Positions 1 to 59,610 of a stretch of DNA of 59,610 bases are shown in pieces (position 1 is the first letter of the stretch; every line of letters begins with the position of its first letter). Under the pieces are notes generated by a model, which ran no database searches, had not been told where the DNA came from, and was given only the letters and a program-made list of their open reading frames with translations. A program made the position numbers and the translations under genes. The DNA is from Marseilla massiliensis. Its GTDB lineage: Bacteria > Bacteroidota > Bacteroidia > Bacteroidales > Bacteroidaceae. The stretch is from NCBI RefSeq assembly GCF_016899855.1, contig NZ_JACJJG010000009.1:1-59610 (forward strand). Direction: 5' to 3'.

Positions 1-31
1 TCACTAATTTTGTGGAAAGATAACAATGAAC

Positions 32-228
32 AAGGAGTTAAAGAAGTTAAAGGAGTTATCGCTCACTACGTTCGCTAAGAAATTAAAGACGAACGCTTTG
101 CCATTTTACGACGACAAAACTAATAAAGCCAATCATCCTAATACCCTGCTGTTGATTACAAAACATTTGGCTTTAACTTCTAACGTAGCGAAGCGTAGTG
201 ATAACTTCTTTTACTTCTTTAACTTCTC
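32..228. repeat. Imperfect inverted repeat upstream of the sirtuin gene
   Basis: Two arms, about 32-78 and 181-228, are reverse complements with several mismatches. Each is built from iterated AGGAGTTAA/AAGAAGTTAA-like 9-mers followed by a segment rich in CGCTTCGCT/ACGTTCGC. A related single copy lies at 6961-7013 and the same 9-mers make up the perfect hairpin at 46052-46233, so this is a dispersed intergenic family. A 73-codon open frame across it is low complexity and follows the repeat, so I do not call a gene. The rest of 1-243 shows nothing recognisable. Confidence 0.75.
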
Positions 229-243
229 TAAATACGCAAAACA

Positions 244-951
244 ATGAAAAAACTCTTTGTACTTACCGGTGCGGGAATGTCCGTCGAGAGCGGACTGAGC
301 ACTTTCCGCGACGCCGACGGGCTGTGGGAGAACTATCCCGTGGCGCGCGTGGCAACGCATGAGGCGTGGCTGCAAGACCCCGTCTACGTAAACAACTTTT
401 ACAACATGCTGCGCAAAAAACTGTTGGCGGCCAAGCCAAACGAGGGCCACCGCCTCGTGGCCGCGCTCGAACAGCAGTATGACGTGACCGTAGTGACGCA
501 GAACGTGGACAATCTTCACGAGATGGCGGGCAGCTCGCGCGTAATCCACCTGCACGGAGAACTGATGAAAACGTGCTCCAGCCGTGACGTGGACAATCCC
601 CGCTACTGGCGCACGATGACGGCAGACGACATCGACGTGGCGCCCAGCGAGAAGGCCGGCGACGGCTCGCTGCTCCGCCCATACATAGTATTCTTCGGCG
701 AGGCGGTGCCTAACATCAGCGTGGCAGCCGACTACGCGCAGCAGGCCGACCTGTTCGTCATCATCGGAACATCGCTCAACGTCTACCCCGCGGCAGGCCT
801 CGTGCAGTACGCCAAGCCGTCCGTACCGATTTACCTCATCGACCCCAAGCCCGTGATGGCAGCCGGACGCCACGACGTGCGGCATATAATGAAAGGCGCA
901 TCAGAAGGAATGAAGGAACTGACCGACATCCTGATGAACGACAACCAATAA
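244..951 (+). CDS. Sir2-family NAD-dependent protein deacylase (zinc-less)
   Basis: A cytosolic sirtuin that removes acyl groups from protein lysines while cleaving NAD. Seen: GAGMSVESG at residues 9-17 (NAD binding), TQNVDNLHE at 85-93, catalytic His104 in LHGE, and IIGTSLNVYP near the C-terminus. At 235 aa it has the CobB-like length. Two things are unusual. The zinc-binding small domain normally has four cysteines, but only Cys111 is present, so the zinc ribbon is lost. The Tyr-x-x-Arg pair that selects succinyl/malonyl groups in CobB and SIRT5 reads Tyr53-Asn-Met-Leu56, with Arg shifted to 57. Acyl preference therefore cannot be assumed. The gene stands alone between repeat-rich gaps. ATG at 244 is the only start that keeps the glycine loop. 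Family certain, substrate unknown. Confidence 0.93.
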   Translation: MKKLFVLTGAGMSVESGLSTFRDADGLWENYPVARVATHEAWLQDPVYVNNFYNMLRKKLLAAKPNEGHRLVAALEQQYDVTVVTQNVDNLHEMAGSSRVIHLHGELMKTCSSRDVDNPRYWRTMTADDIDVAPSEKAGDGSLLRPYIVFFGEAVPNISVAADYAQQADLFVIIGTSLNVYPAAGLVQYAKPSVPIYLIDPKPVMAAGRHDVRHIMKGASEGMKELTDILMNDNQ

Positions 952-1026
952 GCCATAACCGGCCATACAACCCACTATCGGCAGTCCGGAGCACTGAAAC
1001 AATGCCCCGAACTGCCGTTTTTGTCA

Positions 1027-1180
1027 AGGCCTATTGGGCCCATCCACTAACCACAAAACCACCCAACAACGCCCCTTTCTACCACTCCCATCAGGCCTAT
1101 TTACCCCATCCGCCAACCACAAAACCGCCCAACAACACCCCATCCTACCACTCCCATCAGGCCTAATTGGCTCATTCGAC
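1027..1180. repeat. 66-bp tandem repeat, two full units plus a partial third
   Basis: AGGCCTA recurs at 1027, 1093 and 1159, exactly 66 bp apart, and the sequence between is conserved (CCATCC-CAACCACAAAACC-CCCAACAAC-ACCACTCCCATC). It lies in the 459-bp gap between the sirtuin and pectate lyase genes, just before a quadruple-palindrome array. A 70-codon open frame here is an artefact of the repeat. Confidence 0.85.
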
Positions 1181-1191
1181 TCATCAATTCA

Positions 1192-1311
1192 TAATCCACT
1201 GACTACCAACAACTTACTAACAGCCTCACAAAAGGCCATCTTTTAGCTTCCAAAATACGGCCTTTTAACGCACTATTTGCCGTCTTTCACAACACGAAAG
1301 GCCATCTTTTA
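1192..1311 (+). repeat. Quadruple-palindrome array A
   Basis: Four 17-bp near-palindromes of the family YRAAAGRCSGYCTTTYR lie at 1229-1245, 1251-1267, 1273-1289 and 1295-1311 with 5-bp spacers (83 bp in all). The leader TAATCCACTGACTACCA is at 1192-1208, its CTG core 30 bp before the first palindrome. It sits between two plus-strand genes. Confidence 0.93.
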
Positions 1312-1379
1312 GAATACGCTTATTTAACGTGTATCCATAATTTTATCAGCATTCGTTTCTCCATAAGCAATATTTTTCT

Positions 1380-1387
1380 TAATTTTG
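1380..1387 (+). promoter_or_regulatory. -7 promoter box for the pectate lyase gene
   Basis: TAATTTTG matches the Bacteroidetes TAnnTTTG -7 element and lies 23 bp before the ATG at 1411. No convincing -33 TTTG was found. Confidence 0.6.
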
Positions 1388-1410
1388 CCACATTATTTAT
1401 ATAAAAAACA

Positions 1411-2643
1411 ATGCTTATGAAAACATCTACTTTACTTTTATGCGCCGCAATGCTTGCGTTGGGCGTAGTACAGACAAAGGCACAAATGTCTGAATATGAC
1501 TACAACCAGCCCGTGGGTTGGGCAACGGTCGACGGCGGTGTGACCGGCAGCAATGACGAAAATCCTATAAGAGTGACTTCGCGACAAGAACTAAACAATG
1601 CATTATCGGGTTCGACACCTGCCACTATATACATAGACGGCCAAATAGAATTTACGGGAGTGCTATCACGCTCGGGTGTGAGCAATAAGACTATATACGG
1701 ACTTCCAGGCTCAGCGTTGGTTAATCTTACTCACTCGGAAACACCAAGTCGAAGCGGTATTCTTCGCTTAACAGATTGTAATAACATTATAATACGAAAC
1801 GTTACGTTCAAGGCTTCAGGCGCATACGACATGGACGGCAACGACAATCTCGACTTGCATGGCAGCACCAATATATGGGTTGACCACTGCGATTTCCAAG
1901 ACGGAGTGGACGGAAACTTCGACTGCAACAATGGTTCGGACAACATTGCCGTTACATGGTGCCGCTTCCATTATCTTATAGAGCCGTGGCCTGATGGTCC
2001 AGGAAAATCTGACGACCACCGTTTCAGTAATCTTTGGGGAGGTTCTGACAGCGAAGAGGATAGCCCCGGACATCTTAACACCACATTCTACGCCTGTTGG
2101 TGGGACGAGGGTTGCCGCGAACGCATGCCCCGCGTGCGCTTCGGTAAAGTGCACATGCTTAATTGTTTGTATAAATCAGACATGCTGAGAAATACAGGTT
2201 ATGCAATAGGAATAGGCTATCTTGCAAGTATTTATGTTGAAAGATGTGCTTTTATAGACGTAAAAAATCCGTATAAAGACCAAACGAGTGGTTCAAAAAC
2301 GGACTATTATGTTACGTTTAAAGATTGTGAAGGCATAGATGATATAACGTTACAAGATGGAAATAGCACAGCATATGTACCTTCATACACCCTCGAAGGC
2401 ATGCCCGTCAACCAGGTAGAGACCGAGGTCAGCAAATACGCCGGCGCCACATTGAACGTTGAATACGGCGAAGGCGTGACCACGGGAATCAGCAACATAG
2501 GCGTTAGCGACGCCGATGTGGTAAGCACGGAATACTTCTCGCCGTCGGGAACAAAGCTCAACGCCCCGCAGCGTGGCCTCAACATCGTTCGCCAGAAGAT
2601 GAGCGACGGCACGGTAAGGACAAGGAAAACTATCGTAAAATAA
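1411..2643 (+). CDS. Secreted pectate lyase, polysaccharide lyase family 1
   Basis: Cleaves polygalacturonan by beta-elimination outside the cytoplasm. Seen: a signal peptide at about residues 1-25 (hydrophobic LLLCAAMLALGVV, then TKAQ), right-handed beta-helix strands, WVDHCDFQDGVDGN from 156, and the catalytic motif RxPxxR as R238-M-P-R-V-R243, both hallmarks of PL1. The last 40 residues (FSPSGTKLNAPQRGLNIV, then a basic RTRK end) resemble short C-terminal tails on many Bacteroidetes secreted proteins; whether this one is a sorting tail is inference. A second ATG at 1417 also fits the signal peptide. No SusC/D pair, oligogalacturonate enzyme or regulator is adjacent, so it is an orphan lyase here, with its own -7 box at 1380. 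Confidence 0.92.
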   Translation: MLMKTSTLLLCAAMLALGVVQTKAQMSEYDYNQPVGWATVDGGVTGSNDENPIRVTSRQELNNALSGSTPATIYIDGQIEFTGVLSRSGVSNKTIYGLPGSALVNLTHSETPSRSGILRLTDCNNIIIRNVTFKASGAYDMDGNDNLDLHGSTNIWVDHCDFQDGVDGNFDCNNGSDNIAVTWCRFHYLIEPWPDGPGKSDDHRFSNLWGGSDSEEDSPGHLNTTFYACWWDEGCRERMPRVRFGKVHMLNCLYKSDMLRNTGYAIGIGYLASIYVERCAFIDVKNPYKDQTSGSKTDYYVTFKDCEGIDDITLQDGNSTAYVPSYTLEGMPVNQVETEVSKYAGATLNVEYGEGVTTGISNIGVSDADVVSTEYFSPSGTKLNAPQRGLNIVRQKMSDGTVRTRKTIVK

Positions 2644-2710
2644 CTCTAACATAAGTAGCATGGCGGCCTAATGATTGTGCCGTCTGCTCCTTATTAAAAA
2701 CTGAAGAACA

Positions 2711-4690
2711 ATGGAAGATATGGAAAAAGACGGAGTGCGGCTGCCTGACAACGCGTTCCGCGAACTGAAGGAGGGCGAGAAATACCGCCCCGTTATGGAC
2801 CCCACGAAGGCTTATCCGGAAGTTAACGGATGGTCGGTTACGTGGGGCGTGTTGATGACTGTGCTGTTCTCGGCCGCCGCCGCGTACTTAGGCTTACGTG
2901 TGGGACAGGTGTTCGAGGCCGCCATACCAATCGCCATAATCGCTGTGGGAGTGTCGACGGCGGCAAAAAGGCGCAACCCGCTGGGCGAGAACGTCATCAT
3001 ACAGAGTATCGGGGCATGCTCGGGCGCCGTCGTGGCAGGTGCCATATTCACCCTGCCCGCCATCTACATCCTCGAGGATAAATACCCCGGCATGGGCGCA
3101 TCGTTCCTCGAAATCTTCCTCAGCTCACTGCTTGGAGGCGTGCTCGGCATACTTTTCCTCATCCCGTTCCGCAAGTATTTCGTCAGCGACATGCACGGCA
3201 AGTACCCCTTCCCCGAGGCTACGGCCACCACGCAGGTGCTCGTAAGCGGCGCCAAGGGCGGCAAGCAGGCCAAGCCTTTGCTGCTGGCCGGACTCGTGGG
3301 AGGTCTGTATGACTTTATCGTGGCTACCTTCGGATGGTGGAACGAGAACTTTACCACGCGCGTGATAGGCCTCGGCGAGACCATTGCCGACAAGGCGAAG
3401 CTCGTTTTCAAGGTAAATACCGGCGCGGCAGTGCTCGGCCTCGGCTATATCGTAGGTCTGAAATACGCCTTCATTATCTGCCTCGGCTCGCTGGCGGTAT
3501 GGTGGCTTATCGTGCCGATAATGGCCGTACTGTTCAACGGACAGGTGCTGAACCAGTGGGATCCGTCCATCACCACCGCGGTAGGCGACATGTCGCCGGA
3601 GCAGATTTTCACGTATTACGGCAAATATATCGGTATCGGCGGTATCGCCATGGCCGGCATAATAGGCATCATCAACTCATGGGGTATAATAAAGAATGCC
3701 GTCAGCCTGGCTGCAAGGGAAATGCGCGGAGGCAAGAGTGACGGCAAGCAAGTGCTCCGTACGCAGCGCGACATACCGTTCAAAATTATCGCCATCGGCG
3801 CGATAGTCACACTTTTGGTCATCTTCCTGTTCTTCTGGTTCGGCGTGATGAAGGGCAATATCCTCTTCGCCGCCGTAGGAATACTGCTCGTTGCGGTAAT
3901 AGCGTTCCTCTTTACCACCGTCGCAGCCAACGCGATAGCTATCGTCGGAAGCAACCCCGTGTCGGGTATGACGCTTATGACGCTCATCCTCGCCTCTGTC
4001 GTTATGGTGGCCGTAGGTCTTAAAGGCACAGGCGGCATGGTGGCGGCGCTCATCATGGGCGGCGTGGTATGCACCGCGTTGTCAATGGCCGGAGCGTTCG
4101 TTACCGACCTGAAGATAGGTTACTGGCTCGGCACAACGCCCCGCAAGCAGGAGACTTGGAAGTTCCTCGGCACGCTGGTGTCAGCCGCTACAGTCGGCGG
4201 AGTGATGATTTTGCTCGACAAGACATACGGTTTCGCCAGCGGACAGCTCGCCGCTCCACAGGCTAACGCTATGGCAGCGGTAATCGACCCGCTGATGAAC
4301 GGCGTGGGAGCGCCTTGGATTCTCTACGGTATCGGCGCCCTGATAGCCATCATATTGACATGGATGAAAGTGCCCGCGCTGGCCTTCGCCCTTGGAATGT
4401 TCATCCCGATAGAGCTTAACATTCCGCTGCTCGTGGGCGGAGCAATCAACTGGTACGTCACAAGCCGCTCCAAGAACGCCGAAGAGAACAAGGCTCGCGG
4501 CGAGAAAGGCACGCTCATCGCCAGCGGACTTATTGCCGGAGGAGCGCTCATGGGAGTAGTAAGCGCCCTGATTCGCTTCGCCGATGTCAACCTCATAAAT
4601 GAGGAGTGGCTGGCCAATCCGCTGTCTCAGGTCTGCGCACTCGTGGCTTACGCCCTGCTTATCACTTACTTTATAAAAGCAACAAAATAA
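2711..4690 (+). CDS. OPT-family oligopeptide transporter
   Basis: An inner-membrane secondary transporter of the oligopeptide transporter superfamily. Family members move small peptides or metal chelates, and the substrate here cannot be read from sequence. Seen: a short cytoplasmic N-terminus (about 40 residues), then some 14-16 hydrophobic segments over 659 aa, with the family-typical regions NPLGENVIIQSIGACSG near residue 91, KYPFPEATATTQVL near 163, and AIVGSNPVSGMT near 414. The length matches bacterial OPT proteins. ATG at 2711 is followed by another at 2720; either leaves the membrane domain intact. It follows the pectate lyase by 67 bp with no terminator evident, so read-through is possible, but a functional link is not implied. 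It ends against gyrB with a perfect 40-bp inverted repeat between them. Confidence 0.93.
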   Translation: MEDMEKDGVRLPDNAFRELKEGEKYRPVMDPTKAYPEVNGWSVTWGVLMTVLFSAAAAYLGLRVGQVFEAAIPIAIIAVGVSTAAKRRNPLGENVIIQSIGACSGAVVAGAIFTLPAIYILEDKYPGMGASFLEIFLSSLLGGVLGILFLIPFRKYFVSDMHGKYPFPEATATTQVLVSGAKGGKQAKPLLLAGLVGGLYDFIVATFGWWNENFTTRVIGLGETIADKAKLVFKVNTGAAVLGLGYIVGLKYAFIICLGSLAVWWLIVPIMAVLFNGQVLNQWDPSITTAVGDMSPEQIFTYYGKYIGIGGIAMAGIIGIINSWGIIKNAVSLAAREMRGGKSDGKQVLRTQRDIPFKIIAIGAIVTLLVIFLFFWFGVMKGNILFAAVGILLVAVIAFLFTTVAANAIAIVGSNPVSGMTLMTLILASVVMVAVGLKGTGGMVAALIMGGVVCTALSMAGAFVTDLKIGYWLGTTPRKQETWKFLGTLVSAATVGGVMILLDKTYGFASGQLAAPQANAMAAVIDPLMNGVGAPWILYGIGALIAIILTWMKVPALAFALGMFIPIELNIPLLVGGAINWYVTSRSKNAEENKARGEKGTLIASGLIAGGALMGVVSALIRFADVNLINEEWLANPLSQVCALVAYALLITYFIKATK

Positions 4691-4784
4691 AAGGTGAGAA
4701 GGTGAGAAAGTGAGAAGGTGAGAAAGAACAGCCAAGTTAAGCAATTCTTTCTCACCTTCTCACTTTCTCACCTTCTCACCTTTT
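4689..4784. terminator. Perfect 40-bp inverted repeat between convergent OPT and gyrB genes
   Basis: Arms 4689-4728 and 4745-4784 are exact reverse complements separated by 16 nt. Each arm iterates the 8-mer AAGGTGAG/AAAGTGAG. The right arm ends in a T-run on the plus strand, and the palindrome gives the same on the minus strand, so a bidirectional terminator is likely. The left arm begins inside the OPT stop codon. Confidence 0.85.
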
Positions 4785-4787
4785 ACG

Positions 4788-6761
4788 CTATGCATCGATA
4801 TTAGCGTACGTAGCGTTCTGCTCTATAAACTGGCGTCGTGGCTCAACGTCATCGCCCATAAGCATTGAGAACACCTCGTCTGCCTCGGTTGCGTTCTCAA
4901 TGGTAACCTGCTTCAGAAGACGTGTTTCAGGATTCATCGTAGTCTCCTTAAGCTGGTCTGGGTTCATCTCTCCAAGACCTTTGTATCGCTGCGTATGTAT
5001 GTTCTTGCCGTCTTCCTCGCCGTTTCCGTATTTATCGAGGAACGCCTGGCGTTGCTGTTCGGTATAACAGTACTCCTTAACCTGGTTCTTGTACGTACAG
5101 AGGTAAAGCGGCGGAGTGGCGATATACAAGTGTCCTTCCTGTATCACCTTTGGCATGAAGCGATAGAAGAGGGTCATTATAAGTGTGTCGATGTGTGAAC
5201 CATCGACATCGGCGTCGGTCATTATGATGATTTTATCGTAACGGAGCTTGTCAATGTTGGCCTCCTTGTCGTCTTCTCCGTCAACGCCGAAGCGCACGCC
5301 GATACTCTGTATTATGTTCATTACCGACTCGCTCTCGAACACTTTGTGCCACATCACTTTCTCTACGTTAAGGATTTTACCGCGCAAAGGCAGCACAGCC
5401 TGGTGGTGACGGTCGCGTGCCTGCTTGGCCGAACCGCCTGCGGAGTCTCCCTCGACGAGGAAAATCTCGCACTCTTTCGGGTCTTTGTTCGAGCAGTCGG
5501 CCAGTTTTCCGGGCAGTCCGCCGCCGCTCATGGGGTTCTTGCGCTGTACGCTCTCGCGGGCCTTACGCGCCGCGATACGCGCCGTAGCGGCAAGTATCAC
5601 CTTCTCGCAGATGAGTTTTGCCTCCTTGGGGTGCTCTTCAAGATAGTATGTCAGGGCTTCCGACACAGCCTGGCGTACGGCTCCGGTCACCTCGTTATTA
5701 CCCAGCTTGGTCTTTGTCTGGCCTTCAAACTGGGGCTCGGCTACCTTAATTGATATTACGGCGGTAAGTCCTTCACGGAAGTCCTCGCCGGCTATCTCGA
5801 CCTTTGACTTCTCTATCTGCTTCGATATCGACGGTTCGTTGTCGGCGTACTTCTTAAGGGTGGTGGTCAGCGCCATGCGGAATCCCACAAGGTGGGTACC
5901 GCCTTCTATGGTGTTGATGTTGTTTACGTAAGAGTGGACGTTCTCCGAATAGTCGGTGTTATACATTATTGCCACCTCGATAGGTATGCCCTGCTTCTCG
6001 GTCTTGAGGTAGATTACGTCGTCGAAGAGGTGCGTACGGTGACGGTCTATGTACCTTACGAACTCCTTTAGTCCGTCCTGGGCGTGGAATACCTCCTGCC
6101 TTGTCTTGCCCTCCTCGTCCGGACGGAGGTCGGTGAGGGTTATTTTAATACCCGCGTTAAGGTATGCCAGCTCGCGCATACGCTTGGCAATGACCTCATA
6201 CTTGAACACCGTGGTGGTGAAAATCGTGGGGTCCGGCCAGAACTGCTGGCGTGTACCGCGCTGTTGGGTCTCGCCTACAATCTTGACGGGATACAGCGGT
6301 TTGCCCTTCTCGTACTCCTGCTGGTAAATCTTGCCGTCGCGGAACACCTGCGAGAGCATATGGGTGGACAGGGCGTTCACGCACGACACGCCGACGCCGT
6401 GAAGGCCGCCCGACACCTTGTACGAGCCCTTGTCAAACTTACCTCCGGCATGGAGCACGGTCATTACGACTTCAAGGGCCGACTTGTGCAGCTTCTTGTG
6501 CTCGTCTACGGGTATGCCTCGGCCATTGTCCTGGACGGTGACAGAGTTATCCTCGTTGATTGTTACCTCTATATGAGTACAGTAACCGGCCATCGCCTCG
6601 TCGATAGAGTTGTCGACGGTCTCGTTTACCAAATGGTGAAGTCCCTTCTCGCTGATGTCTCCTATATACATCGCAGGACGCTTACGCACGGCCTCAAGGC
6701 CTTCGAGCACCTGGATGTTACTGGCTGAATAATTGCTTTCGTTTATTTGATTTTCTGCCAT
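4788..6761 (-). CDS. gyrB: DNA gyrase subunit B
   Basis: ATPase subunit of DNA gyrase, which introduces negative supercoils with GyrA. Seen: GHKL ATPase domain with Glu47 and Asn51 in ETVDNSIDEA, DNGRGIPVD, GGLHGVGVSCVNALS; transducer domain with QTKTKLGN; TOPRIM domain with EGDSAGGSAKQ and DADVDGSHI; C-terminal RYKGLGEMN. At 657 aa it lacks the large insert of the E. coli protein, as is usual in Bacteroidetes. The QARDRHHQAVLPLRGKILN stretch favours GyrB over ParE. ATG at 6761 is preceded by a -7 box (6787-6794) about 26 bp upstream. It is transcribed alone, with gyrA not in the window. Confidence 0.96.
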   Translation of the reverse strand: MAENQINESNYSASNIQVLEGLEAVRKRPAMYIGDISEKGLHHLVNETVDNSIDEAMAGYCTHIEVTINEDNSVTVQDNGRGIPVDEHKKLHKSALEVVMTVLHAGGKFDKGSYKVSGGLHGVGVSCVNALSTHMLSQVFRDGKIYQQEYEKGKPLYPVKIVGETQQRGTRQQFWPDPTIFTTTVFKYEVIAKRMRELAYLNAGIKITLTDLRPDEEGKTRQEVFHAQDGLKEFVRYIDRHRTHLFDDVIYLKTEKQGIPIEVAIMYNTDYSENVHSYVNNINTIEGGTHLVGFRMALTTTLKKYADNEPSISKQIEKSKVEIAGEDFREGLTAVISIKVAEPQFEGQTKTKLGNNEVTGAVRQAVSEALTYYLEEHPKEAKLICEKVILAATARIAARKARESVQRKNPMSGGGLPGKLADCSNKDPKECEIFLVEGDSAGGSAKQARDRHHQAVLPLRGKILNVEKVMWHKVFESESVMNIIQSIGVRFGVDGEDDKEANIDKLRYDKIIIMTDADVDGSHIDTLIMTLFYRFMPKVIQEGHLYIATPPLYLCTYKNQVKEYCYTEQQRQAFLDKYGNGEEDGKNIHTQRYKGLGEMNPDQLKETTMNPETRLLKQVTIENATEADEVFSMLMGDDVEPRRQFIEQNATYANIDA

Positions 6762-6786
6762 CTTCAGTATTGATTATATTAGCGTG

Positions 6787-6794
6787 CAAAGATA
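6787..6794 (-). promoter_or_regulatory. -7 promoter box for gyrB
   Basis: On the minus strand this reads TATCTTTG, a full match to TAnnTTTG, about 25 bp before the gyrB ATG. Confidence 0.75.
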
Positions 6795-6847
6795 ACAAAA
6801 AAAAATCGTTCTGCGAAATTTTAAATATTAAATTCTCTTGTTTAGTA

Positions 6848-7040
6848 AACAAGTGAACAAGGGACAAGCAGACGAGGAGATTATGTAAAGTGAAGAGTGA
6901 AAAATTAAGAGTGAAGAATCTAATAGTCCAATTGTTCGCAACCGACAAGACTTTTGACTTTAACTCCTAACGAAGCGGAGCGAAGTGATAACTCCTTTAA
7001 CTTCTTTAACTACCTAAAAAGCAGACGAGGAGATTTGCCC
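6848..7040. repeat. Cluster of three dispersed intergenic repeat families
   Basis: In the 665-bp gap between gyrB and the dextranase gene, 6848-6882 and 7019-7040 carry direct copies of AGCAGACGAGGAGATT, the family also found at 27714-27783 and 39111-39254. At 6895-6920 lies an AAGAGTGAAGAAT-type stretch, and 6961-7013 holds the AACTCC/AACTTC 9-mer family with GAAGCGGAGCGAAG between. Open frames across it follow the repeats and are not called. Confidence 0.7.
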
Positions 7041-7117
7041 TGCTATTGGCATAGCTTCCCGCCCTTCAATGAACACCAGCATTTTACCTATGATAACACA
7101 TTAGGGACTTTACCAAC

Positions 7118-7164
7118 AAGTCATACCGTCATTCCGTGCCTGGCACGGAATGACGGTATGACTT
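7118..7164. repeat. 47-bp perfect palindrome
   Basis: A 23-nt arm ending CATTCCGTGCC is followed by one T and its exact reverse complement. It could extrude as a cruciform or act as a bidirectional terminator. CATTCCGTGCC-type palindromes occur as dispersed intergenic repeats in unrelated bacteria, so this may be an independent small mobile repeat. Confidence 0.8.
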
Positions 7165-7272
7165 ATCAATTAAACCTTCTGATGACGGTATCCGGCTACA
7201 TGCTGACATGCATTTTCACATTTCCGCCATCTCATATTTTCACCTTTTAAAGCCTTATTTGCCGTCGCTTTA

Positions 7273-7403
7273 TAACCGTCTGGCAGTCAATGACTTAGCA
7301 GAAGGGTATTTTTAATTCTGCGAAAGACCGCCTTTCAGCTTGCGAAAAGCCGTCTTTTACACGGCAAGAGGCCGCCTTTCATAACGTAAAAGACGGCCTC
7401 TTG
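7273..7403 (+). repeat. Quadruple-palindrome array B
   Basis: Palindromes at 7321-7337, 7343-7359, 7365-7381 and 7387-7403, each separated by 5 bp. The leader TAACCGTCTGGCAGTCA is at 7273-7289, its core 41 bp before the first palindrome, the longest spacing in the window. It lies downstream of the dextranase gene and upstream of gyrB, both minus strand. Confidence 0.92.
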
Positions 7404-7426
7404 GAAAACGTACTGCCACACAAGAC

Positions 7427-9205
7427 TTATTCAACGACTATCATCGTCCAGTATTTCAGCGACGGAAGGGTGAACGTCACCTCGCCGTTGGCCTGGCTGA
7501 AAGGCAACTCCTGGATGGCACCGCCGAGCCAATCGGGCGACGCTACCCACACCTTGTTTACCTTAGCGCTGGCCTTCAGGCGCAGCGGCAGGCCCTCTAT
7601 GAGGCGCGGCTCGGGCATGGTGCCCTGCATGTCACGCCAACTAAGGTTGTCGGCGTCCATGAAGTTGAGCAGATGTATGACCTTCCTGTCGCCCACCTGG
7701 CGCGCAAACGTGGTAACGCTGCCCAATGCCGGCGGCCACGCCGCTACCTGCACGTCGCCCGACGAGGTGAGGCCGGCCTCGGTGACGGTGCCTCCGTCAC
7801 GCAGCAGATTCTGGTAGGCCGTCATAAAGTCGTAGTATCTCACGATGGCGTCGCGCAGCTCCTGGCTCATCGCAAGGCTGTTGTTGGGGAAGTACTCACG
7901 GCAAAGCATGTGGTCGCCAAGTTCAAGGTGGGAGCCGCCCAGGGCGAACATCACTGCGTCGGTAAGCAACACTCCCGGCGTGTTGAACTCTCCCGACTCC
8001 TTGCCGTAGTTCATGTAGGCGGCAAACACGGTGTTGAGCTGGTGGCGGCCGTATAGGTCGTTGTCACGGATGACGTCATACAGGTTGCTGAACTGGCTCT
8101 CGCTGTCCCACATCTCGTTGTAGAGGAAGTCGACGTTGCCCGTCAGCGCTATCGAGTAAGTGCCGTAACCGCTCACCGCGTTCATTACGAGGCGCTTGTC
8201 GGGGTGGCGCTCCTTCATCGCGTCGATGAACGAGGTAAAGCCGCGTTGCAGGTTAGCCTTGCCGCCGTCGTAGGCGTAACGGTCGCCACGGTTGCCCAAC
8301 TGGTCAATCTGGTAGCCGTCGAAGTCGAAGCTGGCGTACACGTCGTCGTTCCTGTCGGCTATGTACTGCTGCCACTCTTGGTTGGCAGGGTCAACGAGGA
8401 AGATGTCGCTCTTCCATGTATCCGGCAGGTCGTGCTTGTCCTTAGAGGCATGGCGTGTGTCGGTAAAGAGATACCATCCATCCTTCACCCCGTCCGCGGC
8501 CGCGTCTGACAGGGCGCCGTAGCACAGGTTATAGAACATGGTTTTCATTCCGTAAGAGTGCTGCACGTCGATGTATTTCTTGATTACGGAGGTGTAGACG
8601 TCACGGTTGGCAATGTCCTTATACACCTCGTCGAGGTTGTCGCGCGTGCCTCCCAGCGGCCAGTGGTGCTTGTTGTGCCAGTCCTGGAACTGCACTCCGT
8701 TGATATGACAGCGGTTAAGGAAGGCCATCTCCTGCTCTATCACTCCGTCTACGGTCTTCGTCGCGTCGAACGTAGCCACGAAGCCGTATCGCGGGAAGCG
8801 TGTCCAGTCGCTCGAGACGTCAACGCCTATCGTGCCGAGCACGGTTTCCGAGCCGTCGCTCTCGGTGCGGTAAACGTCCACGAGATAACCCGTAAAGTCG
8901 GGCTCGGGCGCCGTCCAAGTCCACGTAGAGCCGCTCAGGGCCTGCTCGCCCACCACCTCTGACTGCTTGCGGTAACGCACCTTGGCGTCTGCCGGAACAT
9001 TGCCGTCGATGGCAAATGTCACCGTCTCGCCGGGCTTATAGCACACCTTGTCAGTAGAAAGATTGAGTGTCAGGCCGTCGTTAACCTTCACCACGTCGGT
9101 AACTCCGCCCGTAATGTTAGGCTCGGGCGCTGCCGTTGCGTTGTCGTCATCGCTGCATGACCATAGCGCCAGCAGCATAATGGCAGAATAGATATATTTT
9201 CTCAT
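7427..9205 (-). CDS. GH66 endo-dextranase, lipoprotein
   Basis: Hydrolyses internal alpha-1,6 bonds of dextran, probably at the cell surface. Seen: lipoprotein signal with LWSC and Cys17 followed by SDDDN, the acidic pattern associated with surface export in Bacteroides; an Ig-like N-terminal domain (about 25-130); then a TIM barrel with nucleophile Asp301 in FDGYQIDQLGNRG and acid/base Glu364 in LYNEMWDSE. The 63-residue gap between them is close to that in characterised GH66 dextranases. A C-terminal beta domain follows from about 490. It is the last gene of the SusC/D/E operon, 4 bp after the SusE-like gene. Cyclodextran-forming GH66 enzymes carry an extra CBM35 insertion that I do not see, so plain dextranase is preferred. 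Confidence 0.92.
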   Translation of the reverse strand: MRKYIYSAIMLLALWSCSDDDNATAAPEPNITGGVTDVVKVNDGLTLNLSTDKVCYKPGETVTFAIDGNVPADAKVRYRKQSEVVGEQALSGSTWTWTAPEPDFTGYLVDVYRTESDGSETVLGTIGVDVSSDWTRFPRYGFVATFDATKTVDGVIEQEMAFLNRCHINGVQFQDWHNKHHWPLGGTRDNLDEVYKDIANRDVYTSVIKKYIDVQHSYGMKTMFYNLCYGALSDAAADGVKDGWYLFTDTRHASKDKHDLPDTWKSDIFLVDPANQEWQQYIADRNDDVYASFDFDGYQIDQLGNRGDRYAYDGGKANLQRGFTSFIDAMKERHPDKRLVMNAVSGYGTYSIALTGNVDFLYNEMWDSESQFSNLYDVIRDNDLYGRHQLNTVFAAYMNYGKESGEFNTPGVLLTDAVMFALGGSHLELGDHMLCREYFPNNSLAMSQELRDAIVRYYDFMTAYQNLLRDGGTVTEAGLTSSGDVQVAAWPPALGSVTTFARQVGDRKVIHLLNFMDADNLSWRDMQGTMPEPRLIEGLPLRLKASAKVNKVWVASPDWLGGAIQELPFSQANGEVTFTLPSLKYWTMIVVE

Positions 9206-9209
9206 CGTT

Positions 9210-10703
9210 TCATTGTTTTGCTATTGTTATTGTTTCGGTTAGCTGGTTAAGCGTTATGGTGTACGTTCCGGCCTCGGCAATGCGCCATTTCTGGTCGATG
9301 TCGTTCACGTTCACGTCGATGTATTGTGCCTTGAAGTCGTCGTCGGACTTGTCGATGAAGAGCATTTTCTCCTCTGTTCCCGTCGGCTCCGCGCCGTTTA
9401 CCGCCGGCATGAACCATGCTCCCATCCAGTCGCTCTGCCTGTCGCACGTGAATTTCAGCTCTCCCGCGTTGAGCGTTCCGCTCCATGTCATGACGTAAGG
9501 GTTGGACGAATCACGCGTCATCGCCACCGCATCGTCGAGCGACCAGCCGCCGGGAGCGGCGTCGCCAACCAGCCATACAGTCTTATATGGCGTGAACTCG
9601 CGCATCATCATGCGCTCCTTTCCCGAGCGTATGTCAACGCATATCTTGTAAGCACGGCCCGTCTCGTCGGCGTTAAGGAACCATTTGTTGTCGGGATCGA
9701 AGCCCGGCACAAACTCCATCGACGTGTCCGTGTAGGGCGCGTTGGGCTGGGTTGCCTTATACATGTTCTCCCAACTGCCGCTCATCGTGCCGAACTTAAA
9801 CTCTCTTCCAACCGTAAACTCTCGGCCATAGCGGAAGAGGAACGGGTCGAGCGGGTCCTGGGCCATCTCGTCAAAGCCCCATCCGTTCTCGTCGCCCACG
9901 AAGTAAAGATGGTCGTAAGCGGGCCTTACGCCGTCAGACTTTACGCATGTAGTCTCTCCGGTCAGCAGGTTAGCCGTCACGGTATATGCGTGGCCTTCGG
10001 TTATCTCGAACAGGTTGTCGGGCTCGTCGGCAGTCGTACGCAGTACGAGCGAGCCGTCCTCGCCCCGGTTGTAAGACGGAAGCTCCGCCCCGAGAGTGGT
10101 TATGAACTTGTACGTTCCGGCCTTCAAGTCGCCCGTATAGGTAAACTCGCCGTTGTCCGTACGAGTCATTTCCGTCGCGAGAGACAGGTCGGTACCGCCA
10201 TCAGTGGCCGTACCCGTGAGGTAAAGCGTGGCAGACACGGGCTCGTATGTCGTCACGCTGAATGATGTCTCGGCAGTCTGCACGTCGTAAACACCCGCCA
10301 CCGTTGCCGTAATACGGGCCTCAACGTCATAACGGTTGTCGGCCTTTACGCCGAAGTTAGTCCTGAGCAGGTCGTTAAGTTGCTCTTGCGTGGCTGTCCA
10401 GGTGTATTCCTGCGTCACGCCGTCAGCGGCAACATACGACGCGGCAAATCCCGTTCCGGCCTCAGCCAGCTCCAGTTTGTAGGTTATCCGGTTGCCCGTT
10501 CCGTGATTGGTGCCCGTTGTCCATGACAAGGTTACACCCTCGTCGGAGCGCGTAGTCTCCGCCAACGTTATATCAGCAGAACTTGCAGTGAGCGCAAGTT
10601 CGGTCTCGCCTTTGTTCAGTTCGGTATAATCATCATCCACGCACGCGCTCATTACGAAGCAGCCGAGCATGATGACAATCGTTGAAAATATATGTCTTTT
10701 CAT
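9210..10703 (-). CDS. SusE/SusF-like outer-membrane glycan-binding lipoprotein
   Basis: Binds the target glycan at the cell surface beside SusC/SusD and has no catalytic role. Seen: lipoprotein signal (VMSAC, Cys21, then VDDDY, an acidic surface-export pattern); an N-terminal SusE-type domain to about 150 (ITYKLELAEAGTGF); then two similar beta-sandwich modules, one with LYFVGDENGWGF (about 268) and one with VWLVGDAAPGGWSL (about 378), whose tryptophans fit the starch-binding modules of SusE/SusF. Length (497 aa) suits a three-domain protein. It sits 23 bp after susD and 4 bp before the dextranase, so it belongs to the same transcript. In this setting the ligand should be dextran or another alpha-glucan, which is inference from neighbours. 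Confidence 0.88.
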   Translation of the reverse strand: MKRHIFSTIVIMLGCFVMSACVDDDYTELNKGETELALTASSADITLAETTRSDEGVTLSWTTGTNHGTGNRITYKLELAEAGTGFAASYVAADGVTQEYTWTATQEQLNDLLRTNFGVKADNRYDVEARITATVAGVYDVQTAETSFSVTTYEPVSATLYLTGTATDGGTDLSLATEMTRTDNGEFTYTGDLKAGTYKFITTLGAELPSYNRGEDGSLVLRTTADEPDNLFEITEGHAYTVTANLLTGETTCVKSDGVRPAYDHLYFVGDENGWGFDEMAQDPLDPFLFRYGREFTVGREFKFGTMSGSWENMYKATQPNAPYTDTSMEFVPGFDPDNKWFLNADETGRAYKICVDIRSGKERMMMREFTPYKTVWLVGDAAPGGWSLDDAVAMTRDSSNPYVMTWSGTLNAGELKFTCDRQSDWMGAWFMPAVNGAEPTGTEEKMLFIDKSDDDFKAQYIDVNVNDIDQKWRIAEAGTYTITLNQLTETITIAKQ

Positions 10704-10726
10704 CTTGTCTGTATTAAGTTAAAAGA

Positions 10727-12220
10727 TTAATAACCTGGATTCTGCGTCATTAGGGGGTTGGCGTCCATCTCCGTCTGCGGTATAGGGAAGAGCAGACGGT
10801 TCTTCGTGGCGTTGGCCTTTCCTATGCTGTGCAGGAAGTTTACCGCATAGTCGCCATGCTCAAGACGTATCATGTCAAACCAGCGGTGCCCCTCAAAGGC
10901 CAGCTCAATGCGGCGTTCGTGGATTATCTTCTCGCGCATCTCCTCCTGTGTAAGGCCCGACACGTCGGCAAGCCCGGCCCTTTTGCGCACCTGGTTAAGC
11001 GGAGCGGCAGCCTCGTCGGTCAGTCCCTGCTCGTTAAGAGCTTCTGCCTCCATCAGCAATACGTCGGCATAACGGTAGATGACGAAGTTTGCCGGAGAGG
11101 TGTTGAACTCGGGAGATACAGACTTGGGAACAAGGAACTTGCGCACGTTATACCCCGTGTTGGAGTATGAGCTGCTGTATTCCTTGCCGTCGAAAGGCGG
11201 GCAACCCTGGTAAAAGACTGTCATGTCTTTACGCAGGTCGCCTTCCTCGTACTGGTCGACAAACTCCTGCGTAGGTAAGTTCCATCCGTAACTGCCGGCA
11301 ACAAAGTCGGAGTTACGCGGCCCCATAAACGTAGACAGCCATGAGGATTGCGGGTTATTGCCCCAGAAGTCGTACTCCGTGTCGCCGCTGTACTGCACCT
11401 CAAACAGAGATTCCGGACCGTTGTTGACCGTCGCGTCGAAGTTTTCCTCATAGGGATATTGCGACAAGTCATAGCCCATAGCCGTTATTTGGCGGCACAG
11501 TTCCACCACGTCGCCGTAATAATCATGGTTGTCCGGCGCCAGCGTAAGGTAGATGTCGGCCATCATTGCCATAGCGGCCTCACGGCAGGCACGCCCCTTG
11601 TCGTCGTCTGAATAGTCGGCTTTGGCCGGCAAACGGTTGATACCCTCCTGGCAATCCTTGATTATCTGTTCGTAAACTTCTTCCTTGGTGTTGCGGGCAA
11701 TGGCCGTATTGTCACCCGGATTGAAAGGTTCGAGACGCAAAGGCACGCCTCCGAAGAGCCTTACAAGAATGTAATAATAATGCGCACGAAGGAAATATGC
11801 CTCGCCGAGACTTTGGCTTCTCACCTCTTCCGACAGTCCCGAAGCACTATTCAGGTCACGTATCACAGTGTTGCACTGGCCTATACCCACCCACGGAGAG
11901 CGCCAAAGATACAGCGCCATGGCGTTGTCCGTCTGGGTGATGAAGTTCGATGCCTGCACGGTTTCAAGTCCGTCAGTGCCACCTCCCGCGCCAACCTCGC
12001 TGTTGCCGGCCACGATGTCGAGCGTCCATATGCGCTGGTTGTACATGTTTGAGGACTGTAGCGTACGGTAGCAGCCAAGCGTCAGGGCCTTGGCTACATC
12101 GTCGGTCATGGTTGTCTCGGGGTCAAGCGTATTGTGCGGAGACAGGTCGAGGAAATCGGAACACGACGACATGGCCACCGCCGTGATACCTGCCAATATG
12201 ATGTTTCTTATCGTTTTCAT
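10727..12220 (-). CDS. SusD-like glycan-binding lipoprotein (RagB/SusD family)
   Basis: Surface lid of the SusC transporter that captures oligosaccharides. Seen: lipoprotein signal with MSSC at residues 17-20 followed by SDFLD, helical TPR-like core with YFLRAHYYYILVRLFGGVP near 143, and the family C-terminal signature ERRIELAFEGHRWFDMIR near 440, followed by FPIPQTEMDANP close to the end. The 497-aa length is typical. It starts 14 bp after the susC stop, as in nearly all such pairs. Ligand specificity is not visible in the sequence; the flanking GH66 and GH97 point to alpha-glucan. Confidence 0.94.
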   Translation of the reverse strand: MKTIRNIILAGITAVAMSSCSDFLDLSPHNTLDPETTMTDDVAKALTLGCYRTLQSSNMYNQRIWTLDIVAGNSEVGAGGGTDGLETVQASNFITQTDNAMALYLWRSPWVGIGQCNTVIRDLNSASGLSEEVRSQSLGEAYFLRAHYYYILVRLFGGVPLRLEPFNPGDNTAIARNTKEEVYEQIIKDCQEGINRLPAKADYSDDDKGRACREAAMAMMADIYLTLAPDNHDYYGDVVELCRQITAMGYDLSQYPYEENFDATVNNGPESLFEVQYSGDTEYDFWGNNPQSSWLSTFMGPRNSDFVAGSYGWNLPTQEFVDQYEEGDLRKDMTVFYQGCPPFDGKEYSSSYSNTGYNVRKFLVPKSVSPEFNTSPANFVIYRYADVLLMEAEALNEQGLTDEAAAPLNQVRKRAGLADVSGLTQEEMREKIIHERRIELAFEGHRWFDMIRLEHGDYAVNFLHSIGKANATKNRLLFPIPQTEMDANPLMTQNPGY

Positions 12221-12233
12221 TGTCGTTGATGGT

Positions 12234-15200
12234 TTAGAAGTTAAAGTTCAGTCCGAAACTGAATGTCCGGGAAATAGGATAACGCGAGCTGTCGATACCG
12301 TTAATGTCAACCTCGGGGTCGAAACCTGAGTATGAGGTTATCGTAGCCACATTCTCGCACGAGAACGACAGGCGCAAGCCATGTACCCCAAGACGCGCCA
12401 ACCACTTGTCGGGGAAGTTGTAGGCAAGAGTTATGTTCTTGAGGCGCAGGTACGAGCCGTCCTCAACGAAACGGTCGGACACACGGTTATTGCCGTTCGG
12501 GTCGCCGTAAACTGCACGCGGCATGGAGTTGCTCGTGCCCTCGCCGGTCCAGCGGTTGAGCACATCCGTAGTCTGGTTATATGCCGCCGACATGCCCGTA
12601 AGGTCGATGTTGTTGGCGTTGAATATCTTGTTTCCGGCCACGCCCTGCAAGTAAACAGACAGTTCGAAGCCCTTGTACGACAGAGTATTGTTCATCGAGA
12701 ACAGCCACGTGGGATTAGGATTGCCGAGTACAGTACGGTCATCATCGTTGATTACGCCGTCGTTATTCAGGTCGCGGAAGCGTATGTCGCCGGGCTCTGC
12801 GCCAGCCTGCACGGCATGGTCGTTGACCTCCTGCTGGTTCTGGAATATCCCGTCGGTAACATATCCGTAGAAAACGTTGATGGGATAGCCGTTGGCCAGC
12901 ATTGTGACGTACGAGTTGTTGATTTGGTTGATGTAGTAAGGCACGTCGCTGTTGAGGTCCTTTATCTTGTTGCGGTTGTACGTCGCGGTGATACTTGTTT
13001 CCCAACGCAGGGGCTTCTCGATGTTTACGGTGCGCAGACTCAGCTCTACGCCCTTGTTGCTTACCCGCCCGGCATTGGTGTATGTAGTTGAAGTATCCTC
13101 GAAACCGGAGGTAATCGGTATGGAGGCTTTAACGAGCATGTCGCGCGTTTCCTTAAGATACGCGTCGATGGAGAGAATCACTCGCGAGCGCCACAGCGAC
13201 AGGTCAACGCCGATGTTGGTCTGGGCAACCTCCTCCCAGTGAATGTACGGGTTGGCGAGAGCAGCCGAATACAGCGCCGTCTGGGTGCTTCCGGCTATGC
13301 CGAGGGGATACACGCTGGTGTTGTATTGCGCCAGATAGCCATAGCTGCCGACGCTGGCCTGGCTACCGGTAACGCCGTAGCCTACGCGTACCTTGAGGTC
13401 GTCAACGATGGTGTTCTTGGGGAACCACTTTTCCTCCGACAAGCGCCATGCCAAAGACACGGAGGGGAATGTACCCCAACGGTGCTTCGGACCGAACTTG
13501 CTCGAGCCGTCGCGGCGCACCGTAGCGGTAAGAAGGTAGCGGTTCTTGTACGAATAATTCAGTCGGGCCATATACGAGAGGAGGGCCCACTCGGTCATGT
13601 TACCGAGTATGGAGTACATCTTCTCGCCGTTGTCAAACTCGTGAACGTTGTCAAACTGGAACACGTTTTTCTGCGCGTTGTAGTAATCGTAATCGTTCCA
13701 TTGCGCCGACATACCGGCCATGAGGCTTATGTTGTGGTCGTCGGCGATGGTGTAGTCGAACAGGAAGTAGTTGTCCCAAAGGTACGTGAACGACTTGTTC
13801 GTACTCTTGTACCTTGTGCTTTCCTCCACGGGAGTTGGCTTCCAGTCGTATGCCGGAGTAAAGCTGTCGTCAAACCAGAACTTGGCGTCATAGCCGAAAG
13901 TGCTGCGGAACTTAAGCCATTTGGCAAAAGTAATCTCCGCCGTGATATTGGCCAGGAAGTTGTAGCCGTTGGTCTTGCTTGTGTTGAGCTCGGTAGGGCC
14001 GATCGGGTTGCGTGTACTTCCGTACCAAAGGGCGTTGCCCTCGGGGCCGCTCCATGAGCCGTCGGCCTCCTTGACGGGGAATACCGGCAGCGCCTTCATG
14101 GCATCGCCGATGTTGTACGAGCCCTGTTTCTTCTCGTCGGCGCTGAAGGTGAGGTTGTTGGAGAACTTGAGCCACTTGGTAACCTGCGCGTCGGTGTTAG
14201 CCTGGAAGGTAAAGCGGCGGTAGCCTACGCTCTCCACTATGCCCGACTGGTCAAGGAATCCGCCGGAGATATAGTAGTGCGACTTGTCGTTGCCGCCCGA
14301 ATAACTTACGGTGTAATTCTGCATTATGCCCGTACGGAACAGCTCGTCCATCCAGTCCGTTCCGGCTCCGAGGCTGGCAGGGTCGGCAAACTCGGGGTTC
14401 GGGGTGTTGCCGCTGTTGAGCATCATGTCATTGTTGAGCGCCGCGTATTGCGAGGCGTTGAGCAGGTCAGGAACGTTAGTGGCGTTCTGTATAGACACGT
14501 TGGCCGAGACGGACAGCGTGCTCTTGCCCTCTGAGCCGCGCTTGGTGGTAATCATGACCACGCCGTTGGCTCCGCGCGAGCCGTAGATGGCCGTTGCCGA
14601 AGCGTCCTTGAGCACGTCGAGGCGGTCGACGTCGGCCATGTTGATGGCGTTAAGGCCGAGGTCGGTAGGCACGCCGTCGATTACCACGAGAGGGTCGCAG
14701 TTGTTGATGGAGCCGAGACCTCGGATTTTCACCGACACGTTGTCGCCGGGCTTGCCGGCGTCAACTATCTGCACGCCGGAGATTTTTCCCTGTATGGCCT
14801 GGCCTATGTTGTTTACGGACGAGTTGTTGATGTCCTTGCTTCCGAGCGAGGCTACGGAGCCGGTAAGGTCGCTCTTCTTCATCGTACCGTAGCCGACGAC
14901 CACCAGTTCGTCGAGCATCTCGTTGTCTTCCCTAAGCACTATGTCGACCACGGAGCGCCCGCCGACGGCCACCTCCTGGGTGGCGAAGCCTATGTACGAC
15001 ACCTGGAGCGTGGCGTCGGCCGGGGCGTTGATGGCGTAACGGCCGTCCATGTCGGTAATGGTGGCGGCCGCAGCATCGCCGCCTTTCACTTTTACGGTAG
15101 CCCCGATGACGGTCTCACCCTTGTCGTCGGTAACGGTACCGCTCACCTTCTGCTGCTGGGCAAAGGCCGACAGGGGCACGAACATCCCGAGGATGACGGC

Positions 15201-15239
15201 CAGCAGCAGCGTAGTAAATGTTCTGTTTAATCCGTTCAT
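12234..15239 (-). CDS. SusC-like TonB-dependent outer-membrane transporter
   Basis: Imports alpha-glucan oligosaccharides across the outer membrane using TonB energy, paired with the next gene's SusD. Seen: cleavable signal ending SAFAQQQ at about 29; carboxypeptidase-like N-terminal domain (VSGTVTDDKGETVIGATV); TonB-box region DELVVVGYGTMKKSDLTG near 112; plug with IRGLGSINNCDPLVVIDGVP and GSRGANGVVMITTK; a 22-strand barrel ending in FSFGLNFNF. Length 1001 aa is normal. Only the ATG at 15239 gives a proper signal peptide. No TAnnTTTG box lies directly upstream; array C is at 15339-15447, so transcription may come from the GH97 promoter or a regulator-dependent site. Confidence 0.95.
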   Translation of the reverse strand: MNGLNRTFTTLLLAVILGMFVPLSAFAQQQKVSGTVTDDKGETVIGATVKVKGGDAAAATITDMDGRYAINAPADATLQVSYIGFATQEVAVGGRSVVDIVLREDNEMLDELVVVGYGTMKKSDLTGSVASLGSKDINNSSVNNIGQAIQGKISGVQIVDAGKPGDNVSVKIRGLGSINNCDPLVVIDGVPTDLGLNAINMADVDRLDVLKDASATAIYGSRGANGVVMITTKRGSEGKSTLSVSANVSIQNATNVPDLLNASQYAALNNDMMLNSGNTPNPEFADPASLGAGTDWMDELFRTGIMQNYTVSYSGGNDKSHYYISGGFLDQSGIVESVGYRRFTFQANTDAQVTKWLKFSNNLTFSADEKKQGSYNIGDAMKALPVFPVKEADGSWSGPEGNALWYGSTRNPIGPTELNTSKTNGYNFLANITAEITFAKWLKFRSTFGYDAKFWFDDSFTPAYDWKPTPVEESTRYKSTNKSFTYLWDNYFLFDYTIADDHNISLMAGMSAQWNDYDYYNAQKNVFQFDNVHEFDNGEKMYSILGNMTEWALLSYMARLNYSYKNRYLLTATVRRDGSSKFGPKHRWGTFPSVSLAWRLSEEKWFPKNTIVDDLKVRVGYGVTGSQASVGSYGYLAQYNTSVYPLGIAGSTQTALYSAALANPYIHWEEVAQTNIGVDLSLWRSRVILSIDAYLKETRDMLVKASIPITSGFEDTSTTYTNAGRVSNKGVELSLRTVNIEKPLRWETSITATYNRNKIKDLNSDVPYYINQINNSYVTMLANGYPINVFYGYVTDGIFQNQQEVNDHAVQAGAEPGDIRFRDLNNDGVINDDDRTVLGNPNPTWLFSMNNTLSYKGFELSVYLQGVAGNKIFNANNIDLTGMSAAYNQTTDVLNRWTGEGTSNSMPRAVYGDPNGNNRVSDRFVEDGSYLRLKNITLAYNFPDKWLARLGVHGLRLSFSCENVATITSYSGFDPEVDINGIDSSRYPISRTFSFGLNFNF

Positions 15240-15338
15240 GTGTTTATTGTTTAAGGTTTTATGTTTTTTATATGATTATTCTGGGGCGTAATGGTCATGG
15301 CACGGCGGCATTCCAAACCGCCGCCGCAAGTCTGCTTA

Positions 15339-15447
15339 TAACCCGTTGATATCCAGGCGGTTTGCGAAAGGCCGTGTTTCAGCCTGCGAAAGGTGGCCTT
15401 TCAGCTTCCAAAAGACGGCCTTTCATCGCCTGAAAGGCCATCTTTCG
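15339..15447 (+). repeat. Quadruple-palindrome array C
   Basis: Palindromes at 15365-15381, 15387-15403, 15409-15425 and 15431-15447. The leader TAACCCGTTGATATCCA is at 15339-15355, its core 19 bp before the first palindrome. It fills part of the 315-bp gap between GH97 and susC. The remainder holds a short CGGCGG/CCGCCG stem at 15303-15326 and nothing else recognisable. Confidence 0.93.
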
Positions 15448-15554
15448 CAAAGCGTCCGGCCGACCATGAGGTAATTAATAGGCCCAATTGGCCCGATAAG
15501 CAGAATAGAACGCAGGCAGAACCGGTGTATTCTTCACTCTTAGTTACCGGCTCT

Positions 15555-17726
<2,172 letters not shown>

Positions 17727-17784
17727 TTAAAGTTGATGTTTTGTCGTTCCCGATCAATGGGCCAAAAGGCAAAAGTTTTCATTG

Positions 17785-17823
17785 CAAAATTAAACAAAAC
17801 AAATCCCGATTTTCCCCGATTTT
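17785..17823 (-). promoter_or_regulatory. GH97 promoter: -7 box and 10-bp-spaced direct repeats
   Basis: On the minus strand 17792-17785 reads TAATTTTG. Just upstream, over the -33 region, CCCGATTTT (plus-strand sense) occurs at 17805-17813 and again at 17815-17823, exactly 10 bp apart. Direct repeats on one DNA face abutting the promoter are a plausible operator for the neighbouring SusR-like activator. The -7 box is well supported; operator function is inference. Confidence 0.55.
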
Positions 17824-17908
17824 GCCCAAAAAGTAGTAGAAAACGAGGCCTTGTTTTTCGTAAAGCACTATATATCAACACCTTACATAAAATACTATAA
17901 AATAAAAA

Positions 17909-17934
17909 AGTAGGGCTTTTGAAAGTCCTACTTA
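17909..17934 (-). terminator. Terminator hairpin of the SusR-like gene
   Basis: AAGTAGG and CCTACTT form a stem around GCTTTTGAAAGT, 62 bp past the regulator's stop codon, followed on the minus strand by a T-rich tract. It separates the regulator from the GH97 promoter. Confidence 0.65.
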
Positions 17935-17995
17935 TAGCTTTTCAGGCCCTTCCGGGCTCCACGCAAACCGCCGGACGGCATAAAATCAACCGTCA

Positions 17996-19633
17996 TTAAT
18001 CATGCTTTTCATCGTCAATACTGCCGTCATCCTCAACCAGTCCGATTTTCATAACCTCGTCGTCAAATTTCTCACGGTCGCCGATGGCACCATTACGGAA
18101 CTTCACCCGATAGTTGTAAATCGTGGTAACGGAATATCTGAGGAAGTGGGCAATCTTCGTACTGCTGCTTATCCCGAGACGCACAAGCGCGAAGATACGC
18201 AGCTCGGTGTTGAGTTTCTCGCCCGGCTTTAGGTGTGTGCGGAACTCGGGCTGCAACAAGTTATTGAACTCTTCGACAAAATTCGGGAACAGTTTTAGGA
18301 ACGAATCGTCAAAATGAGCATAAAAGTCTTTCAGCTCGTTGTCGATGAACGACGTTGAACGGATTTCGTCATACAGGTCTGCCGCCTTTCCCTTGGACGC
18401 CACTTTCTGCAAATGCTTCCTGTACTTGTCCATCTTGTCAATATATAACGAACACTGGTCGATGTAATGGGCGATGTACTCCTCCTTGATACGTGAACTC
18501 TCCGCAAGCTCACGGTTGAGCTCCTTCAGCCTTACGTTGGCCTCCTGGGCCAGCCTCGTAGCAGCCGAAACCTTGCGCATCTGCTTCTTGATCAGGATGA
18601 TGGCAATGGCGAGGAATAGCGTAAGAAGTATGATGAAAATCAGCGAACAGACTATAAGGCGACGCTGCCTGTCCAACTGGTGATGGTACGCCTTGTTGAT
18701 AATGGGAAAAGCTTTCTGCACCTCGTATATCCTCCAAAGCGAGTTGCAGGCTGCCGCATCGTCCATGCAGCGCGTCATATAGGCGTAGGCACGGCTGATG
18801 TCGCCCTCGTTATAAAGCAGGACTGCAAGCATACGCAAGGACGTGTACTCACGTATTCCCGACTTTAAATCATTGATTGACGACATGATGAGGTGGCGTT
18901 TCTCGTTCTCAACGTCGCCTTTTCCGGCATACGACATGGCCAGTGAATAATCAAGCAGGGCCTTGTCATGTATGTCGTTGAACTTAGGATAAGCCTCGTT
19001 CAGCGCCTTGATGGCTTCGTCAAAACGCTTATGTACATTGTCCTTATCGGCTTTTACGATAAGATAATTAAACGAACTCGGCGTATTTACAAGCAATATG
19101 GAGTCACGATAGCGGTCGGTCATATCGAAATAATGCTTTTTCGCTGCCGCGTTGCTGCAATTGTCCGTCATCAAACCATAAACCATGCGGTACACATGGT
19201 AATAATATTCTATCTGATAAGCGTTAAGGTCGTCCTTGCTTACGCCGTCGATATAGTCTAAAGCCTCTTTATACATGCCCTGCATTCCGCTCATTTCGGC
19301 CATGTTCATCCGTGCGTCGGCTATATAGTCGCGCCGTCCCATACGCTTGGCCACCTCCAGTTTCTCAACCGAAAAGTACAACGCTGAATCAATATCAAAC
19401 GACCTGTATGCCTCGCGGAGCTTTCCCATTAACTCATAACGCTCCTCGTCCGTGGCGGCATGCCTCAATTTTGATTTCATGCCAGATATTTCGGCCTGCC
19501 TTATTACCATGTATTTGCGGCCTTCCGCTATCGTGCGGTCAAGTTCCTCGAGAAGTACGGACGTATCTTTGTCAGCGGCACGCACGACCAAGGCAAACGC
19601 AATAACGACAAAAAAGAAGCAAAACCTTTTCAT
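17996..19633 (-). CDS. SusR-like membrane-spanning transcriptional regulator
   Basis: Senses sugar outside the inner membrane and activates PUL genes inside, as SusR does for starch. Seen (numbering from ATG at 19633): signal/anchor MKRFCFFFVVIAFALVV, a periplasmic helical TPR-like domain to about 320, one transmembrane segment at about 326-348, a coiled-coil linker, and a cytosolic DNA-binding region with ELRIFALVRLGISSSTKIA and YSVTTIYNYRVKFRN near the end, the DUF6377/SusR layout. Start choice: a -7 box at 19699-19706 lies downstream of the longest possible start (19729), ruling it out. ATG 19669 remains possible, but 19633 gives a clean signal. SusR-type regulators commonly adjoin dextran and starch PULs, matching GH97 and GH66 here. 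Confidence 0.87.
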   Translation of the reverse strand: MKRFCFFFVVIAFALVVRAADKDTSVLLEELDRTIAEGRKYMVIRQAEISGMKSKLRHAATDEERYELMGKLREAYRSFDIDSALYFSVEKLEVAKRMGRRDYIADARMNMAEMSGMQGMYKEALDYIDGVSKDDLNAYQIEYYYHVYRMVYGLMTDNCSNAAAKKHYFDMTDRYRDSILLVNTPSSFNYLIVKADKDNVHKRFDEAIKALNEAYPKFNDIHDKALLDYSLAMSYAGKGDVENEKRHLIMSSINDLKSGIREYTSLRMLAVLLYNEGDISRAYAYMTRCMDDAAACNSLWRIYEVQKAFPIINKAYHHQLDRQRRLIVCSLIFIILLTLFLAIAIILIKKQMRKVSAATRLAQEANVRLKELNRELAESSRIKEEYIAHYIDQCSLYIDKMDKYRKHLQKVASKGKAADLYDEIRSTSFIDNELKDFYAHFDDSFLKLFPNFVEEFNNLLQPEFRTHLKPGEKLNTELRIFALVRLGISSSTKIAHFLRYSVTTIYNYRVKFRNGAIGDREKFDDEVMKIGLVEDDGSIDDEKHD

Positions 19634-19698
19634 ATCAGGCACTTGTATAAGTTTTGGATGTGTCTTCATGGCATACAAACAAAATTCCGATGCAGGCG

Positions 19699-19706
19699 CA
19701 AAAATA
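19699..19706 (-). promoter_or_regulatory. -7 promoter box of the SusR-like gene
   Basis: Minus strand TATTTTTG, a full TAnnTTTG match, 65 bp before the chosen ATG. Confidence 0.65.
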
Positions 19707-19773
19707 ATGATTTTCACCGTCACAAACAAACATTTAGTGTTAATATTGGCACTTAAAGTTACCTTTATAGCCT

Positions 19774-19942
19774 GTTAATGATAAATCTGTACAGACATCA
19801 TTAACGCTGGATTCAGCATGAAAACATCTGTAAATGACTGTCTTTTCGTACCTGTTAACGCGTTATTGCGTGATATGACATGTCCGTACAGCAGGCTTAT
19901 AACGGCTTTCAGCCGCTACGTCAAGGCCTTCTGTACGGACAT
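19774..19942. repeat. Two nested inverted repeats in the gap before rpsT
   Basis: GTTAATGAT (19774-19782) pairs perfectly with ATCATTAAC (19797-19805). A second pair, 19880-19896 and 19926-19942, matches at 16 of 17 positions around ATGTCCGTACAG. TCTGTACAGACAT also lies inside the first loop, so the CTGTAC core recurs three times. Position (upstream of the regulator promoter, downstream of rpsT) fits either terminators or an operator; I cannot decide. Confidence 0.55.
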
Positions 19943-19950
19943 CACGATAT

Positions 19951-19988
19951 AAAAAAAGACTGCAATCTTATAAAACAAGACTGCAGCC
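19951..19988 (-). terminator. rpsT terminator
   Basis: On the minus strand TGCAGTCTT pairs with AAGATTGCA around a 7-nt loop, followed by GTC and a run of seven T, 33 bp after the rpsT stop. Confidence 0.8.
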
Positions 19989-20020
19989 ACTTAATTGTCG
20001 TCTCTTATTTATAATTTACT

Positions 20021-20275
20021 TTATCCCAGTTTGTTGATGTAACAAGCCAAGCTAGACTTCAAGTTAGCAGCCTTATTCTTATGAATGAGGTTGGTCTTGG
20101 CCAACTTGTCAAGCATCTTCTGAACGCTCGGATAGAGTTTCAGAGCCTCTTCCTTATCGGTCATAGCGCGCAGCTTGCGGACAGCATTACGCATTGTCTT
20201 TGCATAATATTTATTGTGCAATGTCTTCTTCTTGTCCTGGCGGATTCTCTTTACTGATGATTTGTGGTTTGCCAT
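20021..20275 (-). CDS. rpsT: 30S ribosomal protein S20
   Basis: Binds 16S rRNA in the small subunit. Seen: 84 aa, strongly basic, starting [17 protein letters not shown] and continuing with the helical RNA-binding pattern ([22 protein letters not shown], split here as [12 protein letters not shown] and [10 protein letters not shown]), ending [13 protein letters not shown] (LACYINKLG). Length is normal for S20. It lies 34 bp downstream of tRNA-Glu on the same strand with no promoter between them, so the two are probably processed from one transcript driven by the -7 box at 20402-20409. A strong hairpin with T-run follows. Confidence 0.96.
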
Positions 20276-20309
20276 CTTTGATTATATAATTCCTTTTTTG
20301 TTTTTATTG

Positions 20310-20381
20310 TAGTCCCTAGGAGAGTCGAACTCCTCTTTAGAGAATGAAAATCTCTCGTCCTAGCCGATAGACGAAGGGACC
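20310..20381 (-). tRNA. tRNA-Glu (anticodon UUC)
   Basis: The minus strand folds as a 72-nt cloverleaf: acceptor GGTCCCT/AGGGACT with a first-pair G-U wobble, D arm, anticodon stem AGAGA/TCTCT with loop TTTTCAT (anticodon TTC), and T stem GAGGA/TCCTC with loop GTTCGAC. Discriminator A; CCA is not encoded. Confidence 0.94.
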
Positions 20382-20401
20382 GTCGATTTGATTTTGCGGT
20401 G

Positions 20402-20409
20402 CAAAGGTA
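20402..20409 (-). promoter_or_regulatory. -7 promoter box for tRNA-Glu and rpsT
   Basis: Minus strand TACCTTTG, 20 bp before the tRNA 5' end. It is a full TAnnTTTG match and is divergent from recO. Confidence 0.7.
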
Positions 20410-20474
20410 GGGGTTTTATTTGATTCCACCAAATAATTTTCAAATATTTTTATCTTTTATCGCCTAAAAATGCG

Positions 20475-20482
20475 TATTTTTG
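20475..20482 (+). promoter_or_regulatory. -7 promoter box abutting the recO start codon
   Basis: TATTTTTG ends only 4 nt before the ATG at 20487. With the usual 5-8 nt from this box to the start of transcription, the mRNA would begin at or next to the A of the ATG, giving a leaderless message. Confidence 0.55.
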
Positions 20483-20486
20483 CATC

Positions 20487-21218
20487 ATGCTCGTAAAAAC
20501 AAAGGCTATAGTGCTTCATTCGTTCAAGTACGGCGAGTCGAAACTTATCATCGATTTGCTGACCGCCGGATATGGGCGGCAGGCCTGCATCGCCACCGTC
20601 GGGAAGTCGCCAAAAGGCAAGCTTAAGAAGCAATATTTCCAGCCTTTGTTCATTCTTGAGGTTATTCTTGACATGCGCCAACGCGTGCGCCTGCAACATA
20701 TTAAGGAGGCAAGGGTGGACGTTCCGTTCTCATCCATTCCATTCTCGCCGTCAAAATTATCATTGTCAATGTTCACGGCGGAGTTTCTCCGTTACGCCAC
20801 AAAACAAGAGCAGGCCGACGAACTGACCTATGCATATGTGGAGAACAGCATTAGATGGCTTGACGAATGCGACGGACACTTTGCCAATTTCCACCTTGTG
20901 TTCATGATGCGCCTGTCTAAATTCCTCGGTTTCTACCCTAACCTTGAAGACTTTTCGCCAGGAAGCCGCTTTGACCTGCGGGCCAGTTGTTTCCGCACAG
21001 ACGTTCCCTTGCACAACGACTACCTTCCTCCGGAAGAGGCCGAAAAGATGAACCTGCTGTTAAGGATGAACTATCCGACGATGCATCTTTACAAGATGAC
21101 GCGCGCGGAACGCAACCGCATGGCCGACGTCATACTGCGTTATTACCAGATACACATACCAGATTTTCCCGAACTAAAGTCGCTACCGATACTTAAAGAG
21201 CTGTTTGGCGGCGACTAA
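20487..21218 (+). CDS. recO: DNA repair protein RecO
   Basis: Helps RecF/RecR load RecA at single-strand gaps. Seen: N-terminal OB-fold with MLVKTKAIVLHSFKYGESK and LTAGYGRQACIATVGK, then the all-helical domain (FTAEFLRYATKQEQ), 243 aa as in other Bacteroidales. The zinc-finger cysteines of many RecO proteins are not obvious; only one Cys in the expected region (RASCFRTD) is seen. The start at 20487 is firm because MLVKTKAIVL is the conserved opening, yet there is no room for a ribosome-binding site between it and the -7 box. It is divergent from tRNA-Glu/rpsT and ends convergent with the aldo/keto reductase gene. Confidence 0.93.
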   Translation: MLVKTKAIVLHSFKYGESKLIIDLLTAGYGRQACIATVGKSPKGKLKKQYFQPLFILEVILDMRQRVRLQHIKEARVDVPFSSIPFSPSKLSLSMFTAEFLRYATKQEQADELTYAYVENSIRWLDECDGHFANFHLVFMMRLSKFLGFYPNLEDFSPGSRFDLRASCFRTDVPLHNDYLPPEEAEKMNLLLRMNYPTMHLYKMTRAERNRMADVILRYYQIHIPDFPELKSLPILKELFGGD

Positions 21219-21240
21219 GCACGTATTACATTTATTATAT

Positions 21241-21480
21241 GTAGCCCGTTGGCTGAATTATTTGTGCACTTATAGAGGCAGGCACTTACGGTCTATTACA
21301 TTTCAACGGCTTTTTGTTACGGTTTCCACTTGTTTACGGCAAGTATGCAAAAGACAGCCTTTTATGATGTAAAATGAGGCCTTTCAGAAGGCGAAAAGCC
21401 ATATCTTACAGGCTGAAAGGACACTATTTGAAACTGTAACTGTAGCCGTGCCACTCAATATAATTCAGCCAATGGGTTAT
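21241..21480. repeat. Inverted repeat pair enclosing array D
   Basis: 21241-21261 and 21460-21480 are reverse complements at 18 of 21 positions (shared TTGGCTGAATTAT). They bracket a 240-bp block that contains array D, between convergent recO and the reductase gene. No other array in the window has such flanks, so this may be a separate hairpin or the edges of a small non-autonomous element. Confidence 0.7.
21348..21458 (-). repeat. Quadruple-palindrome array D (divergent copy)
   Basis: Modules at 21348-21364, 21370-21386, 21392-21408 and 21414-21430 keep the 17+5 geometry exactly although several are degraded (last module TGAAAGGACACTATTTG). The leader is on the right: its minus-strand core TTGAGTGGCA ends at 21458, 28 bp from the array, and lacks the TAA part. 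It is the least conserved copy. Confidence 0.85.
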
Positions 21481-21536
21481 ATGTACAACCTTTTTATGTG
21501 AAAACAGCCCAAGCCCAGAAAAGGGATATACGCCGG

Positions 21537-22925
21537 TTAAGATTTCCTTTGTCTCAACTTTTCCACATAATCATCAATACGCCTCATTTGTAACGGTATG
21601 GAAATTCCTTGAGGACATCTGGAAGTGCATTGCCCGCAGCCGATACAGTGATCTGCCTGCCGAAGCTTAGGAACACTACGGTCATATCCGATGAGGAAAG
21701 CCCTTCTTGCTTTTTCATAATTGACGTCTAAACTGCTTTTGGATATATTACCGTGATTTACGCACTTGTTGTAATGAAGAAAAATTCCCGGGATGTCTAT
21801 TCCGTACGGGCATGGCATGCAATACTTGCAATCTGTGCAGGGAATATTCTGGCTGTCCTTCATGCTTTCCGCCACGTTTTCAAGGAACTTGCTTTCTTCG
21901 TCAGACAGCGGAACGAGAGGAGAGAATGTGCGCAGATTGTCATCAAGATGTTCTTTGTATGTCATTCCGCTAAGGACTGTCAACACCTTTGGAAAAGACC
22001 CGGCGAAGCGAAACGCCCATGCGGCGGCACTGTCTTCCTGGCGTTTCTGCTTCATTTGTGCCAGCACGTTTTGCGTAACGCTGGCTAATCTTCCGCCAAG
22101 CAATGGCTCCATGACAACCACGGGAATGTCACGCTCAGCCAATTCTTCGTACAGATATTCTGCGTTGGTGTCATCTCCCATAGCCTTTTGCCAGTCGGCA
22201 TTGTAAGCAGACGCATGGCGCCAATCCACATAGTTGAGCTGGATTTGCACGAAATCCCAATGAATGCGGTCATGCATCTCCAACACACAATTGAACACTT
22301 CAATATCACCATGAAACGACCAGCCGAGATGCCGAATACGTCCCCTACTCCGCTCCTCGATTAAGAAATCTAACATCCCGTTTTGAATGAAACGCTTGTT
22401 GAACAGTTCCATCCCTCCGCCGCCGATGGCATGCAACAGATAAAAATCTATGTAATCAACCTGCAAATTCCGGAACGAGCGGTGATACATGGCCATCATA
22501 TTTTCACGCGAAAGGTCTGATGCCCCTGACATCTTGGTGGCGATGAAAAACTTTTCTCTCGGATGACGCTTCAAGGCTTTACCCGTGACGGTTTCCGACC
22601 AGCCCTGCCCATATACAGGAGCGGTATCAAAATAGTTTACGCCCCGTGCCAAGGCGTAGTCTATCAAATCGTTAACCGCCAGCTGGTCTATCGGGCAGCC
22701 GTCTTTCTGCGGAGATGTGGCGGACGGCCAACGCATACACCCGTAACCCAACAAGGAAACTTGCCGCCCCGTCTTTGGGTCAGTGCGGTAAGTCATTTGA
22801 CCGCTCAAGGTCTCTTGTCCGGCCTGTCCGTGTCCGCAGGCTGAAAATCCGGCTGAAGAGCCGATAACACCCAGTTGTTTCAGGAATGTGCGGCGTGATA
22901 TCCATTTGTTTTCTTCCTGTCCCAT
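21537..22925 (-). CDS. Tat-exported aldo/keto reductase with ferredoxin-type Fe-S domain
   Basis: An oxidoreductase of the AKR fold fused to iron-sulfur centres. Its substrate is unknown. Seen: twin-arginine signal SRRTFLKQLG at residues 10-19 followed by a short hydrophobic stretch; AKR barrel with GYGCMRWP, FDTAPVYGQG, IATKMSG and YLLHAIGGGG (tetrad candidates Asp, Tyr, Lys, His); then C-terminal CTDCKYCMPCP and CIGCGQCTSRCP, each a CxxCxxCxxxCP [4Fe-4S] motif (first with two residues before CP). 462 aa. It starts 7 bp after the AraC-family gene, so the two form an operon and the regulator probably controls it. Tat export suggests that the Fe-S protein is folded before secretion, by established Tat behaviour. 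Confidence 0.9.
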   Translation of the reverse strand: MGQEENKWISRRTFLKQLGVIGSSAGFSACGHGQAGQETLSGQMTYRTDPKTGRQVSLLGYGCMRWPSATSPQKDGCPIDQLAVNDLIDYALARGVNYFDTAPVYGQGWSETVTGKALKRHPREKFFIATKMSGASDLSRENMMAMYHRSFRNLQVDYIDFYLLHAIGGGGMELFNKRFIQNGMLDFLIEERSRGRIRHLGWSFHGDIEVFNCVLEMHDRIHWDFVQIQLNYVDWRHASAYNADWQKAMGDDTNAEYLYEELAERDIPVVVMEPLLGGRLASVTQNVLAQMKQKRQEDSAAAWAFRFAGSFPKVLTVLSGMTYKEHLDDNLRTFSPLVPLSDEESKFLENVAESMKDSQNIPCTDCKYCMPCPYGIDIPGIFLHYNKCVNHGNISKSSLDVNYEKARRAFLIGYDRSVPKLRQADHCIGCGQCTSRCPQGISIPLQMRRIDDYVEKLRQRKS

Positions 22926-22932
22926 ATACGTG

Positions 22933-23841
22933 TCAGTTCATGTTTCTGTATTCCAGTGGGGTAATGCCCGTCTTGCTCTTGAAAAGGCGGTTGAAGTGTT
23001 GGGGATATTCAAATCCCAACCGGTATGCAATCTCGCTTACGGACAACGGCGTAGTCACCAACAAAGATTTTGCACGCTCTATCAGGAAAGAGTGGATATG
23101 CTGTTGCGTGTTCATGCCGGTCTGGCTGCGCAAAAAGTCGCTTAAATAGTGCGGTGACATGTTCAGTTCGCCCGCAAGGGCATTAACGGAAATGAACTCT
23201 CTGCGGTGTTCGTCCATATGCTTCTGAAGCAAGCCCCTAACCCGTGCAAGGACGTCAGGCTCCACACTGCTGCGTGTTTGGAACTGTCTCGTATAAAAAC
23301 GTTCAGAATAATTCAGCAGGACTTCAAGTTGCGAAACGATAATATCTTGCGTATGTGCATCAATGTTTTGCCTGTATTCGCTTTCTATGTTTTCCATGAT
23401 GTTCTCCACCACCTTCCGCTCCATATCGGATATGTGCAGTGCTTCACTAACGTCATAGGAAAAGAATTTCATCCGGTCGATTCTCGTACCTAACGGATAT
23501 TTGCGTATGAAATCAGGATGAAAGGCCAACAACAATCCCCACCTGCCTATGTTTTCGGTTTTCTCATCCCAACTGTGTACCTGTCCAGGCGCAAAGAAGC
23601 TCATGCATCCCCGTGTAAAATCATAAGTCCGCCATCCATAACGGGCATTACATGTTGTTTTGTCCTTTATCGTAATAGTGTAAAGATTCAGCCTAACCGG
23701 TTTACCGACAGGGATATAGTCTTTCACGGCAGACAGACGACATACACTCAACAACGGATGGCATACCGGAGGACAACCGAACAATGAGGCATATTCCTCT
23801 ACAGTACTGACCGTTACTACGTCTTCGTTTCCTGTTTTCAT
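22933..23841 (-). CDS. AraC-family transcriptional regulator
   Basis: DNA-binding regulator, probably controlling the aldo/keto reductase gene 7 bp downstream. Seen: N-terminal cupin-like sensing domain (about 1-170, with FTRGCMSFFAPGQVHSWDE), linker, and two helix-turn-helix motifs at the C-terminus (SVNALAGELNMSPHYLSDF, then SVSEIAYRLGFEYPQHFNRL). Start: an upstream TTG at 23844 is in frame, but ATG at 23841 sits 8 nt after GGAG and downstream of the -7 box at 23870-23877, so I use 23841. The inducer is not predictable from the sequence. Confidence 0.92.
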   Translation of the reverse strand: MKTGNEDVVTVSTVEEYASLFGCPPVCHPLLSVCRLSAVKDYIPVGKPVRLNLYTITIKDKTTCNARYGWRTYDFTRGCMSFFAPGQVHSWDEKTENIGRWGLLLAFHPDFIRKYPLGTRIDRMKFFSYDVSEALHISDMERKVVENIMENIESEYRQNIDAHTQDIIVSQLEVLLNYSERFYTRQFQTRSSVEPDVLARVRGLLQKHMDEHRREFISVNALAGELNMSPHYLSDFLRSQTGMNTQQHIHSFLIERAKSLLVTTPLSVSEIAYRLGFEYPQHFNRLFKSKTGITPLEYRNMN

Positions 23842-23869
23842 CAATCACTCCAATGCTATTCTTACACGG

Positions 23870-23877
23870 CAAAGATA
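23870..23877 (-). promoter_or_regulatory. -7 promoter box for the AraC/reductase operon
   Basis: Minus strand TATCTTTG, 28 bp before the ATG, with GGAG as ribosome-binding site between. Confidence 0.75.
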
Positions 23878-24017
23878 CGCCAATTCAAACTTTTACCGAT
23901 AAACTAAAAAGGATAAAATGTTATACAAATAGGATAACAAGTACTTGTTTTGTAAATTTAACGTATTGCCATAAAGCTGTATTCCTCTTTTGGATTACAA
24001 GCAGGAATGCCTGTACT

Positions 24018-24063
24018 TGAACCGGCCATAAAAGTTTGACGGGAAACTTTTATGGCCGGTTCA
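24018..24063 (-). terminator. RNase R terminator hairpin
   Basis: TGAACCGGCCATAAAAGTTT (24018-24037) pairs perfectly with 24044-24063 around a 6-nt loop, 37 bp past the rnr stop. A 20-bp perfect stem of this kind should also block transcription in the other direction. Confidence 0.85.
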
Positions 24064-24099
24064 TATGTATACGCCTTCAGGCAATATTATTGCTCCACA

Positions 24100-26304
24100 T
24101 CAATTTCTGCCCTCATCCAACGAGAAATCGAGCTGTCGTTTCTCTACGTTGGCCTTTGCGACAACAATCCTTATGGGATCTCCAAGCTGGTATTTATGCC
24201 TGTGGTGGCGGCCTACGAGGCAATAGTTACGCTCGTCAAAGTCGTAATAATCGTCATCAAGGTCGTGCAGCGGCACCATTCCCTCGCAATGGTTCTCGTC
24301 AATCTCGCAATATATACCGTAAGAGGTTATGCCGCTGATGTGGGCATCGTAAGTGTTGCCTATCTTGTCGGCCATGAATTCAACCATCTTATACTTGATT
24401 GAATCACGCTCGGCGTTCTGGGCGATTATCTCCATGTCGCTCGAATGCTCGCACAATTCTTCGTAATATTCCTTATTGGCGCTGCGTCCGCCGTTCTGGT
24501 AGCGGGTCAGCAGACGGTGAACCATTGTGTCCGGATAGCGGCGGATGGGACTGGTGAAGTGGGTGTAGTAGTCGAACGCCAGGCCGTAATGCCCTATGTT
24601 GTGCACACTGTACTTGGCCTTCATCATGGCCCTTAGCGCCACGCTCTCTATCAGCTTCTGCTCGCGCCGGCCGTTGCAGTCGTCCATCAGCTTGTTGAGA
24701 CTGCGCGAAATCTCGCCCTTGGTGCCGCCGGTCTTAAGGCGATAGCCGAATTTAACGATAAACTCGCGCAGCGTCTCGAGCTTCGTCGGGTCGGGTACGT
24801 CGTGTATTCGGTAAGGCAGTGTCTTTGCCTTCTGCCCCTTCTTAACCTTGCCCACGCTCTCGGCCACGCTGCGGTTGGCCAGCAGCATGAACTCCTCCAC
24901 CAGTTTGTTGGCGTCTTTCGACTTCTTGAAATAACAGCGTATGGGCTTGCCCTTGTCGTCTACATCGAAGTGGAGCTCCTCACGGTCAAACTTCACCGCG
25001 CCATGCTTGAACCTCGCCGCGCGCAGGCGTTTGGCCAGGCGGTCGAGCGTTACCAGCTCGGTGGCATACTCGCCCTTGTATCCTTCAGGGCCGGCCTGCG
25101 GCGCGGGCTCGCCAGTGCTGTCCTTCACGCCGTTGTCCTCGAGAATCTGTTGCACCTCCTCGTAGCAGAACCTGCGGTTGCTCTTGATGACGGTGTGGAC
25201 CAGACGCCACGACTTTATCTCGGCATTGTCGTCCATGTTGAACACCGCGCTGTAAGCCAGTTTCTCCTCGTCGGGACGCAGAGAGCAGATGAAGTTACAC
25301 AAGCGTTCGGGCAACATAGGTATTGTGCGGTCGACAAGATACACGCTCGTGGCCCTCTTCTGCGCCTCCTTGTCTATAATGGAGCCCTCGGTCACGTAGT
25401 GGGATACGTCGGCTATGTGTACGCCAACCTCCCACAGGTTCTTTCCGAGCGAGCGTATCGAGAGGGCATCGTCAAAGTCCTTTGCGTCCTTCGGGTCTAT
25501 TGTAAACGTCGTGACGTCACGGAAGTCCTCGCGCTCCTTATAATCCTGCTCGGTGATTTCGGCGCTTATCTTGTCAGCAGCTTCCTCCACACGCTTCGGG
25601 TACTTATACGGAAGGCCGTACTGCGCCAGTATCGAGTTCATCTCAACATCGTTGTCGCCCTGCTGCCCCAACACGTCGGTCACCTCGCCTATAATATTCT
25701 TGTTGTCCTCCGACGGCCACATCATCACCTTCACCAAGGCCTTGTCGCCGTTCTTGCCGCCCTTCAGCTTGTTCTTCGGTATTATTATGTCGTGGGCAAA
25801 GCCGCCACCGTCGGGCGACAGGAAGGCTATGTCGCGTTCCACGCGCAGCGTTCCCACGAACGTGTCGCGGGCACGCTCAAGAATCTCTATTACCATCGCC
25901 TCCTTGATGTGGTTCTGGCGGCGGGCCATGAACGTCACCCTCACCCTGTCGCCAGTAAGGGCAAAGAGTGAGTTACGCTCCGCAACGAACACCGGTTTGC
26001 CGCCGTCGTCGGGCAGAAAGCTGTTCTTTCCGTTCGCCTTGCGCACAAACTTGCCCTCTTGCACCTGCCCCTTGAGGTTCAGCTTGTACGAGTTGTCGCT
26101 CACCTTGCTCAGGAAGTCGTCCCAAGCCATATCTTCCATTGCCTCTACGGCAAGCATTTTAGCGGGATGGGTAACCAGCCTCAACTCCTTGAATATCTGT
26201 TTGAAACTGAGCGTCTTGTCGGGATTGCGCATGAACAGGTCCTGCAACATCTCGGCAACTTTCTTCTTCGTCAGTCGTTTACTGTTTTTCTTCTCCTTTG
26301 CCAT
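24100..26304 (-). CDS. rnr: Ribonuclease R
   Basis: Processive 3'-5' exoribonuclease that degrades structured RNA. Seen: N-terminal helix-turn-helix-like region rich in Lys, two cold-shock OB domains (about 75-230), the RNB catalytic domain with DPKDAKDFDDALSI near 268 (four metal-binding aspartates) and HFTSPIRRYPD near 575, and a C-terminal S1 domain with DAHISGITSYGIYCEI near 650. 734 aa, standard length. ATG at 26304. A weaker -7 box (TATCTTCG) lies 64 bp upstream. It is monocistronic, ended by the hairpin at 24018-24063. Confidence 0.96.
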   Translation of the reverse strand: MAKEKKNSKRLTKKKVAEMLQDLFMRNPDKTLSFKQIFKELRLVTHPAKMLAVEAMEDMAWDDFLSKVSDNSYKLNLKGQVQEGKFVRKANGKNSFLPDDGGKPVFVAERNSLFALTGDRVRVTFMARRQNHIKEAMVIEILERARDTFVGTLRVERDIAFLSPDGGGFAHDIIIPKNKLKGGKNGDKALVKVMMWPSEDNKNIIGEVTDVLGQQGDNDVEMNSILAQYGLPYKYPKRVEEAADKISAEITEQDYKEREDFRDVTTFTIDPKDAKDFDDALSIRSLGKNLWEVGVHIADVSHYVTEGSIIDKEAQKRATSVYLVDRTIPMLPERLCNFICSLRPDEEKLAYSAVFNMDDNAEIKSWRLVHTVIKSNRRFCYEEVQQILEDNGVKDSTGEPAPQAGPEGYKGEYATELVTLDRLAKRLRAARFKHGAVKFDREELHFDVDDKGKPIRCYFKKSKDANKLVEEFMLLANRSVAESVGKVKKGQKAKTLPYRIHDVPDPTKLETLREFIVKFGYRLKTGGTKGEISRSLNKLMDDCNGRREQKLIESVALRAMMKAKYSVHNIGHYGLAFDYYTHFTSPIRRYPDTMVHRLLTRYQNGGRSANKEYYEELCEHSSDMEIIAQNAERDSIKYKMVEFMADKIGNTYDAHISGITSYGIYCEIDENHCEGMVPLHDLDDDYYDFDERNYCLVGRHHRHKYQLGDPIRIVVAKANVEKRQLDFSLDEGRN

Positions 26305-26367
26305 ATCGTCATTTTTTAGTAGTCATACTTGCTTACAGCCGCTACACAGACGGCCTCTACATATCTG

Positions 26368-26375
26368 CGAAGATA
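26368..26375 (-). promoter_or_regulatory. Possible -7 promoter box for rnr
   Basis: Minus strand TATCTTCG differs from TAnnTTTG at one base. It lies 64 bp before the rnr ATG. Confidence 0.45.
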
Positions 26376-26497
26376 CGAATTTTATCTTATACCACGTTTG
26401 TTTGTCATGATTATTTAACAATAAAAGGCTTATGCCAAGCCTCGTTACACACCTTCATCACGACATGTCGCCACACATACGAACAATTGACAGCATG

Positions 26498-26606
26498 CAA
26501 GAAGCGGCCTTTTACAATACAAAAGGCCGTCAATCGCACGCCAAAAAGCCGTCTTTTGGAAAGCAAAAGGCGGCATATCGGCAATCCATTGACTACCAGC
26601 ACTTTA
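26498..26606 (-). repeat. Quadruple-palindrome array E (leader on the right)
   Basis: Modules at 26498-26514, 26520-26536, 26542-26558 and 26564-26580. The minus-strand leader TAAAGTGCTGGTAGTCA is at 26606-26590, its core 19 bp from the array. The second module, CAAAAGGCCGTCAATCG, is identical to the second module of array H. The rest of the 498-bp gap (26305-26802) holds only a GGCGGGC/GCCCGCC stem at about 26670-26720 that may end the fructokinase transcript. Confidence 0.93.
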
Positions 26607-26802
26607 TGAAATGGGCAAGAGACGACGGGCAAACGGCTGCAAGAACGTAGCAGGACGAGGGCAAAAAACATGGGCGGGCATTACGGCCGCGGCCATTGCC
26701 GACGCCGTTCAGCCCGCCTTGAAAGCTGTTGGGTTATCCTGAAAAACAATCTTTTACCTAACCAAAACCTATAAACCTTGAATCATGTACAAGCCCATTG
26801 GA

Positions 26803-27690
26803 TCACATCCTGTTGACTATGCTGCCTGGCAACACGGGCATGGCGCCGCTCTGCGTGCAGACGTAGGCGGACACGTCGACGGCCATCTTGTGCGCCTCGG
26901 CCACCGACATGCCCTTGAGTATGCCCGAGCAGAACGCTCCGGTGAACGAGTCGCCCGCGCCCACCGTATCCACCACGTCAACCTTCGGCGTCTCCTGGAA
27001 CGACACGTTGCCGGGCGTGAACACGTAACTGCCGTTGGTGCCGCATGTCAGCACCAGCATGTCGAGATTGTACTTGCCCAGTATAAGCCAGCACTTATTG
27101 CGCATGTCAAGGCCGGGATAGCCGAACATGCGGCCTATGATGACGAGCTCCTCGTCGTTGATTTTCAGTACGTTGCACTGCCGGAGCGAGTCGCACAGCA
27201 CCTCTTCCGAGTAAAAGTTCTGGCGCAGGTTGACGTCAAATATCTTCAAACGTCCGCCGTCCGATGGCATTGCGGACAAGAACTTATGTATTGTCTCGCG
27301 CGACACGACGTTTCTCTGTGCCAGCGAGCCCCAGCATACGGCACGGCAGTTGCGGGCAATCTCCTCCAGTTCCGGCGTAAAGGGTATGTTGTCCCACGCC
27401 ACGTTCTCGCGTATGCTGTACGTCGGAATGCCGTTGTCGTCGAGCGTAACCTGCACCGTTCCCGTGGGATACGGCACGCGCGCCATGTTGTATCCAAGCC
27501 CTTTCGCCTCAAGGGCCGCCAGCGTCTCGTCGCCCAACTTGTCCTCGCCCACCGCGCTTACGGCCATCGAGTTGAACCCGAACTGCCGTGTATGGTACGC
27601 GAAGTTGGCCGGCGCGCCGCCGAGTTTCTTGCCTTCGGGCAGGACGTCCCATAGCGCCTCGCCCAGTCCTACGATAATGTCTGTGTTCAT
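26803..27690 (-). CDS. Fructokinase, PfkB family
   Basis: Phosphorylates fructose released from fructan, feeding glycolysis. Seen: PfkB start IIVGLGEALWDVLPEG, substrate loop GGAPANFAYHTRQFG near 34, and the ATP/anion-hole signature DTVGAGDSFTGAF near 245, with the catalytic Asp in GAGD. 295 aa. Start: the reading frame is open 30 codons further (to 27780), but that extension is translated from a dispersed repeat, whereas ATG at 27690 begins the family's N-terminus. Adenosine/ribo-kinases share the fold; the MFS, GH32 and SusC/D neighbours make fructose by far the best substrate. It is the last gene of the fructan PUL. Confidence 0.92.
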   Translation of the reverse strand: MNTDIIVGLGEALWDVLPEGKKLGGAPANFAYHTRQFGFNSMAVSAVGEDKLGDETLAALEAKGLGYNMARVPYPTGTVQVTLDDNGIPTYSIRENVAWDNIPFTPELEEIARNCRAVCWGSLAQRNVVSRETIHKFLSAMPSDGGRLKIFDVNLRQNFYSEEVLCDSLRQCNVLKINDEELVIIGRMFGYPGLDMRNKCWLILGKYNLDMLVLTCGTNGSYVFTPGNVSFQETPKVDVVDTVGAGDSFTGAFCSGILKGMSVAEAHKMAVDVSAYVCTQSGAMPVLPGSIVNRM

Positions 27691-27713
27691 GATTATACTT
27701 CTTTTAAAGCATA

Positions 27714-27783
27714 CAAGTGACAAGCATACAAGTAAACAAGGAGATTTGCCTTGTCGGCTAACGGCTTGTCTGCTCGTCACTTG
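27714..27783. repeat. Inverted repeat of the CAAGCAGAC family between MFS and fructokinase genes
   Basis: Arms 27714-27732 and 27765-27783 match at 17 of 19 positions. The loop contains AACAAGGAGATTTGCC, the same end sequence found at 7019-7043 and 39141-39152. It lies in the 112-bp gap inside the operon, so it could attenuate fructokinase expression. Confidence 0.75.
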
Positions 27784-27802
27784 TCTACTCGTCTACTGTT
27801 AT

Positions 27803-28996
27803 TTAATGTTTCACGTTCTTTATATAAGTAATAAGGTAAATCACTCCTATCGCCATTACGGCTACCGCTCCGGCCTGGCCTACGGCGTCGCTGGCGAAGC
27901 CCATCAGCAGCGGGAACACCGTTCCGCCGAACAGGCCCATAATCATCAGGCCCGAAACCTCGTTCTGCTTGTCGGGCTCGGACAACAAGGCCTGCGAGTA
28001 AACCAGCGAGAACACGTTGGAATTGCCGTAACCCACGAGGGCTATTGCCGCGTAAAGCACGGCCTTCGAGTCGCCGAAAAACATCCCTGCCATGCTCAGC
28101 GCCATCATGACGACGCTTATCGTAAAGAACGTCCGGTTGTTCATCACGCGCAGGAAGAACGAACCCGTAAGGCAGCCTACCGTACGGAAGATGAAGTAAA
28201 GGCTGGTGGCGAAGGCCGCCTCGTTAAGAGTCATGCCGAGACGCTCCATCAAGAGCTTTGGCGCCGTGGTGTTGGTGCCCACGTCTATGCCCACATGGCA
28301 CATGATACCGATGAACGACAGCAGCACGACAGGCTTGCCCAACAGACGGAAACAAGCGCCGAAGCCAGAAGCCTTGCCCTCGGGCTTATCCTCGTCAATA
28401 GGCGTTATGAACAGCAGCACGGCCGAAAGCACTCCTACAACCAGGTAGATAAGGAACAACACTTTCCAGTCATAGCCGAACGACGGAACGGCCTTCGTCG
28501 CTCCCCACATGGCAAGATAAGGCGCAAGGAACGACGCGATGGCCTTGATAAACTGCCCGAAGGTCAGCGTACTGGCAAGGTTGCCGCCCTTGATGACGGT
28601 CGAGATAAGAGGATTGAGCGACGTCTGCATCAACGCGTTGCCTATTCCGAGCAGGCAGAACGCCACCAACATCACATAAAAGCCGTCGCCGAAAAGCGGC
28701 AAGGCAAGCGAAACAATCGTGACGGCGAGCGACAGCAGCACCGTATTCTTGCGCCCGATACGGTTCATCAGCATGCCCGTTGGCACGGAGAAGATGAGGA
28801 ACCAGAAAAACACCATCGACGGGAACACGTTGGCTACGGCGTCATCAAGCCCAAGGTCTGCCTTCACATAGTTGGAGGCGATGCCCACAAGGTCGACAAA
28901 ACCCATTGCGAAGAAGCAGAACATCACGGGCACCAGCTTTATATAAGGGGAAGCCCCCTCCCGTCCTCCCCGTGGGGAGGTGTGTAAAGTTTCCAT
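27803..28996 (-). CDS. MFS sugar permease (FucP/GlcP-like), probably fructose
   Basis: Inner-membrane symporter predicted to carry fructose from periplasm to cytoplasm. Seen: 12 hydrophobic segments in 397 aa, MFS signature after helix 2 (NRIGRKNTVLL), and a central loop between helices 6 and 7 (IDEDKPEGKASGFG). Family: Bacteroides levan loci carry a similar permease next to fructokinase. An oddity is that the first 20 residues (METLHTSPRGGREGASPYIK) are encoded by one arm of a GC-rich inverted repeat whose other arm encodes the C-terminus of the GH32 protein (28953-29086). If translation instead starts at an internal Met (VPVMFCF, near 25), helix 1 would be shortened, so the repeat-encoded N-terminus is probably real. 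Confidence 0.9.
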   Translation of the reverse strand: METLHTSPRGGREGASPYIKLVPVMFCFFAMGFVDLVGIASNYVKADLGLDDAVANVFPSMVFFWFLIFSVPTGMLMNRIGRKNTVLLSLAVTIVSLALPLFGDGFYVMLVAFCLLGIGNALMQTSLNPLISTVIKGGNLASTLTFGQFIKAIASFLAPYLAMWGATKAVPSFGYDWKVLFLIYLVVGVLSAVLLFITPIDEDKPEGKASGFGACFRLLGKPVVLLSFIGIMCHVGIDVGTNTTAPKLLMERLGMTLNEAAFATSLYFIFRTVGCLTGSFFLRVMNNRTFFTISVVMMALSMAGMFFGDSKAVLYAAIALVGYGNSNVFSLVYSQALLSEPDKQNEVSGLMIMGLFGGTVFPLLMGFASDAVGQAGAVAVMAIGVIYLITYIKNVKH

Positions 28997-29086
28997 AAGA
29001 TATTGTTTAATTGTTGATTACTAATTGATTATTGTGTGGCCCCGTCGCGTCAGTTCTCCGCCCCTCGGGGAGGCCGGGAGGGGGCT
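28953..29086. repeat. GC-rich inverted repeat shared by two coding ends
   Basis: Arms 28953-28983 (AGCCCCCTCCCGTCCTCCCC, then GTGGGGAGG) and 29056-29086 are reverse complements with few mismatches. The left arm lies within the MFS N-terminal codons and the right arm within the last codons of GH32. The 53-bp intergenic gap is the loop. Confidence 0.85.
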
Positions 29087-30888
29087 CCTATTCTATACAC
29101 ATTCATCTTTTTCACGGTGAACGAGCCGCGAACGGACTCGAACTTCATCTTGTTGTAAGGCTCGGAGGGGAACACTATGTTGGTCATAACGAACTTTCCG
29201 CCGTCACCAAAGGCCTCGATGCTGGAGCGGTCGACGAAAAGACGCAGCGTGAAGTCGTCGCCTTCGCCCACAGGTGCCGCCGTCATGGCCGGGAAATCGC
29301 GGCTAAACGCGGTCTCGCCGCTGTTGCTTCTGTCCATGACAAACTGCCGCATGGCTGTGTCATAGTACATCAGGACGCTCTCGCCCTTGCCGTTGAGCAG
29401 GGTGAAGACGATTTTCTGCGCGCCGTTGCTCTTGATTTCCATCTCTATTTCGTAAGCACCGTCGTTGCCGTCGAGCAGATTCTCGATGCTGTAAGAGTCG
29501 CTTACGTTGAACTTCTTGATGCTCTTCGCGTCCTTGCGGGCGGCCTCTATTTCCTTTGAAGGCGCGTTCCTGAGCAGCAGGTCGCCGTCCTGGCGGTACA
29601 GGGTAAGGTCGCGCGCTATGGTGTTGGCCGAGCGGTACTGCTTCGTAGGCACCACGGCGGCGTACTGCCAGTTGCTCATCCAGCCGAGGGCTACGCAGCG
29701 TCCGTCAGGCGCGTTGTGGAAAGTAACGGTGGCGTAGTGGTCCTTGCCGTAGTCCATCCACTTGGTCTTGGTGGGGAACTGGTTGGTGAACTTCTTGCCG
29801 TCGAACGTCCCCACGAAGTACTGCGTAGCACTGCCACCGAACGGGCCGCCGGGGTTGATGTTGCATACGAGCACCCAGTGCTTCTCCTTAGTGCCCTCTA
29901 CGGGCAGCTCAACGAGGTCGGGGCACTCCCACACGCCGCCGTGCGCGCCCTGCTTCAGGCCGAAGTCGCTCTCGTGCTTCCATTCTTTCAGGTTCTTTGA
30001 AGAGAAGATTTGCATCTGCTGACCTACCGCAAGGAGCATCACCCAATGCTTGCCGGGGGCGTACCAAAACACCTTCGGGTCGCGGAAGTCGCGCTCGGTG
30101 GAGGTCAGTATGGGGTTGCCGGCGTACTTGGTGAAGGTCTTTCCACCGTCGGTGCTGTACGCAATGCTCTGCATCTGGGCGTCGCCCCAAGGCGTAGGCT
30201 TGGCCGACGTGTAGAAAGCCACTATCGTACCGGGGCCGAAGCCGGCGGTGTTGTCAGTGTCAACTACGGCCGAACCGCTGAACACCGTGCCCCAGGCGTC
30301 GGGCAGCAGGGCGTCGCCCTCGTACTGCCAGTGCACCAGGTCGGTAGACGTAGAGTGCCCCCAGTGCATGTTGCCCCACGTAGAGCCGTAGGGATTGTGC
30401 TGGAAATACAGGTGCCACACGCCGTCCTTGTAGAACATTCCGTTAGGGTCGTTCATCCATCCGTAGGCTGGAGTGTGGTGGTACAGCGGACGGTACTTCT
30501 CCTTGTTCGTCATGTCGAACGTGTCGGAGAGCTTCAGTTCCTTCCAGCAAAGCGAGCCTTGGGGCATACCCTGCACGTCTACCTTGACGTCGCGGCCGAT
30601 AAAGGCCGAGAGGTCGAGCGGCACATAGTAGTCTACACGCTCGCGCGCCAGGCGCACGTTCATCACCGTAGTTACAGGCATGTTGGCCTCGACGACGCAC
30701 AGCTTGGCCTCGGGCGCGTCGTCCTGTACGGGCAGCAACAGGCAGCGCGGCGCCTCGCTGACGGACAGGATGTTCTGTTCGTTGGCCAGATAATTGACCG
30801 TGAGCTTCGACTCGGCCTGTGCGTTAATGCCCGACAGGCTGAGAGCTGCACATAAAAATATGGCATATAAACTGTTTCTTGTTTTCAT
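29050..30888 (-). CDS. GH32 fructan hydrolase (levanase/inulinase type)
   Basis: Releases fructose from fructans or sucrose-type oligosaccharides, likely in the periplasm. Seen (numbering from ATG 30888): type I signal peptide (SLYAIFLCAALSLSGINAQA), an N-terminal DUF4980-like domain to about 130, then the five-bladed propeller with nucleophile Asp147 in WMNDPNG, Asp270 in RDP and acid/base Glu321 in WECPD, and a C-terminal beta-sandwich with VDRSSIEAFGDGG. No lipobox, so surface location is unlikely. The last ten residues (GAPSRPPRGAEN) derive from a GC-rich repeat. Start: an upstream in-frame ATG at 30930 would put the signal peptide internally. Endo- or exo-action and levan/inulin preference cannot be read with certainty. 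Confidence 0.94.
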   Translation of the reverse strand: MKTRNSLYAIFLCAALSLSGINAQAESKLTVNYLANEQNILSVSEAPRCLLLPVQDDAPEAKLCVVEANMPVTTVMNVRLARERVDYYVPLDLSAFIGRDVKVDVQGMPQGSLCWKELKLSDTFDMTNKEKYRPLYHHTPAYGWMNDPNGMFYKDGVWHLYFQHNPYGSTWGNMHWGHSTSTDLVHWQYEGDALLPDAWGTVFSGSAVVDTDNTAGFGPGTIVAFYTSAKPTPWGDAQMQSIAYSTDGGKTFTKYAGNPILTSTERDFRDPKVFWYAPGKHWVMLLAVGQQMQIFSSKNLKEWKHESDFGLKQGAHGGVWECPDLVELPVEGTKEKHWVLVCNINPGGPFGGSATQYFVGTFDGKKFTNQFPTKTKWMDYGKDHYATVTFHNAPDGRCVALGWMSNWQYAAVVPTKQYRSANTIARDLTLYRQDGDLLLRNAPSKEIEAARKDAKSIKKFNVSDSYSIENLLDGNDGAYEIEMEIKSNGAQKIVFTLLNGKGESVLMYYDTAMRQFVMDRSNSGETAFSRDFPAMTAAPVGEGDDFTLRLFVDRSSIEAFGDGGKFVMTNIVFPSEPYNKMKFESVRGSFTVKKMNVYRIGAPSRPPRGAEN

Positions 30889-30963
30889 AATCAATGTTGA
30901 TTGCATTTGTATAGTTAAACATGGCGGCACGGCTCATTGCACAGACCTTGGATGGCCACCTTG

Positions 30964-31083
30964 CTGAAGACGGTCTTTCGCAGGGCAAAAGACGGTCTTT
31001 TGGTTTCTAAAAGGTGGCCTTTTGCAGGCCAAAAGGCCACCTTTTACAGACAGGATTGTAACCTATTGGGTTTCAAGTATTTA
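30964..31083 (-). repeat. Quadruple-palindrome array F (leader on the right)
   Basis: Modules at 30964-30980, 30986-31002, 31008-31024 and 31030-31046. The minus-strand leader TAAATACTTGAAACCCA is at 31083-31067, its core 30 bp from the array. It lies inside the fructan PUL, between susD and GH32. Confidence 0.94.
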
Positions 31084-31152
31084 CAAAAACGGATAGAAAA
31101 CGGCTTCCAGCATGGCTGCCTCAAGGCATCTCCATATGCCGCACAGCTGCCG

Positions 31153-32970
31153 TCAATAGTTCTTGTTCTGCACATACAGGCCGGGGATGTAGTACATCTG
31201 GTTGTACGGAACGGGGAAGAACTCGTTTTTATCCGGCGTGAACACAGCACCTTCATAATACTGTCCGTGAGGTATGTTCGAGTTCACGACACCCGTTTCA
31301 GGGTCTGGTTCAAGCTTCGGAGCACCCGGCATGAGGTCGCCGTTATGGTCGTAAATGCTGTACCAGGCACCGTTCTCCTTCTTGAAGTAATCGTTGATTA
31401 CCTGTGAAGCCACGCCCCAGCGGCGCAGGTCGAAGAAGCGTCCGTTCTCCATGGCCATCTCCAGGCGGCGTTCCCACCGCACACACTCACGTGCCATACT
31501 CTGGTCTGTGAAGTAAGGAGACTCCGGGTATTCGGCTATATTGCACTGGTCTGCGGCATACTCTATATGTCCCATAGAGTTGGCGGCGCGGCGGCGGATA
31601 TCATTCACTATCAGGAAAGCATCATGAAGCTGTCCTAGCTCTACAAAAGCCTCGGCCCTCATCAGCATGACATCGGTGTAGCGCAGCACGTAGTCGTTCA
31701 TTGCGAAGGCCTGCCAGTCGCCGTTGTATGTCTCGCCCTTCGAGCGTTGGGGCACTTCCTTCATCGAGGTGTAGAAGCCGTAGTCGTTGTAGTCGCGCGT
31801 GTTGGCCATCGTCAGGGTGTACTGTTCTTCATATTTGTAAGGGAAAGTAGGCATGCCTACAGTATGGAAGAGCCTTGGGTCCCACTTCTGTGACGTAGGC
31901 TGGCCGTTAATCGGGTAGTCATTCGTGTCGTCATACTCGTCGAACATGGGCAGTCCGTTGCGTGTCTTGAATGCGTTTACGAGGTCTTGCGACGGCTTGT
32001 GGAAGTCGTGTCCTTTCGTCCAAATGCCGAAACAGCCGTTCAATATGTTAGACCAGTTGGCACGCCCGAAGGTCGTATGGTCGTCCTCATAGTCTGAAGT
32101 CTGCACAGCGAAGATTGACTCCTTGCTGTTCTTGTAGTCCGGCAGGAAGATGTTTCCATAGTCATCGAGGTAGCCGTAGTCAGATTTTACAACGTCATTG
32201 GTGTAATAAATCACGCTGTCCATATACTCTTTATTAATGTGGTCAACACCGTTGCTCTTCTCATAGCCGTCGCCGTAAGCCAGCGTAAGGTAGCATTTTG
32301 CAAGATAAGCGGCAGCGGCAATCTTGTTGGCGCGTGCGTCAGTCTTCGGCGCTTTTACAGGAAGAACGTTGTAAGCCTCCTTGAAATCGTCGATAACCTT
32401 GTGGAACAGCTGGTCGTAAGTGAACTCGTCGTTCCTTGTCTTCTCCTGTGTGCCTTCCTCTTCCACCTTCTCGTCAATCCATGGCACTTGCCTGTAAAGG
32501 TTCACAAGCTTGAAGTAGAAGTGCGCGCGGAGGAACTTAACCTCAGCCAAACGCTGGCGCGTGGTCTCCTCGCCAAGCACACTCACGCCGTAGCGGTTGA
32601 GCGAAATGATGGCACGGTTGCAGCGTGATACGGCGCAATAGAGGCGGTACCACAACTGGTCTGACAGCCCCGGCATTGACGGAGTGACAGAAACCCACGT
32701 GTCCAAAGCCCAATACTCCGTGTCGTTTATCTGTCCGCCTCCCTTCATGCAGTCGTCAGACGTGATGTCGCCGTATGCAAAAAGGTTGAACGGATACTCG
32801 AAGTAACAGTCGCCAAGCATGGCATAAGCCGATGTGACCATGCCCTCCGGGTCTGACATTGCCTGTTCCTCGTTGACCACTGCGGTAGGAGTGTAGTCAA
32901 GGAAATCGTCGCAGCCCGTAAGCGCAAGACCCATTGCGCAAGCTGCCAGAACGTTATATATCTTTTTCAT
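31153..32970 (-). CDS. SusD-like glycan-binding lipoprotein of the fructan PUL
   Basis: Surface partner of the preceding SusC. Seen: lipoprotein signal ending ALTGC (Cys20) followed by DDFLDY; TPR-like helices (QRLAEVKFLRAHFYFKLVNL, near 160); C-terminal RagB/SusD signature with ERRLEMAMENGRFFDLRRWG near 505 and FPVPYNQMYYIPGL near the end. 605 aa, at the long end for the family. It follows susC by 19 bp. Fructan binding is inferred from the GH32, permease and fructokinase downstream. Confidence 0.94.
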   Translation of the reverse strand: MKKIYNVLAACAMGLALTGCDDFLDYTPTAVVNEEQAMSDPEGMVTSAYAMLGDCYFEYPFNLFAYGDITSDDCMKGGGQINDTEYWALDTWVSVTPSMPGLSDQLWYRLYCAVSRCNRAIISLNRYGVSVLGEETTRQRLAEVKFLRAHFYFKLVNLYRQVPWIDEKVEEEGTQEKTRNDEFTYDQLFHKVIDDFKEAYNVLPVKAPKTDARANKIAAAAYLAKCYLTLAYGDGYEKSNGVDHINKEYMDSVIYYTNDVVKSDYGYLDDYGNIFLPDYKNSKESIFAVQTSDYEDDHTTFGRANWSNILNGCFGIWTKGHDFHKPSQDLVNAFKTRNGLPMFDEYDDTNDYPINGQPTSQKWDPRLFHTVGMPTFPYKYEEQYTLTMANTRDYNDYGFYTSMKEVPQRSKGETYNGDWQAFAMNDYVLRYTDVMLMRAEAFVELGQLHDAFLIVNDIRRRAANSMGHIEYAADQCNIAEYPESPYFTDQSMARECVRWERRLEMAMENGRFFDLRRWGVASQVINDYFKKENGAWYSIYDHNGDLMPGAPKLEPDPETGVVNSNIPHGQYYEGAVFTPDKNEFFPVPYNQMYYIPGLYVQNKNY

Positions 32971-32989
32971 TATCGTATTTGCTATGTTG

Positions 32990-35900
32990 TTAGAAACTTA
33001 ATTGAAGTCCGAACGATACCGATGTAGACAGAGGGTAGTTCCAATCCGGGTTCTCGGGGTCGGGACACGTGAGGCTTGAACTCTTGATAGTACAAAGGTT
33101 TTGGCCGGAGAGATAAACACGCGCGCTGGTCATCTTCAGCTTGGATATGAATCTTGCAGGCAGCGTGTAGCCTATTTGCAGGGTGCGGAGCTTCAGGTAT
33201 GAGCCGTTCTCCACAAAGTAACTCGATGCACGGACTTCCTCTGCGCTGTTGACTGTAGTAAGCCTCGGAATGCTTGAATTGGTGTTATTGGTGTTCCATG
33301 CGTCAAGTATGCGCACACCTTTGTTCATGCCCGGGTCGTTGGCCGACCAGAAGTCAGTCTGGAACTTTTGGTTGTTGTACACGTCTTTGTCACACACTCC
33401 CTGCCAGAACATCGAGAAGTCAAAGCCCTTGTAAGTAAGAGCCACGTTCAATCCGTATGAAAACAGGGGCACGGGGTCGTATATCCAATCCTGGTCGTCG
33501 GCGTTGATTACACCGTTGTCGTCGAGGTCTGCAAACTTAAGTCCGCCCAAGCGCGCTCCAGTCTGGCCTGAAGCGTCAACTTCTTCCTGGGTTTGGAAGA
33601 GGCCCTCCACTACGTAACCTACAATCGAACCGTAAGACGCACCCGACTGGATTAGGTTTTCCTTCGTTGTATGTGCATATGAACCAGTGGCCACAGAGGG
33701 CAGGTATGTCACCTTGTTTCGGTAGAAGTCGGCGTTCGCGTTGATGTCGAGGCCGAGGCCGCAGGGCAGAGTCTTGCGGTAACCGAGCTGGAACTCCATA
33801 CCCCAGTTGCGCAGTGACGCGCCGTTCATCCACATCGCTCCGCCCTCGCCTTTTGTTCCGATATAGGCCGGATTGATAAGCATGTCTTCAACATCCTTGA
33901 TGTACCAGTCGATAGAACCATACAAAGTGCTGCCAAAGAGAGTGAAGTCTGTACCTACGTTCCACTGCTTGGCAGTCTCCCATTTAAGGTTGGGGTTGGC
34001 CAGCTGGGTGACACGGTAGCCTGAAGGGAACGTGCCTGAACCTTGCAACAGGATGTCGTAAGCCGTAGAGGTTACGCGGTCAAGGCCGTAGTCAGCCACA
34101 TAAAGGCCGAACTGTGCGTTGTTGTCGATGGCCTGGTTACCGGTCATACCCCATGAAGCACGGATTTTCCAATCGTCGAGCCAGTCAGCCTTAATCCACT
34201 TGGACACACGCAAACCGAGCGAAGCTGCCGGGAAAGTACCCCAACGGTTGTCATTTCCGAAACGCGAAGAACCATCGCGGCGTACCGTGACTGACGCCAG
34301 CACGAGGTCGTCATAGTTGTAGTCAACCTTTCCGAAGAAAGAAGCGAGACGGTAACCAACCATCGCTCCGCTTACGCGTTGCGCTCCCGTAGCGGCGTTT
34401 GGCCACATGTAGTCAGGGTTCTCAATGAAAAATCCCTCGCTGTAACCCGACCAGTCGATGCTGCTTTGCTTCATCATCTCGGCTCCGAGGAGTACGGTGA
34501 AGCGGTGCTTGTCGGCTATGGTGAAATCGTAAATGGCCGTGTTGGACCAAGTCCAGTTAAGGTCGTTCTTGTTTGAGAGCGTCGCGCTCGGAGTGTCGTT
34601 GCTCACACGGTCGGAATGGAAGGTGTACGTCAGCGACTGTATGAACGACGTGTAGAAGTCTATGCCGAAGCTCGAGCGGAGCGTAAGACCCTTAATTGGC
34701 TTCAGTTCCACATAAGCATTGCCGAAGAGACGCCAGTAGTCGAGATGGTTGTCGCGGTTGTCATACATCTGGCGGAGCGGGTTTTGCCTGTCGGACATGC
34801 TGCCTACAGGGCCGGCGAAGGTCTTTCCGTCAGTCTCATACACGGGCACGATGGGTGGCATCTTCAGCGCGTTCTCCATCGGGGCACTGTCAACCTGGCG
34901 CGACCACGTGAGCGTGAAGTTCTCGCCTACCTTCAAAATCTTGTTTATATTATAAGATGTGTTGATGCGGGCCGCGATGTTCTCGAACGAGGTGTATTTC
35001 AATATTCCGTTGTTTTTCTTGTAACCGAGGGAGAACATTGCCGAGTATTTGTCTGTGGCATTTGAGATGGAAAGGTCATAGTTCTGCGAGAAACCTGTAC
35101 GTGAGATTTCGTCCAGCCAGTCGGTATCAGAGTAACGCATGGTCTTGTTGGCGTTGATGAAGCCGTCGTAGCGGCCGTTCACAGTGTAATTTACATACTG
35201 GCCGGTAGCTGGGTCATATGCAGTTATAGGAGTACCGGCGGCTGCGTTGATGTCAAGTCCGAAGCCAGCTGCATACGTCGCAGGGTCGATGCCGTCGTTG
35301 AGGGCTGCCTGCACCATTGCGGTGGCATAGTCCTTGGTGTTGCTTAGCTTCATCATCGACTGCGAGGTGTAGAACGAAGCGGTAAGGTTGGCAGAGAAGT
35401 CAACCTTTACCTTGCCGCCCTTCTTGCCCTGCTTGGTGGTGATGATGATTACACCGTTGGCCGCACGAGAACCGTAGATTGAGGCCGATGCTGCGTCCTT
35501 CAGCACCTGCATCGACTCGATGTCGTTGGTGTTGAGAGAGTTGAGCGATGCCGTTGTGGGCACGCCGTCGATGATGAACAGAGGGTCTTGCGACGAATTG
35601 ATTGAGCCTACGCCACGGATGCGGACGGTTCCCGTGCCGATAGGCGAACCGTTGCCTGTCACTGTCATTCCGGGCACGCGGCCTTGCAGGGCGCGCATCG
35701 GGTCTGCATCGGGACTGGTCTTAAGCTCGTCGGTCGAGACTACGGCCACAGAACCTGTCAGGTCGGCCTTGCGCTGGGTGGTATAACCCGTCACTACAAG
35801 CTCGTTGAGCGTGGTGTTTTCTTCCTTGAGCACAATATTCATGCTCGGAGCGGCATTCACCGTAATGGTGGTGTATCCTATGTAAGATACTCGGAGCTTG

Positions 35901-36112
35901 GCTCCCTGTGCCGTCTTCAACTTGAAGTTGCCGTCAAAGTCGGTCACTGTGGCATTCTTTGTGCCTTCCTCCACCACCGAGGCACCGATGATGGTTTCGC
36001 CCGTCTCGTCCTTCACGGTGCCGCTGACGTCCATTTGCTGTTGGGCGAAAGCCGCCGTGCCGACGACGAGGAACACTGCGCTTAGTAACATTCTTTTAAT
36101 GTGTTTTACCAT
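32990..36112 (-). CDS. SusC-like TonB-dependent transporter of the fructan PUL
   Basis: Outer-membrane importer of fructan oligosaccharides. Seen (numbering from ATG 36112): signal peptide ending GTAAFAQQQ, carboxypeptidase-like domain (VSGTVKDETGETIIGASVV), TonB-box region LNELVVTGYTTQRKADLTG, plug (IRGVGSINSSQDPLFIIDG, GSRAANGVIIITTKQ), and beta-barrel ending VSFGLQLSF. About 1040 aa. Start: the frame opens at 36163, but that is at the promoter -7 box (36161-36168), so ATG 36112 with its clean signal is chosen. Expression is expected to depend on the hybrid sensor encoded upstream, through a site near the 12-bp inverted repeat at 36215-36259. Confidence 0.95.
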   Translation of the reverse strand: MVKHIKRMLLSAVFLVVGTAAFAQQQMDVSGTVKDETGETIIGASVVEEGTKNATVTDFDGNFKLKTAQGAKLRVSYIGYTTITVNAAPSMNIVLKEENTTLNELVVTGYTTQRKADLTGSVAVVSTDELKTSPDADPMRALQGRVPGMTVTGNGSPIGTGTVRIRGVGSINSSQDPLFIIDGVPTTASLNSLNTNDIESMQVLKDAASASIYGSRAANGVIIITTKQGKKGGKVKVDFSANLTASFYTSQSMMKLSNTKDYATAMVQAALNDGIDPATYAAGFGLDINAAAGTPITAYDPATGQYVNYTVNGRYDGFINANKTMRYSDTDWLDEISRTGFSQNYDLSISNATDKYSAMFSLGYKKNNGILKYTSFENIAARINTSYNINKILKVGENFTLTWSRQVDSAPMENALKMPPIVPVYETDGKTFAGPVGSMSDRQNPLRQMYDNRDNHLDYWRLFGNAYVELKPIKGLTLRSSFGIDFYTSFIQSLTYTFHSDRVSNDTPSATLSNKNDLNWTWSNTAIYDFTIADKHRFTVLLGAEMMKQSSIDWSGYSEGFFIENPDYMWPNAATGAQRVSGAMVGYRLASFFGKVDYNYDDLVLASVTVRRDGSSRFGNDNRWGTFPAASLGLRVSKWIKADWLDDWKIRASWGMTGNQAIDNNAQFGLYVADYGLDRVTSTAYDILLQGSGTFPSGYRVTQLANPNLKWETAKQWNVGTDFTLFGSTLYGSIDWYIKDVEDMLINPAYIGTKGEGGAMWMNGASLRNWGMEFQLGYRKTLPCGLGLDINANADFYRNKVTYLPSVATGSYAHTTKENLIQSGASYGSIVGYVVEGLFQTQEEVDASGQTGARLGGLKFADLDDNGVINADDQDWIYDPVPLFSYGLNVALTYKGFDFSMFWQGVCDKDVYNNQKFQTDFWSANDPGMNKGVRILDAWNTNNTNSSIPRLTTVNSAEEVRASSYFVENGSYLKLRTLQIGYTLPARFISKLKMTSARVYLSGQNLCTIKSSSLTCPDPENPDWNYPLSTSVSFGLQLSF

Positions 36113-36160
36113 AATGCGTTGTTTTTTGGTTAGTAAACAATAAAATCGTTTCATTCGCCG

Positions 36161-36168
36161 CAAAGTTA
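36161..36168 (-). promoter_or_regulatory. -7 promoter box for the fructan susC operon
   Basis: Minus strand TAACTTTG, 48 bp before the ATG at 36112. Confidence 0.75.
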
Positions 36169-36214
36169 TAGTACATTAAAATCCAAGCGTTGCAATATCA
36201 TTTCAACACGTATA

Positions 36215-36259
36215 AAAAATCGTTCATGCAACAAATTTGATACGTTTTGAACGATTTTT
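36215..36259. promoter_or_regulatory. Perfect 12-bp inverted repeat upstream of fructan susC: candidate regulator site
   Basis: AAAAATCGTTCA (36215-36226) and TGAACGATTTTT (36248-36259) are exact reverse complements with a 21-bp gap. The pair lies 47-98 bp upstream of the -7 box, where an AraC-type activator would bind. The adjacent hybrid sensor has such a domain, so it is the natural candidate. Site identity is seen; the binding role is inference. Confidence 0.6.
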
Positions 36260-36293
36260 CACACCGCCCGGCGGCCAGTCATACGCCCGTCCG

Positions 36294-36413
36294 TATGTCA
36301 TTGACAGCCAGACAGTTACCGTCAGGTTTGCAAAAGGCCGCCTTTCGGCTTGCAAAAGACGGTCTTTTACACTGCAAAAGGCCGCCTTTTAGCCTCTAAA
36401 AGGCGGCCTTTCG
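36294..36413 (+). repeat. Quadruple-palindrome array G
   Basis: The best-preserved copy: modules at 36331-36347, 36353-36369, 36375-36391 and 36397-36413. The leader TATGTCATTGACAGCCA is at 36294-36310, its core 30 bp from the first module. A second core (minus strand CTGAAAACCA, 36443-36434) lies exactly 30 bp beyond the last module, overlapping the hybrid sensor's stop codon, so this copy is symmetric. The 327-bp gap also holds the susC promoter and the 12-bp inverted repeat. Confidence 0.95.
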
Positions 36414-36439
36414 CAAAGCCATAGGGGAATTGATGGTTT

Positions 36440-39211
36440 TCAGTATGTTTCGCGCATCTCGCCCGGCTGCACTCCGAAGTAGTCCTTGAAGCACTTTGAG
36501 AAATAAGAGGGAGACGAGAAACCAACGTCGTAAGATATCTCGGAGACGGTCATCTGCGTGGTCTTCAGCAGGCGTTCGGCCTTCTTCAGGCGCGTGACGC
36601 GTATTATTTCGACTGGCGACTGACCCGTAAGCTGTTTCACCTTGCGGTACATCTGCACGCGGCTAAGCCCGAGGACGGAGCTTATTGTCTCGACACTCAG
36701 GCTGGAGTCTGACATGCGCTCGCGCACCACGCGGCCGAAGTCGGCCATGAAGCGGCTGTCGGGGTCGGCCTCGTCCCTTGCCTCGTCGTCCGCGCCTGAC
36801 GCGTAAACGTACTTCAGCCGCTTGCGGTTCTCCAGCAGGTTGCGCACGCGCGAGAGCAGCACTTTGCTTGAGAAAGGTTTTGTTATGTAAGCGTCGGCAC
36901 CGGAGTCGTAGCCCTCGGCGCGCTGGTTTTCCTGCGCGTTGGATGTCAGCAGTATTACGGGCACATGGCTGGTAGCCGTCTCCGCCTTGACGCGGCGGCA
37001 CATCTCGAGGCCGTCCATGACGGGCATCTTCACGTCGCACACTATGAGGTCGGGCACGGTTTTCAGCGCCATGCCAAGCCCTTCCTTGCCGTCGGCTGCC
37101 TGGCGCACGTCATATTCGCCGCCAAGCAGATGCGCAACGTACTCGCGCACATCTGCGTTGTCATCGACAACAAGGGCCAAAGGACGTGACGCCGACGTTC
37201 CGTCAGGCTCTGCAACATAGCCCAATCCTCCCGAAGTGAGGGAGCTTGACATGCCTTGACGGTTGCCGTCAATATCGTCATCAACGTCTTCTATCCACGC
37301 CTTTCGCTGCTTTTGCATATCCGGTTCCCTTCCTTCGGGATGTTTGGAGAGGGTGTCGGGTGTTGATAGTATGGCATTTTCCACTTTCTGCGGAAGCTCA
37401 ACCTTGAACTCCGAGCCTTCGCCCTCGACGCTCTTCACCGACACACGGCCGCCGTGAAGCTCAGCGAACGCCTTGACAACGGCCAGCCCCACGCCCGTGC
37501 CCGAGCCTCCGCCGCGCACGCGGTAGAACTTGTCGAACACGCGGCTTACCACATCCTTGGGTATGCCTACGCCCGTGTCGGCCACCGTTATTTCCACGCT
37601 GCCGCCCCGGCGGACGGCCTCCACCGTCACCGTTCCGCCCTTGCGGTTGTATTTCAGGGAGTTGCTTATGAGGTTGTAGCAGATGCGCTCCACCTTATAA
37701 TAATCGGCCTTGACGGTCAGGTCGCCGTCGGCCTTCTGCACGATTGTCACCTCATACGACGCGGCCAGCGGCTTGAAGTCGTCCACCCACAGCCTTACTG
37801 CGTCGGCGAGGTTGAACTCCGTCACCGTCAAATCCATCTTGCCGCCCTGTATTTTGCGCAAATCCAGTATTTCGCCGACCAGCTTAAGCAGCAGCGCAGC
37901 GTTGCGCCTTACTATGCCGAGCATGTGCCTCTGCCTCCCGGTAAGGTTCTCGTCGTCGAGAATACGCTCCACCGGGTCGGCAATCAGCGTCAACGGAGTG
38001 CGCAGGTCGTGGCTCATGTCGGTGAAGAAGGCCATCTTCGCCTCCGCCGTCTCGCGCTCCATGCGCCGCCTAACCATAACCATGCGGTTGAAAGCGGCGA
38101 ACGCCACGATAACAAGTAAAAGGATTATGGCGCACAGCAGGAAGTAAACCTTTTGGTGGCTGTACTGCGTAAAGAAAAAGTCAACGCGCCTGTGGAGCTT
38201 CTCCAGCTGGTCGCTGATGTGGCTCATCTCCTCAGCCTGCATCAGCATTGTCTCCGCATTGTCCTTGGTAACGAGTGCCGCCTTCATGTAAAGGTCACGC
38301 TCATAGGGGCGGCCTTCAAGTATGCTGAGCGCCTGCTGCATGACGATGTCGCCGCGCGTAGGGTATATGTAAGACGCGTCAAGCACTCCGTCGCGCACCA
38401 GCTCAATGCCTCCGCCCTCTCCGGGGAGCGCGTCAATACCAACGAAACGTATTCTTCCCTCCAGTCCGCAGCGCCTGGCAGCCAGCCATGCACCGTGCGC
38501 CATGCGGTCGTTCTGGCCGAAAACATAATCCGGCACGATACCTCTTGCGAACATCTTGGCAGCCACCGAGTCGCCGCTTTGCTGTAGCCAAGTGCCACTC
38601 TCGCTGGCCAACAGGCGTATGCCGGGATACTTCCTGATGGCCGAGACGAATCCTTTGTGGCGTTCGATAGCCGGCGACGAGCCTTCAAGTCCACGTATCT
38701 CGACCACCGTGCCCTTGCCTCCAAGACGCGTTGCGATATACTCTCCGATGGTGCGTCCTATCTTTTCATTGTCCGCTCCGACGAACGCCGTGTACTTGCC
38801 TGAATCCGTCTTACGGTCAAAGAGGACTACGGGTATGCCGCTGTCATAGGCTCTGTCGATGGCCGGAGTTACCGTGTTCATCTGGTTCGGCGAAACAATC
38901 AGCAGGTCTACATCCTCTTTCATGAAGGCGTTTATCTGCCTTATTTGATGCTTGTCGTTGTCGTCGGCGGAGACAACGTGCAGCTCCACGTTGTCGTGAA
39001 GATACGTTGCGTCGCGCAACTCGTCATTAAGCTTCATGCGCCAGCTGTCCTCGCTGCATTGTGAAACGCCTATAACGTAGGTTTTCTTGCCTGAAGTGCA
39101 GGCAAGAAAACAAGTTGACAAGCAGACAAGGGACAAGCAGACGAGGAGATTTGACTTACGGATTAAATCCATAAGCGCGTATTTCATGCTTTTAAAAACA
39201 CTTGTTTTCAT
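36440..39211 (-). CDS. Hybrid two-component sensor/regulator with periplasmic sugar-binding domain
   Basis: One-protein signalling system that senses a sugar, by homology fructose, in the periplasm and activates the fructan PUL. Seen: N-terminal export signal with lipobox-like LAC (36-38); periplasmic-binding-protein domain (about 44-315, YVIGVSQ, LFDRKTDSGKYTAFVGADN); transmembrane segment 354-374; HisKA with His401 in DMSHDLRTP; ATPase with NLISNSLKYN and DTGVGIP; receiver with Asp726 in IVCDVKMPVMDG; C-terminal AraC helix-turn-helix domain to 923. Known: the Bacteroides fructan regulator with this kind of sensor domain responds to fructose. An oddity is that residues 20-37 are encoded by a dispersed repeat, followed by a perfect hairpin over the lipobox codons. 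Internal Met starts (residues 9, 14) would retain the signal. Confidence 0.94.
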   Translation of the reverse strand: MKTSVFKSMKYALMDLIRKSNLLVCLSLVCLSTCFLACTSGKKTYVIGVSQCSEDSWRMKLNDELRDATYLHDNVELHVVSADDNDKHQIRQINAFMKEDVDLLIVSPNQMNTVTPAIDRAYDSGIPVVLFDRKTDSGKYTAFVGADNEKIGRTIGEYIATRLGGKGTVVEIRGLEGSSPAIERHKGFVSAIRKYPGIRLLASESGTWLQQSGDSVAAKMFARGIVPDYVFGQNDRMAHGAWLAARRCGLEGRIRFVGIDALPGEGGGIELVRDGVLDASYIYPTRGDIVMQQALSILEGRPYERDLYMKAALVTKDNAETMLMQAEEMSHISDQLEKLHRRVDFFFTQYSHQKVYFLLCAIILLLVIVAFAAFNRMVMVRRRMERETAEAKMAFFTDMSHDLRTPLTLIADPVERILDDENLTGRQRHMLGIVRRNAALLLKLVGEILDLRKIQGGKMDLTVTEFNLADAVRLWVDDFKPLAASYEVTIVQKADGDLTVKADYYKVERICYNLISNSLKYNRKGGTVTVEAVRRGGSVEITVADTGVGIPKDVVSRVFDKFYRVRGGGSGTGVGLAVVKAFAELHGGRVSVKSVEGEGSEFKVELPQKVENAILSTPDTLSKHPEGREPDMQKQRKAWIEDVDDDIDGNRQGMSSSLTSGGLGYVAEPDGTSASRPLALVVDDNADVREYVAHLLGGEYDVRQAADGKEGLGMALKTVPDLIVCDVKMPVMDGLEMCRRVKAETATSHVPVILLTSNAQENQRAEGYDSGADAYITKPFSSKVLLSRVRNLLENRKRLKYVYASGADDEARDEADPDSRFMADFGRVVRERMSDSSLSVETISSVLGLSRVQMYRKVKQLTGQSPVEIIRVTRLKKAERLLKTTQMTVSEISYDVGFSSPSYFSKCFKDYFGVQPGEMRETY

Positions 39212-39254
39212 GGCAAATCTCCTTGTCTGCTCGTCCCTTGTCTACTCGTTGACT
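39081..39254. repeat. Repeat and hairpin cluster overlapping the sensor gene's signal-peptide codons
   Basis: GTTTTCTTGCCTG (39081-39093) and CAGGCAAGAAAAC (39099-39111) form a perfect 13-bp hairpin over the lipobox codons. Next, 39111-39152 is a CAAGCAGAC-family repeat whose inverted copy is 39215-39254 (27 of 30 matching in the inner part). The left arm is coding, while the right arm fills the 62-bp gap to cysS. Confidence 0.85.
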
Positions 39255-39273
39255 AAAAGTGTCTGCTCGTCAA

Positions 39274-40764
39274 CTAAATATCGAGTCGCCACACACAGCC
39301 GTCCTTGGTGTCCTTAACCTCAAAGCCGGCGGCAGCCAGGTCGTCGCGTATGCGGTCGCTTGTGGCCCAGTCTTTGGCGGCTTTTGCCTTGGCGCGGAGG
39401 TCGAGCACCATGTCGACTACCTTGCCGAAGGCTTCTTCTCGCTCCTTGCTGCCACCGCTTTCGGCCTCGCGCAGTCCGAGGATATCGAACGCGAAGAGGC
39501 GCATTACGGTCTCAAGCTCGGTGGCGTCAGCCGCGGATATGGCGGCCTTATGGTCGATTATGGTATTAATAAGGTGGCAAGCCTCGAAGAGAATGCTTAT
39601 CACCACGGGGGTCTGCATGTCGTCGTTCATGGCGTCGTAGCACTTCTGGCGCAGAGCCGCTACAAACTCTTTCACCTGGGCGTCGCTCTCTGCTGACGGC
39701 TTGATACGCTTCAGGTCGGCAATGCCCGTAAGCAGACGGGCCAGTCCTTTCTCGCTGGCCTGCAGGGCTTCGTCGGAGAAGTCCACCGTGCCGCGGTAGT
39801 GGGCGGAGAGTATGAAGAAGCGTATCGTCATGGGCGAGTAGGCCTTTGACAGCAGCTTGTGCTCTCCCTTGAAGAACTGCTCGAGCGTAATGAAGTTGCC
39901 GAGGCTCTTGCCCATCTTCTGGCCGTTGATGGTTATCATGTTGTTGTGCATCCAGTACTTCACCATCTGGCTGCCCTGCGAGGCCACGGCCTGCGCTATT
40001 TCGCACTCGTGGTGCGGGAAGACGAGGTCCATTCCTCCGCCGTGTATGTCGAAATGCTCGCCCAGATACTTGCGGCCCATAGCCGTACACTCGCAGTGCC
40101 AGCCGGGGAATCCGTCGCTCCAGGGGCTCGGCCAGCGCATGATATGCTCCGGCTGGGCCTTCTTCCACAATGCGAAGTCGGCCTGGTTGCGCTTCTCTCC
40201 CACTCCGTCAAGCTGTCGGCTGGCGTCCTTCACGTCGTCAAGGTTGCGGCCGGAGAGTATGCCGTACTTATGGTCTTTGTTGTATTTCGCCGTGTCGAAG
40301 TATATGCTTCCGTTGCTCTCGTAGGCGTAGCCGTTGTCGATTATCTGCTTTACCAGCTCCTCCTGCTCTATGATATGGCCCGTGGCGTGCGGCTCAATGC
40401 TGGGCGGCAGCACGTTGAGGGCGGCCATGGCGTCATGGTAGCGGTTGGTGTAATACTGCGCAATCTCCATCGGCTCGAGCTGTTCCAGGCGGGCCTTCTT
40501 CTCTATCTTGTCCTCGCCTTCGTCTGCGTCGTGCTCAAGGTGGCCCACGTCGGTGATGTTGCGCACGTACCTTACCTTATATCCAAGGTGCTTCAAGTAA
40601 CGGAAAAGCACGTCAAACGTGATTGCGGGGCGGGCGTGGCCCAGGTGCGGGTCGCCGTAAACGGTAGGGCCGCACACGTACATTCCAACGTTTGGAGCGT
40701 GCAGCGGCTCGAAGCGTTCCTTCCTTCGCGTAAGTGTATTGTAGATTAAAAAGTTCTGTTCCAT
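39274..40764 (-). CDS. cysS: Cysteinyl-tRNA synthetase
   Basis: Class I aminoacyl-tRNA synthetase charging tRNA-Cys in the cytosol. Seen: zinc ligand and HIGH region [18 protein letters not shown] (Cys31, with HLGH as the HIGH motif), [33 protein letters not shown], and KMSKS-type loop KMGKSLGNF near 274. C-terminal helical domain and WRLDI end. 496 aa. ATG at 40764 follows AGGAG by 5 nt and a -7 box at 40791-40798. Downstream the hybrid sensor gene begins after 62 bp of repeat. Confidence 0.96.
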
Positions 40765-40790
40765 GGTTCTCCTGTTTTTTGTTCAAGCTA

Positions 40791-40798
40791 CAAAATTA
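40791..40798 (-). promoter_or_regulatory. -7 promoter box for cysS
   Basis: Minus strand TAATTTTG, 26 bp before the cysS ATG, with AGGAG as ribosome-binding site. Confidence 0.7.
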
Positions 40799-40888
40799 GT
40801 GTAAATCGTGCGAAACGCAAAATAAAAACGATAGAAACGAATTTTATTTTCATTTCAGCGGCATGAAGTAAAGTTTTCCCTTGATTTC

Positions 40889-41008
40889 CAAAAGACCGCC
40901 TTTCGCCTTCCAAAAGGCCGTCAATCGCGCGCTAAAAGGCCGTCTTTTACAAGCCAAAAGACGGCCTTTCGCAAGGCTGTAAGTAATCCATTGATTATCA
41001 AGGCATTA
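40889..41008 (-). repeat. Quadruple-palindrome array H (in a divergent gap)
   Basis: Modules at 40889-40905, 40911-40927, 40933-40949 and 40955-40971. The minus-strand leader TAATGCCTTGATAATCA is at 41008-40992, its core 30 bp from the array. A second core, TTGATTTCCA at 40881, lies 8 bp left of the array. It lies in the 430-bp gap between divergent cysS and the CoA-transferase, downstream of no gene, which argues against a terminator role. The rest of the gap holds only the two promoters. Confidence 0.95.
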
Positions 41009-41139
41009 CGTTTTGTGTGAAAACCGACGGCAAACGGCGTCACGAAACGGCGGCTACGGGCGTGCCGTCAATGCGGCAATATACGGCCGCCAACTTAAAA
41101 ATATATCACGTCATGAGGCTTTTGTTGCGAAAAAATTAT

Positions 41140-41147
41140 TACCTTTG
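41140..41147 (+). promoter_or_regulatory. -7 promoter box for the CoA-transferase gene
   Basis: TACCTTTG, 47 bp before the ATG at 41195. Confidence 0.65.
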
Positions 41148-41194
41148 CCACCGCTATCAACACTGACTGAAGCATAAACCTAAATAATTTCAAT

Positions 41195-42700
41195 ATGACA
41201 TACACACGCATGACGGCGGCAGAGGCGGCCGCAATGATACGTAACGGCGAGAACATAGGCCTCAGCGGATTCACTCCGGCCGGCACGGCGAAGGCCGTAA
41301 CCAAGGAGCTTGCCAAGAAGGCGCAGGCCGAGCACGAGGCCGGGCGCGAGTTCAAGATTGGCCTTTTCACCGGCGCATCGACAGGACAAAGCGCCGACGG
41401 CGACCTGTCCAATGCGCAGGCGATACGCTACCGCGCGCCATACACCACGAACAGCGACTTCCGCAAGCACGTCAACGCGGGCGAGATAGCCTATAACGAC
41501 ATCCACCTGAGCCAGATGGCGCAGGAGCTTCGCTACGGATTCATGGGCGAAATAGACTGGGCCATACTCGAAGTATGCGGTATCGAGGAGGGCGAAACTA
41601 CCTGCCGCGCCTATCTAACGGCAGCGGGAGGCATAAGCCCGACGGTGGCACGCCTGGCCAAGCACGTGATACTGGAGCTCAACACGTTCCACAGCCCCGA
41701 GGCGATGTACCTGCACGACGTGTACGAACCACTCGACCCGCCCATGCGGCAACCGATACCCATCACGCACGTAAACGATCGCATCGGCACGCCTTACGTC
41801 GAAATCGACGCCAAGAAGATTGTAGGCGTTGTTGAATGCAACATCCCCGACGAGGCGAGAGCTTTCAAGGCGGCCGACCCTATAACCGACCAAATCGGAC
41901 ATAACGTGGCCCAATTCCTTGTCAACGACATGCGCCGAGGCGTAATCCCGCCGTCGTTCCTGCCACTGCAGAGCGGCGTGGGCAGTACGGCAAACGCCAT
42001 ACTTGGAGCCCTGGGACACGAGAAGAGCGTGCCCGACTTCAACATCTACACCGAGGTTCTTCAGGACAGCGTGGTCGGAATGATGCTCGAGGGCCGCGTC
42101 AAGGACGCATCCTCATGCTCGCTGACCGTCTCCAACGAATGCCTCAAGCAGATTTACGACAACATGGACTACTTCAAGCAGCACCTGACGCTGCGCCCCA
42201 GCGAGATATCCAACTCGCCAGAGGTAATCAGGAGGCTCGGAGTCATCGCAATAAACACCGCCATCGAGGTTGACCTCTACGGCAACGCCAACTCCACACA
42301 CATATCAGGCACGAAGATGATGAACGGTATCGGCGGCTCGGGCGACTTCGAGCGCAACGCATACATCAGTATCTTCACCTGTCCGTCGACGGCAAAGGGA
42401 GGACTGATAAGCTCCATCGTACCCTTCGTAAGCCACCAGGACAGCTCCGAGCACGACGTAAACGTAATAGCTACCGAGCAGGGCGTAGCCGACCTTCGCG
42501 GCAAATCGCCGGAGGAAAGGGCTAACCTCATCATCGAGAACTGCGCCCACCCGGACTACAGACCGCTGCTGCGCGAATATCTGAAGATAGCCAAGGGCGG
42601 GCACACCCGCCACTGCCTCACCGCCGCGTTCGCCTTGCACGACACGCTGGCGCGCAAGGGCGACATGCGCCTTACCGACTTCTCGGAATACGTAAAATAA
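41195..42700 (+). CDS. Acetyl-CoA hydrolase/transferase family: succinate/acetate CoA-transferase
   Basis: Moves CoA between acyl-CoA and a carboxylic acid, most likely acetyl-CoA or succinyl-CoA with succinate or acetate. Seen: two CoA-transferase domains in 501 aa, N-terminal GLSGFTPAGTAKAV, catalytic Glu287 in NIYTEVLQDSVVG, and the CoA-binding glycine-rich GIGGSGDFERNA near 370. The length and motifs match the succinate:acetate/succinate:propionate transferases of the Cat1/AarC type, and Bacteroidales ferment to succinate, acetate and propionate. Exact acyl partners are not readable. Own promoter (41140) and a strong terminator (42733) mark it as monocistronic. Confidence 0.92.
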   Translation: MTYTRMTAAEAAAMIRNGENIGLSGFTPAGTAKAVTKELAKKAQAEHEAGREFKIGLFTGASTGQSADGDLSNAQAIRYRAPYTTNSDFRKHVNAGEIAYNDIHLSQMAQELRYGFMGEIDWAILEVCGIEEGETTCRAYLTAAGGISPTVARLAKHVILELNTFHSPEAMYLHDVYEPLDPPMRQPIPITHVNDRIGTPYVEIDAKKIVGVVECNIPDEARAFKAADPITDQIGHNVAQFLVNDMRRGVIPPSFLPLQSGVGSTANAILGALGHEKSVPDFNIYTEVLQDSVVGMMLEGRVKDASSCSLTVSNECLKQIYDNMDYFKQHLTLRPSEISNSPEVIRRLGVIAINTAIEVDLYGNANSTHISGTKMMNGIGGSGDFERNAYISIFTCPSTAKGGLISSIVPFVSHQDSSEHDVNVIATEQGVADLRGKSPEERANLIIENCAHPDYRPLLREYLKIAKGGHTRHCLTAAFALHDTLARKGDMRLTDFSEYVK

Positions 42701-42732
42701 CACTTGAATCCATTTATTCAACTCAATGATAC

Positions 42733-42775
42733 GCTCCCCTGCGCCAGACTGTGAAGCCGTGGCAGGGGAGCTTTT
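42733..42775 (+). terminator. Rho-independent terminator of the CoA-transferase gene
   Basis: GCTCCCCTGC (42733-42742) pairs with GCAGGGGAGC (42762-42771), loop 19 nt, followed by TTTT. Confidence 0.88.
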
Positions 42776-42928
42776 CTATAACTAACGGCCTGACGGCTGC
42801 ACGGCAACAAACTATTCACGGAGAAAAACAGACCAACAAATGCGTAAAACAGGAAAACTTTATATTATTATTAAGTTTTCTCCACCTTTTTTATAACTAC
42901 TGGCACGACCCGTTTAAAGCGTTTTCAT

Positions 42929-42936
42929 TAAGTTTG
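42929..42936 (+). promoter_or_regulatory. -7 promoter box for the DUF3943 gene
   Basis: TAAGTTTG, 40 bp before the ATG at 42977. Confidence 0.6.
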
Positions 42937-42976
42937 CACAAACAAAAAAGCCTGCTCATAACTATTAGCAAACATA

Positions 42977-43825
42977 ATGAAGACAACAATGGGAAAGTTT
43001 CGTAAAGGCATATTCAGGATATTTCTTCTGCTGACGGTCAACGCTGGAGCCGTGTCGGCAAAAGCCGAAACAGACACTCTGGCGATAGACTCGTGCCGCG
43101 AAGAACGCAGGTCGAAGACTGACACCCTGGCAAAAAAAGCCGAAACAAAACCTAACCTCTACGCCCTGCCCTACTCAAAGACGCTGAGCCATCCCGACTG
43201 GAAACGCATGTGGCTGCACACGGGAGTGCTCTTCGCCGGAGGCGTGGCCACCCTCGGCGTGCTGCAGCTGCTCCCCGAGAACGCCACGGCATGGAACAAA
43301 GAACGGATAACGTCGATACCCTTCTGGAAAAGATGGAGCTATCACGTTAGGAAAGGCCCCGTATGGGACGGCGACAACTTCATCTTCAACTACATACTCC
43401 ACCCGTATGCCGGGGCCGTTTACTACATGGGCGCCCGCAGTATCGGCTTCAACCAGCTCGGCTCGTTCCTGTACTGCACGGCCATATCCACGATTTTCTG
43501 GGAATACGGCATAGAAGCCTTTATGGAAAAACCGTCGATACAGGACCTCATACTAACTCCGTTGTCGGGCTTGTTGCTCGGTGAGGTGTTCTATAAGCTG
43601 AAGCGCAAGATCGTAAGCGACGGCTACCGGTTGTGGGGTTCGCGCGCATGGGGCAACATAGTGGCCTTCATAATCGACCCCGTAAATGAGGTGATAGGCC
43701 TGTTTGCAGGCAACCCGTGCCGTAGGATGCAGGGTAAAGGCACCATGCCCGACATCAGCTTCATGCCGTGGATAACCCCGGCAGGCGGCGGTTCGGCAGG
43801 ATTCACGCTCAGTATAATAAGGTAA
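42977..43825 (+). CDS. DUF3943 envelope protein
   Basis: Function unknown. Seen: N-terminal signal (IFRIFLLLTVNAGAVSAKA), a charged linker, then the DUF3943 pattern: NFIFNYILHPYAGAVYYMGA near 134-153, AISTIFWEYGIEAFMEKPS near 172-190, and LLLGEVFYKL near 200. Several hydrophobic stretches suggest an outer-membrane or membrane-associated protein. It opens a plus-strand run of envelope genes (SDR, PAP2, DUF4294 follow), each with its own -7 box or a gap of about 100-270 bp, so linkage is loose. 282 aa. Confidence 0.8.
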   Translation: MKTTMGKFRKGIFRIFLLLTVNAGAVSAKAETDTLAIDSCREERRSKTDTLAKKAETKPNLYALPYSKTLSHPDWKRMWLHTGVLFAGGVATLGVLQLLPENATAWNKERITSIPFWKRWSYHVRKGPVWDGDNFIFNYILHPYAGAVYYMGARSIGFNQLGSFLYCTAISTIFWEYGIEAFMEKPSIQDLILTPLSGLLLGEVFYKLKRKIVSDGYRLWGSRAWGNIVAFIIDPVNEVIGLFAGNPCRRMQGKGTMPDISFMPWITPAGGGSAGFTLSIIR

Positions 43826-43928
43826 GTGAATACGGCCGGTCAACAGGGGCAATCCGAAAAATATTGTAATAATATTGAAACATTGGGCATAAATCGGCAC
43901 AACTACGGCAATTATCGGAATTTTTGAT

Positions 43929-43936
43929 TAACTTTG
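43929..43936 (+). promoter_or_regulatory. -7 promoter box for the SDR gene
   Basis: TAACTTTG, 29 bp before the ATG at 43966. Confidence 0.7.
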
Positions 43937-43965
43937 CGCCCGTTTATTATTATCCGTAACTACGA

Positions 43966-44961
43966 ATGAAGAGGATTTTAGTGACCGGAGCAAGCGGTTT
44001 CATAGGCAGCTTTATCGTCGAGGAGGCCCTAAGGAGGGGCTTCGAGACATGGGCGGCGGTACGCAAGAGCAGCTCGAGGAAGTATCTCGCAGACAGCAGG
44101 ATACACTTCATCGAGCTTAATCTTGACGACCCCGACAATCTTGAGAGACAGCTCTCGGGCCACAACTTCAACTACATAGTCCACGCTGCGGGCGCCACAA
44201 AGTGCCTCCACGCCGACGACTTCTTCCGCATTAACACCCGCGGCACCGAGAACCTGGCACGCGCCGCGGCCGCCGTTTGCGGCAACCTGGAGCGTTTTGT
44301 GTTCATAAGCAGCCTCAGCGTGTGCGGTCCCGTAAGGGAGAAACGCCCATACACGGAGATAACCGACGCCGACACGCCATGCCCTGACACGGCTTACGGA
44401 CAAAGCAAACTGGCCGCCGAGCATGCGCTCGATGCCATCCCGAACCTGCCCTTCATAGTGTTAAGGCCAACGGGGGTGTACGGACCGAGGGAGAAAGACT
44501 ATTTCATGATGGCGCAAAGCATAAGCCGCCACGTCGACTTTGCCGCCGGACTGAAGCCGCAAGACCTCACTTTCATATTCGTCAAGGACGTAGTCCAGGC
44601 TGTATTCCTCGCCCTCGACCACGGCACCGTCGGCCGCCGTTACTTCATCAGTGACGGTAACGTGTATTCGTCAAGGGCTTTCAGCGACCTGATACACGAT
44701 GAACTTGGACGCCCGTGGCTGCTGCGCGTCAAGGCTCCGCTATGGCTCCTGCGCACGATAACAGCCTGCGGAGAGGTTGCCGGAAGGCTGACGGGACGCA
44801 TGACGGCGCTCAACAACGACAAATACAAGATAATGCGGCAACGCAACTGGCGGTGCGACATTACGCCGGCAGAGACAGAACTGGGGTTCAAGCCACGCTA
44901 CAACCTGATTGACGGAGTGAAAGAGACAATCAGGTGGTATAAAGATAACGGATGGCTATAA
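43966..44961 (+). CDS. Extended SDR, NAD-dependent epimerase/dehydratase-like
   Basis: A nucleotide-dependent oxidoreductase whose substrate is not evident. Seen: Rossmann motif GASGFIG at 8-14, SS at 115-116 and the catalytic YGQSK (Tyr144, Lys148), followed by RPTGVYGPREKDYF typical of extended SDRs. 331 aa; no membrane segment. Relatives act as sugar-nucleotide epimerases, flavonol-type reductases or, in sphingolipid-making bacteria, ketosphinganine/ketoceramide reductases. The next gene, 114 bp downstream, is a PAP2 enzyme of the type used in phospho-lipid head-group exchange, which makes a lipid role worth testing. That link is inference only. Confidence 0.88.
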   Translation: MKRILVTGASGFIGSFIVEEALRRGFETWAAVRKSSSRKYLADSRIHFIELNLDDPDNLERQLSGHNFNYIVHAAGATKCLHADDFFRINTRGTENLARAAAAVCGNLERFVFISSLSVCGPVREKRPYTEITDADTPCPDTAYGQSKLAAEHALDAIPNLPFIVLRPTGVYGPREKDYFMMAQSISRHVDFAAGLKPQDLTFIFVKDVVQAVFLALDHGTVGRRYFISDGNVYSSRAFSDLIHDELGRPWLLRVKAPLWLLRTITACGEVAGRLTGRMTALNNDKYKIMRQRNWRCDITPAETELGFKPRYNLIDGVKETIRWYKDNGWL

Positions 44962-45075
44962 GGCCTCCGGAGTTTTTCGGCCATAAGTTTTAGATGTTGC
45001 AGGGCCGCCAAAACTCAATAGAGCAACGCTGCAACGCCGTAAGACCGAACACCATATAACCGTAAAACCATACAA

Positions 45076-46044
45076 ATGATAAAGTTCATAAAGCAGCTTT
45101 TCACCATCAACAAGAAGCCCAAGAAAGGTCTTTTGCCCTTGGAGTGGGTAATGGTAGGCTATCTTGCGCTGACCCTGTTGATAGTTTTCTTTACATACAC
45201 GAAGCTCGAAAACCCCGACGCCATGATTTGGGGACGAATCAGGGTGGCGTTCATTACGGTGGCGATGTGGGCCGTTTACCGCATGCTGCCGTGCCGCCTT
45301 ACGCTCTTCCTGCGCATAACGGTACAGCTGGCGCTGCTCGGATGGTGGTATCCGGATACTTATGAGATTAACCGCATGCTGCCTAATCTCGACCATGTGT
45401 TCGCCCAATGGGAGCAGGACGTGTTCGGCTGCCAGCCCGCCTTGCTGTTCTGCAAGCACATGCCGTGGGCCGTCGTGAGCGAGCTTATGCACATGGGATA
45501 CGCCGCTTACTATCCAATGATTGTGTTTGTGGTGGTATATTATTTCCTGTTCCGCTACAAGGAGTTCGAGCGGGCGTCGTTCGTTGTACTCACGGCGTTC
45601 TTCATTTATTACCTCATATTCATCTTCCTGCCCGTAGCCGGGCCTACGTTCTATTATAAGGCAGTGGGAATAAGCAAGATAACACAGGGTATTTTCCCGA
45701 ACGTTTACGACTATTTCAACTATTACCAGGACTGCCTTACCACTCCGGGATACCAGGACGGACTGTTCTATCACCTTGTAGAGAGCGCCAAGGCGGCGGG
45801 CGAACGCCCCACGGCCGCGTTCCCGAGCAGCCACGTCGGCATAAGTACGGTGCTTATGCTGCTGGCATGGCACACCGGCAACAGGCGCATGTTCTACATC
45901 CTTCTGCCGTTTTATTTCTTCCTCTGCCTGTCTACCGTCTACATACAGGCGCACTACGCTATCGACGTCGTGGCAGGACTCGTGTCAGGCGTGGCGCTGT
46001 ATTACGGCCTCATGGCAGTGTCGAAAGGGATGGTTTCCAAGTAA
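45076..46044 (+). CDS. PAP2-superfamily membrane enzyme (lipid phosphatase/phosphotransferase-like)
   Basis: Predicted to hydrolyse or transfer a lipid phosphate at the inner membrane. Seen: a short basic N-terminus, about six hydrophobic segments, and the last two PAP2 motifs, AAFPSSHVGIS (about 254-264, first catalytic His) and HYAIDVVAG (about 296-304, nucleophile-assisting His and Asp). The first KxxxxxxRP motif of classic PAP2 is not evident, as in the Aur1/Ipt1 (inositolphosphotransferase-like) branch. 322 aa. It follows the SDR gene on the same strand. Substrate unknown. Confidence 0.85.
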   Translation: MIKFIKQLFTINKKPKKGLLPLEWVMVGYLALTLLIVFFTYTKLENPDAMIWGRIRVAFITVAMWAVYRMLPCRLTLFLRITVQLALLGWWYPDTYEINRMLPNLDHVFAQWEQDVFGCQPALLFCKHMPWAVVSELMHMGYAAYYPMIVFVVVYYFLFRYKEFERASFVVLTAFFIYYLIFIFLPVAGPTFYYKAVGISKITQGIFPNVYDYFNYYQDCLTTPGYQDGLFYHLVESAKAAGERPTAAFPSSHVGISTVLMLLAWHTGNRRMFYILLPFYFFLCLSTVYIQAHYAIDVVAGLVSGVALYYGLMAVSKGMVSK

Positions 46045-46051
46045 TTTTTCA

Positions 46052-46233
46052 GGAGTTAAGGAGTTATGTAGTAAAGGAGTTAAGACAAATGACTTGTTAA
46101 GTGAATAATCAATAATGAAAAATGAATAATCAAGTTTGCCTGTTAAGGTAATTAATTCTTCACTCTTCGTTTTTCACTCTTCACTTAACAAGTCATTTGT
46201 CTTAACTCCTTTACTACATAACTCCTTAACTCC
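46052..46233. terminator. 54-bp perfect inverted repeat between PAP2 and DUF4294 genes
   Basis: Arms 46052-46105 and 46180-46233 are exact reverse complements over 54 nt, made of AGGAGTTAAGG/AAAGGAGTTAAG 9-mers followed by ACAAATGACTTGTTAAG. The 74-nt loop continues as an imperfect stem of GAATAATCAA/GAAGAGTGAA motifs. It begins 8 bp after the PAP2 stop. Termination is likely; such a long perfect stem also implies recent origin or active maintenance. Confidence 0.85.
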
Positions 46234-46303
46234 CGAAAATCTCTTTAACTACATTATAATCTACTTTAACACCCATTTCGCAACGTATTTCCCTTAAAAC
46301 CAT

Positions 46304-46311
46304 TATTTTTG
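46304..46311 (+). promoter_or_regulatory. -7 promoter box abutting the DUF4294 start codon
   Basis: TATTTTTG ends 5 nt before the ATG at 46317, so the transcript would begin at or next to the start codon (leaderless), as at recO. Confidence 0.5.
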
Positions 46312-46316
46312 CACCC

Positions 46317-46970
46317 ATGACAAGACTTGTTGCAATCATCATTTGGGTGCTGGCGCTGGCTTTTCCGGCGGCTGCCGCTGCCCAGGCCGGCGGCGGAACT
46401 GACGACGCAAAGCCCGAGGACACGCCTGTAGACATGGACAACCCCACGTTCGTTCCGACCGTGAAGGTAGGCAAAGTGCTTGTTGACGGCGACAGCCTGC
46501 AGTACGTCGAGCTGAACAACGTGTACGTATATCCGCAGCCGACGTTCAAGAACGCCAAGCGGCGCGCCGCGTACAACCGCCTGGTGGCCAACGTTAAGAA
46601 GGTGCTGCCGATAGCAAAGGAGGTGAACAAAATCATCATCGAGACTTACGAATACATGCAGACGCTGCCCAACAAGAAGGCGCGTGACGAGCACATGAAG
46701 CGGGTTGAGGACGACATCAAGCGCCGTTACACACCAAGGATGAAGAAACTGTCGTACTCGCAAGGCAAACTTCTAATCAAACTTGTTTACCGCGAGTGCA
46801 ACTCTTCGGCGTATGACTTGATACGGGCGTTCATCAGTCCTGTACGGGCCGGCTTCTACCAAGCCTTCGCGTGGGCGTTCGGCGCAAGTCTCATGAAGAA
46901 ATACGACCCCGAAAAAACCGACCGACTGACCGAGCGTGTGGTGCTGATGGTAGAGTCGGGACAGCTCTGA
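46317..46970 (+). CDS. DUF4294 family exported protein
   Basis: Function unknown. Seen: signal peptide (LVAIIIWVLALAFPAAAAAQA), an acidic low-complexity stretch, then the family core LNNVYVYPQPTFKNAKRR at about 66-83, long charged helices with LPIAKEVNKIIIETYEYM, and KKLSYSQGKLLIKLVYREC near 140, ending with a hydrophobic FYQAFAWAFGASLM. 217 aa. It follows the 54-bp hairpin and has its own -7 box. Being conserved in Bacteroidetes and exported, it is probably periplasmic. Confidence 0.82.
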   Translation: MTRLVAIIIWVLALAFPAAAAAQAGGGTDDAKPEDTPVDMDNPTFVPTVKVGKVLVDGDSLQYVELNNVYVYPQPTFKNAKRRAAYNRLVANVKKVLPIAKEVNKIIIETYEYMQTLPNKKARDEHMKRVEDDIKRRYTPRMKKLSYSQGKLLIKLVYRECNSSAYDLIRAFISPVRAGFYQAFAWAFGASLMKKYDPEKTDRLTERVVLMVESGQL

Positions 46971-47028
46971 CGCCACACGTCCAGCCACTATCCAAGACCT
47001 CATATATAGCCCGCCGCATGGCCGGACA

Positions 47029-47148
47029 TAACCCTCTGACAACCAGGATATTACCGACAAGCGCGCAAAAGATGGCCTTTTGCAAGGTAAAAGACCGTCT
47101 TTCAGGCTATAAAAGGCCGCCTTTTACAACGCAAGACAAGGCCTTTCA
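47029..47148 (+). repeat. Quadruple-palindrome array I
   Basis: Modules at 47066-47082, 47088-47104, 47110-47126 and 47132-47148. The leader TAACCCTCTGACAACCA is at 47029-47045, its core 30 bp before the first module. It lies in the 436-bp gap between DUF4294 and PCMD genes. The rest of the gap holds an AACTATT/AATAGTT hairpin (about 47342-47364) next to the PCMD promoter. Confidence 0.93.
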
Positions 47149-47367
47149 AAACGCCGTCTGCCAGGCACCAACTATCGACTCACGCCACCACGGAGTAAAA
47201 GCGTACGGCAACATACGTCCTGAAAACGAATATTAAGAGGAATGACAACTGTAGTGAAAAACGGCTAAAACATGGACAAAATGTTCGTTTTCACAAGAAA
47301 TATGTCCGTTTTAACCTTTTCAGGTCAAAAAGAAAGGCAAAAACTATTTTATAATAAATAGTTTTCA

Positions 47368-47375
47368 TACCTTTG
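47368..47375 (+). promoter_or_regulatory. -7 promoter box for the PCMD gene
   Basis: TACCTTTG, 31 bp before the ATG at 47407, immediately preceded by a small AT-rich hairpin that may be an operator. Confidence 0.65.
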
Positions 47376-47406
47376 CAAAGGGTTCAGAAAAAACTTTGTA
47401 ATCGAT

Positions 47407-48366
47407 ATGAAACATGCCTGCAACATCATAACGGCGCTCATAATGACGCTAATGCCGATGGGCGCGGCCGCCACGGAGAAGGAAGTGTACATCTCATACG
47501 GCAACATGGACAGATGGACAATACGCAAAATCCATGAATCCGGAATCATAGGCGGCAACACCAAGACATTGTACGAGATAGGCCCCAACCGCACGATAGA
47601 CGGCAACAAGCCATACGTAAACGGCGGAGGCTCGCCATGGGGCACGTCCAACGTGATGGCAAAGGTAATGGGCGTGGTAAAGACCAACAACTCGGTTTAC
47701 CGCGACAAGCACGGCAACGGATACTGCGCCAAGCTCGTAACGCACATCGAAAGCGTAAAAGTGATGGGGCTCATGAACATGCACGTGCTCGCAGCCGGCT
47801 CAATATTCCTGGGCGACATGCGCGAGCCCATAACCGGAACAAAGGACGGGCCAAAGGCGATGAACAACGGAATACCGTTCAGCGGACACCCAAAAGCCCT
47901 GAGATATGACTACAAGGTAAAGACAACCGGCTCGCCCACACGCGTGAAACAGACCGGATTCAGCAGCAAGAAGACCATAGCCGGCAAGGACTACGCCATA
48001 ACAGTGCTATACCTTCAGAAACGGACGGAGGACAAGAACGGCAACATCACAGCCAAACGGGTGGGCACCGTGGTGGTGAAATACGGCCAAAGCACCAACG
48101 GATGGGTAAACGACGCCACGTACGAAATAATGTATGGCGACATACGCAACAACCCCCACTATGACGCCGCGACGATGGGACTACGCTCGACCGACTACGC
48201 CCGCAACAGCAAAGGCAAGAGCGTACCCGTAAAAGAGACGGGATGGGCCGCCGCTAACGAGAAGCCCACGCACCTGCTCCTACAGTTCTCGTCAAGCCAC
48301 GGCGGAGCATACATAGGCTCGCCGGGCAACACTTTCTGGATTGACAACGTAAGATTGGTTTACTGA
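47407..48366 (+). CDS. Secreted PCMD-domain protein (putative carbohydrate-binding)
   Basis: Extracytoplasmic protein with the PCMD domain (putative carbohydrate metabolism domain), a beta-sandwich family of uncertain role common in Bacteroidales. Seen: signal peptide (IITALIMTLMPMGAAA), then GTSNVMAKVMG, HVLAAGSIFLGDM, GHPKALRYDYKVK near 160, and the closing LLLQFSSSHGGAYIGSPGN with FWIDNVRLVY, all diagnostic of the family. 319 aa with no catalytic motif I recognise. It is followed after 20 bp by the Omp85-like barrel gene, so the two are one operon. Confidence 0.85.
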   Translation: MKHACNIITALIMTLMPMGAAATEKEVYISYGNMDRWTIRKIHESGIIGGNTKTLYEIGPNRTIDGNKPYVNGGGSPWGTSNVMAKVMGVVKTNNSVYRDKHGNGYCAKLVTHIESVKVMGLMNMHVLAAGSIFLGDMREPITGTKDGPKAMNNGIPFSGHPKALRYDYKVKTTGSPTRVKQTGFSSKKTIAGKDYAITVLYLQKRTEDKNGNITAKRVGTVVVKYGQSTNGWVNDATYEIMYGDIRNNPHYDAATMGLRSTDYARNSKGKSVPVKETGWAAANEKPTHLLLQFSSSHGGAYIGSPGNTFWIDNVRLVY

Positions 48367-48386
48367 TAGTAACAAAACAACATATA

Positions 48387-49571
48387 ATGACAAGACTGCT
48401 ACTCGCCGCCTTACTCATGCTTTGCACGGCCAAGGCAGGAGCCGTCACGCCCGTTGGCGAACGACAAGACACGGCAACCATAACTACAGAGCAACAGCCT
48501 GACACGGTAAAAAAGAAAAAAGGACTCATAAACTGGGTGCTCGACTATCTCAACAACACCAACAAGAACAAGAAACACAAGAAGTTCGACTTCAGCGTGC
48601 TGCCCGGACCGCACTTCAGCTCGGACACGGGATTCGGACTTGGCATAATCGGCATGGGCCTTTACCGTCAAGACCGGCGCGACTCGCTGTCGCAACCGTC
48701 CAACGTTTCCATCTTCGGAGACGTCACGACCAAAAGCTCATACACGGTCGGCATATTCGGCACACACATGTTCCCATACGGCAAGGGGCGCATAGAATAC
48801 GAAGTATCGGCCAACTATTTCAAGGAGAAATTCTGGGGAATAGGTTATGAAATGGGTAACGAAGACTCCAACGAGAGCGAGATGACCCGCTGGAAAATAG
48901 ACGCAAAGGCCAACTTCCTGTGGCAAGTGGCACGCAACATTTACATCGGCCCCACGCTGACTTACGACTATGCCTACGCCATGGAGATAGACCGTCCCGA
49001 ACTGTTGGCAGGCATGGACCCGCTCGTATGGAACATCGGAATAGGCGTCACGCTGGCATACGATTCGCGCGACATCATGACACGCCCGACAAAAGGTATC
49101 TACGCCACGGTAACACAGCTGTTCAGGCCGAAGTTTCTTAGCAACGGATACGACTACATAACTACCGACTTCAGGTTCAACACGTACGGCAGGCTATGGA
49201 AAGGAGCCGTAATCGGAGGCGACCTTCGGGGCACACTGAACTTCGGCAACCCGTCATGGGCAATGATGTCGCTGCTTGGCAACTCGTCGACAATGCGCGG
49301 ATACTATAAGGGGAGGTACCGCGACAAGCACAAACTTGAGGCCCAGGTAGAGCTGCGCCAGCACATCTGGCGACGCAACGGAGTAGTAGCCTGGGTGGGA
49401 GTCGGCACGGTTTTCGACAAGTTCAGCTCGATCCACACAGACCGTTTGCTGCCGAACTGGGGCATAGGATACCGCTGGGAGTTCAAGAAAAACGGCAACA
49501 TACGCCTCGACTACGGCTTCGGCAAAAGTGGGATACAGGGCTTCGTGTTCAACATCAACGAGGCTTTCTAA
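48387..49571 (+). CDS. Stand-alone Omp85-superfamily outer-membrane barrel
   Basis: Outer-membrane beta-barrel resembling the C-terminal domain of BamA/TamA. Seen: signal peptide (LLLAALLMLCTAKAGA), a short basic linker (KKKKGLINWVLDY), then alternating beta-strands (GFGLGIIGMGLYR, GIGVTLAYDSRD), the Omp85 RGY-type lid motif in MRGYYKGRYRDKH near 308, and a C-terminal strand ending FNINEAF with terminal aromatic, as barrel-assembly substrates have. 394 aa with no POTRA domain, so it is unlikely to act as a Bam subunit. It is co-transcribed with the PCMD gene; function unknown. Confidence 0.82.
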   Translation: MTRLLLAALLMLCTAKAGAVTPVGERQDTATITTEQQPDTVKKKKGLINWVLDYLNNTNKNKKHKKFDFSVLPGPHFSSDTGFGLGIIGMGLYRQDRRDSLSQPSNVSIFGDVTTKSSYTVGIFGTHMFPYGKGRIEYEVSANYFKEKFWGIGYEMGNEDSNESEMTRWKIDAKANFLWQVARNIYIGPTLTYDYAYAMEIDRPELLAGMDPLVWNIGIGVTLAYDSRDIMTRPTKGIYATVTQLFRPKFLSNGYDYITTDFRFNTYGRLWKGAVIGGDLRGTLNFGNPSWAMMSLLGNSSTMRGYYKGRYRDKHKLEAQVELRQHIWRRNGVVAWVGVGTVFDKFSSIHTDRLLPNWGIGYRWEFKKNGNIRLDYGFGKSGIQGFVFNINEAF

Positions 49572-49665
49572 GCCGGAAAGGCGCCTGTTGCAGGCCGTCA
49601 TATAGCCAACGGCGTCCCAGGCTGCCGCTTATCAACCATCAGACAAACTGTAATCAACCAATAAA

Positions 49666-51366
49666 ATGAAACCCTGCAAGGACATACTGAAGGCCTGCGT
49701 GTCAGCACGCAGCCTCTTTTTTATAACCATATTGGTGCTTGCCCTGCCCAATGTGGCGCTTTGCCTCACCGAGAGAATGGGCCTGATGGCATGCGTTACC
49801 AACGTAGTGCTGCCCGTGGCGGCCGTCTGGCTGCTGATGACCCTCAACCGTTGTCCGGGCAAGATGACGTGGATACTCTTCCTGCTCATCTTCTTCGCCG
49901 CCTTCCAGCTTGTGCTGCTGTACCTCTTCGGGCACTCTATAATAGCCGTTGACATGTTCCTCAACCTCGTGACAACCAACCCTGGAGAGGCTCTCGAACT
50001 CCTTGACAACCTCATTCCGGCGGTAATCGGCGTTGTGGTTGTCTATATTCCGGTACTTGTTTTTGCCGTCGTTTCCATCCGCAGGAAAGACCGCCTGCCG
50101 TGCGACTTCATGCTGCGCCAGCGCCGCTACGCCGCCGTAGGCATTGCCGCGGGCGCCGTATGCCTGGGCGTAACGTACGCAAGCGACAAGGATTATCGTG
50201 CCGAACTGCACCTGTATCCCGTCAACGTGTTCTACAACTTAGGGCTGGCGGTTGAGCGGACATGCGCCACCAACAGCTACGCAGATACCTCGGCAGACTT
50301 CACTTTCAACGCCAAGGCCACCCATCCGGCTGCCGACCGCGAGGTGTACGTCTACGTAATAGGCGAGACCGCGCGTGCATGCAGCTTCAGTCTGTACGGC
50401 TACGGCCGCGAGACTACGCCCATGCTGGCGCACGAAGAGGGAGTAATCGCATTCCCGAAAGCCGTGACACAGTCGAACACTACCCACAAGAGCGTACCCA
50501 TGTTGCTGTCGGCGGCCTCGGCTGAGGACTATGACCGCATATACAAAGAGAAGGGAATAATCACCGCGTTCAAGGAAGCGGGCTTCCATACGGTGTTCAT
50601 ATCCAACCAGTTACCTAACCACTCGTTCATCGACTTCTTCGGCGAAGAGGCCGACCAGTGGGTATTTCTCAAGGAAAGAAAGGGCTACGACCCGTCACAG
50701 GGAGACGAAGCAATGCTGCCCGAGATAAGGAAAGTGCTGGCCGAAGGGCGCCGCAAGGAGCTGATTGTGCTGCATACGTACGGCTCGCACTTCAACTACC
50801 GCGAGCGTTATCCGCGCCAAGCGGCAGCCTTTACGCCGGATGACGCAACAGAGGCGAAGGCAAAGAACAGGGCGTCGCTCGTCAATGCGTACGACAACAC
50901 GATACGTTACACCGACCGCCTGCTGGCCTCGATTATATCAGAACTGCGCGGTACGGGCGCCGTGTCGGCTCTGCTCTACACGTCAGACCACGGCGAAAAC
51001 ATCTTCGACGACAGCCGCCGCCTGTTCCTGCACGCCTCGCCCGTGCCCTCGTATTACGAACTTCACGTACCGCTAATAGTCTGGACGTCAGACGGATACA
51101 GGCAAAGATACGCTACGGTAACGGCCAGTCTCACGGCCAACCGCACCAAACGAATAGCCACGAGCGCCTCGGCGTTCCACACAATGCTGACCATCGCCGG
51201 CATAGACACGCCCCTGCGCAACGACAGCCTCTCGGCAGCCAGCTCCCTGTTTACCGTCAGGCCATACGTTTATCTTAACGACCACAACCGTGCCGTGCCC
51301 GTAACCGGCCTGCTGAGAAGCGAAAAAGACTTTGAGATGTTCAAGGAAAAAGGAATAAACTTATAA
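49666..51366 (+). CDS. Lipid A phosphoethanolamine transferase-like (EptA family)
   Basis: Inner-membrane enzyme that transfers phosphoethanolamine, by family knowledge to lipid A or other envelope glycans. Seen: five N-terminal transmembrane segments (to about 165), then a periplasmic sulfatase-fold domain with VIGETARACSFSLYGYGRE near 233 (metal Glu), the nucleophile candidate Thr in SNTTHKSVPMLL near 270, HTYGSHFNYRERYP near 370, and SDHGEN near 445 (metal Asp and His). 566 aa, standard. It starts 94 bp after the Omp85-like gene and ends at a perfect hairpin. Target (lipid A or another lipid) is unproven; family members affect cationic-peptide resistance. Confidence 0.9.
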   Translation: MKPCKDILKACVSARSLFFITILVLALPNVALCLTERMGLMACVTNVVLPVAAVWLLMTLNRCPGKMTWILFLLIFFAAFQLVLLYLFGHSIIAVDMFLNLVTTNPGEALELLDNLIPAVIGVVVVYIPVLVFAVVSIRRKDRLPCDFMLRQRRYAAVGIAAGAVCLGVTYASDKDYRAELHLYPVNVFYNLGLAVERTCATNSYADTSADFTFNAKATHPAADREVYVYVIGETARACSFSLYGYGRETTPMLAHEEGVIAFPKAVTQSNTTHKSVPMLLSAASAEDYDRIYKEKGIITAFKEAGFHTVFISNQLPNHSFIDFFGEEADQWVFLKERKGYDPSQGDEAMLPEIRKVLAEGRRKELIVLHTYGSHFNYRERYPRQAAAFTPDDATEAKAKNRASLVNAYDNTIRYTDRLLASIISELRGTGAVSALLYTSDHGENIFDDSRRLFLHASPVPSYYELHVPLIVWTSDGYRQRYATVTASLTANRTKRIATSASAFHTMLTIAGIDTPLRNDSLSAASSLFTVRPYVYLNDHNRAVPVTGLLRSEKDFEMFKEKGINL

Positions 51367-51390
51367 GATATAAATTAAAAATCAAGGGCC

Positions 51391-51493
51391 GGGGAATTAA
51401 GAATTAAGAGTTAAGAATTAAGAAAATATGCTTTGCCAAAGATTGCAGCAAAAGTATCTTTCTTAATTCTTAACTCTTAATTCTTAATTCCCC
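51391..51493. terminator. Perfect 35-bp inverted repeat between convergent EptA-like and ferritin genes
   Basis: Arms 51391-51425 and 51459-51493 are exact reverse complements with a 33-nt loop, each iterating AATTAAG/AGTTAAG. It fits a bidirectional terminator. The same core recurs at 53297-53471. Confidence 0.85.
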
Positions 51494-51516
51494 AGCTTTT
51501 GATTCTTAATTAAATT

Positions 51517-52041
51517 CTACTCAGCCGAGCCGCTCAGGGGTGCAGCCTGCGTATAGGTACGTGCTCCAAGCTCCTTGTCGAGCATGTAAATGCCGTAGCC
51601 GTTGTCCTTTATCATCTTGATGTTATCGATGATAGTCTGGGCGTTCTCTTCCTCTTCCACCTGCTCGTCGATAAACCACTTCAGCATGCTTTGCGTTGCA
51701 AAGTCGTTCTTGTCGTGCGTCAGCGCGTACAGGTCGTTAATCATCGAAGTAACCTTCTGCTCGTGCTTGAGCGTGCTCTCGAACACGTCGAGTATGCCGT
51801 CCCACTCTGTCGGAACCTCGGCGATAGGCCTCAGCGTAACTCGGCCGTTGCGTGAGTTGACGTAGTTGAACAGTATCTTGGCGTGGTCTTGCTCCTCCTG
51901 GAACTGTACTTCAAACCAGTTTGCCATACCGGGCTGGCCCGCAGAGTGGCAGTAAGCAGCCATTGAAAGATACAAGTAGGCCGACCACATCTCGGCGTTA
52001 ATCTGCTCGTTGAGAGCCTCTTCAATCTTCTTGTTTAACAT
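51517..52041 (-). CDS. ftnA: Ferritin
   Basis: Cytosolic iron-storage cage of 24 subunits that oxidises Fe(II). Seen: four-helix bundle with ferroxidase Glu17, Glu50 and His53 in EEQDHA, Glu in HEQKVTSMI and EQVEEEENA; 174 aa, nonhaem FtnA-like (no haem-binding Met pattern of bacterioferritin is obvious). The last 12 residues are a small polar tail. A -7 box at 52149-52156 would give a leader of about 100 nt. It is convergent with the EptA-like gene. Confidence 0.95.
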   Translation of the reverse strand: MLNKKIEEALNEQINAEMWSAYLYLSMAAYCHSAGQPGMANWFEVQFQEEQDHAKILFNYVNSRNGRVTLRPIAEVPTEWDGILDVFESTLKHEQKVTSMINDLYALTHDKNDFATQSMLKWFIDEQVEEEENAQTIIDNIKMIKDNGYGIYMLDKELGARTYTQAAPLSGSAE

Positions 52042-52148
52042 AACAGTATATTTTTAAAGTTGATATTCTGCAAAACGGGGAGCAAAAACAGTGCCAACGC
52101 CCTGAGACTGACGTTTTTTCAGCCCCGTGTCAGCACTTGCCGACACTG

Positions 52149-52156
52149 CAAAAATA
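52149..52156 (-). promoter_or_regulatory. -7 promoter box for ferritin
   Basis: Minus strand TATTTTTG, 107 bp before the ATG, implying a long 5' leader. Confidence 0.5.
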
Positions 52157-52343
52157 ATGAAAATATCGCCACGCCGATACCCACGCCCCCGATAATTATC
52201 ATTTATTAGCACTCGCGGGCCATGCCCTCAGCCTGTAAAAACTACACCGCCGGCCATAACGTCGGCCCCGCTGGCCACCCTACTAAAAGGCCAACCGATA
52301 CCCGACATCACGGCTCCGATAAAGCCGTTTATGACCTGCGGCG

Positions 52344-52451
52344 TATTCACTTGATACTCAATACGTTATAAAAGGCCGTCTTTTGGACGCTAAAACACGG
52401 CCTTTTAGCCTGCGATTGATGGCCTTTTGGAAGCCAAAAGACGGTCAATTA
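52344..52451 (+). repeat. Quadruple-palindrome array J
   Basis: Modules at 52369-52385, 52391-52407, 52413-52429 and 52435-52451. The leader TATTCACTTGATACTCA is at 52344-52360, its core 18 bp before the first module. A second near-core (minus strand TTGAATGCCG) lies 41 bp beyond the last. The third module is the reverse complement of the special module shared by E and H, with one difference. It lies in the 447-bp gap upstream of ferritin, otherwise without recognisable features. Confidence 0.92.
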
Positions 52452-52488
52452 GAAAACAAGCAGCCATCCGAGCCGGTGAAACCGGCAT

Positions 52489-52755
52489 TCAATAGATTTC
52501 CGGACAGATATAAAACGTCATGCCTATAACGCCCCAGATAAGCCAAATGACATCAAATACGGCCTCATAATTACGCCATCCTAACTTCCATTTGGCAACC
52601 ATACAGATAGCGACAAGACTTACAAGAAACAACAAAATAAATGAAGATAAAACTAGGACATCATTCTCTTTGGCAATGATTATCACCACCATATTGAATA
52701 TAAGAATGACAGATTGAACGATTTGAGCCCAATCGTAAATCTCTTTTCTGTCCAT
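52489..52755 (-). CDS. Small orphan membrane protein
   Basis: I do not recognise the family. Seen: 88 aa with three hydrophobic segments (VQSVILIFNMVVIIIA, then SSFILLFLVSLVAICMVA, then AVFDVIWLIWGVIGMTFYI), a start MDRKEIYDW and a short acidic end (CPEIY). Base composition is visibly more AT-rich than neighbouring genes, suggesting recent acquisition or an accessory role. It lies after the yqeY terminator, so it needs its own promoter, which I could not identify clearly. ATG at 52755 is the only plausible start. Confidence 0.6.
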   Translation of the reverse strand: MDRKEIYDWAQIVQSVILIFNMVVIIIAKENDVLVLSSFILLFLVSLVAICMVAKWKLGWRNYEAVFDVIWLIWGVIGMTFYICPEIY

Positions 52756-52803
52756 ATCAAATGCCGTTTTGCGTGTTTCGGCTTAACGTTACGAATAAAA
52801 TAA

Positions 52804-52840
52804 TGCCGCATAACGGCTGTGGACAAACCGTTATGCGGCA
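52804..52840 (-). terminator. yqeY terminator
   Basis: TGCCGCATAACGG (52804-52816) pairs perfectly with 52828-52840, loop 11 nt, followed on the minus strand by a T-rich stretch, 8 bp after the yqeY stop. Confidence 0.82.
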
Positions 52841-52847
52841 GTGAATG

Positions 52848-53294
52848 TCAGGCCAGAAGGCGCTTCACGATGGCAGAAATCACGCTGCCGTCGGCACGGC
52901 CAGCCATCTGCTTTGAGGCCATTCCCATCACGCGGCCCATGTCTTTCATGCCCTGGGCGCCGGTCTGGGCGATTATATCCTTAACGGCGGCCTCTATTTC
53001 GGCTTCTGTCAGGGGCTTGGGCAGGTACTCCTCGATTACCGCCACCTGCGCCAGTTCTGCGTCGGCAAGGTCCTGTCGGTTTTGTGCCGTGAACGTGGCG
53101 GCCGACTCCTTGCCCTGCTTTGCCAGCTTAGAGAGCAGCTTCAGGGCCGTTGCGTCGTCGAGAGTGTCGTTAGCTCCGGGCGCCGTTTTTGCCTCTATAA
53201 ATACTTTCTTTATGTTGCGCAAGGTCTCAAGACGTACCTTGTCACGGGCCTTCATGGCCTCCTTGATATCGTTACTTACTTGTTCAAAAAGCAT
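52848..53294 (-). CDS. GatB/YqeY domain protein
   Basis: Small protein homologous to the tail domain of GatB, which contacts tRNA in the amidotransferase. Its free-standing function is not established. Seen: 148 aa, LFEQVSNDIKEAMKARDKVR opening, EEYLPKPLTEAEIEAAV near 86, and the typical close GRADGSVISAIVKRLL. It follows ftsZ by about 180 bp that holds a hairpin, so it may be outside the ftsZ transcript. Confidence 0.9.
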   Translation of the reverse strand: MLFEQVSNDIKEAMKARDKVRLETLRNIKKVFIEAKTAPGANDTLDDATALKLLSKLAKQGKESAATFTAQNRQDLADAELAQVAVIEEYLPKPLTEAEIEAAVKDIIAQTGAQGMKDMGRVMGMASKQMAGRADGSVISAIVKRLLA

Positions 53295-53296
53295 TT

Positions 53297-53471
53297 TAAT
53301 TAAGAATTAAGAGTTAAGAATTAAGAAAATATGACTTGTGGAATTAAGAATTAAGAGTGAAGAATTAAGAGTTAAAAATCAAAAGCAAACGAAGCATTAA
53401 GCTAATTAAGGCAACGCCATCTTGCCGGAAGAGGAATTTTCTCTTAATTCTTAACTCTTAATTCTTAATTA
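53297..53471. terminator. 30-bp inverted repeat between ftsZ and yqeY
   Basis: Arms 53297-53326 and 53442-53471 are perfect over 30 nt and share the AATTAAGAGTTAAG core of 51391-51493. A third partial copy (53341-53375) lies in the loop. The right arm abuts the ftsZ stop, and the left arm abuts the yqeY start codon, so it would also shape the yqeY leader. Confidence 0.8.
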
Positions 53472-53473
53472 TC

Positions 53474-54796
53474 TTAAGCAAACTTTATCGTTCCCTGTAC
53501 GGTGTTGCTGTCCTCGGGCTCAGGTTTCTTGACGTTGCCCATGGCCTGATTCTTGATTTCTTCAAGCTCCTGGCGCGTACGTTTGTACGTAGGGGTTGAC
53601 TCTACGGACGAAATCACGTCGTCATTGTCAAGGTCTTCCTGGCGGAAGATGTATATGTGGGGACGGCGTTTGTACTTCGACGTCTTGCCGTCGCCGCCGT
53701 ATATGCGTTCACGGCGTGCACGGCGCTCGGCCGCCTTCTCCTCTTCCTCGGCGCGACGCTCGTTCTCCTCCTGCGTGTGTTTCTTGATGTGGCTGTTCAT
53801 TCCGTCAACGTCCTCTATGCCGAAGCCCGTGGCAAGGATGGTAACCTTTATCTTGTCGCCCAGCTCGGGGTCGGTGGCAAGTCCCCACTTGATTTCAAAC
53901 TTAGTGTCGAACTTTGCCATAAAGTCGTTCACGTCGTTCATCTCTTCCATCATCAGGCTGCCCTTGTTGTTGCCCTTCTCGCCGCTGAAGGATATGCTGA
54001 GCAGGATTTTCTTCGAGTTGAATATGTCGTTATCATTGAGCAGGGGCGAGTTCAGGGCGTCGTCGATAGCCTTCTTGACGCGGCCTTCACCCTCGCCGTA
54101 GCCGGTGCTCATGATGGCTACGCCGCCGTCTTTCAGCACGGTCTTGACGTCGTTGAAGTCAAGGTTGATAAGTCCGTGGACGGTTATTATCTCGGCAATA
54201 CTCTTGGCTGCAACGCTCAGCGTGTCGTCGGCCTTGCCGAAAGCGTCGAGGATTGACAACTCCGGATATATCTCGCGCAGGCGCTCGTTGTTGATAACAA
54301 GCAGGGCGTCGACGTGCTTAGACATCTCTTCTACACCGTCGAGAGCCTGGTCAATCTTCTTCTCCCCCTCGAAACGGAAGGGAATCGTTACTATTCCTAC
54401 GGTAAGTATGCCTAATTCTTTTGACACACGGGCTATCACGGGAGCGGCTCCCGTACCCGTTCCGCCACCCATTCCGGCGGTGATGAAAGCCATCTTGGTG
54501 CCGTCGCTGAGCATGTTACGCACGTCCTCAATGCTTTCCTCGGCAGCCTCACGCGCCTTCTCGGGCTTGTTGCCGGCGCCGAGCCCCTCGTTGCCGAGCT
54601 GCAAATGGACGGGCACAGGCGAGTCGTTGAGGGCCTGGGCGTCGGTATTGCACAGCACGAACGACACGTCGTGTATGCCCTCACGGTACATGTGGTTCAC
54701 TGCGTTGCCGCCGCCGCCACCTACACCGATGACCTTTATTATGCTTTTCTCCTTTTCAGGTTCGCCGAAATCGACGATACTACGTCTTTCGTTCAT
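53474..54796 (-). CDS. ftsZ: Cell division protein FtsZ
   Basis: Tubulin-like GTPase that forms the division ring. Seen: IKVIGVGGGGGNAVNHM near 22, tubulin signature GGGTGTGAAP near 110, T7-loop NLDFNDVKTVL near 213, then a linker after about 335 rich in Glu/Arg (EEENERRAEEEEKAAERRA), and the C-terminal tail ending NTVQGTIKFA. 440 aa, longer than E. coli FtsZ because of the charged linker, as in Bacteroidetes. The C-terminal peptide that binds FtsA in other groups is not recognisable here. It lies 44 bp after ftsA. Confidence 0.96.
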   Translation of the reverse strand: MNERRSIVDFGEPEKEKSIIKVIGVGGGGGNAVNHMYREGIHDVSFVLCNTDAQALNDSPVPVHLQLGNEGLGAGNKPEKAREAAEESIEDVRNMLSDGTKMAFITAGMGGGTGTGAAPVIARVSKELGILTVGIVTIPFRFEGEKKIDQALDGVEEMSKHVDALLVINNERLREIYPELSILDAFGKADDTLSVAAKSIAEIITVHGLINLDFNDVKTVLKDGGVAIMSTGYGEGEGRVKKAIDDALNSPLLNDNDIFNSKKILLSISFSGEKGNNKGSLMMEEMNDVNDFMAKFDTKFEIKWGLATDPELGDKIKVTILATGFGIEDVDGMNSHIKKHTQEENERRAEEEEKAAERRARRERIYGGDGKTSKYKRRPHIYIFRQEDLDNDDVISSVESTPTYKRTRQELEEIKNQAMGNVKKPEPEDSNTVQGTIKFA

Positions 54797-54840
54797 ATCT
54801 TGTCGTGTTTTATTCGTTAATAATATAAGGTGAAGAAGGC

Positions 54841-56295
54841 CTATTCGTCGGGCTCCTTAATGAACTTGTCAACCCAGTTCTTGAAGCGTGCCATGCGGTT
54901 CTTCATGCTCTTACGCTCCTTCTTCTGCTCCTCCTCAAGGCGCGCTGCCTCCTCAGCCTCACGCTTGGCAGCCTCTTCGGCAGCCTTGCGGCGCTGCTCC
55001 TCGGCCTTTATCTTCTCGGCTTCGGTCTGCACAACGCCGGGACTCATCTCGCCCGGAGTGCGCGGATTCTGGTGCAGGTCAGCCGTTTTCGGACCTGCCT
55101 TGGCCGTCTTCTCGCCGCTGAACAGGTCTACGTTCTCGGGCGTTTCCTCGCCGGCGCAGTTCATGTCACCCTTGACAAGCAGTCCCAGCACGGTGTTCAT
55201 CATGCCGTTGTGGGCTGTAATGTCGGGATTGTTGGACGTGATGGTCTGGTTCACGAACTTCGCGATACGTATCTTCTCAATGTGCGTATGGTTGCGGAAT
55301 GCCTTGTCTATGTCCTTCATGTTGGCTCCGCCGCCGGTCAGGATGATACCGCCGAGCAGACGGTCGGCATACTCCGAAGGTACCTGGTACCACACATTCT
55401 CGATTATTTCCTGCAATCTTCCCTCTACAATCTCTATGAACTTGCGGCTCTCCACGCTGCGTTCGGCGTCGATGGGGAGCATTAATGAGTTGTCAATATC
55501 GTTGTTGTCGGTGTACGCGCAGCCGTATTTCAGCTTCATCTTCTCGGCCGTCGGCTCGTCCATCTGCAACGAAGCGATGTCCTTGGTGATGTTGTTGCCT
55601 CCGAGAGGGATGACCGCCAGGTGGCGCAAAATGTTCTTGTAATAGACAGATACGGTAGTAGTGTCGGCGCCAAGGTCGACCAAGACACAGCCCGAACGCC
55701 TCTCGGCGTCGGACAATACGCAGTCGGCCAACGCCAACGGAGCCAGATACATTTCGGCGATAGCTACCTCGGCTGTGTCGAAACACTTGTTTAGATTACG
55801 GTAGAACGTCTTGCGCCAAAGGATGTTAAGGAAGTTTCCTTCAAGCCGGCCGCACTGAATGCCGACGGGGTCAAGCTGGAACTGGTTGTCCACTTTGTAC
55901 TCCTGAGTGGCCGCGTCGAGTATTTCCTGGTCCTGGTAAGACATGTTTCGGTTGATGTCCATCAGCTCGTTGACCATATCCTGTGATACTATTGTGTCGT
56001 TGGGAAGGTCTTTCACTATTACGTTCTTGACGCTGCGGATTGACTGCCCGCCCACTCCGACGTACACTTGGGCTATCTCCGACTTGAGCGACGACGACAA
56101 TTTCTTGACGATGTTGGCAATGCACTGCACCGTCTGGTTTATGTTGTAAACGATTCCCTTGCGGATAAACGATGACGAGTCCTCCTTGACCACGGCAAGC
56201 ACGGATATGCTTCCGTCGAGGTTTTTCTTGCCCGCTATGCCCGTCACTTTCGACGAACCGAGCTCTATTGCTACGATAAAGTCCTTTGCTGCCAT
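54841..56295 (-). CDS. ftsA: Cell division protein FtsA with coiled-coil C-terminus
   Basis: Actin-like ATPase that tethers FtsZ to the membrane. Seen: phosphate-1 loop AIELGSSKVTGIAG near 10, SHS2/1C subdomain, phosphate-2 LVDLGADTTTVSVY near 207, adenosine loop GIILTGGGANMKDID near 316. After about 400 comes an acidic/alanine coiled coil (EEQRRKAAEEAAKREAEEA) and a terminal basic amphipathic helix (SMKNRMARFKNWVDKFIKE) that should be the membrane anchor. 484 aa. The coiled-coil insertion between ATPase and anchor is absent from E. coli FtsA. It lies between ftsQ (39 bp) and ftsZ (44 bp). Confidence 0.95.
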   Translation of the reverse strand: MAAKDFIVAIELGSSKVTGIAGKKNLDGSISVLAVVKEDSSSFIRKGIVYNINQTVQCIANIVKKLSSSLKSEIAQVYVGVGGQSIRSVKNVIVKDLPNDTIVSQDMVNELMDINRNMSYQDQEILDAATQEYKVDNQFQLDPVGIQCGRLEGNFLNILWRKTFYRNLNKCFDTAEVAIAEMYLAPLALADCVLSDAERRSGCVLVDLGADTTTVSVYYKNILRHLAVIPLGGNNITKDIASLQMDEPTAEKMKLKYGCAYTDNNDIDNSLMLPIDAERSVESRKFIEIVEGRLQEIIENVWYQVPSEYADRLLGGIILTGGGANMKDIDKAFRNHTHIEKIRIAKFVNQTITSNNPDITAHNGMMNTVLGLLVKGDMNCAGEETPENVDLFSGEKTAKAGPKTADLHQNPRTPGEMSPGVVQTEAEKIKAEEQRRKAAEEAAKREAEEAARLEEEQKKERKSMKNRMARFKNWVDKFIKEPDE

Positions 56296-56334
56296 ACGTT
56301 TTATATTTATTTTCTTATTTCTTTGTTGCTCTGT

Positions 56335-57123
56335 CTATTTCTTCTTTTTGCATATTATCTGGTTGTCGAACTCAAGGTCGATGTACGAATACTTGTTCCA
56401 TCCGGCCTTGCTGAGCCCGTATTTGTAGAACTTGGCAAGGCGGTCGAGCTTCGTTTCAACGAATTCGGCGGTCAATCTTTTGCGCCGGTTGATGTACTTT
56501 GTCTGCGGAAGCGTGCCCAGATACACTATATGTTCGCCCACCCGAGGCACCAGCTCGACGCCAAGGTCGGGCAGGATGTTGATTTGTACGATTTGATTAC
56601 GCCAGAACTCGTCCTTCATTATCTCGATGGCGAGGTTGGCAAGATAGCTCCTTGCGTACCATTTGGATATGTACCCGGTGGCAATTATAAGGTCTGACGT
56701 ATAATTGGAGTTAGGCATTATGCCTCCATGGTCGTCAAGATAATAGTCGTCGCCGGCACTGTTCTTCACACGTACTATGGGCAACCGCTGGGTTATCATT
56801 ATCTCCACGCAGCCGTCCTTGGTCTTATAACACTGGGCGGTCTTCACGAAAGGGCTGTCCTTCAGCTTGTCCTCGATGTCACGCGGATTGACATCCGCCA
56901 TGCGCTTTTTGAACGGATACAGCCTGTTTTTCTCCAGGATACGCTTTATCTCGGCCGCGCTGAGAAATCCGTTGGTACTCTCGTCCTCAATGTTTATCAC
57001 CACCTTGGTACATAAAGGATAGGTATCCTTAGGATTGTTGAATGACGTCATTGCCAACAATACGTAAACTGCGAGGGCCACGCAGAGGACGACTGTCAAC
57101 GCTCTTTTGAGCTTATATTTCAT
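56335..57123 (-). CDS. ftsQ: Cell division protein FtsQ
   Basis: Bitopic inner-membrane protein linking early and late division proteins. Seen: short cytoplasmic N-terminus, one transmembrane segment (ALTVVLCVALAVYVLLAM, about 8-25), a POTRA-like region (INIEDESTNGFLSAAEIKRI, near 44), and a beta domain with QRLPIVRVKN near 112 and GEHIVYLGTLPQTKYINRR near 200. 262 aa. The ATG follows the murC stop directly (TAAATG), indicating translational coupling. Low sequence conservation is normal; identity is secured by position between murC and ftsA. Confidence 0.9.
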   Translation of the reverse strand: MKYKLKRALTVVLCVALAVYVLLAMTSFNNPKDTYPLCTKVVINIEDESTNGFLSAAEIKRILEKNRLYPFKKRMADVNPRDIEDKLKDSPFVKTAQCYKTKDGCVEIMITQRLPIVRVKNSAGDDYYLDDHGGIMPNSNYTSDLIIATGYISKWYARSYLANLAIEIMKDEFWRNQIVQINILPDLGVELVPRVGEHIVYLGTLPQTKYINRRKRLTAEFVETKLDRLAKFYKYGLSKAGWNKYSYIDLEFDNQIICKKKK

Positions 57124-58524
57124 TTATTCGTACTTGCTTAACAGTATTTTTTCTATTTGCGGAACGTAATTGTCAAGGTCGCCGGCGCCCAGGACAATGA
57201 GAACCTCGAAGTCATGCTCCCTTACGTACTCAGGCACATCCTCCTTATGGAGCATGACCTTGGCCACTCCCGGGGCAAGATTGTCGTATATAAGCCGTGA
57301 CGTAACTCCTGGTATAGGCTCCTCACGGGCAGGATATATATCACAGAGCAGCACCTCGTCGAGCAGGCTCAGGCTCTCGGCAAAGTCCTTGTAGAAGTCG
57401 CGCGTGCGGCTGTAGAGGTGTGGCTGGAATATGGCCGTGATTTTCTTGTCCTTGTAAAGCTCGCGAATGCTCATGGCGCTCTGGCGTATCTCCTTCGGAT
57501 GGTGCGCGTAATCGCTGAGGAACACGAGGCGGTCGGTCTTGATCTTGAAGTCAAACCGGCGCTCAACTCCCCGGTAAGTCCTCATGCCGTACTTCAATTC
57601 TTCAGCCGTGCAACCGTTGAGTTGGGCCATCGCCATGGCGGCCACGGCGTTCTCTATGTTGATCGGTACGGGCTGTCCGAGGTGTATTCCGGGCACGGTC
57701 TCAACGGGAGAAACGAAGTCGAAGGTTATCTCGCCGTTCTCAATCACCACGTTTTCGGCATGGAAGTCGCCACCGTCACGGCTGTACGTGTACGTCTTTA
57801 CGCCGTCCTGTACGGCCGGGTGCATCTCCAGTCCGGTGTGGATAATGAGCGCGCCGCCTGGCTGTATCAGCGAGGAGTACTTGGTGAAGCTCTCCAGATA
57901 AGCCTCTTTCGTGCCGTAAATGTCAAGATGGTCGGGGTCGGTTGACGTGATGACGCTCATCCACGGGCGCAGCCAGTGGAACGAGCGGTCGAACTCGTCG
58001 GCCTCAATCACCACGAAATCGCTCTCCTTGCTGAGGATGTAGTTCGAGGCGTAGTTCTTCGATATGCCGCCAAGGAAGGCGTTGCAGTCAACGTGGCTCT
58101 GGTGCATTATGTGCGCACACATGGTAGACGTGGTGGTCTTGCCGTGCGTTCCGGCCACGCATAGTCCCTTATGCGCACGCGTCAGCATGCCCAGCACCTG
58201 CGCCCTCTTCTCCACATCGAAGCCCTTTTCACGATAAAGCGCCAGCTCCTTGTGCTCGGCGGGGATGGCAGGGGTGTATACCACGAGCGTAGATTCCCTG
58301 TTGCGGCACGCGTGGGGGATTTCGTCAACGTTCTCCTCGTAGTGTATCAACATACCCTCTTTCTCGAGTTGCTCGGTCAGCGCGGACGGAGTCTTGTCAT
58401 AACCGGCAACCACCACTCCCCTATGTAGGAAGTAACGGGCGATGGCACTCATGCCAATGCCGCCCGCACCTATAAAGTATACAGCTTTTATGTCGTTTAA
58501 TTCCATATTCCAGTTATTCTTCAC
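57124..58524 (-). CDS. murC: UDP-N-acetylmuramate-L-alanine ligase
   Basis: Cytosolic ATP-dependent ligase adding L-Ala to UDP-MurNAc in peptidoglycan synthesis. Seen: N-terminal GAGGIGMSAIARYF near 20, Mur ligase P-loop GTHGKTTTSTM near 124, EADEFDRSFHWLRP near 178, STDPDHLDIYG near 194, and SDYAHHPKEIRQS near 345. 466 aa, full length. It lies 79 bp after murG and is coupled to ftsQ. ATG 58524 has a neighbouring alternative at residue 6 (MELND), which is also plausible and common in this family. Confidence 0.96.
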   Translation of the reverse strand: MKNNWNMELNDIKAVYFIGAGGIGMSAIARYFLHRGVVVAGYDKTPSALTEQLEKEGMLIHYEENVDEIPHACRNRESTLVVYTPAIPAEHKELALYREKGFDVEKRAQVLGMLTRAHKGLCVAGTHGKTTTSTMCAHIMHQSHVDCNAFLGGISKNYASNYILSKESDFVVIEADEFDRSFHWLRPWMSVITSTDPDHLDIYGTKEAYLESFTKYSSLIQPGGALIIHTGLEMHPAVQDGVKTYTYSRDGGDFHAENVVIENGEITFDFVSPVETVPGIHLGQPVPINIENAVAAMAMAQLNGCTAEELKYGMRTYRGVERRFDFKIKTDRLVFLSDYAHHPKEIRQSAMSIRELYKDKKITAIFQPHLYSRTRDFYKDFAESLSLLDEVLLCDIYPAREEPIPGVTSRLIYDNLAPGVAKVMLHKEDVPEYVREHDFEVLIVLGAGDLDNYVPQIEKILLSKYE

Positions 58525-58603
58525 GGCCTGATAAGCCTTATAAGACTAATAGGCCTGATATTGACCGGCAAGAGTGATTTTCTTAACTCTTAAATCTTAA
58601 TTC

Positions 58604-59610
58604 TTAATTTTTCCTCGCCAGTTTTACCACCTCGTCGGCTATCGTGTCGGCCGAGTCGGGCAGCGCCAGCTTCTTTATGTTACCACTGAGGGCGGCCAGG
58701 CGCTCGTTGTCCTTCACCGTCTCGACGGCCAGCTCCACGACCTGCGCTGGCGCGTCGGCGTCCTTAACGTACAGCGCGGCGCCCTTGTCTACCAGCGCCA
58801 TGGCGTTCTTCGTCTGGTGGTCTTCGGCAACATTGGGCGACGGAACGAGGATTACGGGCTTGCCTATGAGGCAAAACTCTGATATGCTGCTGGCTCCGGC
58901 GCGGCTGATCACCAGGTCGGCGGCCTTGTACGCGGCGCCCATGTCGCTGATGAAGTCCATCACCTTGAGCATGGGCAGGTCCGTGCGGTCCTTCAGCCGC
59001 TCGTTAATCGAGGCGTTATAGTACTTGCCCGTCTGCCAGATGAACTGCACTCCCGACGACTTAACCAGGTCGAGGTGCTGCATTACGCTCTCGTTCACGG
59101 TCCTTGCGCCGAGGCTTCCGCCAACGATAAGTATCGTCTTCTTGTTCTCGTCGAGGCCGAACGCGCGCAGGGCCTCGGCCTTCGTCATCTTCGTGTCGAG
59201 CAAAGCCTGGCGCACGGGGTTGCCCGTCTTTACGATTTTGTCGGCCGGGAAGAAGCGCTCCATGCCGTCGTAGGCCACGCATATACGGTCAACCTTCTTG
59301 GCGAGTATCTTGTTCGTCACGCCGGCATACGAGTTCTGCTCCTGTATGAGGCATGGAATGCCCCTCTTGGCGCACTCGTTAAGCATGGGGCCACTGGCGT
59401 AACCGCCCACCCCGACGGCAGCCATCGGCCTGAAGTCGCGTATTATCTTCTTGGCCATACGCTGGCTTTTCCATATCTTGAAGAGCACGGCTACGTTCTT
59501 CAACATATTCTTCCGGTCGAAGCCGCAGATGGGCAGGCCGATGATACGGTAGCCCGCGTCGGGCACGCGCTGCATCTCCATACGCCCGAGAGCGCCCACG
59601 AAAAGGATGT
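58604..59610 (-). CDS. murG: UDP-GlcNAc undecaprenol-pyrophosphoryl-MurNAc-pentapeptide transferase, partial
   Basis: Membrane-associated glycosyltransferase that makes lipid II. Seen: the frame runs off the right edge; its first complete codons read ILFVGALGRMEMQRVP, which corresponds to about residue 70 of the family's N-terminal domain, so roughly the first 30 residues' worth of conserved start lies outside. GGYASGPML, QEQNSYAGVTNKIL, GGSLGARTVNE and SRAGASSISEFCLIGKP with NVAEDHQTKNA give the donor-binding domain. A GTG at 59599 is not the real start. The stop is followed by single-arm AATTAAG/ACTTAAG repeats (58577-58612). Confidence 0.95.
   Translation of the reverse strand, partial: ILFVGALGRMEMQRVPDAGYRIIGLPICGFDRKNMLKNVAVLFKIWKSQRMAKKIIRDFRPMAAVGVGGYASGPMLNECAKRGIPCLIQEQNSYAGVTNKILAKKVDRICVAYDGMERFFPADKIVKTGNPVRQALLDTKMTKAEALRAFGLDENKKTILIVGGSLGARTVNESVMQHLDLVKSSGVQFIWQTGKYYNASINERLKDRTDLPMLKVMDFISDMGAAYKAADLVISRAGASSISEFCLIGKPVILVPSPNVAEDHQTKNAMALVDKGAALYVKDADAPAQVVELAVETVKDNERLAALSGNIKKLALPDSADTIADEVVKLARKN

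Follow-up and report, generated by a model that had tools for sequence, protein, structure and literature searches.

The window, a 59,610-nucleotide stretch of a Marseilla massiliensis contig, contains ten intergenic arrays of four 17-bp modules each (Table 1). The initial annotation had described these arrays as having a fixed geometry, and our analysis bore this out: all ten lie at the coordinates that it gave, 30 of 30 spacers are 5 bp long, and the arrays occupy tandem, convergent and divergent gaps between genes (eight, one and one, respectively). The 40 modules carry 0–4 mismatches to the consensus, with four mismatches in A3, D3 and D4 only. When up to three mismatches were allowed, the window gave 42 matches, of which 37 were array modules and 5 lay elsewhere, one of them overlapping the end of array I. 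No Rfam family scored above its gathering threshold in the window except for one tRNA.

Table 1 The ten arrays of the window, with hairpin positions and z scores of the DNA fold
Array	Position	Strand	Hairpin 1	Hairpin 2	Fold z	Remarks
A	1229..1311	.	1229-1267	1273-1311	-2.7	
B	7321..7403	.	7321-7359	7365-7403	-4.4	23 bp from stop codon of GH66 gene
C	15365..15447	.	15365-15403	15409-15447	-4.9	both hairpins seen
D	21348..21430	.			-2.4	degenerate; hairpins not clear; convergent gap, recO / aldo-keto reductase
E	26498..26580	.	26498-26536	26542-26580	-5.5	both hairpins seen
F	30964..31046	.	30964-31002	31008-31046	-7.4	full 17-bp stem in second hairpin
G	36331..36413	.	36331-36369	36375-36413	-6.1	second hairpin clear, first not
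H	40889..40971	.			-4.4	divergent gap, cysS / acetyl-CoA hydrolase family gene; gap also holds arrays in L139, L144, L146
I	47066..47148	.			-2.2	hairpins not clear; 95 bp 3' of stop codon of DUF4294 gene; array at this position also in L138-L142 and L145
J	52369..52451	.	52369-52407	52413-52451	-4.4	both hairpins seen

The geometry was also rigid elsewhere in the genome (G000; an assembly of 321 contigs, 99.6% complete). In 1.45 Mb of this genome we detected 164 arrays, and 26 of the 27 sampled contig pieces carried them. This number is a sample count rather than a genome total, as the covariance-model search scored 150 of 1,725 candidates, and the density that it implies is biased upwards, as the sampled stretches were first picked on contigs with known matches. 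Exactly four good modules without extension were present in 141 of the 164 arrays; 13 had fewer than four and 11 had one to three extra modules, with one array in both groups. Across the whole genome, 123 pairs of strict modules were separated by 8–10 bases, and freeing the gap to 0–30 bases again returned 123 pairs, so that no strict pair lies outside periods of 21–23 bp; the period was 22 in all 50 pairs listed of these 123. Indels of any kind were seen in 7 of 189 profile matches, two of them at the very end, with a profile that was built without gaps and disfavours gapped matches. None of 482 intergenic gaps of at least 130 bp held two arrays, although array starts less than 150 bp apart were merged and two arrays that close would count once. 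Across 1,500,831 bases of this genome, 147 merged places reached a four-module score of at least 54 of 68, whereas a single first-order Markov copy reached at most 44; we therefore rejected a chance origin for the arrays, which score 54–68.

Beneath the modules lies a simpler pitch, in which 6-bp half-sites of alternating orientation recur every 11 bp. This agrees with the helical phasing proposed earlier. Each module is the reverse complement of its neighbour, a feature that had been overlooked, and covariation shows that module 1 pairs with module 2 and module 3 with module 4. Each array is therefore two neighbouring 39-bp inverted repeats, with 17-bp arms and 5-nucleotide loops, set 5 bp apart. 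Among the 164 arrays, compensation z scores were 6.6 for modules 1 and 2 and 9.2 for modules 3 and 4, but –2.7 for modules 2 and 3, and self-pairing within the four modules gave 0.0, –0.3, –1.9 and 1.7. A test at the level of half-sites, covering the 164 arrays and 87 arrays of relatives (G004 stretches and L138–L153), repeated this result. In a set of 61 arrays, the covariation of the double hairpin was 0.284, against 0.211 (s.d. 0.007) after shuffling, and 0 of 500 shuffles were as high. By contrast, covariation within modules was 0.165 against 0.172, with 408 of 500 shuffles as high, and for modules 2 and 3 all 500 shuffles were as high. These data led us to reject both the pairing of modules 2 and 3 and the self-palindromic module as the unit; the earlier view of four independent self-palindromes was not supported. 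Both partners within a module nevertheless deviated jointly more often than expected (152 versus 82.8), with half of these cases complementary. A hairpin with at least 14 of 17 Watson–Crick pairs was present in only 70 of the 164 arrays, and cruciforms therefore cannot be required in every copy.

The placement of the arrays bears on whether they act in DNA or in RNA. Divergent gaps hold 44 of the 164 arrays (genes were called with a codon-usage heuristic made for this analysis rather than a published caller), and among the 30 divergent gaps that measure 500–1,000 bp, 24 are occupied. Sense-strand mismatches in tandem gaps were nearly equal for G-T (267) and A-C (260), which gives no sign of a G-U bias, and arrays of other Prevotellaceae had 20 and 35, respectively. 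These observations argue against a transcription terminator or an mRNA-stabilising hairpin at gene ends, an explanation that we consider very improbable and rejected as the general case, consistent with the DNA-level role put forward in the initial annotation. Moreover, the profile of the 3' flanks (125 of 147 arrays, with scores of at least 57 and complete flanks) contains no T-tract, and locus L140 of genome G004 has a separate terminator-like hairpin before its array. On the other hand, arrays in tandem gaps lie a median of 85 bp past the stop codon, an ordinary terminator-like hairpin occupies the same DUF4294 site in some relatives, and divergent gaps seldom hold arrays in other Prevotellaceae (4 of 47 classed arrays), all as a terminator would predict.

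Arrays are also spaced more evenly than their gaps would dictate. The coefficient of variation of array spacing was 0.569, compared with 0.785 (s.d. 0.056) for gaps of matching class and length. Pairs of gaps were both occupied in 4 of 281 cases at distances below 3 kb, 48 of 411 at 3–6 kb and 89 of 697 at 6–12 kb; a second array within about 3 kb is thus rare, a point that had been missed. Neighbouring eligible gaps were both occupied in 60 of 282 cases, against 56.2 expected, indicating that the exclusion is visible only as distance. Two arrays that lie 1.6 kb from each other are identical at 82 of 83 positions, with unrelated flanks and an identity that stops at the array borders, as would be expected of a copied unit or of a conversion tract. 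In line with arrays being a feature of the core chromosome, conjugative-transposon genes occur in the longest stretch of the sample without an array, and an array-free 20-kb stretch on another contig contains restriction genes and an integrase.

Comparison with relatives revealed shared positions and changed letters. Among syntenic gaps of at least 150 bp, 11 held an array in both genomes, 1 in our genome only, 0 in the relative only and 27 in neither, a count that rests on 8 distinct gaps of our genome; when both gaps had to exceed 300 bp, the excess faded (3 occupied in both, 2 in neither; P = 0.1). Mean identity was 51.6 of 83 positions for arrays that share an orthologous gap, against 46.2 of 83 for unrelated arrays. 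A scan blind to sequence found 53 matches at the 11-bp step in other Prevotellaceae and 0–11 at the remaining steps between 8 and 17, and 100 kb of E. coli gave no match; the 11-bp pitch thus recurs in the family with different letters. Strict searches with three other cores returned one dimer, three overlapping dimers of a single array and five near-identical dimers. So few copies per core, together with the few arrays in divergent gaps, are poorly explained by a single sequence-specific protein in each genome. Just 3' of DUF4294, an array was present in 9 of 61 other loci (of 64), against 1.3 expected from the density over all DNA, although much of this excess may reflect intergenic density alone.

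One possible explanation, although we regard it as rather unlikely, is that the arrays are REPIN-like miniature mobile elements: a transposase that reads hairpins would insert copies of the 83-bp unit between genes, with target immunity spacing them out. The copies are dispersed, intergenic, hairpin-forming and family-like, and their compensatory changes are a trait of REP sequences; the nearly identical pair, the exclusion within 3 kb and an occupied gap whose G004 ortholog lacks an array, albeit without the look of a clean empty site, can be read in the same way. The initial annotation had raised a REP-associated transposase as an alternative, and this fared unevenly. A Y1_Tnp gene is present in 16 of 26 chosen genomes of the genus, among them 6 of the 8 with the most strict dimers (G089, G164, G189, G004, G077 and G297), but searches for Y1_Tnp (PF01797) found 0 in G000 and 0 in G102, and the RAYT-like protein of G089 had no relative in G000, G102, G004, G164 or G189. 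Of the 32 Y1_Tnp loci listed, 20 were read, 8 of these in genomes with strict dimers, and none had an array of this core closer than about 1.5 kb; the best array score nearby was 46, against a threshold of 49. On these grounds we rejected mobilisation by RAYT for this genome, but only provisionally, given the six Y1_Tnp-bearing genomes. Shared-gap arrays are little more alike than unrelated ones while keeping their geometry with few indels, which also counts against a mobile origin.

The known intergenic repeats resemble the arrays in part. REP, REPIN and BIME sequences, which are associated with RAYT, are described as intergenic, high-copy inverted repeats that fold into hairpins and show compensatory changes, and the arrays share with them species-dependent letters and inverted doublets (PMC2817692, PMC3116915, PMC3733652, PMC6006769). 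The arrays differ in being a fixed two-hairpin unit with 17-bp stems and 5-nucleotide loops, common in divergent gaps, evenly spaced and shared between orthologous gaps; no RAYT was detected in our genome, and the flank profile has TTG- and CAAA-type ends only, with no GTAG- or CGTC-type foot tetranucleotide. PINSR of Prevotella intermedia, from the same bacterial family, is likewise an intergenic repeat (177 and 184 copies), judged non-coding and without terminal inverted repeats in the account cited; by description, it is 188 bp long, against 83 bp for the array (PMC4755523). BrickBuilt of Porphyromonas gingivalis, of which 19 copies make up 10,276 bases in one strain, also comes from the Bacteroidales and is intergenic and short-period with predicted stem-loops, but as presented there it consists of 23-nucleotide direct repeats without spacers, with IS5-like terminal repeats, whereas the arrays have a 22-bp period, inverted neighbours and 5-bp spacers (PMC4596501).

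Related species keep the geometry but spell it in quite different letters, which suggests that the arrays mark sites for a putative chromosome-handling protein. We give about even weight to the reading that the array works as a landmark of the core chromosome at the DNA level, bound between transcription units by a putative dimeric protein. The 11-bp pitch, approximately one helical turn, would align the half-sites along one side of the helix, where binding could be cooperative; the two hairpins might extrude as cruciforms or fold on single strands; and the role could be to organise the chromosome or to insulate transcription units from one another. The short palindromic sites matS, parS and those of Noc are bound on the chromosome by dimeric proteins, and a likeness to them would explain the spacing of the arrays and their independence of orientation. 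Those sites are single and of constant sequence, however, whereas the arrays have four modules and letters that change between lineages. Alternatively, the arrays could be tandem operators for a dimeric protein, with the pairing of neighbouring modules a by-product of replication hairpins and template switching. Template switching that copies one hairpin arm onto the other is a known mechanism for quasi-palindromes, inverted half-sites are conserved inside modules too, pairing ranges from perfect to poor among the arrays, and the absence of a G-U bias fits as well. We nonetheless find this improbable, because a mutational process that works blindly should affect all three junctions equally, and compensation is confined to modules 1–2 and 3–4 despite the identical geometry of modules 2–3.

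If the landmark reading is right, standard annotation overlooks a layer of genome-wide organisation in a major bacterial family of the gut and mouth, and the arrays would offer a system for studying how sites and their partners co-evolve. More tentatively, the Prevotellaceae as a whole may use a landmark that is read by shape: a double-hairpin array with half-sites every 11 bp, placed between transcription units at intervals of a few kilobases, its geometry kept and its letters rewritten in each lineage, through which a putative protein family would space, insulate or bridge the core chromosome and mark it off from mobile DNA. With geometry conserved rather than sequence, homology searches can hardly see such arrays. 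If they are instead mobile, they would be hairpin elements thriving in a genome that lacks the expected REP transposase. The arrays make the question of selfish repeat or chromosome organiser directly testable.

A further motif adjoins some arrays. The motif TGAYWATCANNNNGTTAC is present in 25 of 40 genomes, including those of other families, and was therefore rejected as a part of the array unit; in the sample, 14 of its 21 strict copies lie within 60 bp of an array.

The initial annotation had described ten intergenic arrays of four 17-bp modules (M1–M4) with 5-bp spacers in the window, and all ten were confirmed with this layout. The window corresponds to contig C321 of a genome of 3.49 Mb (321 contigs, 99.6% complete) and carries polysaccharide-utilisation and housekeeping genes typical of Bacteroidales; by the one protein compared, the closest named relatives are uncultured Prevotella/Prevotellaceae genomes and Xylanibacter rarus. 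A genome sample of 80 stretches plus the window (1,500,831 bases in all) contained 147 arrays scoring at least 54/68; in a Markov copy of the same bases the top score was 44 and none reached 54. Across 27 contig pieces (1,446,698 bases), 164 arrays scored at least 49. The fixed geometry held across the sampled DNA: 141 of these 164 arrays have four modules without extension, and among 189 profile matches 7 carry an indel, in two cases at the very end.

The array unit is a double hairpin. Self-palindromic modules had been proposed as the unit, but the two halves of one module showed no compensation (z between -1.9 and 1.7), whereas adjacent modules are inverted-complementary in the pairs M1–M2 (z 6.6 above shuffles) and M3–M4 (z 9.2). 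Weaker inverted likeness of M2–M4 (3.9) and M1–M3 (2.3), together with direct likeness of M2–M3 (3.6) and M1–M4 (2.8), is consistent with a module order X X' X' X. Each array comprises eight 6-bp half-sites (h1–h8) in alternating orientation at an 11-bp pitch, and the nested 17-bp stem pairs covary at this level both in the 164 arrays of the own genome and in 87 arrays of relatives: h2:h3, h1:h4 and gap 1:3 in the first stem, and h6:h7, h5:h8 and gap 5:7 in the second. Half-site pairs within a module gave weak signals in the own genome (h1:h2, z 2.0; h7:h8, z 2.4; remaining pairs, 0.7 and -0.4) and none in the 87 arrays of relatives (z 0.0 to -1.8).

In an ungapped alignment of the 61 of 147 arrays scoring at least 62, double-hairpin covariation was 0.284 versus 0.211 in shuffles, with 208 doubly changed cells versus 134, and neither value was reached in any of 500 shuffles. 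Self-palindromic modules were rejected, with no excess in the same alignment (0.165 versus 0.172 shuffled), as was an M2–M3 hairpin, which has the same geometry as the two stems, with covariation of 0.173 versus 0.219 shuffled and complementarity below expectation (z -2.7). DNA folding of the ten window arrays gave z values of -2.2 to -7.4; arrays C, E, F and J clearly showed both hairpins, D and I did not. A hairpin with at least 14/17 pairs is present in only 70 of the 164 arrays, which counts against a strict folding requirement. Loci L281 and L282 each show two hairpins whose stems differ within the locus. At the position of array I, 95 bp after the stop codon of the DUF4294 gene, relatives carry five modules in the order hairpin, single module, second hairpin, with letters that differ per species (Table).

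Coordinates of individual features in the window and other loci
Feature	Stretch	Position	Remark
Flanking motif	window	1199-1217	
Flanking motif	window	36301-36319	
Flanking motif	window	40991-41009	
Five-module array	L138	9150-9254	second hairpin imperfect
Five-module array	L139	10706	plain
Five-module array	L141	10684	plain
Five-module array	L145	10640	plain
Paired array	L121	3708-3790	82/83 identical to next
Paired array	L121	5332-5414	
RAYT-like protein	L230	1312-1839	genome G089; 175 aa
Near-identical array	L061	13514-13596	
Near-identical array	L109	12955-13037	
Array-free stretch	L041-L043	C111, ~23-80 kb	57 kb, longest in sample
Array-free stretch	L050	C244, first 20 kb	

The 11-bp pitch extends beyond the own core. 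Strict dimers occurred in 12 of 299 genus genomes, one of them (G212) with a different geometry. The own consensus found arrays in 11 of the best 16 of 80 named loci (L138–L142, L144–L148 and L153) and in 2 of the other 64 (L174 and L181); those in L153 and L174 have a different core. A sequence-blind scan of these 64 loci (1.14 Mb) for eight alternating 6-bp half-sites gave 53 matches at a step of 11 bp, versus 9, 11, 4, 5, 0, 1, 0, 3 and 2 at steps of 8, 9, 10, 12, 13, 14, 15, 16 and 17 bp, and none at 11 bp in a second-order Markov copy. At a looser threshold the 11-bp step gave 72 matches, in 41 of the 64 loci, versus 7–24 at the other steps from 8 to 14 and 2 in the Markov copy. Cores included TTGTAG-N5-CTACAA in Hoylesella loescheii, CAAAAG with an altered inner gap in Hoylesella nanceiensis and TTGCCC-N5-GGGCAA in Prevotella pectinovora; the last dimer has five near-identical copies in one genome (L262–L266), perhaps as part of a repeated element. 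The scan gave no matches in 100 kb of E. coli and no excess in 0.25 Mb of other Bacteroidales families (three AT-rich matches at step 11, three at step 10). A double-hairpin covariance model had matches in 14 of the 16 genus genomes selected and in none of 4 from other families. It also matched 11 of another 117 genomes of the order, sampled mostly at one per family; only the G334 match was strong (E 1.5e-6), and its locus, L284, forms a double hairpin with a different core and an 11-bp pitch. Eight other loci from these matches (L285–L292) were not double hairpins; L286, from another Bacteroidales family, is a long direct array with a unit of about 21 bp, without alternating half-sites.

By the gene calls made here, the 164 arrays lie in tandem (81), divergent (44) and convergent (28) gaps or at edges (9). 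Two overlap a called gene. Sense-strand stem mismatches in tandem gaps comprised 267 G-T versus 260 A-C, giving no sign of transcript-level selection; with arrays in every gap class, a transcript-level terminator does not explain them in general, as had been argued. Among 57 sequence-blind matches in other Prevotellaceae (mean score at least 0.55, looser second criterion), none lay more than half within called genes, in DNA that is 84% coding; 33 fell in tandem gaps, 10 in convergent ones and 4 in divergent ones, with 10 at edges. Divergent gaps are thus array-poor there, unlike in the own genome.

Several features of placement fit a chromosomal landmark. Of 482 intergenic gaps of at least 130 bp, 151 hold one array and none holds two. 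Inter-array distances are more even than in class- and length-matched gaps (CV 0.569 versus 0.785, s.d. 0.056; lowest of 1000 draws, 0.629), with 3.1% versus 21.3% below 3 kb. Both gaps were occupied in 4/281 pairs less than 3 kb apart, 48/411 at 3–6 kb and 89/697 at 6–12 kb; repulsion by gap order was absent (neighbouring gaps of at least 250 bp both occupied, 60/282; expected, 56.2). Promoters also appear to be avoided: in divergent gaps the closest array is 63 bp from a start codon, and in convergent gaps arrays extend up to the stop codon. Gap occupation is shared with relatives (G004, mean 74% protein identity, and L138–L153): among syntenic gaps of at least 150 bp, 11 were occupied in both, 1 in the own genome only, 0 in the relative only and 27 in neither (8 distinct own gaps; Fisher's test, 7e-9). 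With array length removed, the test gave 8e-7 at 200 bp, 4e-5 at 250 bp and 0.1 at 300 bp; for all relative gaps of at least 60 bp the counts were 11, 1, 3 and 62. Arrays in shared gaps are barely more alike than random arrays (mean 51.6/83 versus 46.2/83). Finally, examined mobile DNA is avoided: the longest array-free stretch holds conjugative-transposon and sugar-nucleotide genes (10 proteins scanned), and a second holds restriction(-modification) genes and an integrase (5 proteins scanned). On this reading the 11-bp pitch would place half-sites on about one helix face, as suits a putative cooperative binding of dimers, and the hairpin arms on a folded single strand would show the identical 6-5-6 operator.

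The main rival explanation is that the arrays are a REPIN-like mobile element, whose spacing could come from target immunity. The two L121 arrays, 1.6 kb apart with unrelated flanks, are in keeping with this; either copying of a unit or a conversion tract could explain them. The REP/RAYT alternative raised in the initial annotation gains from a Y1_Tnp gene (PF01797, the RAYT transposase domain) in 6 of the 8 genomes richest in strict dimers, but none was found in the own genome or in G102, no array of the own core adjoins any of the 20 Y1_Tnp loci examined of 32 listed, and the RAYT-like protein of G089 was not found in 5 of 8 array-rich genomes. This protein, which has relatives in G077 and G297, is not flanked by own-core arrays. 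In the available text of the open-licence matches listed, on Bacteroidetes/Prevotella repeats, P. gingivalis repeats, cruciforms, hairpins, palindromes, tandem palindromes, REPINs and nucleoid proteins, no array of 83 bp and 22-bp period is described. Of the elements that are, those most like the arrays are PINSR, BrickBuilt and REP/REPIN; PINSR, compared here by its description, may be related to the array.

Next to some arrays lies a strand-oriented motif resembling TTGAYWATCARNNNNTTAC. Of 21 strict copies, 14 are no more than 60 bp from an array, and 10 of the 14 keep a fixed distance, either 11 bp before or 8 bp after it. The own genome contains 26 copies of the form TGAYWATCANNNNGTTAC, which also occurs in other families without arrays. 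The near-identical arrays of L061 and L109 have flanks alike for about 40–60 bp on both sides and may represent a longer repeated element whose core differs.
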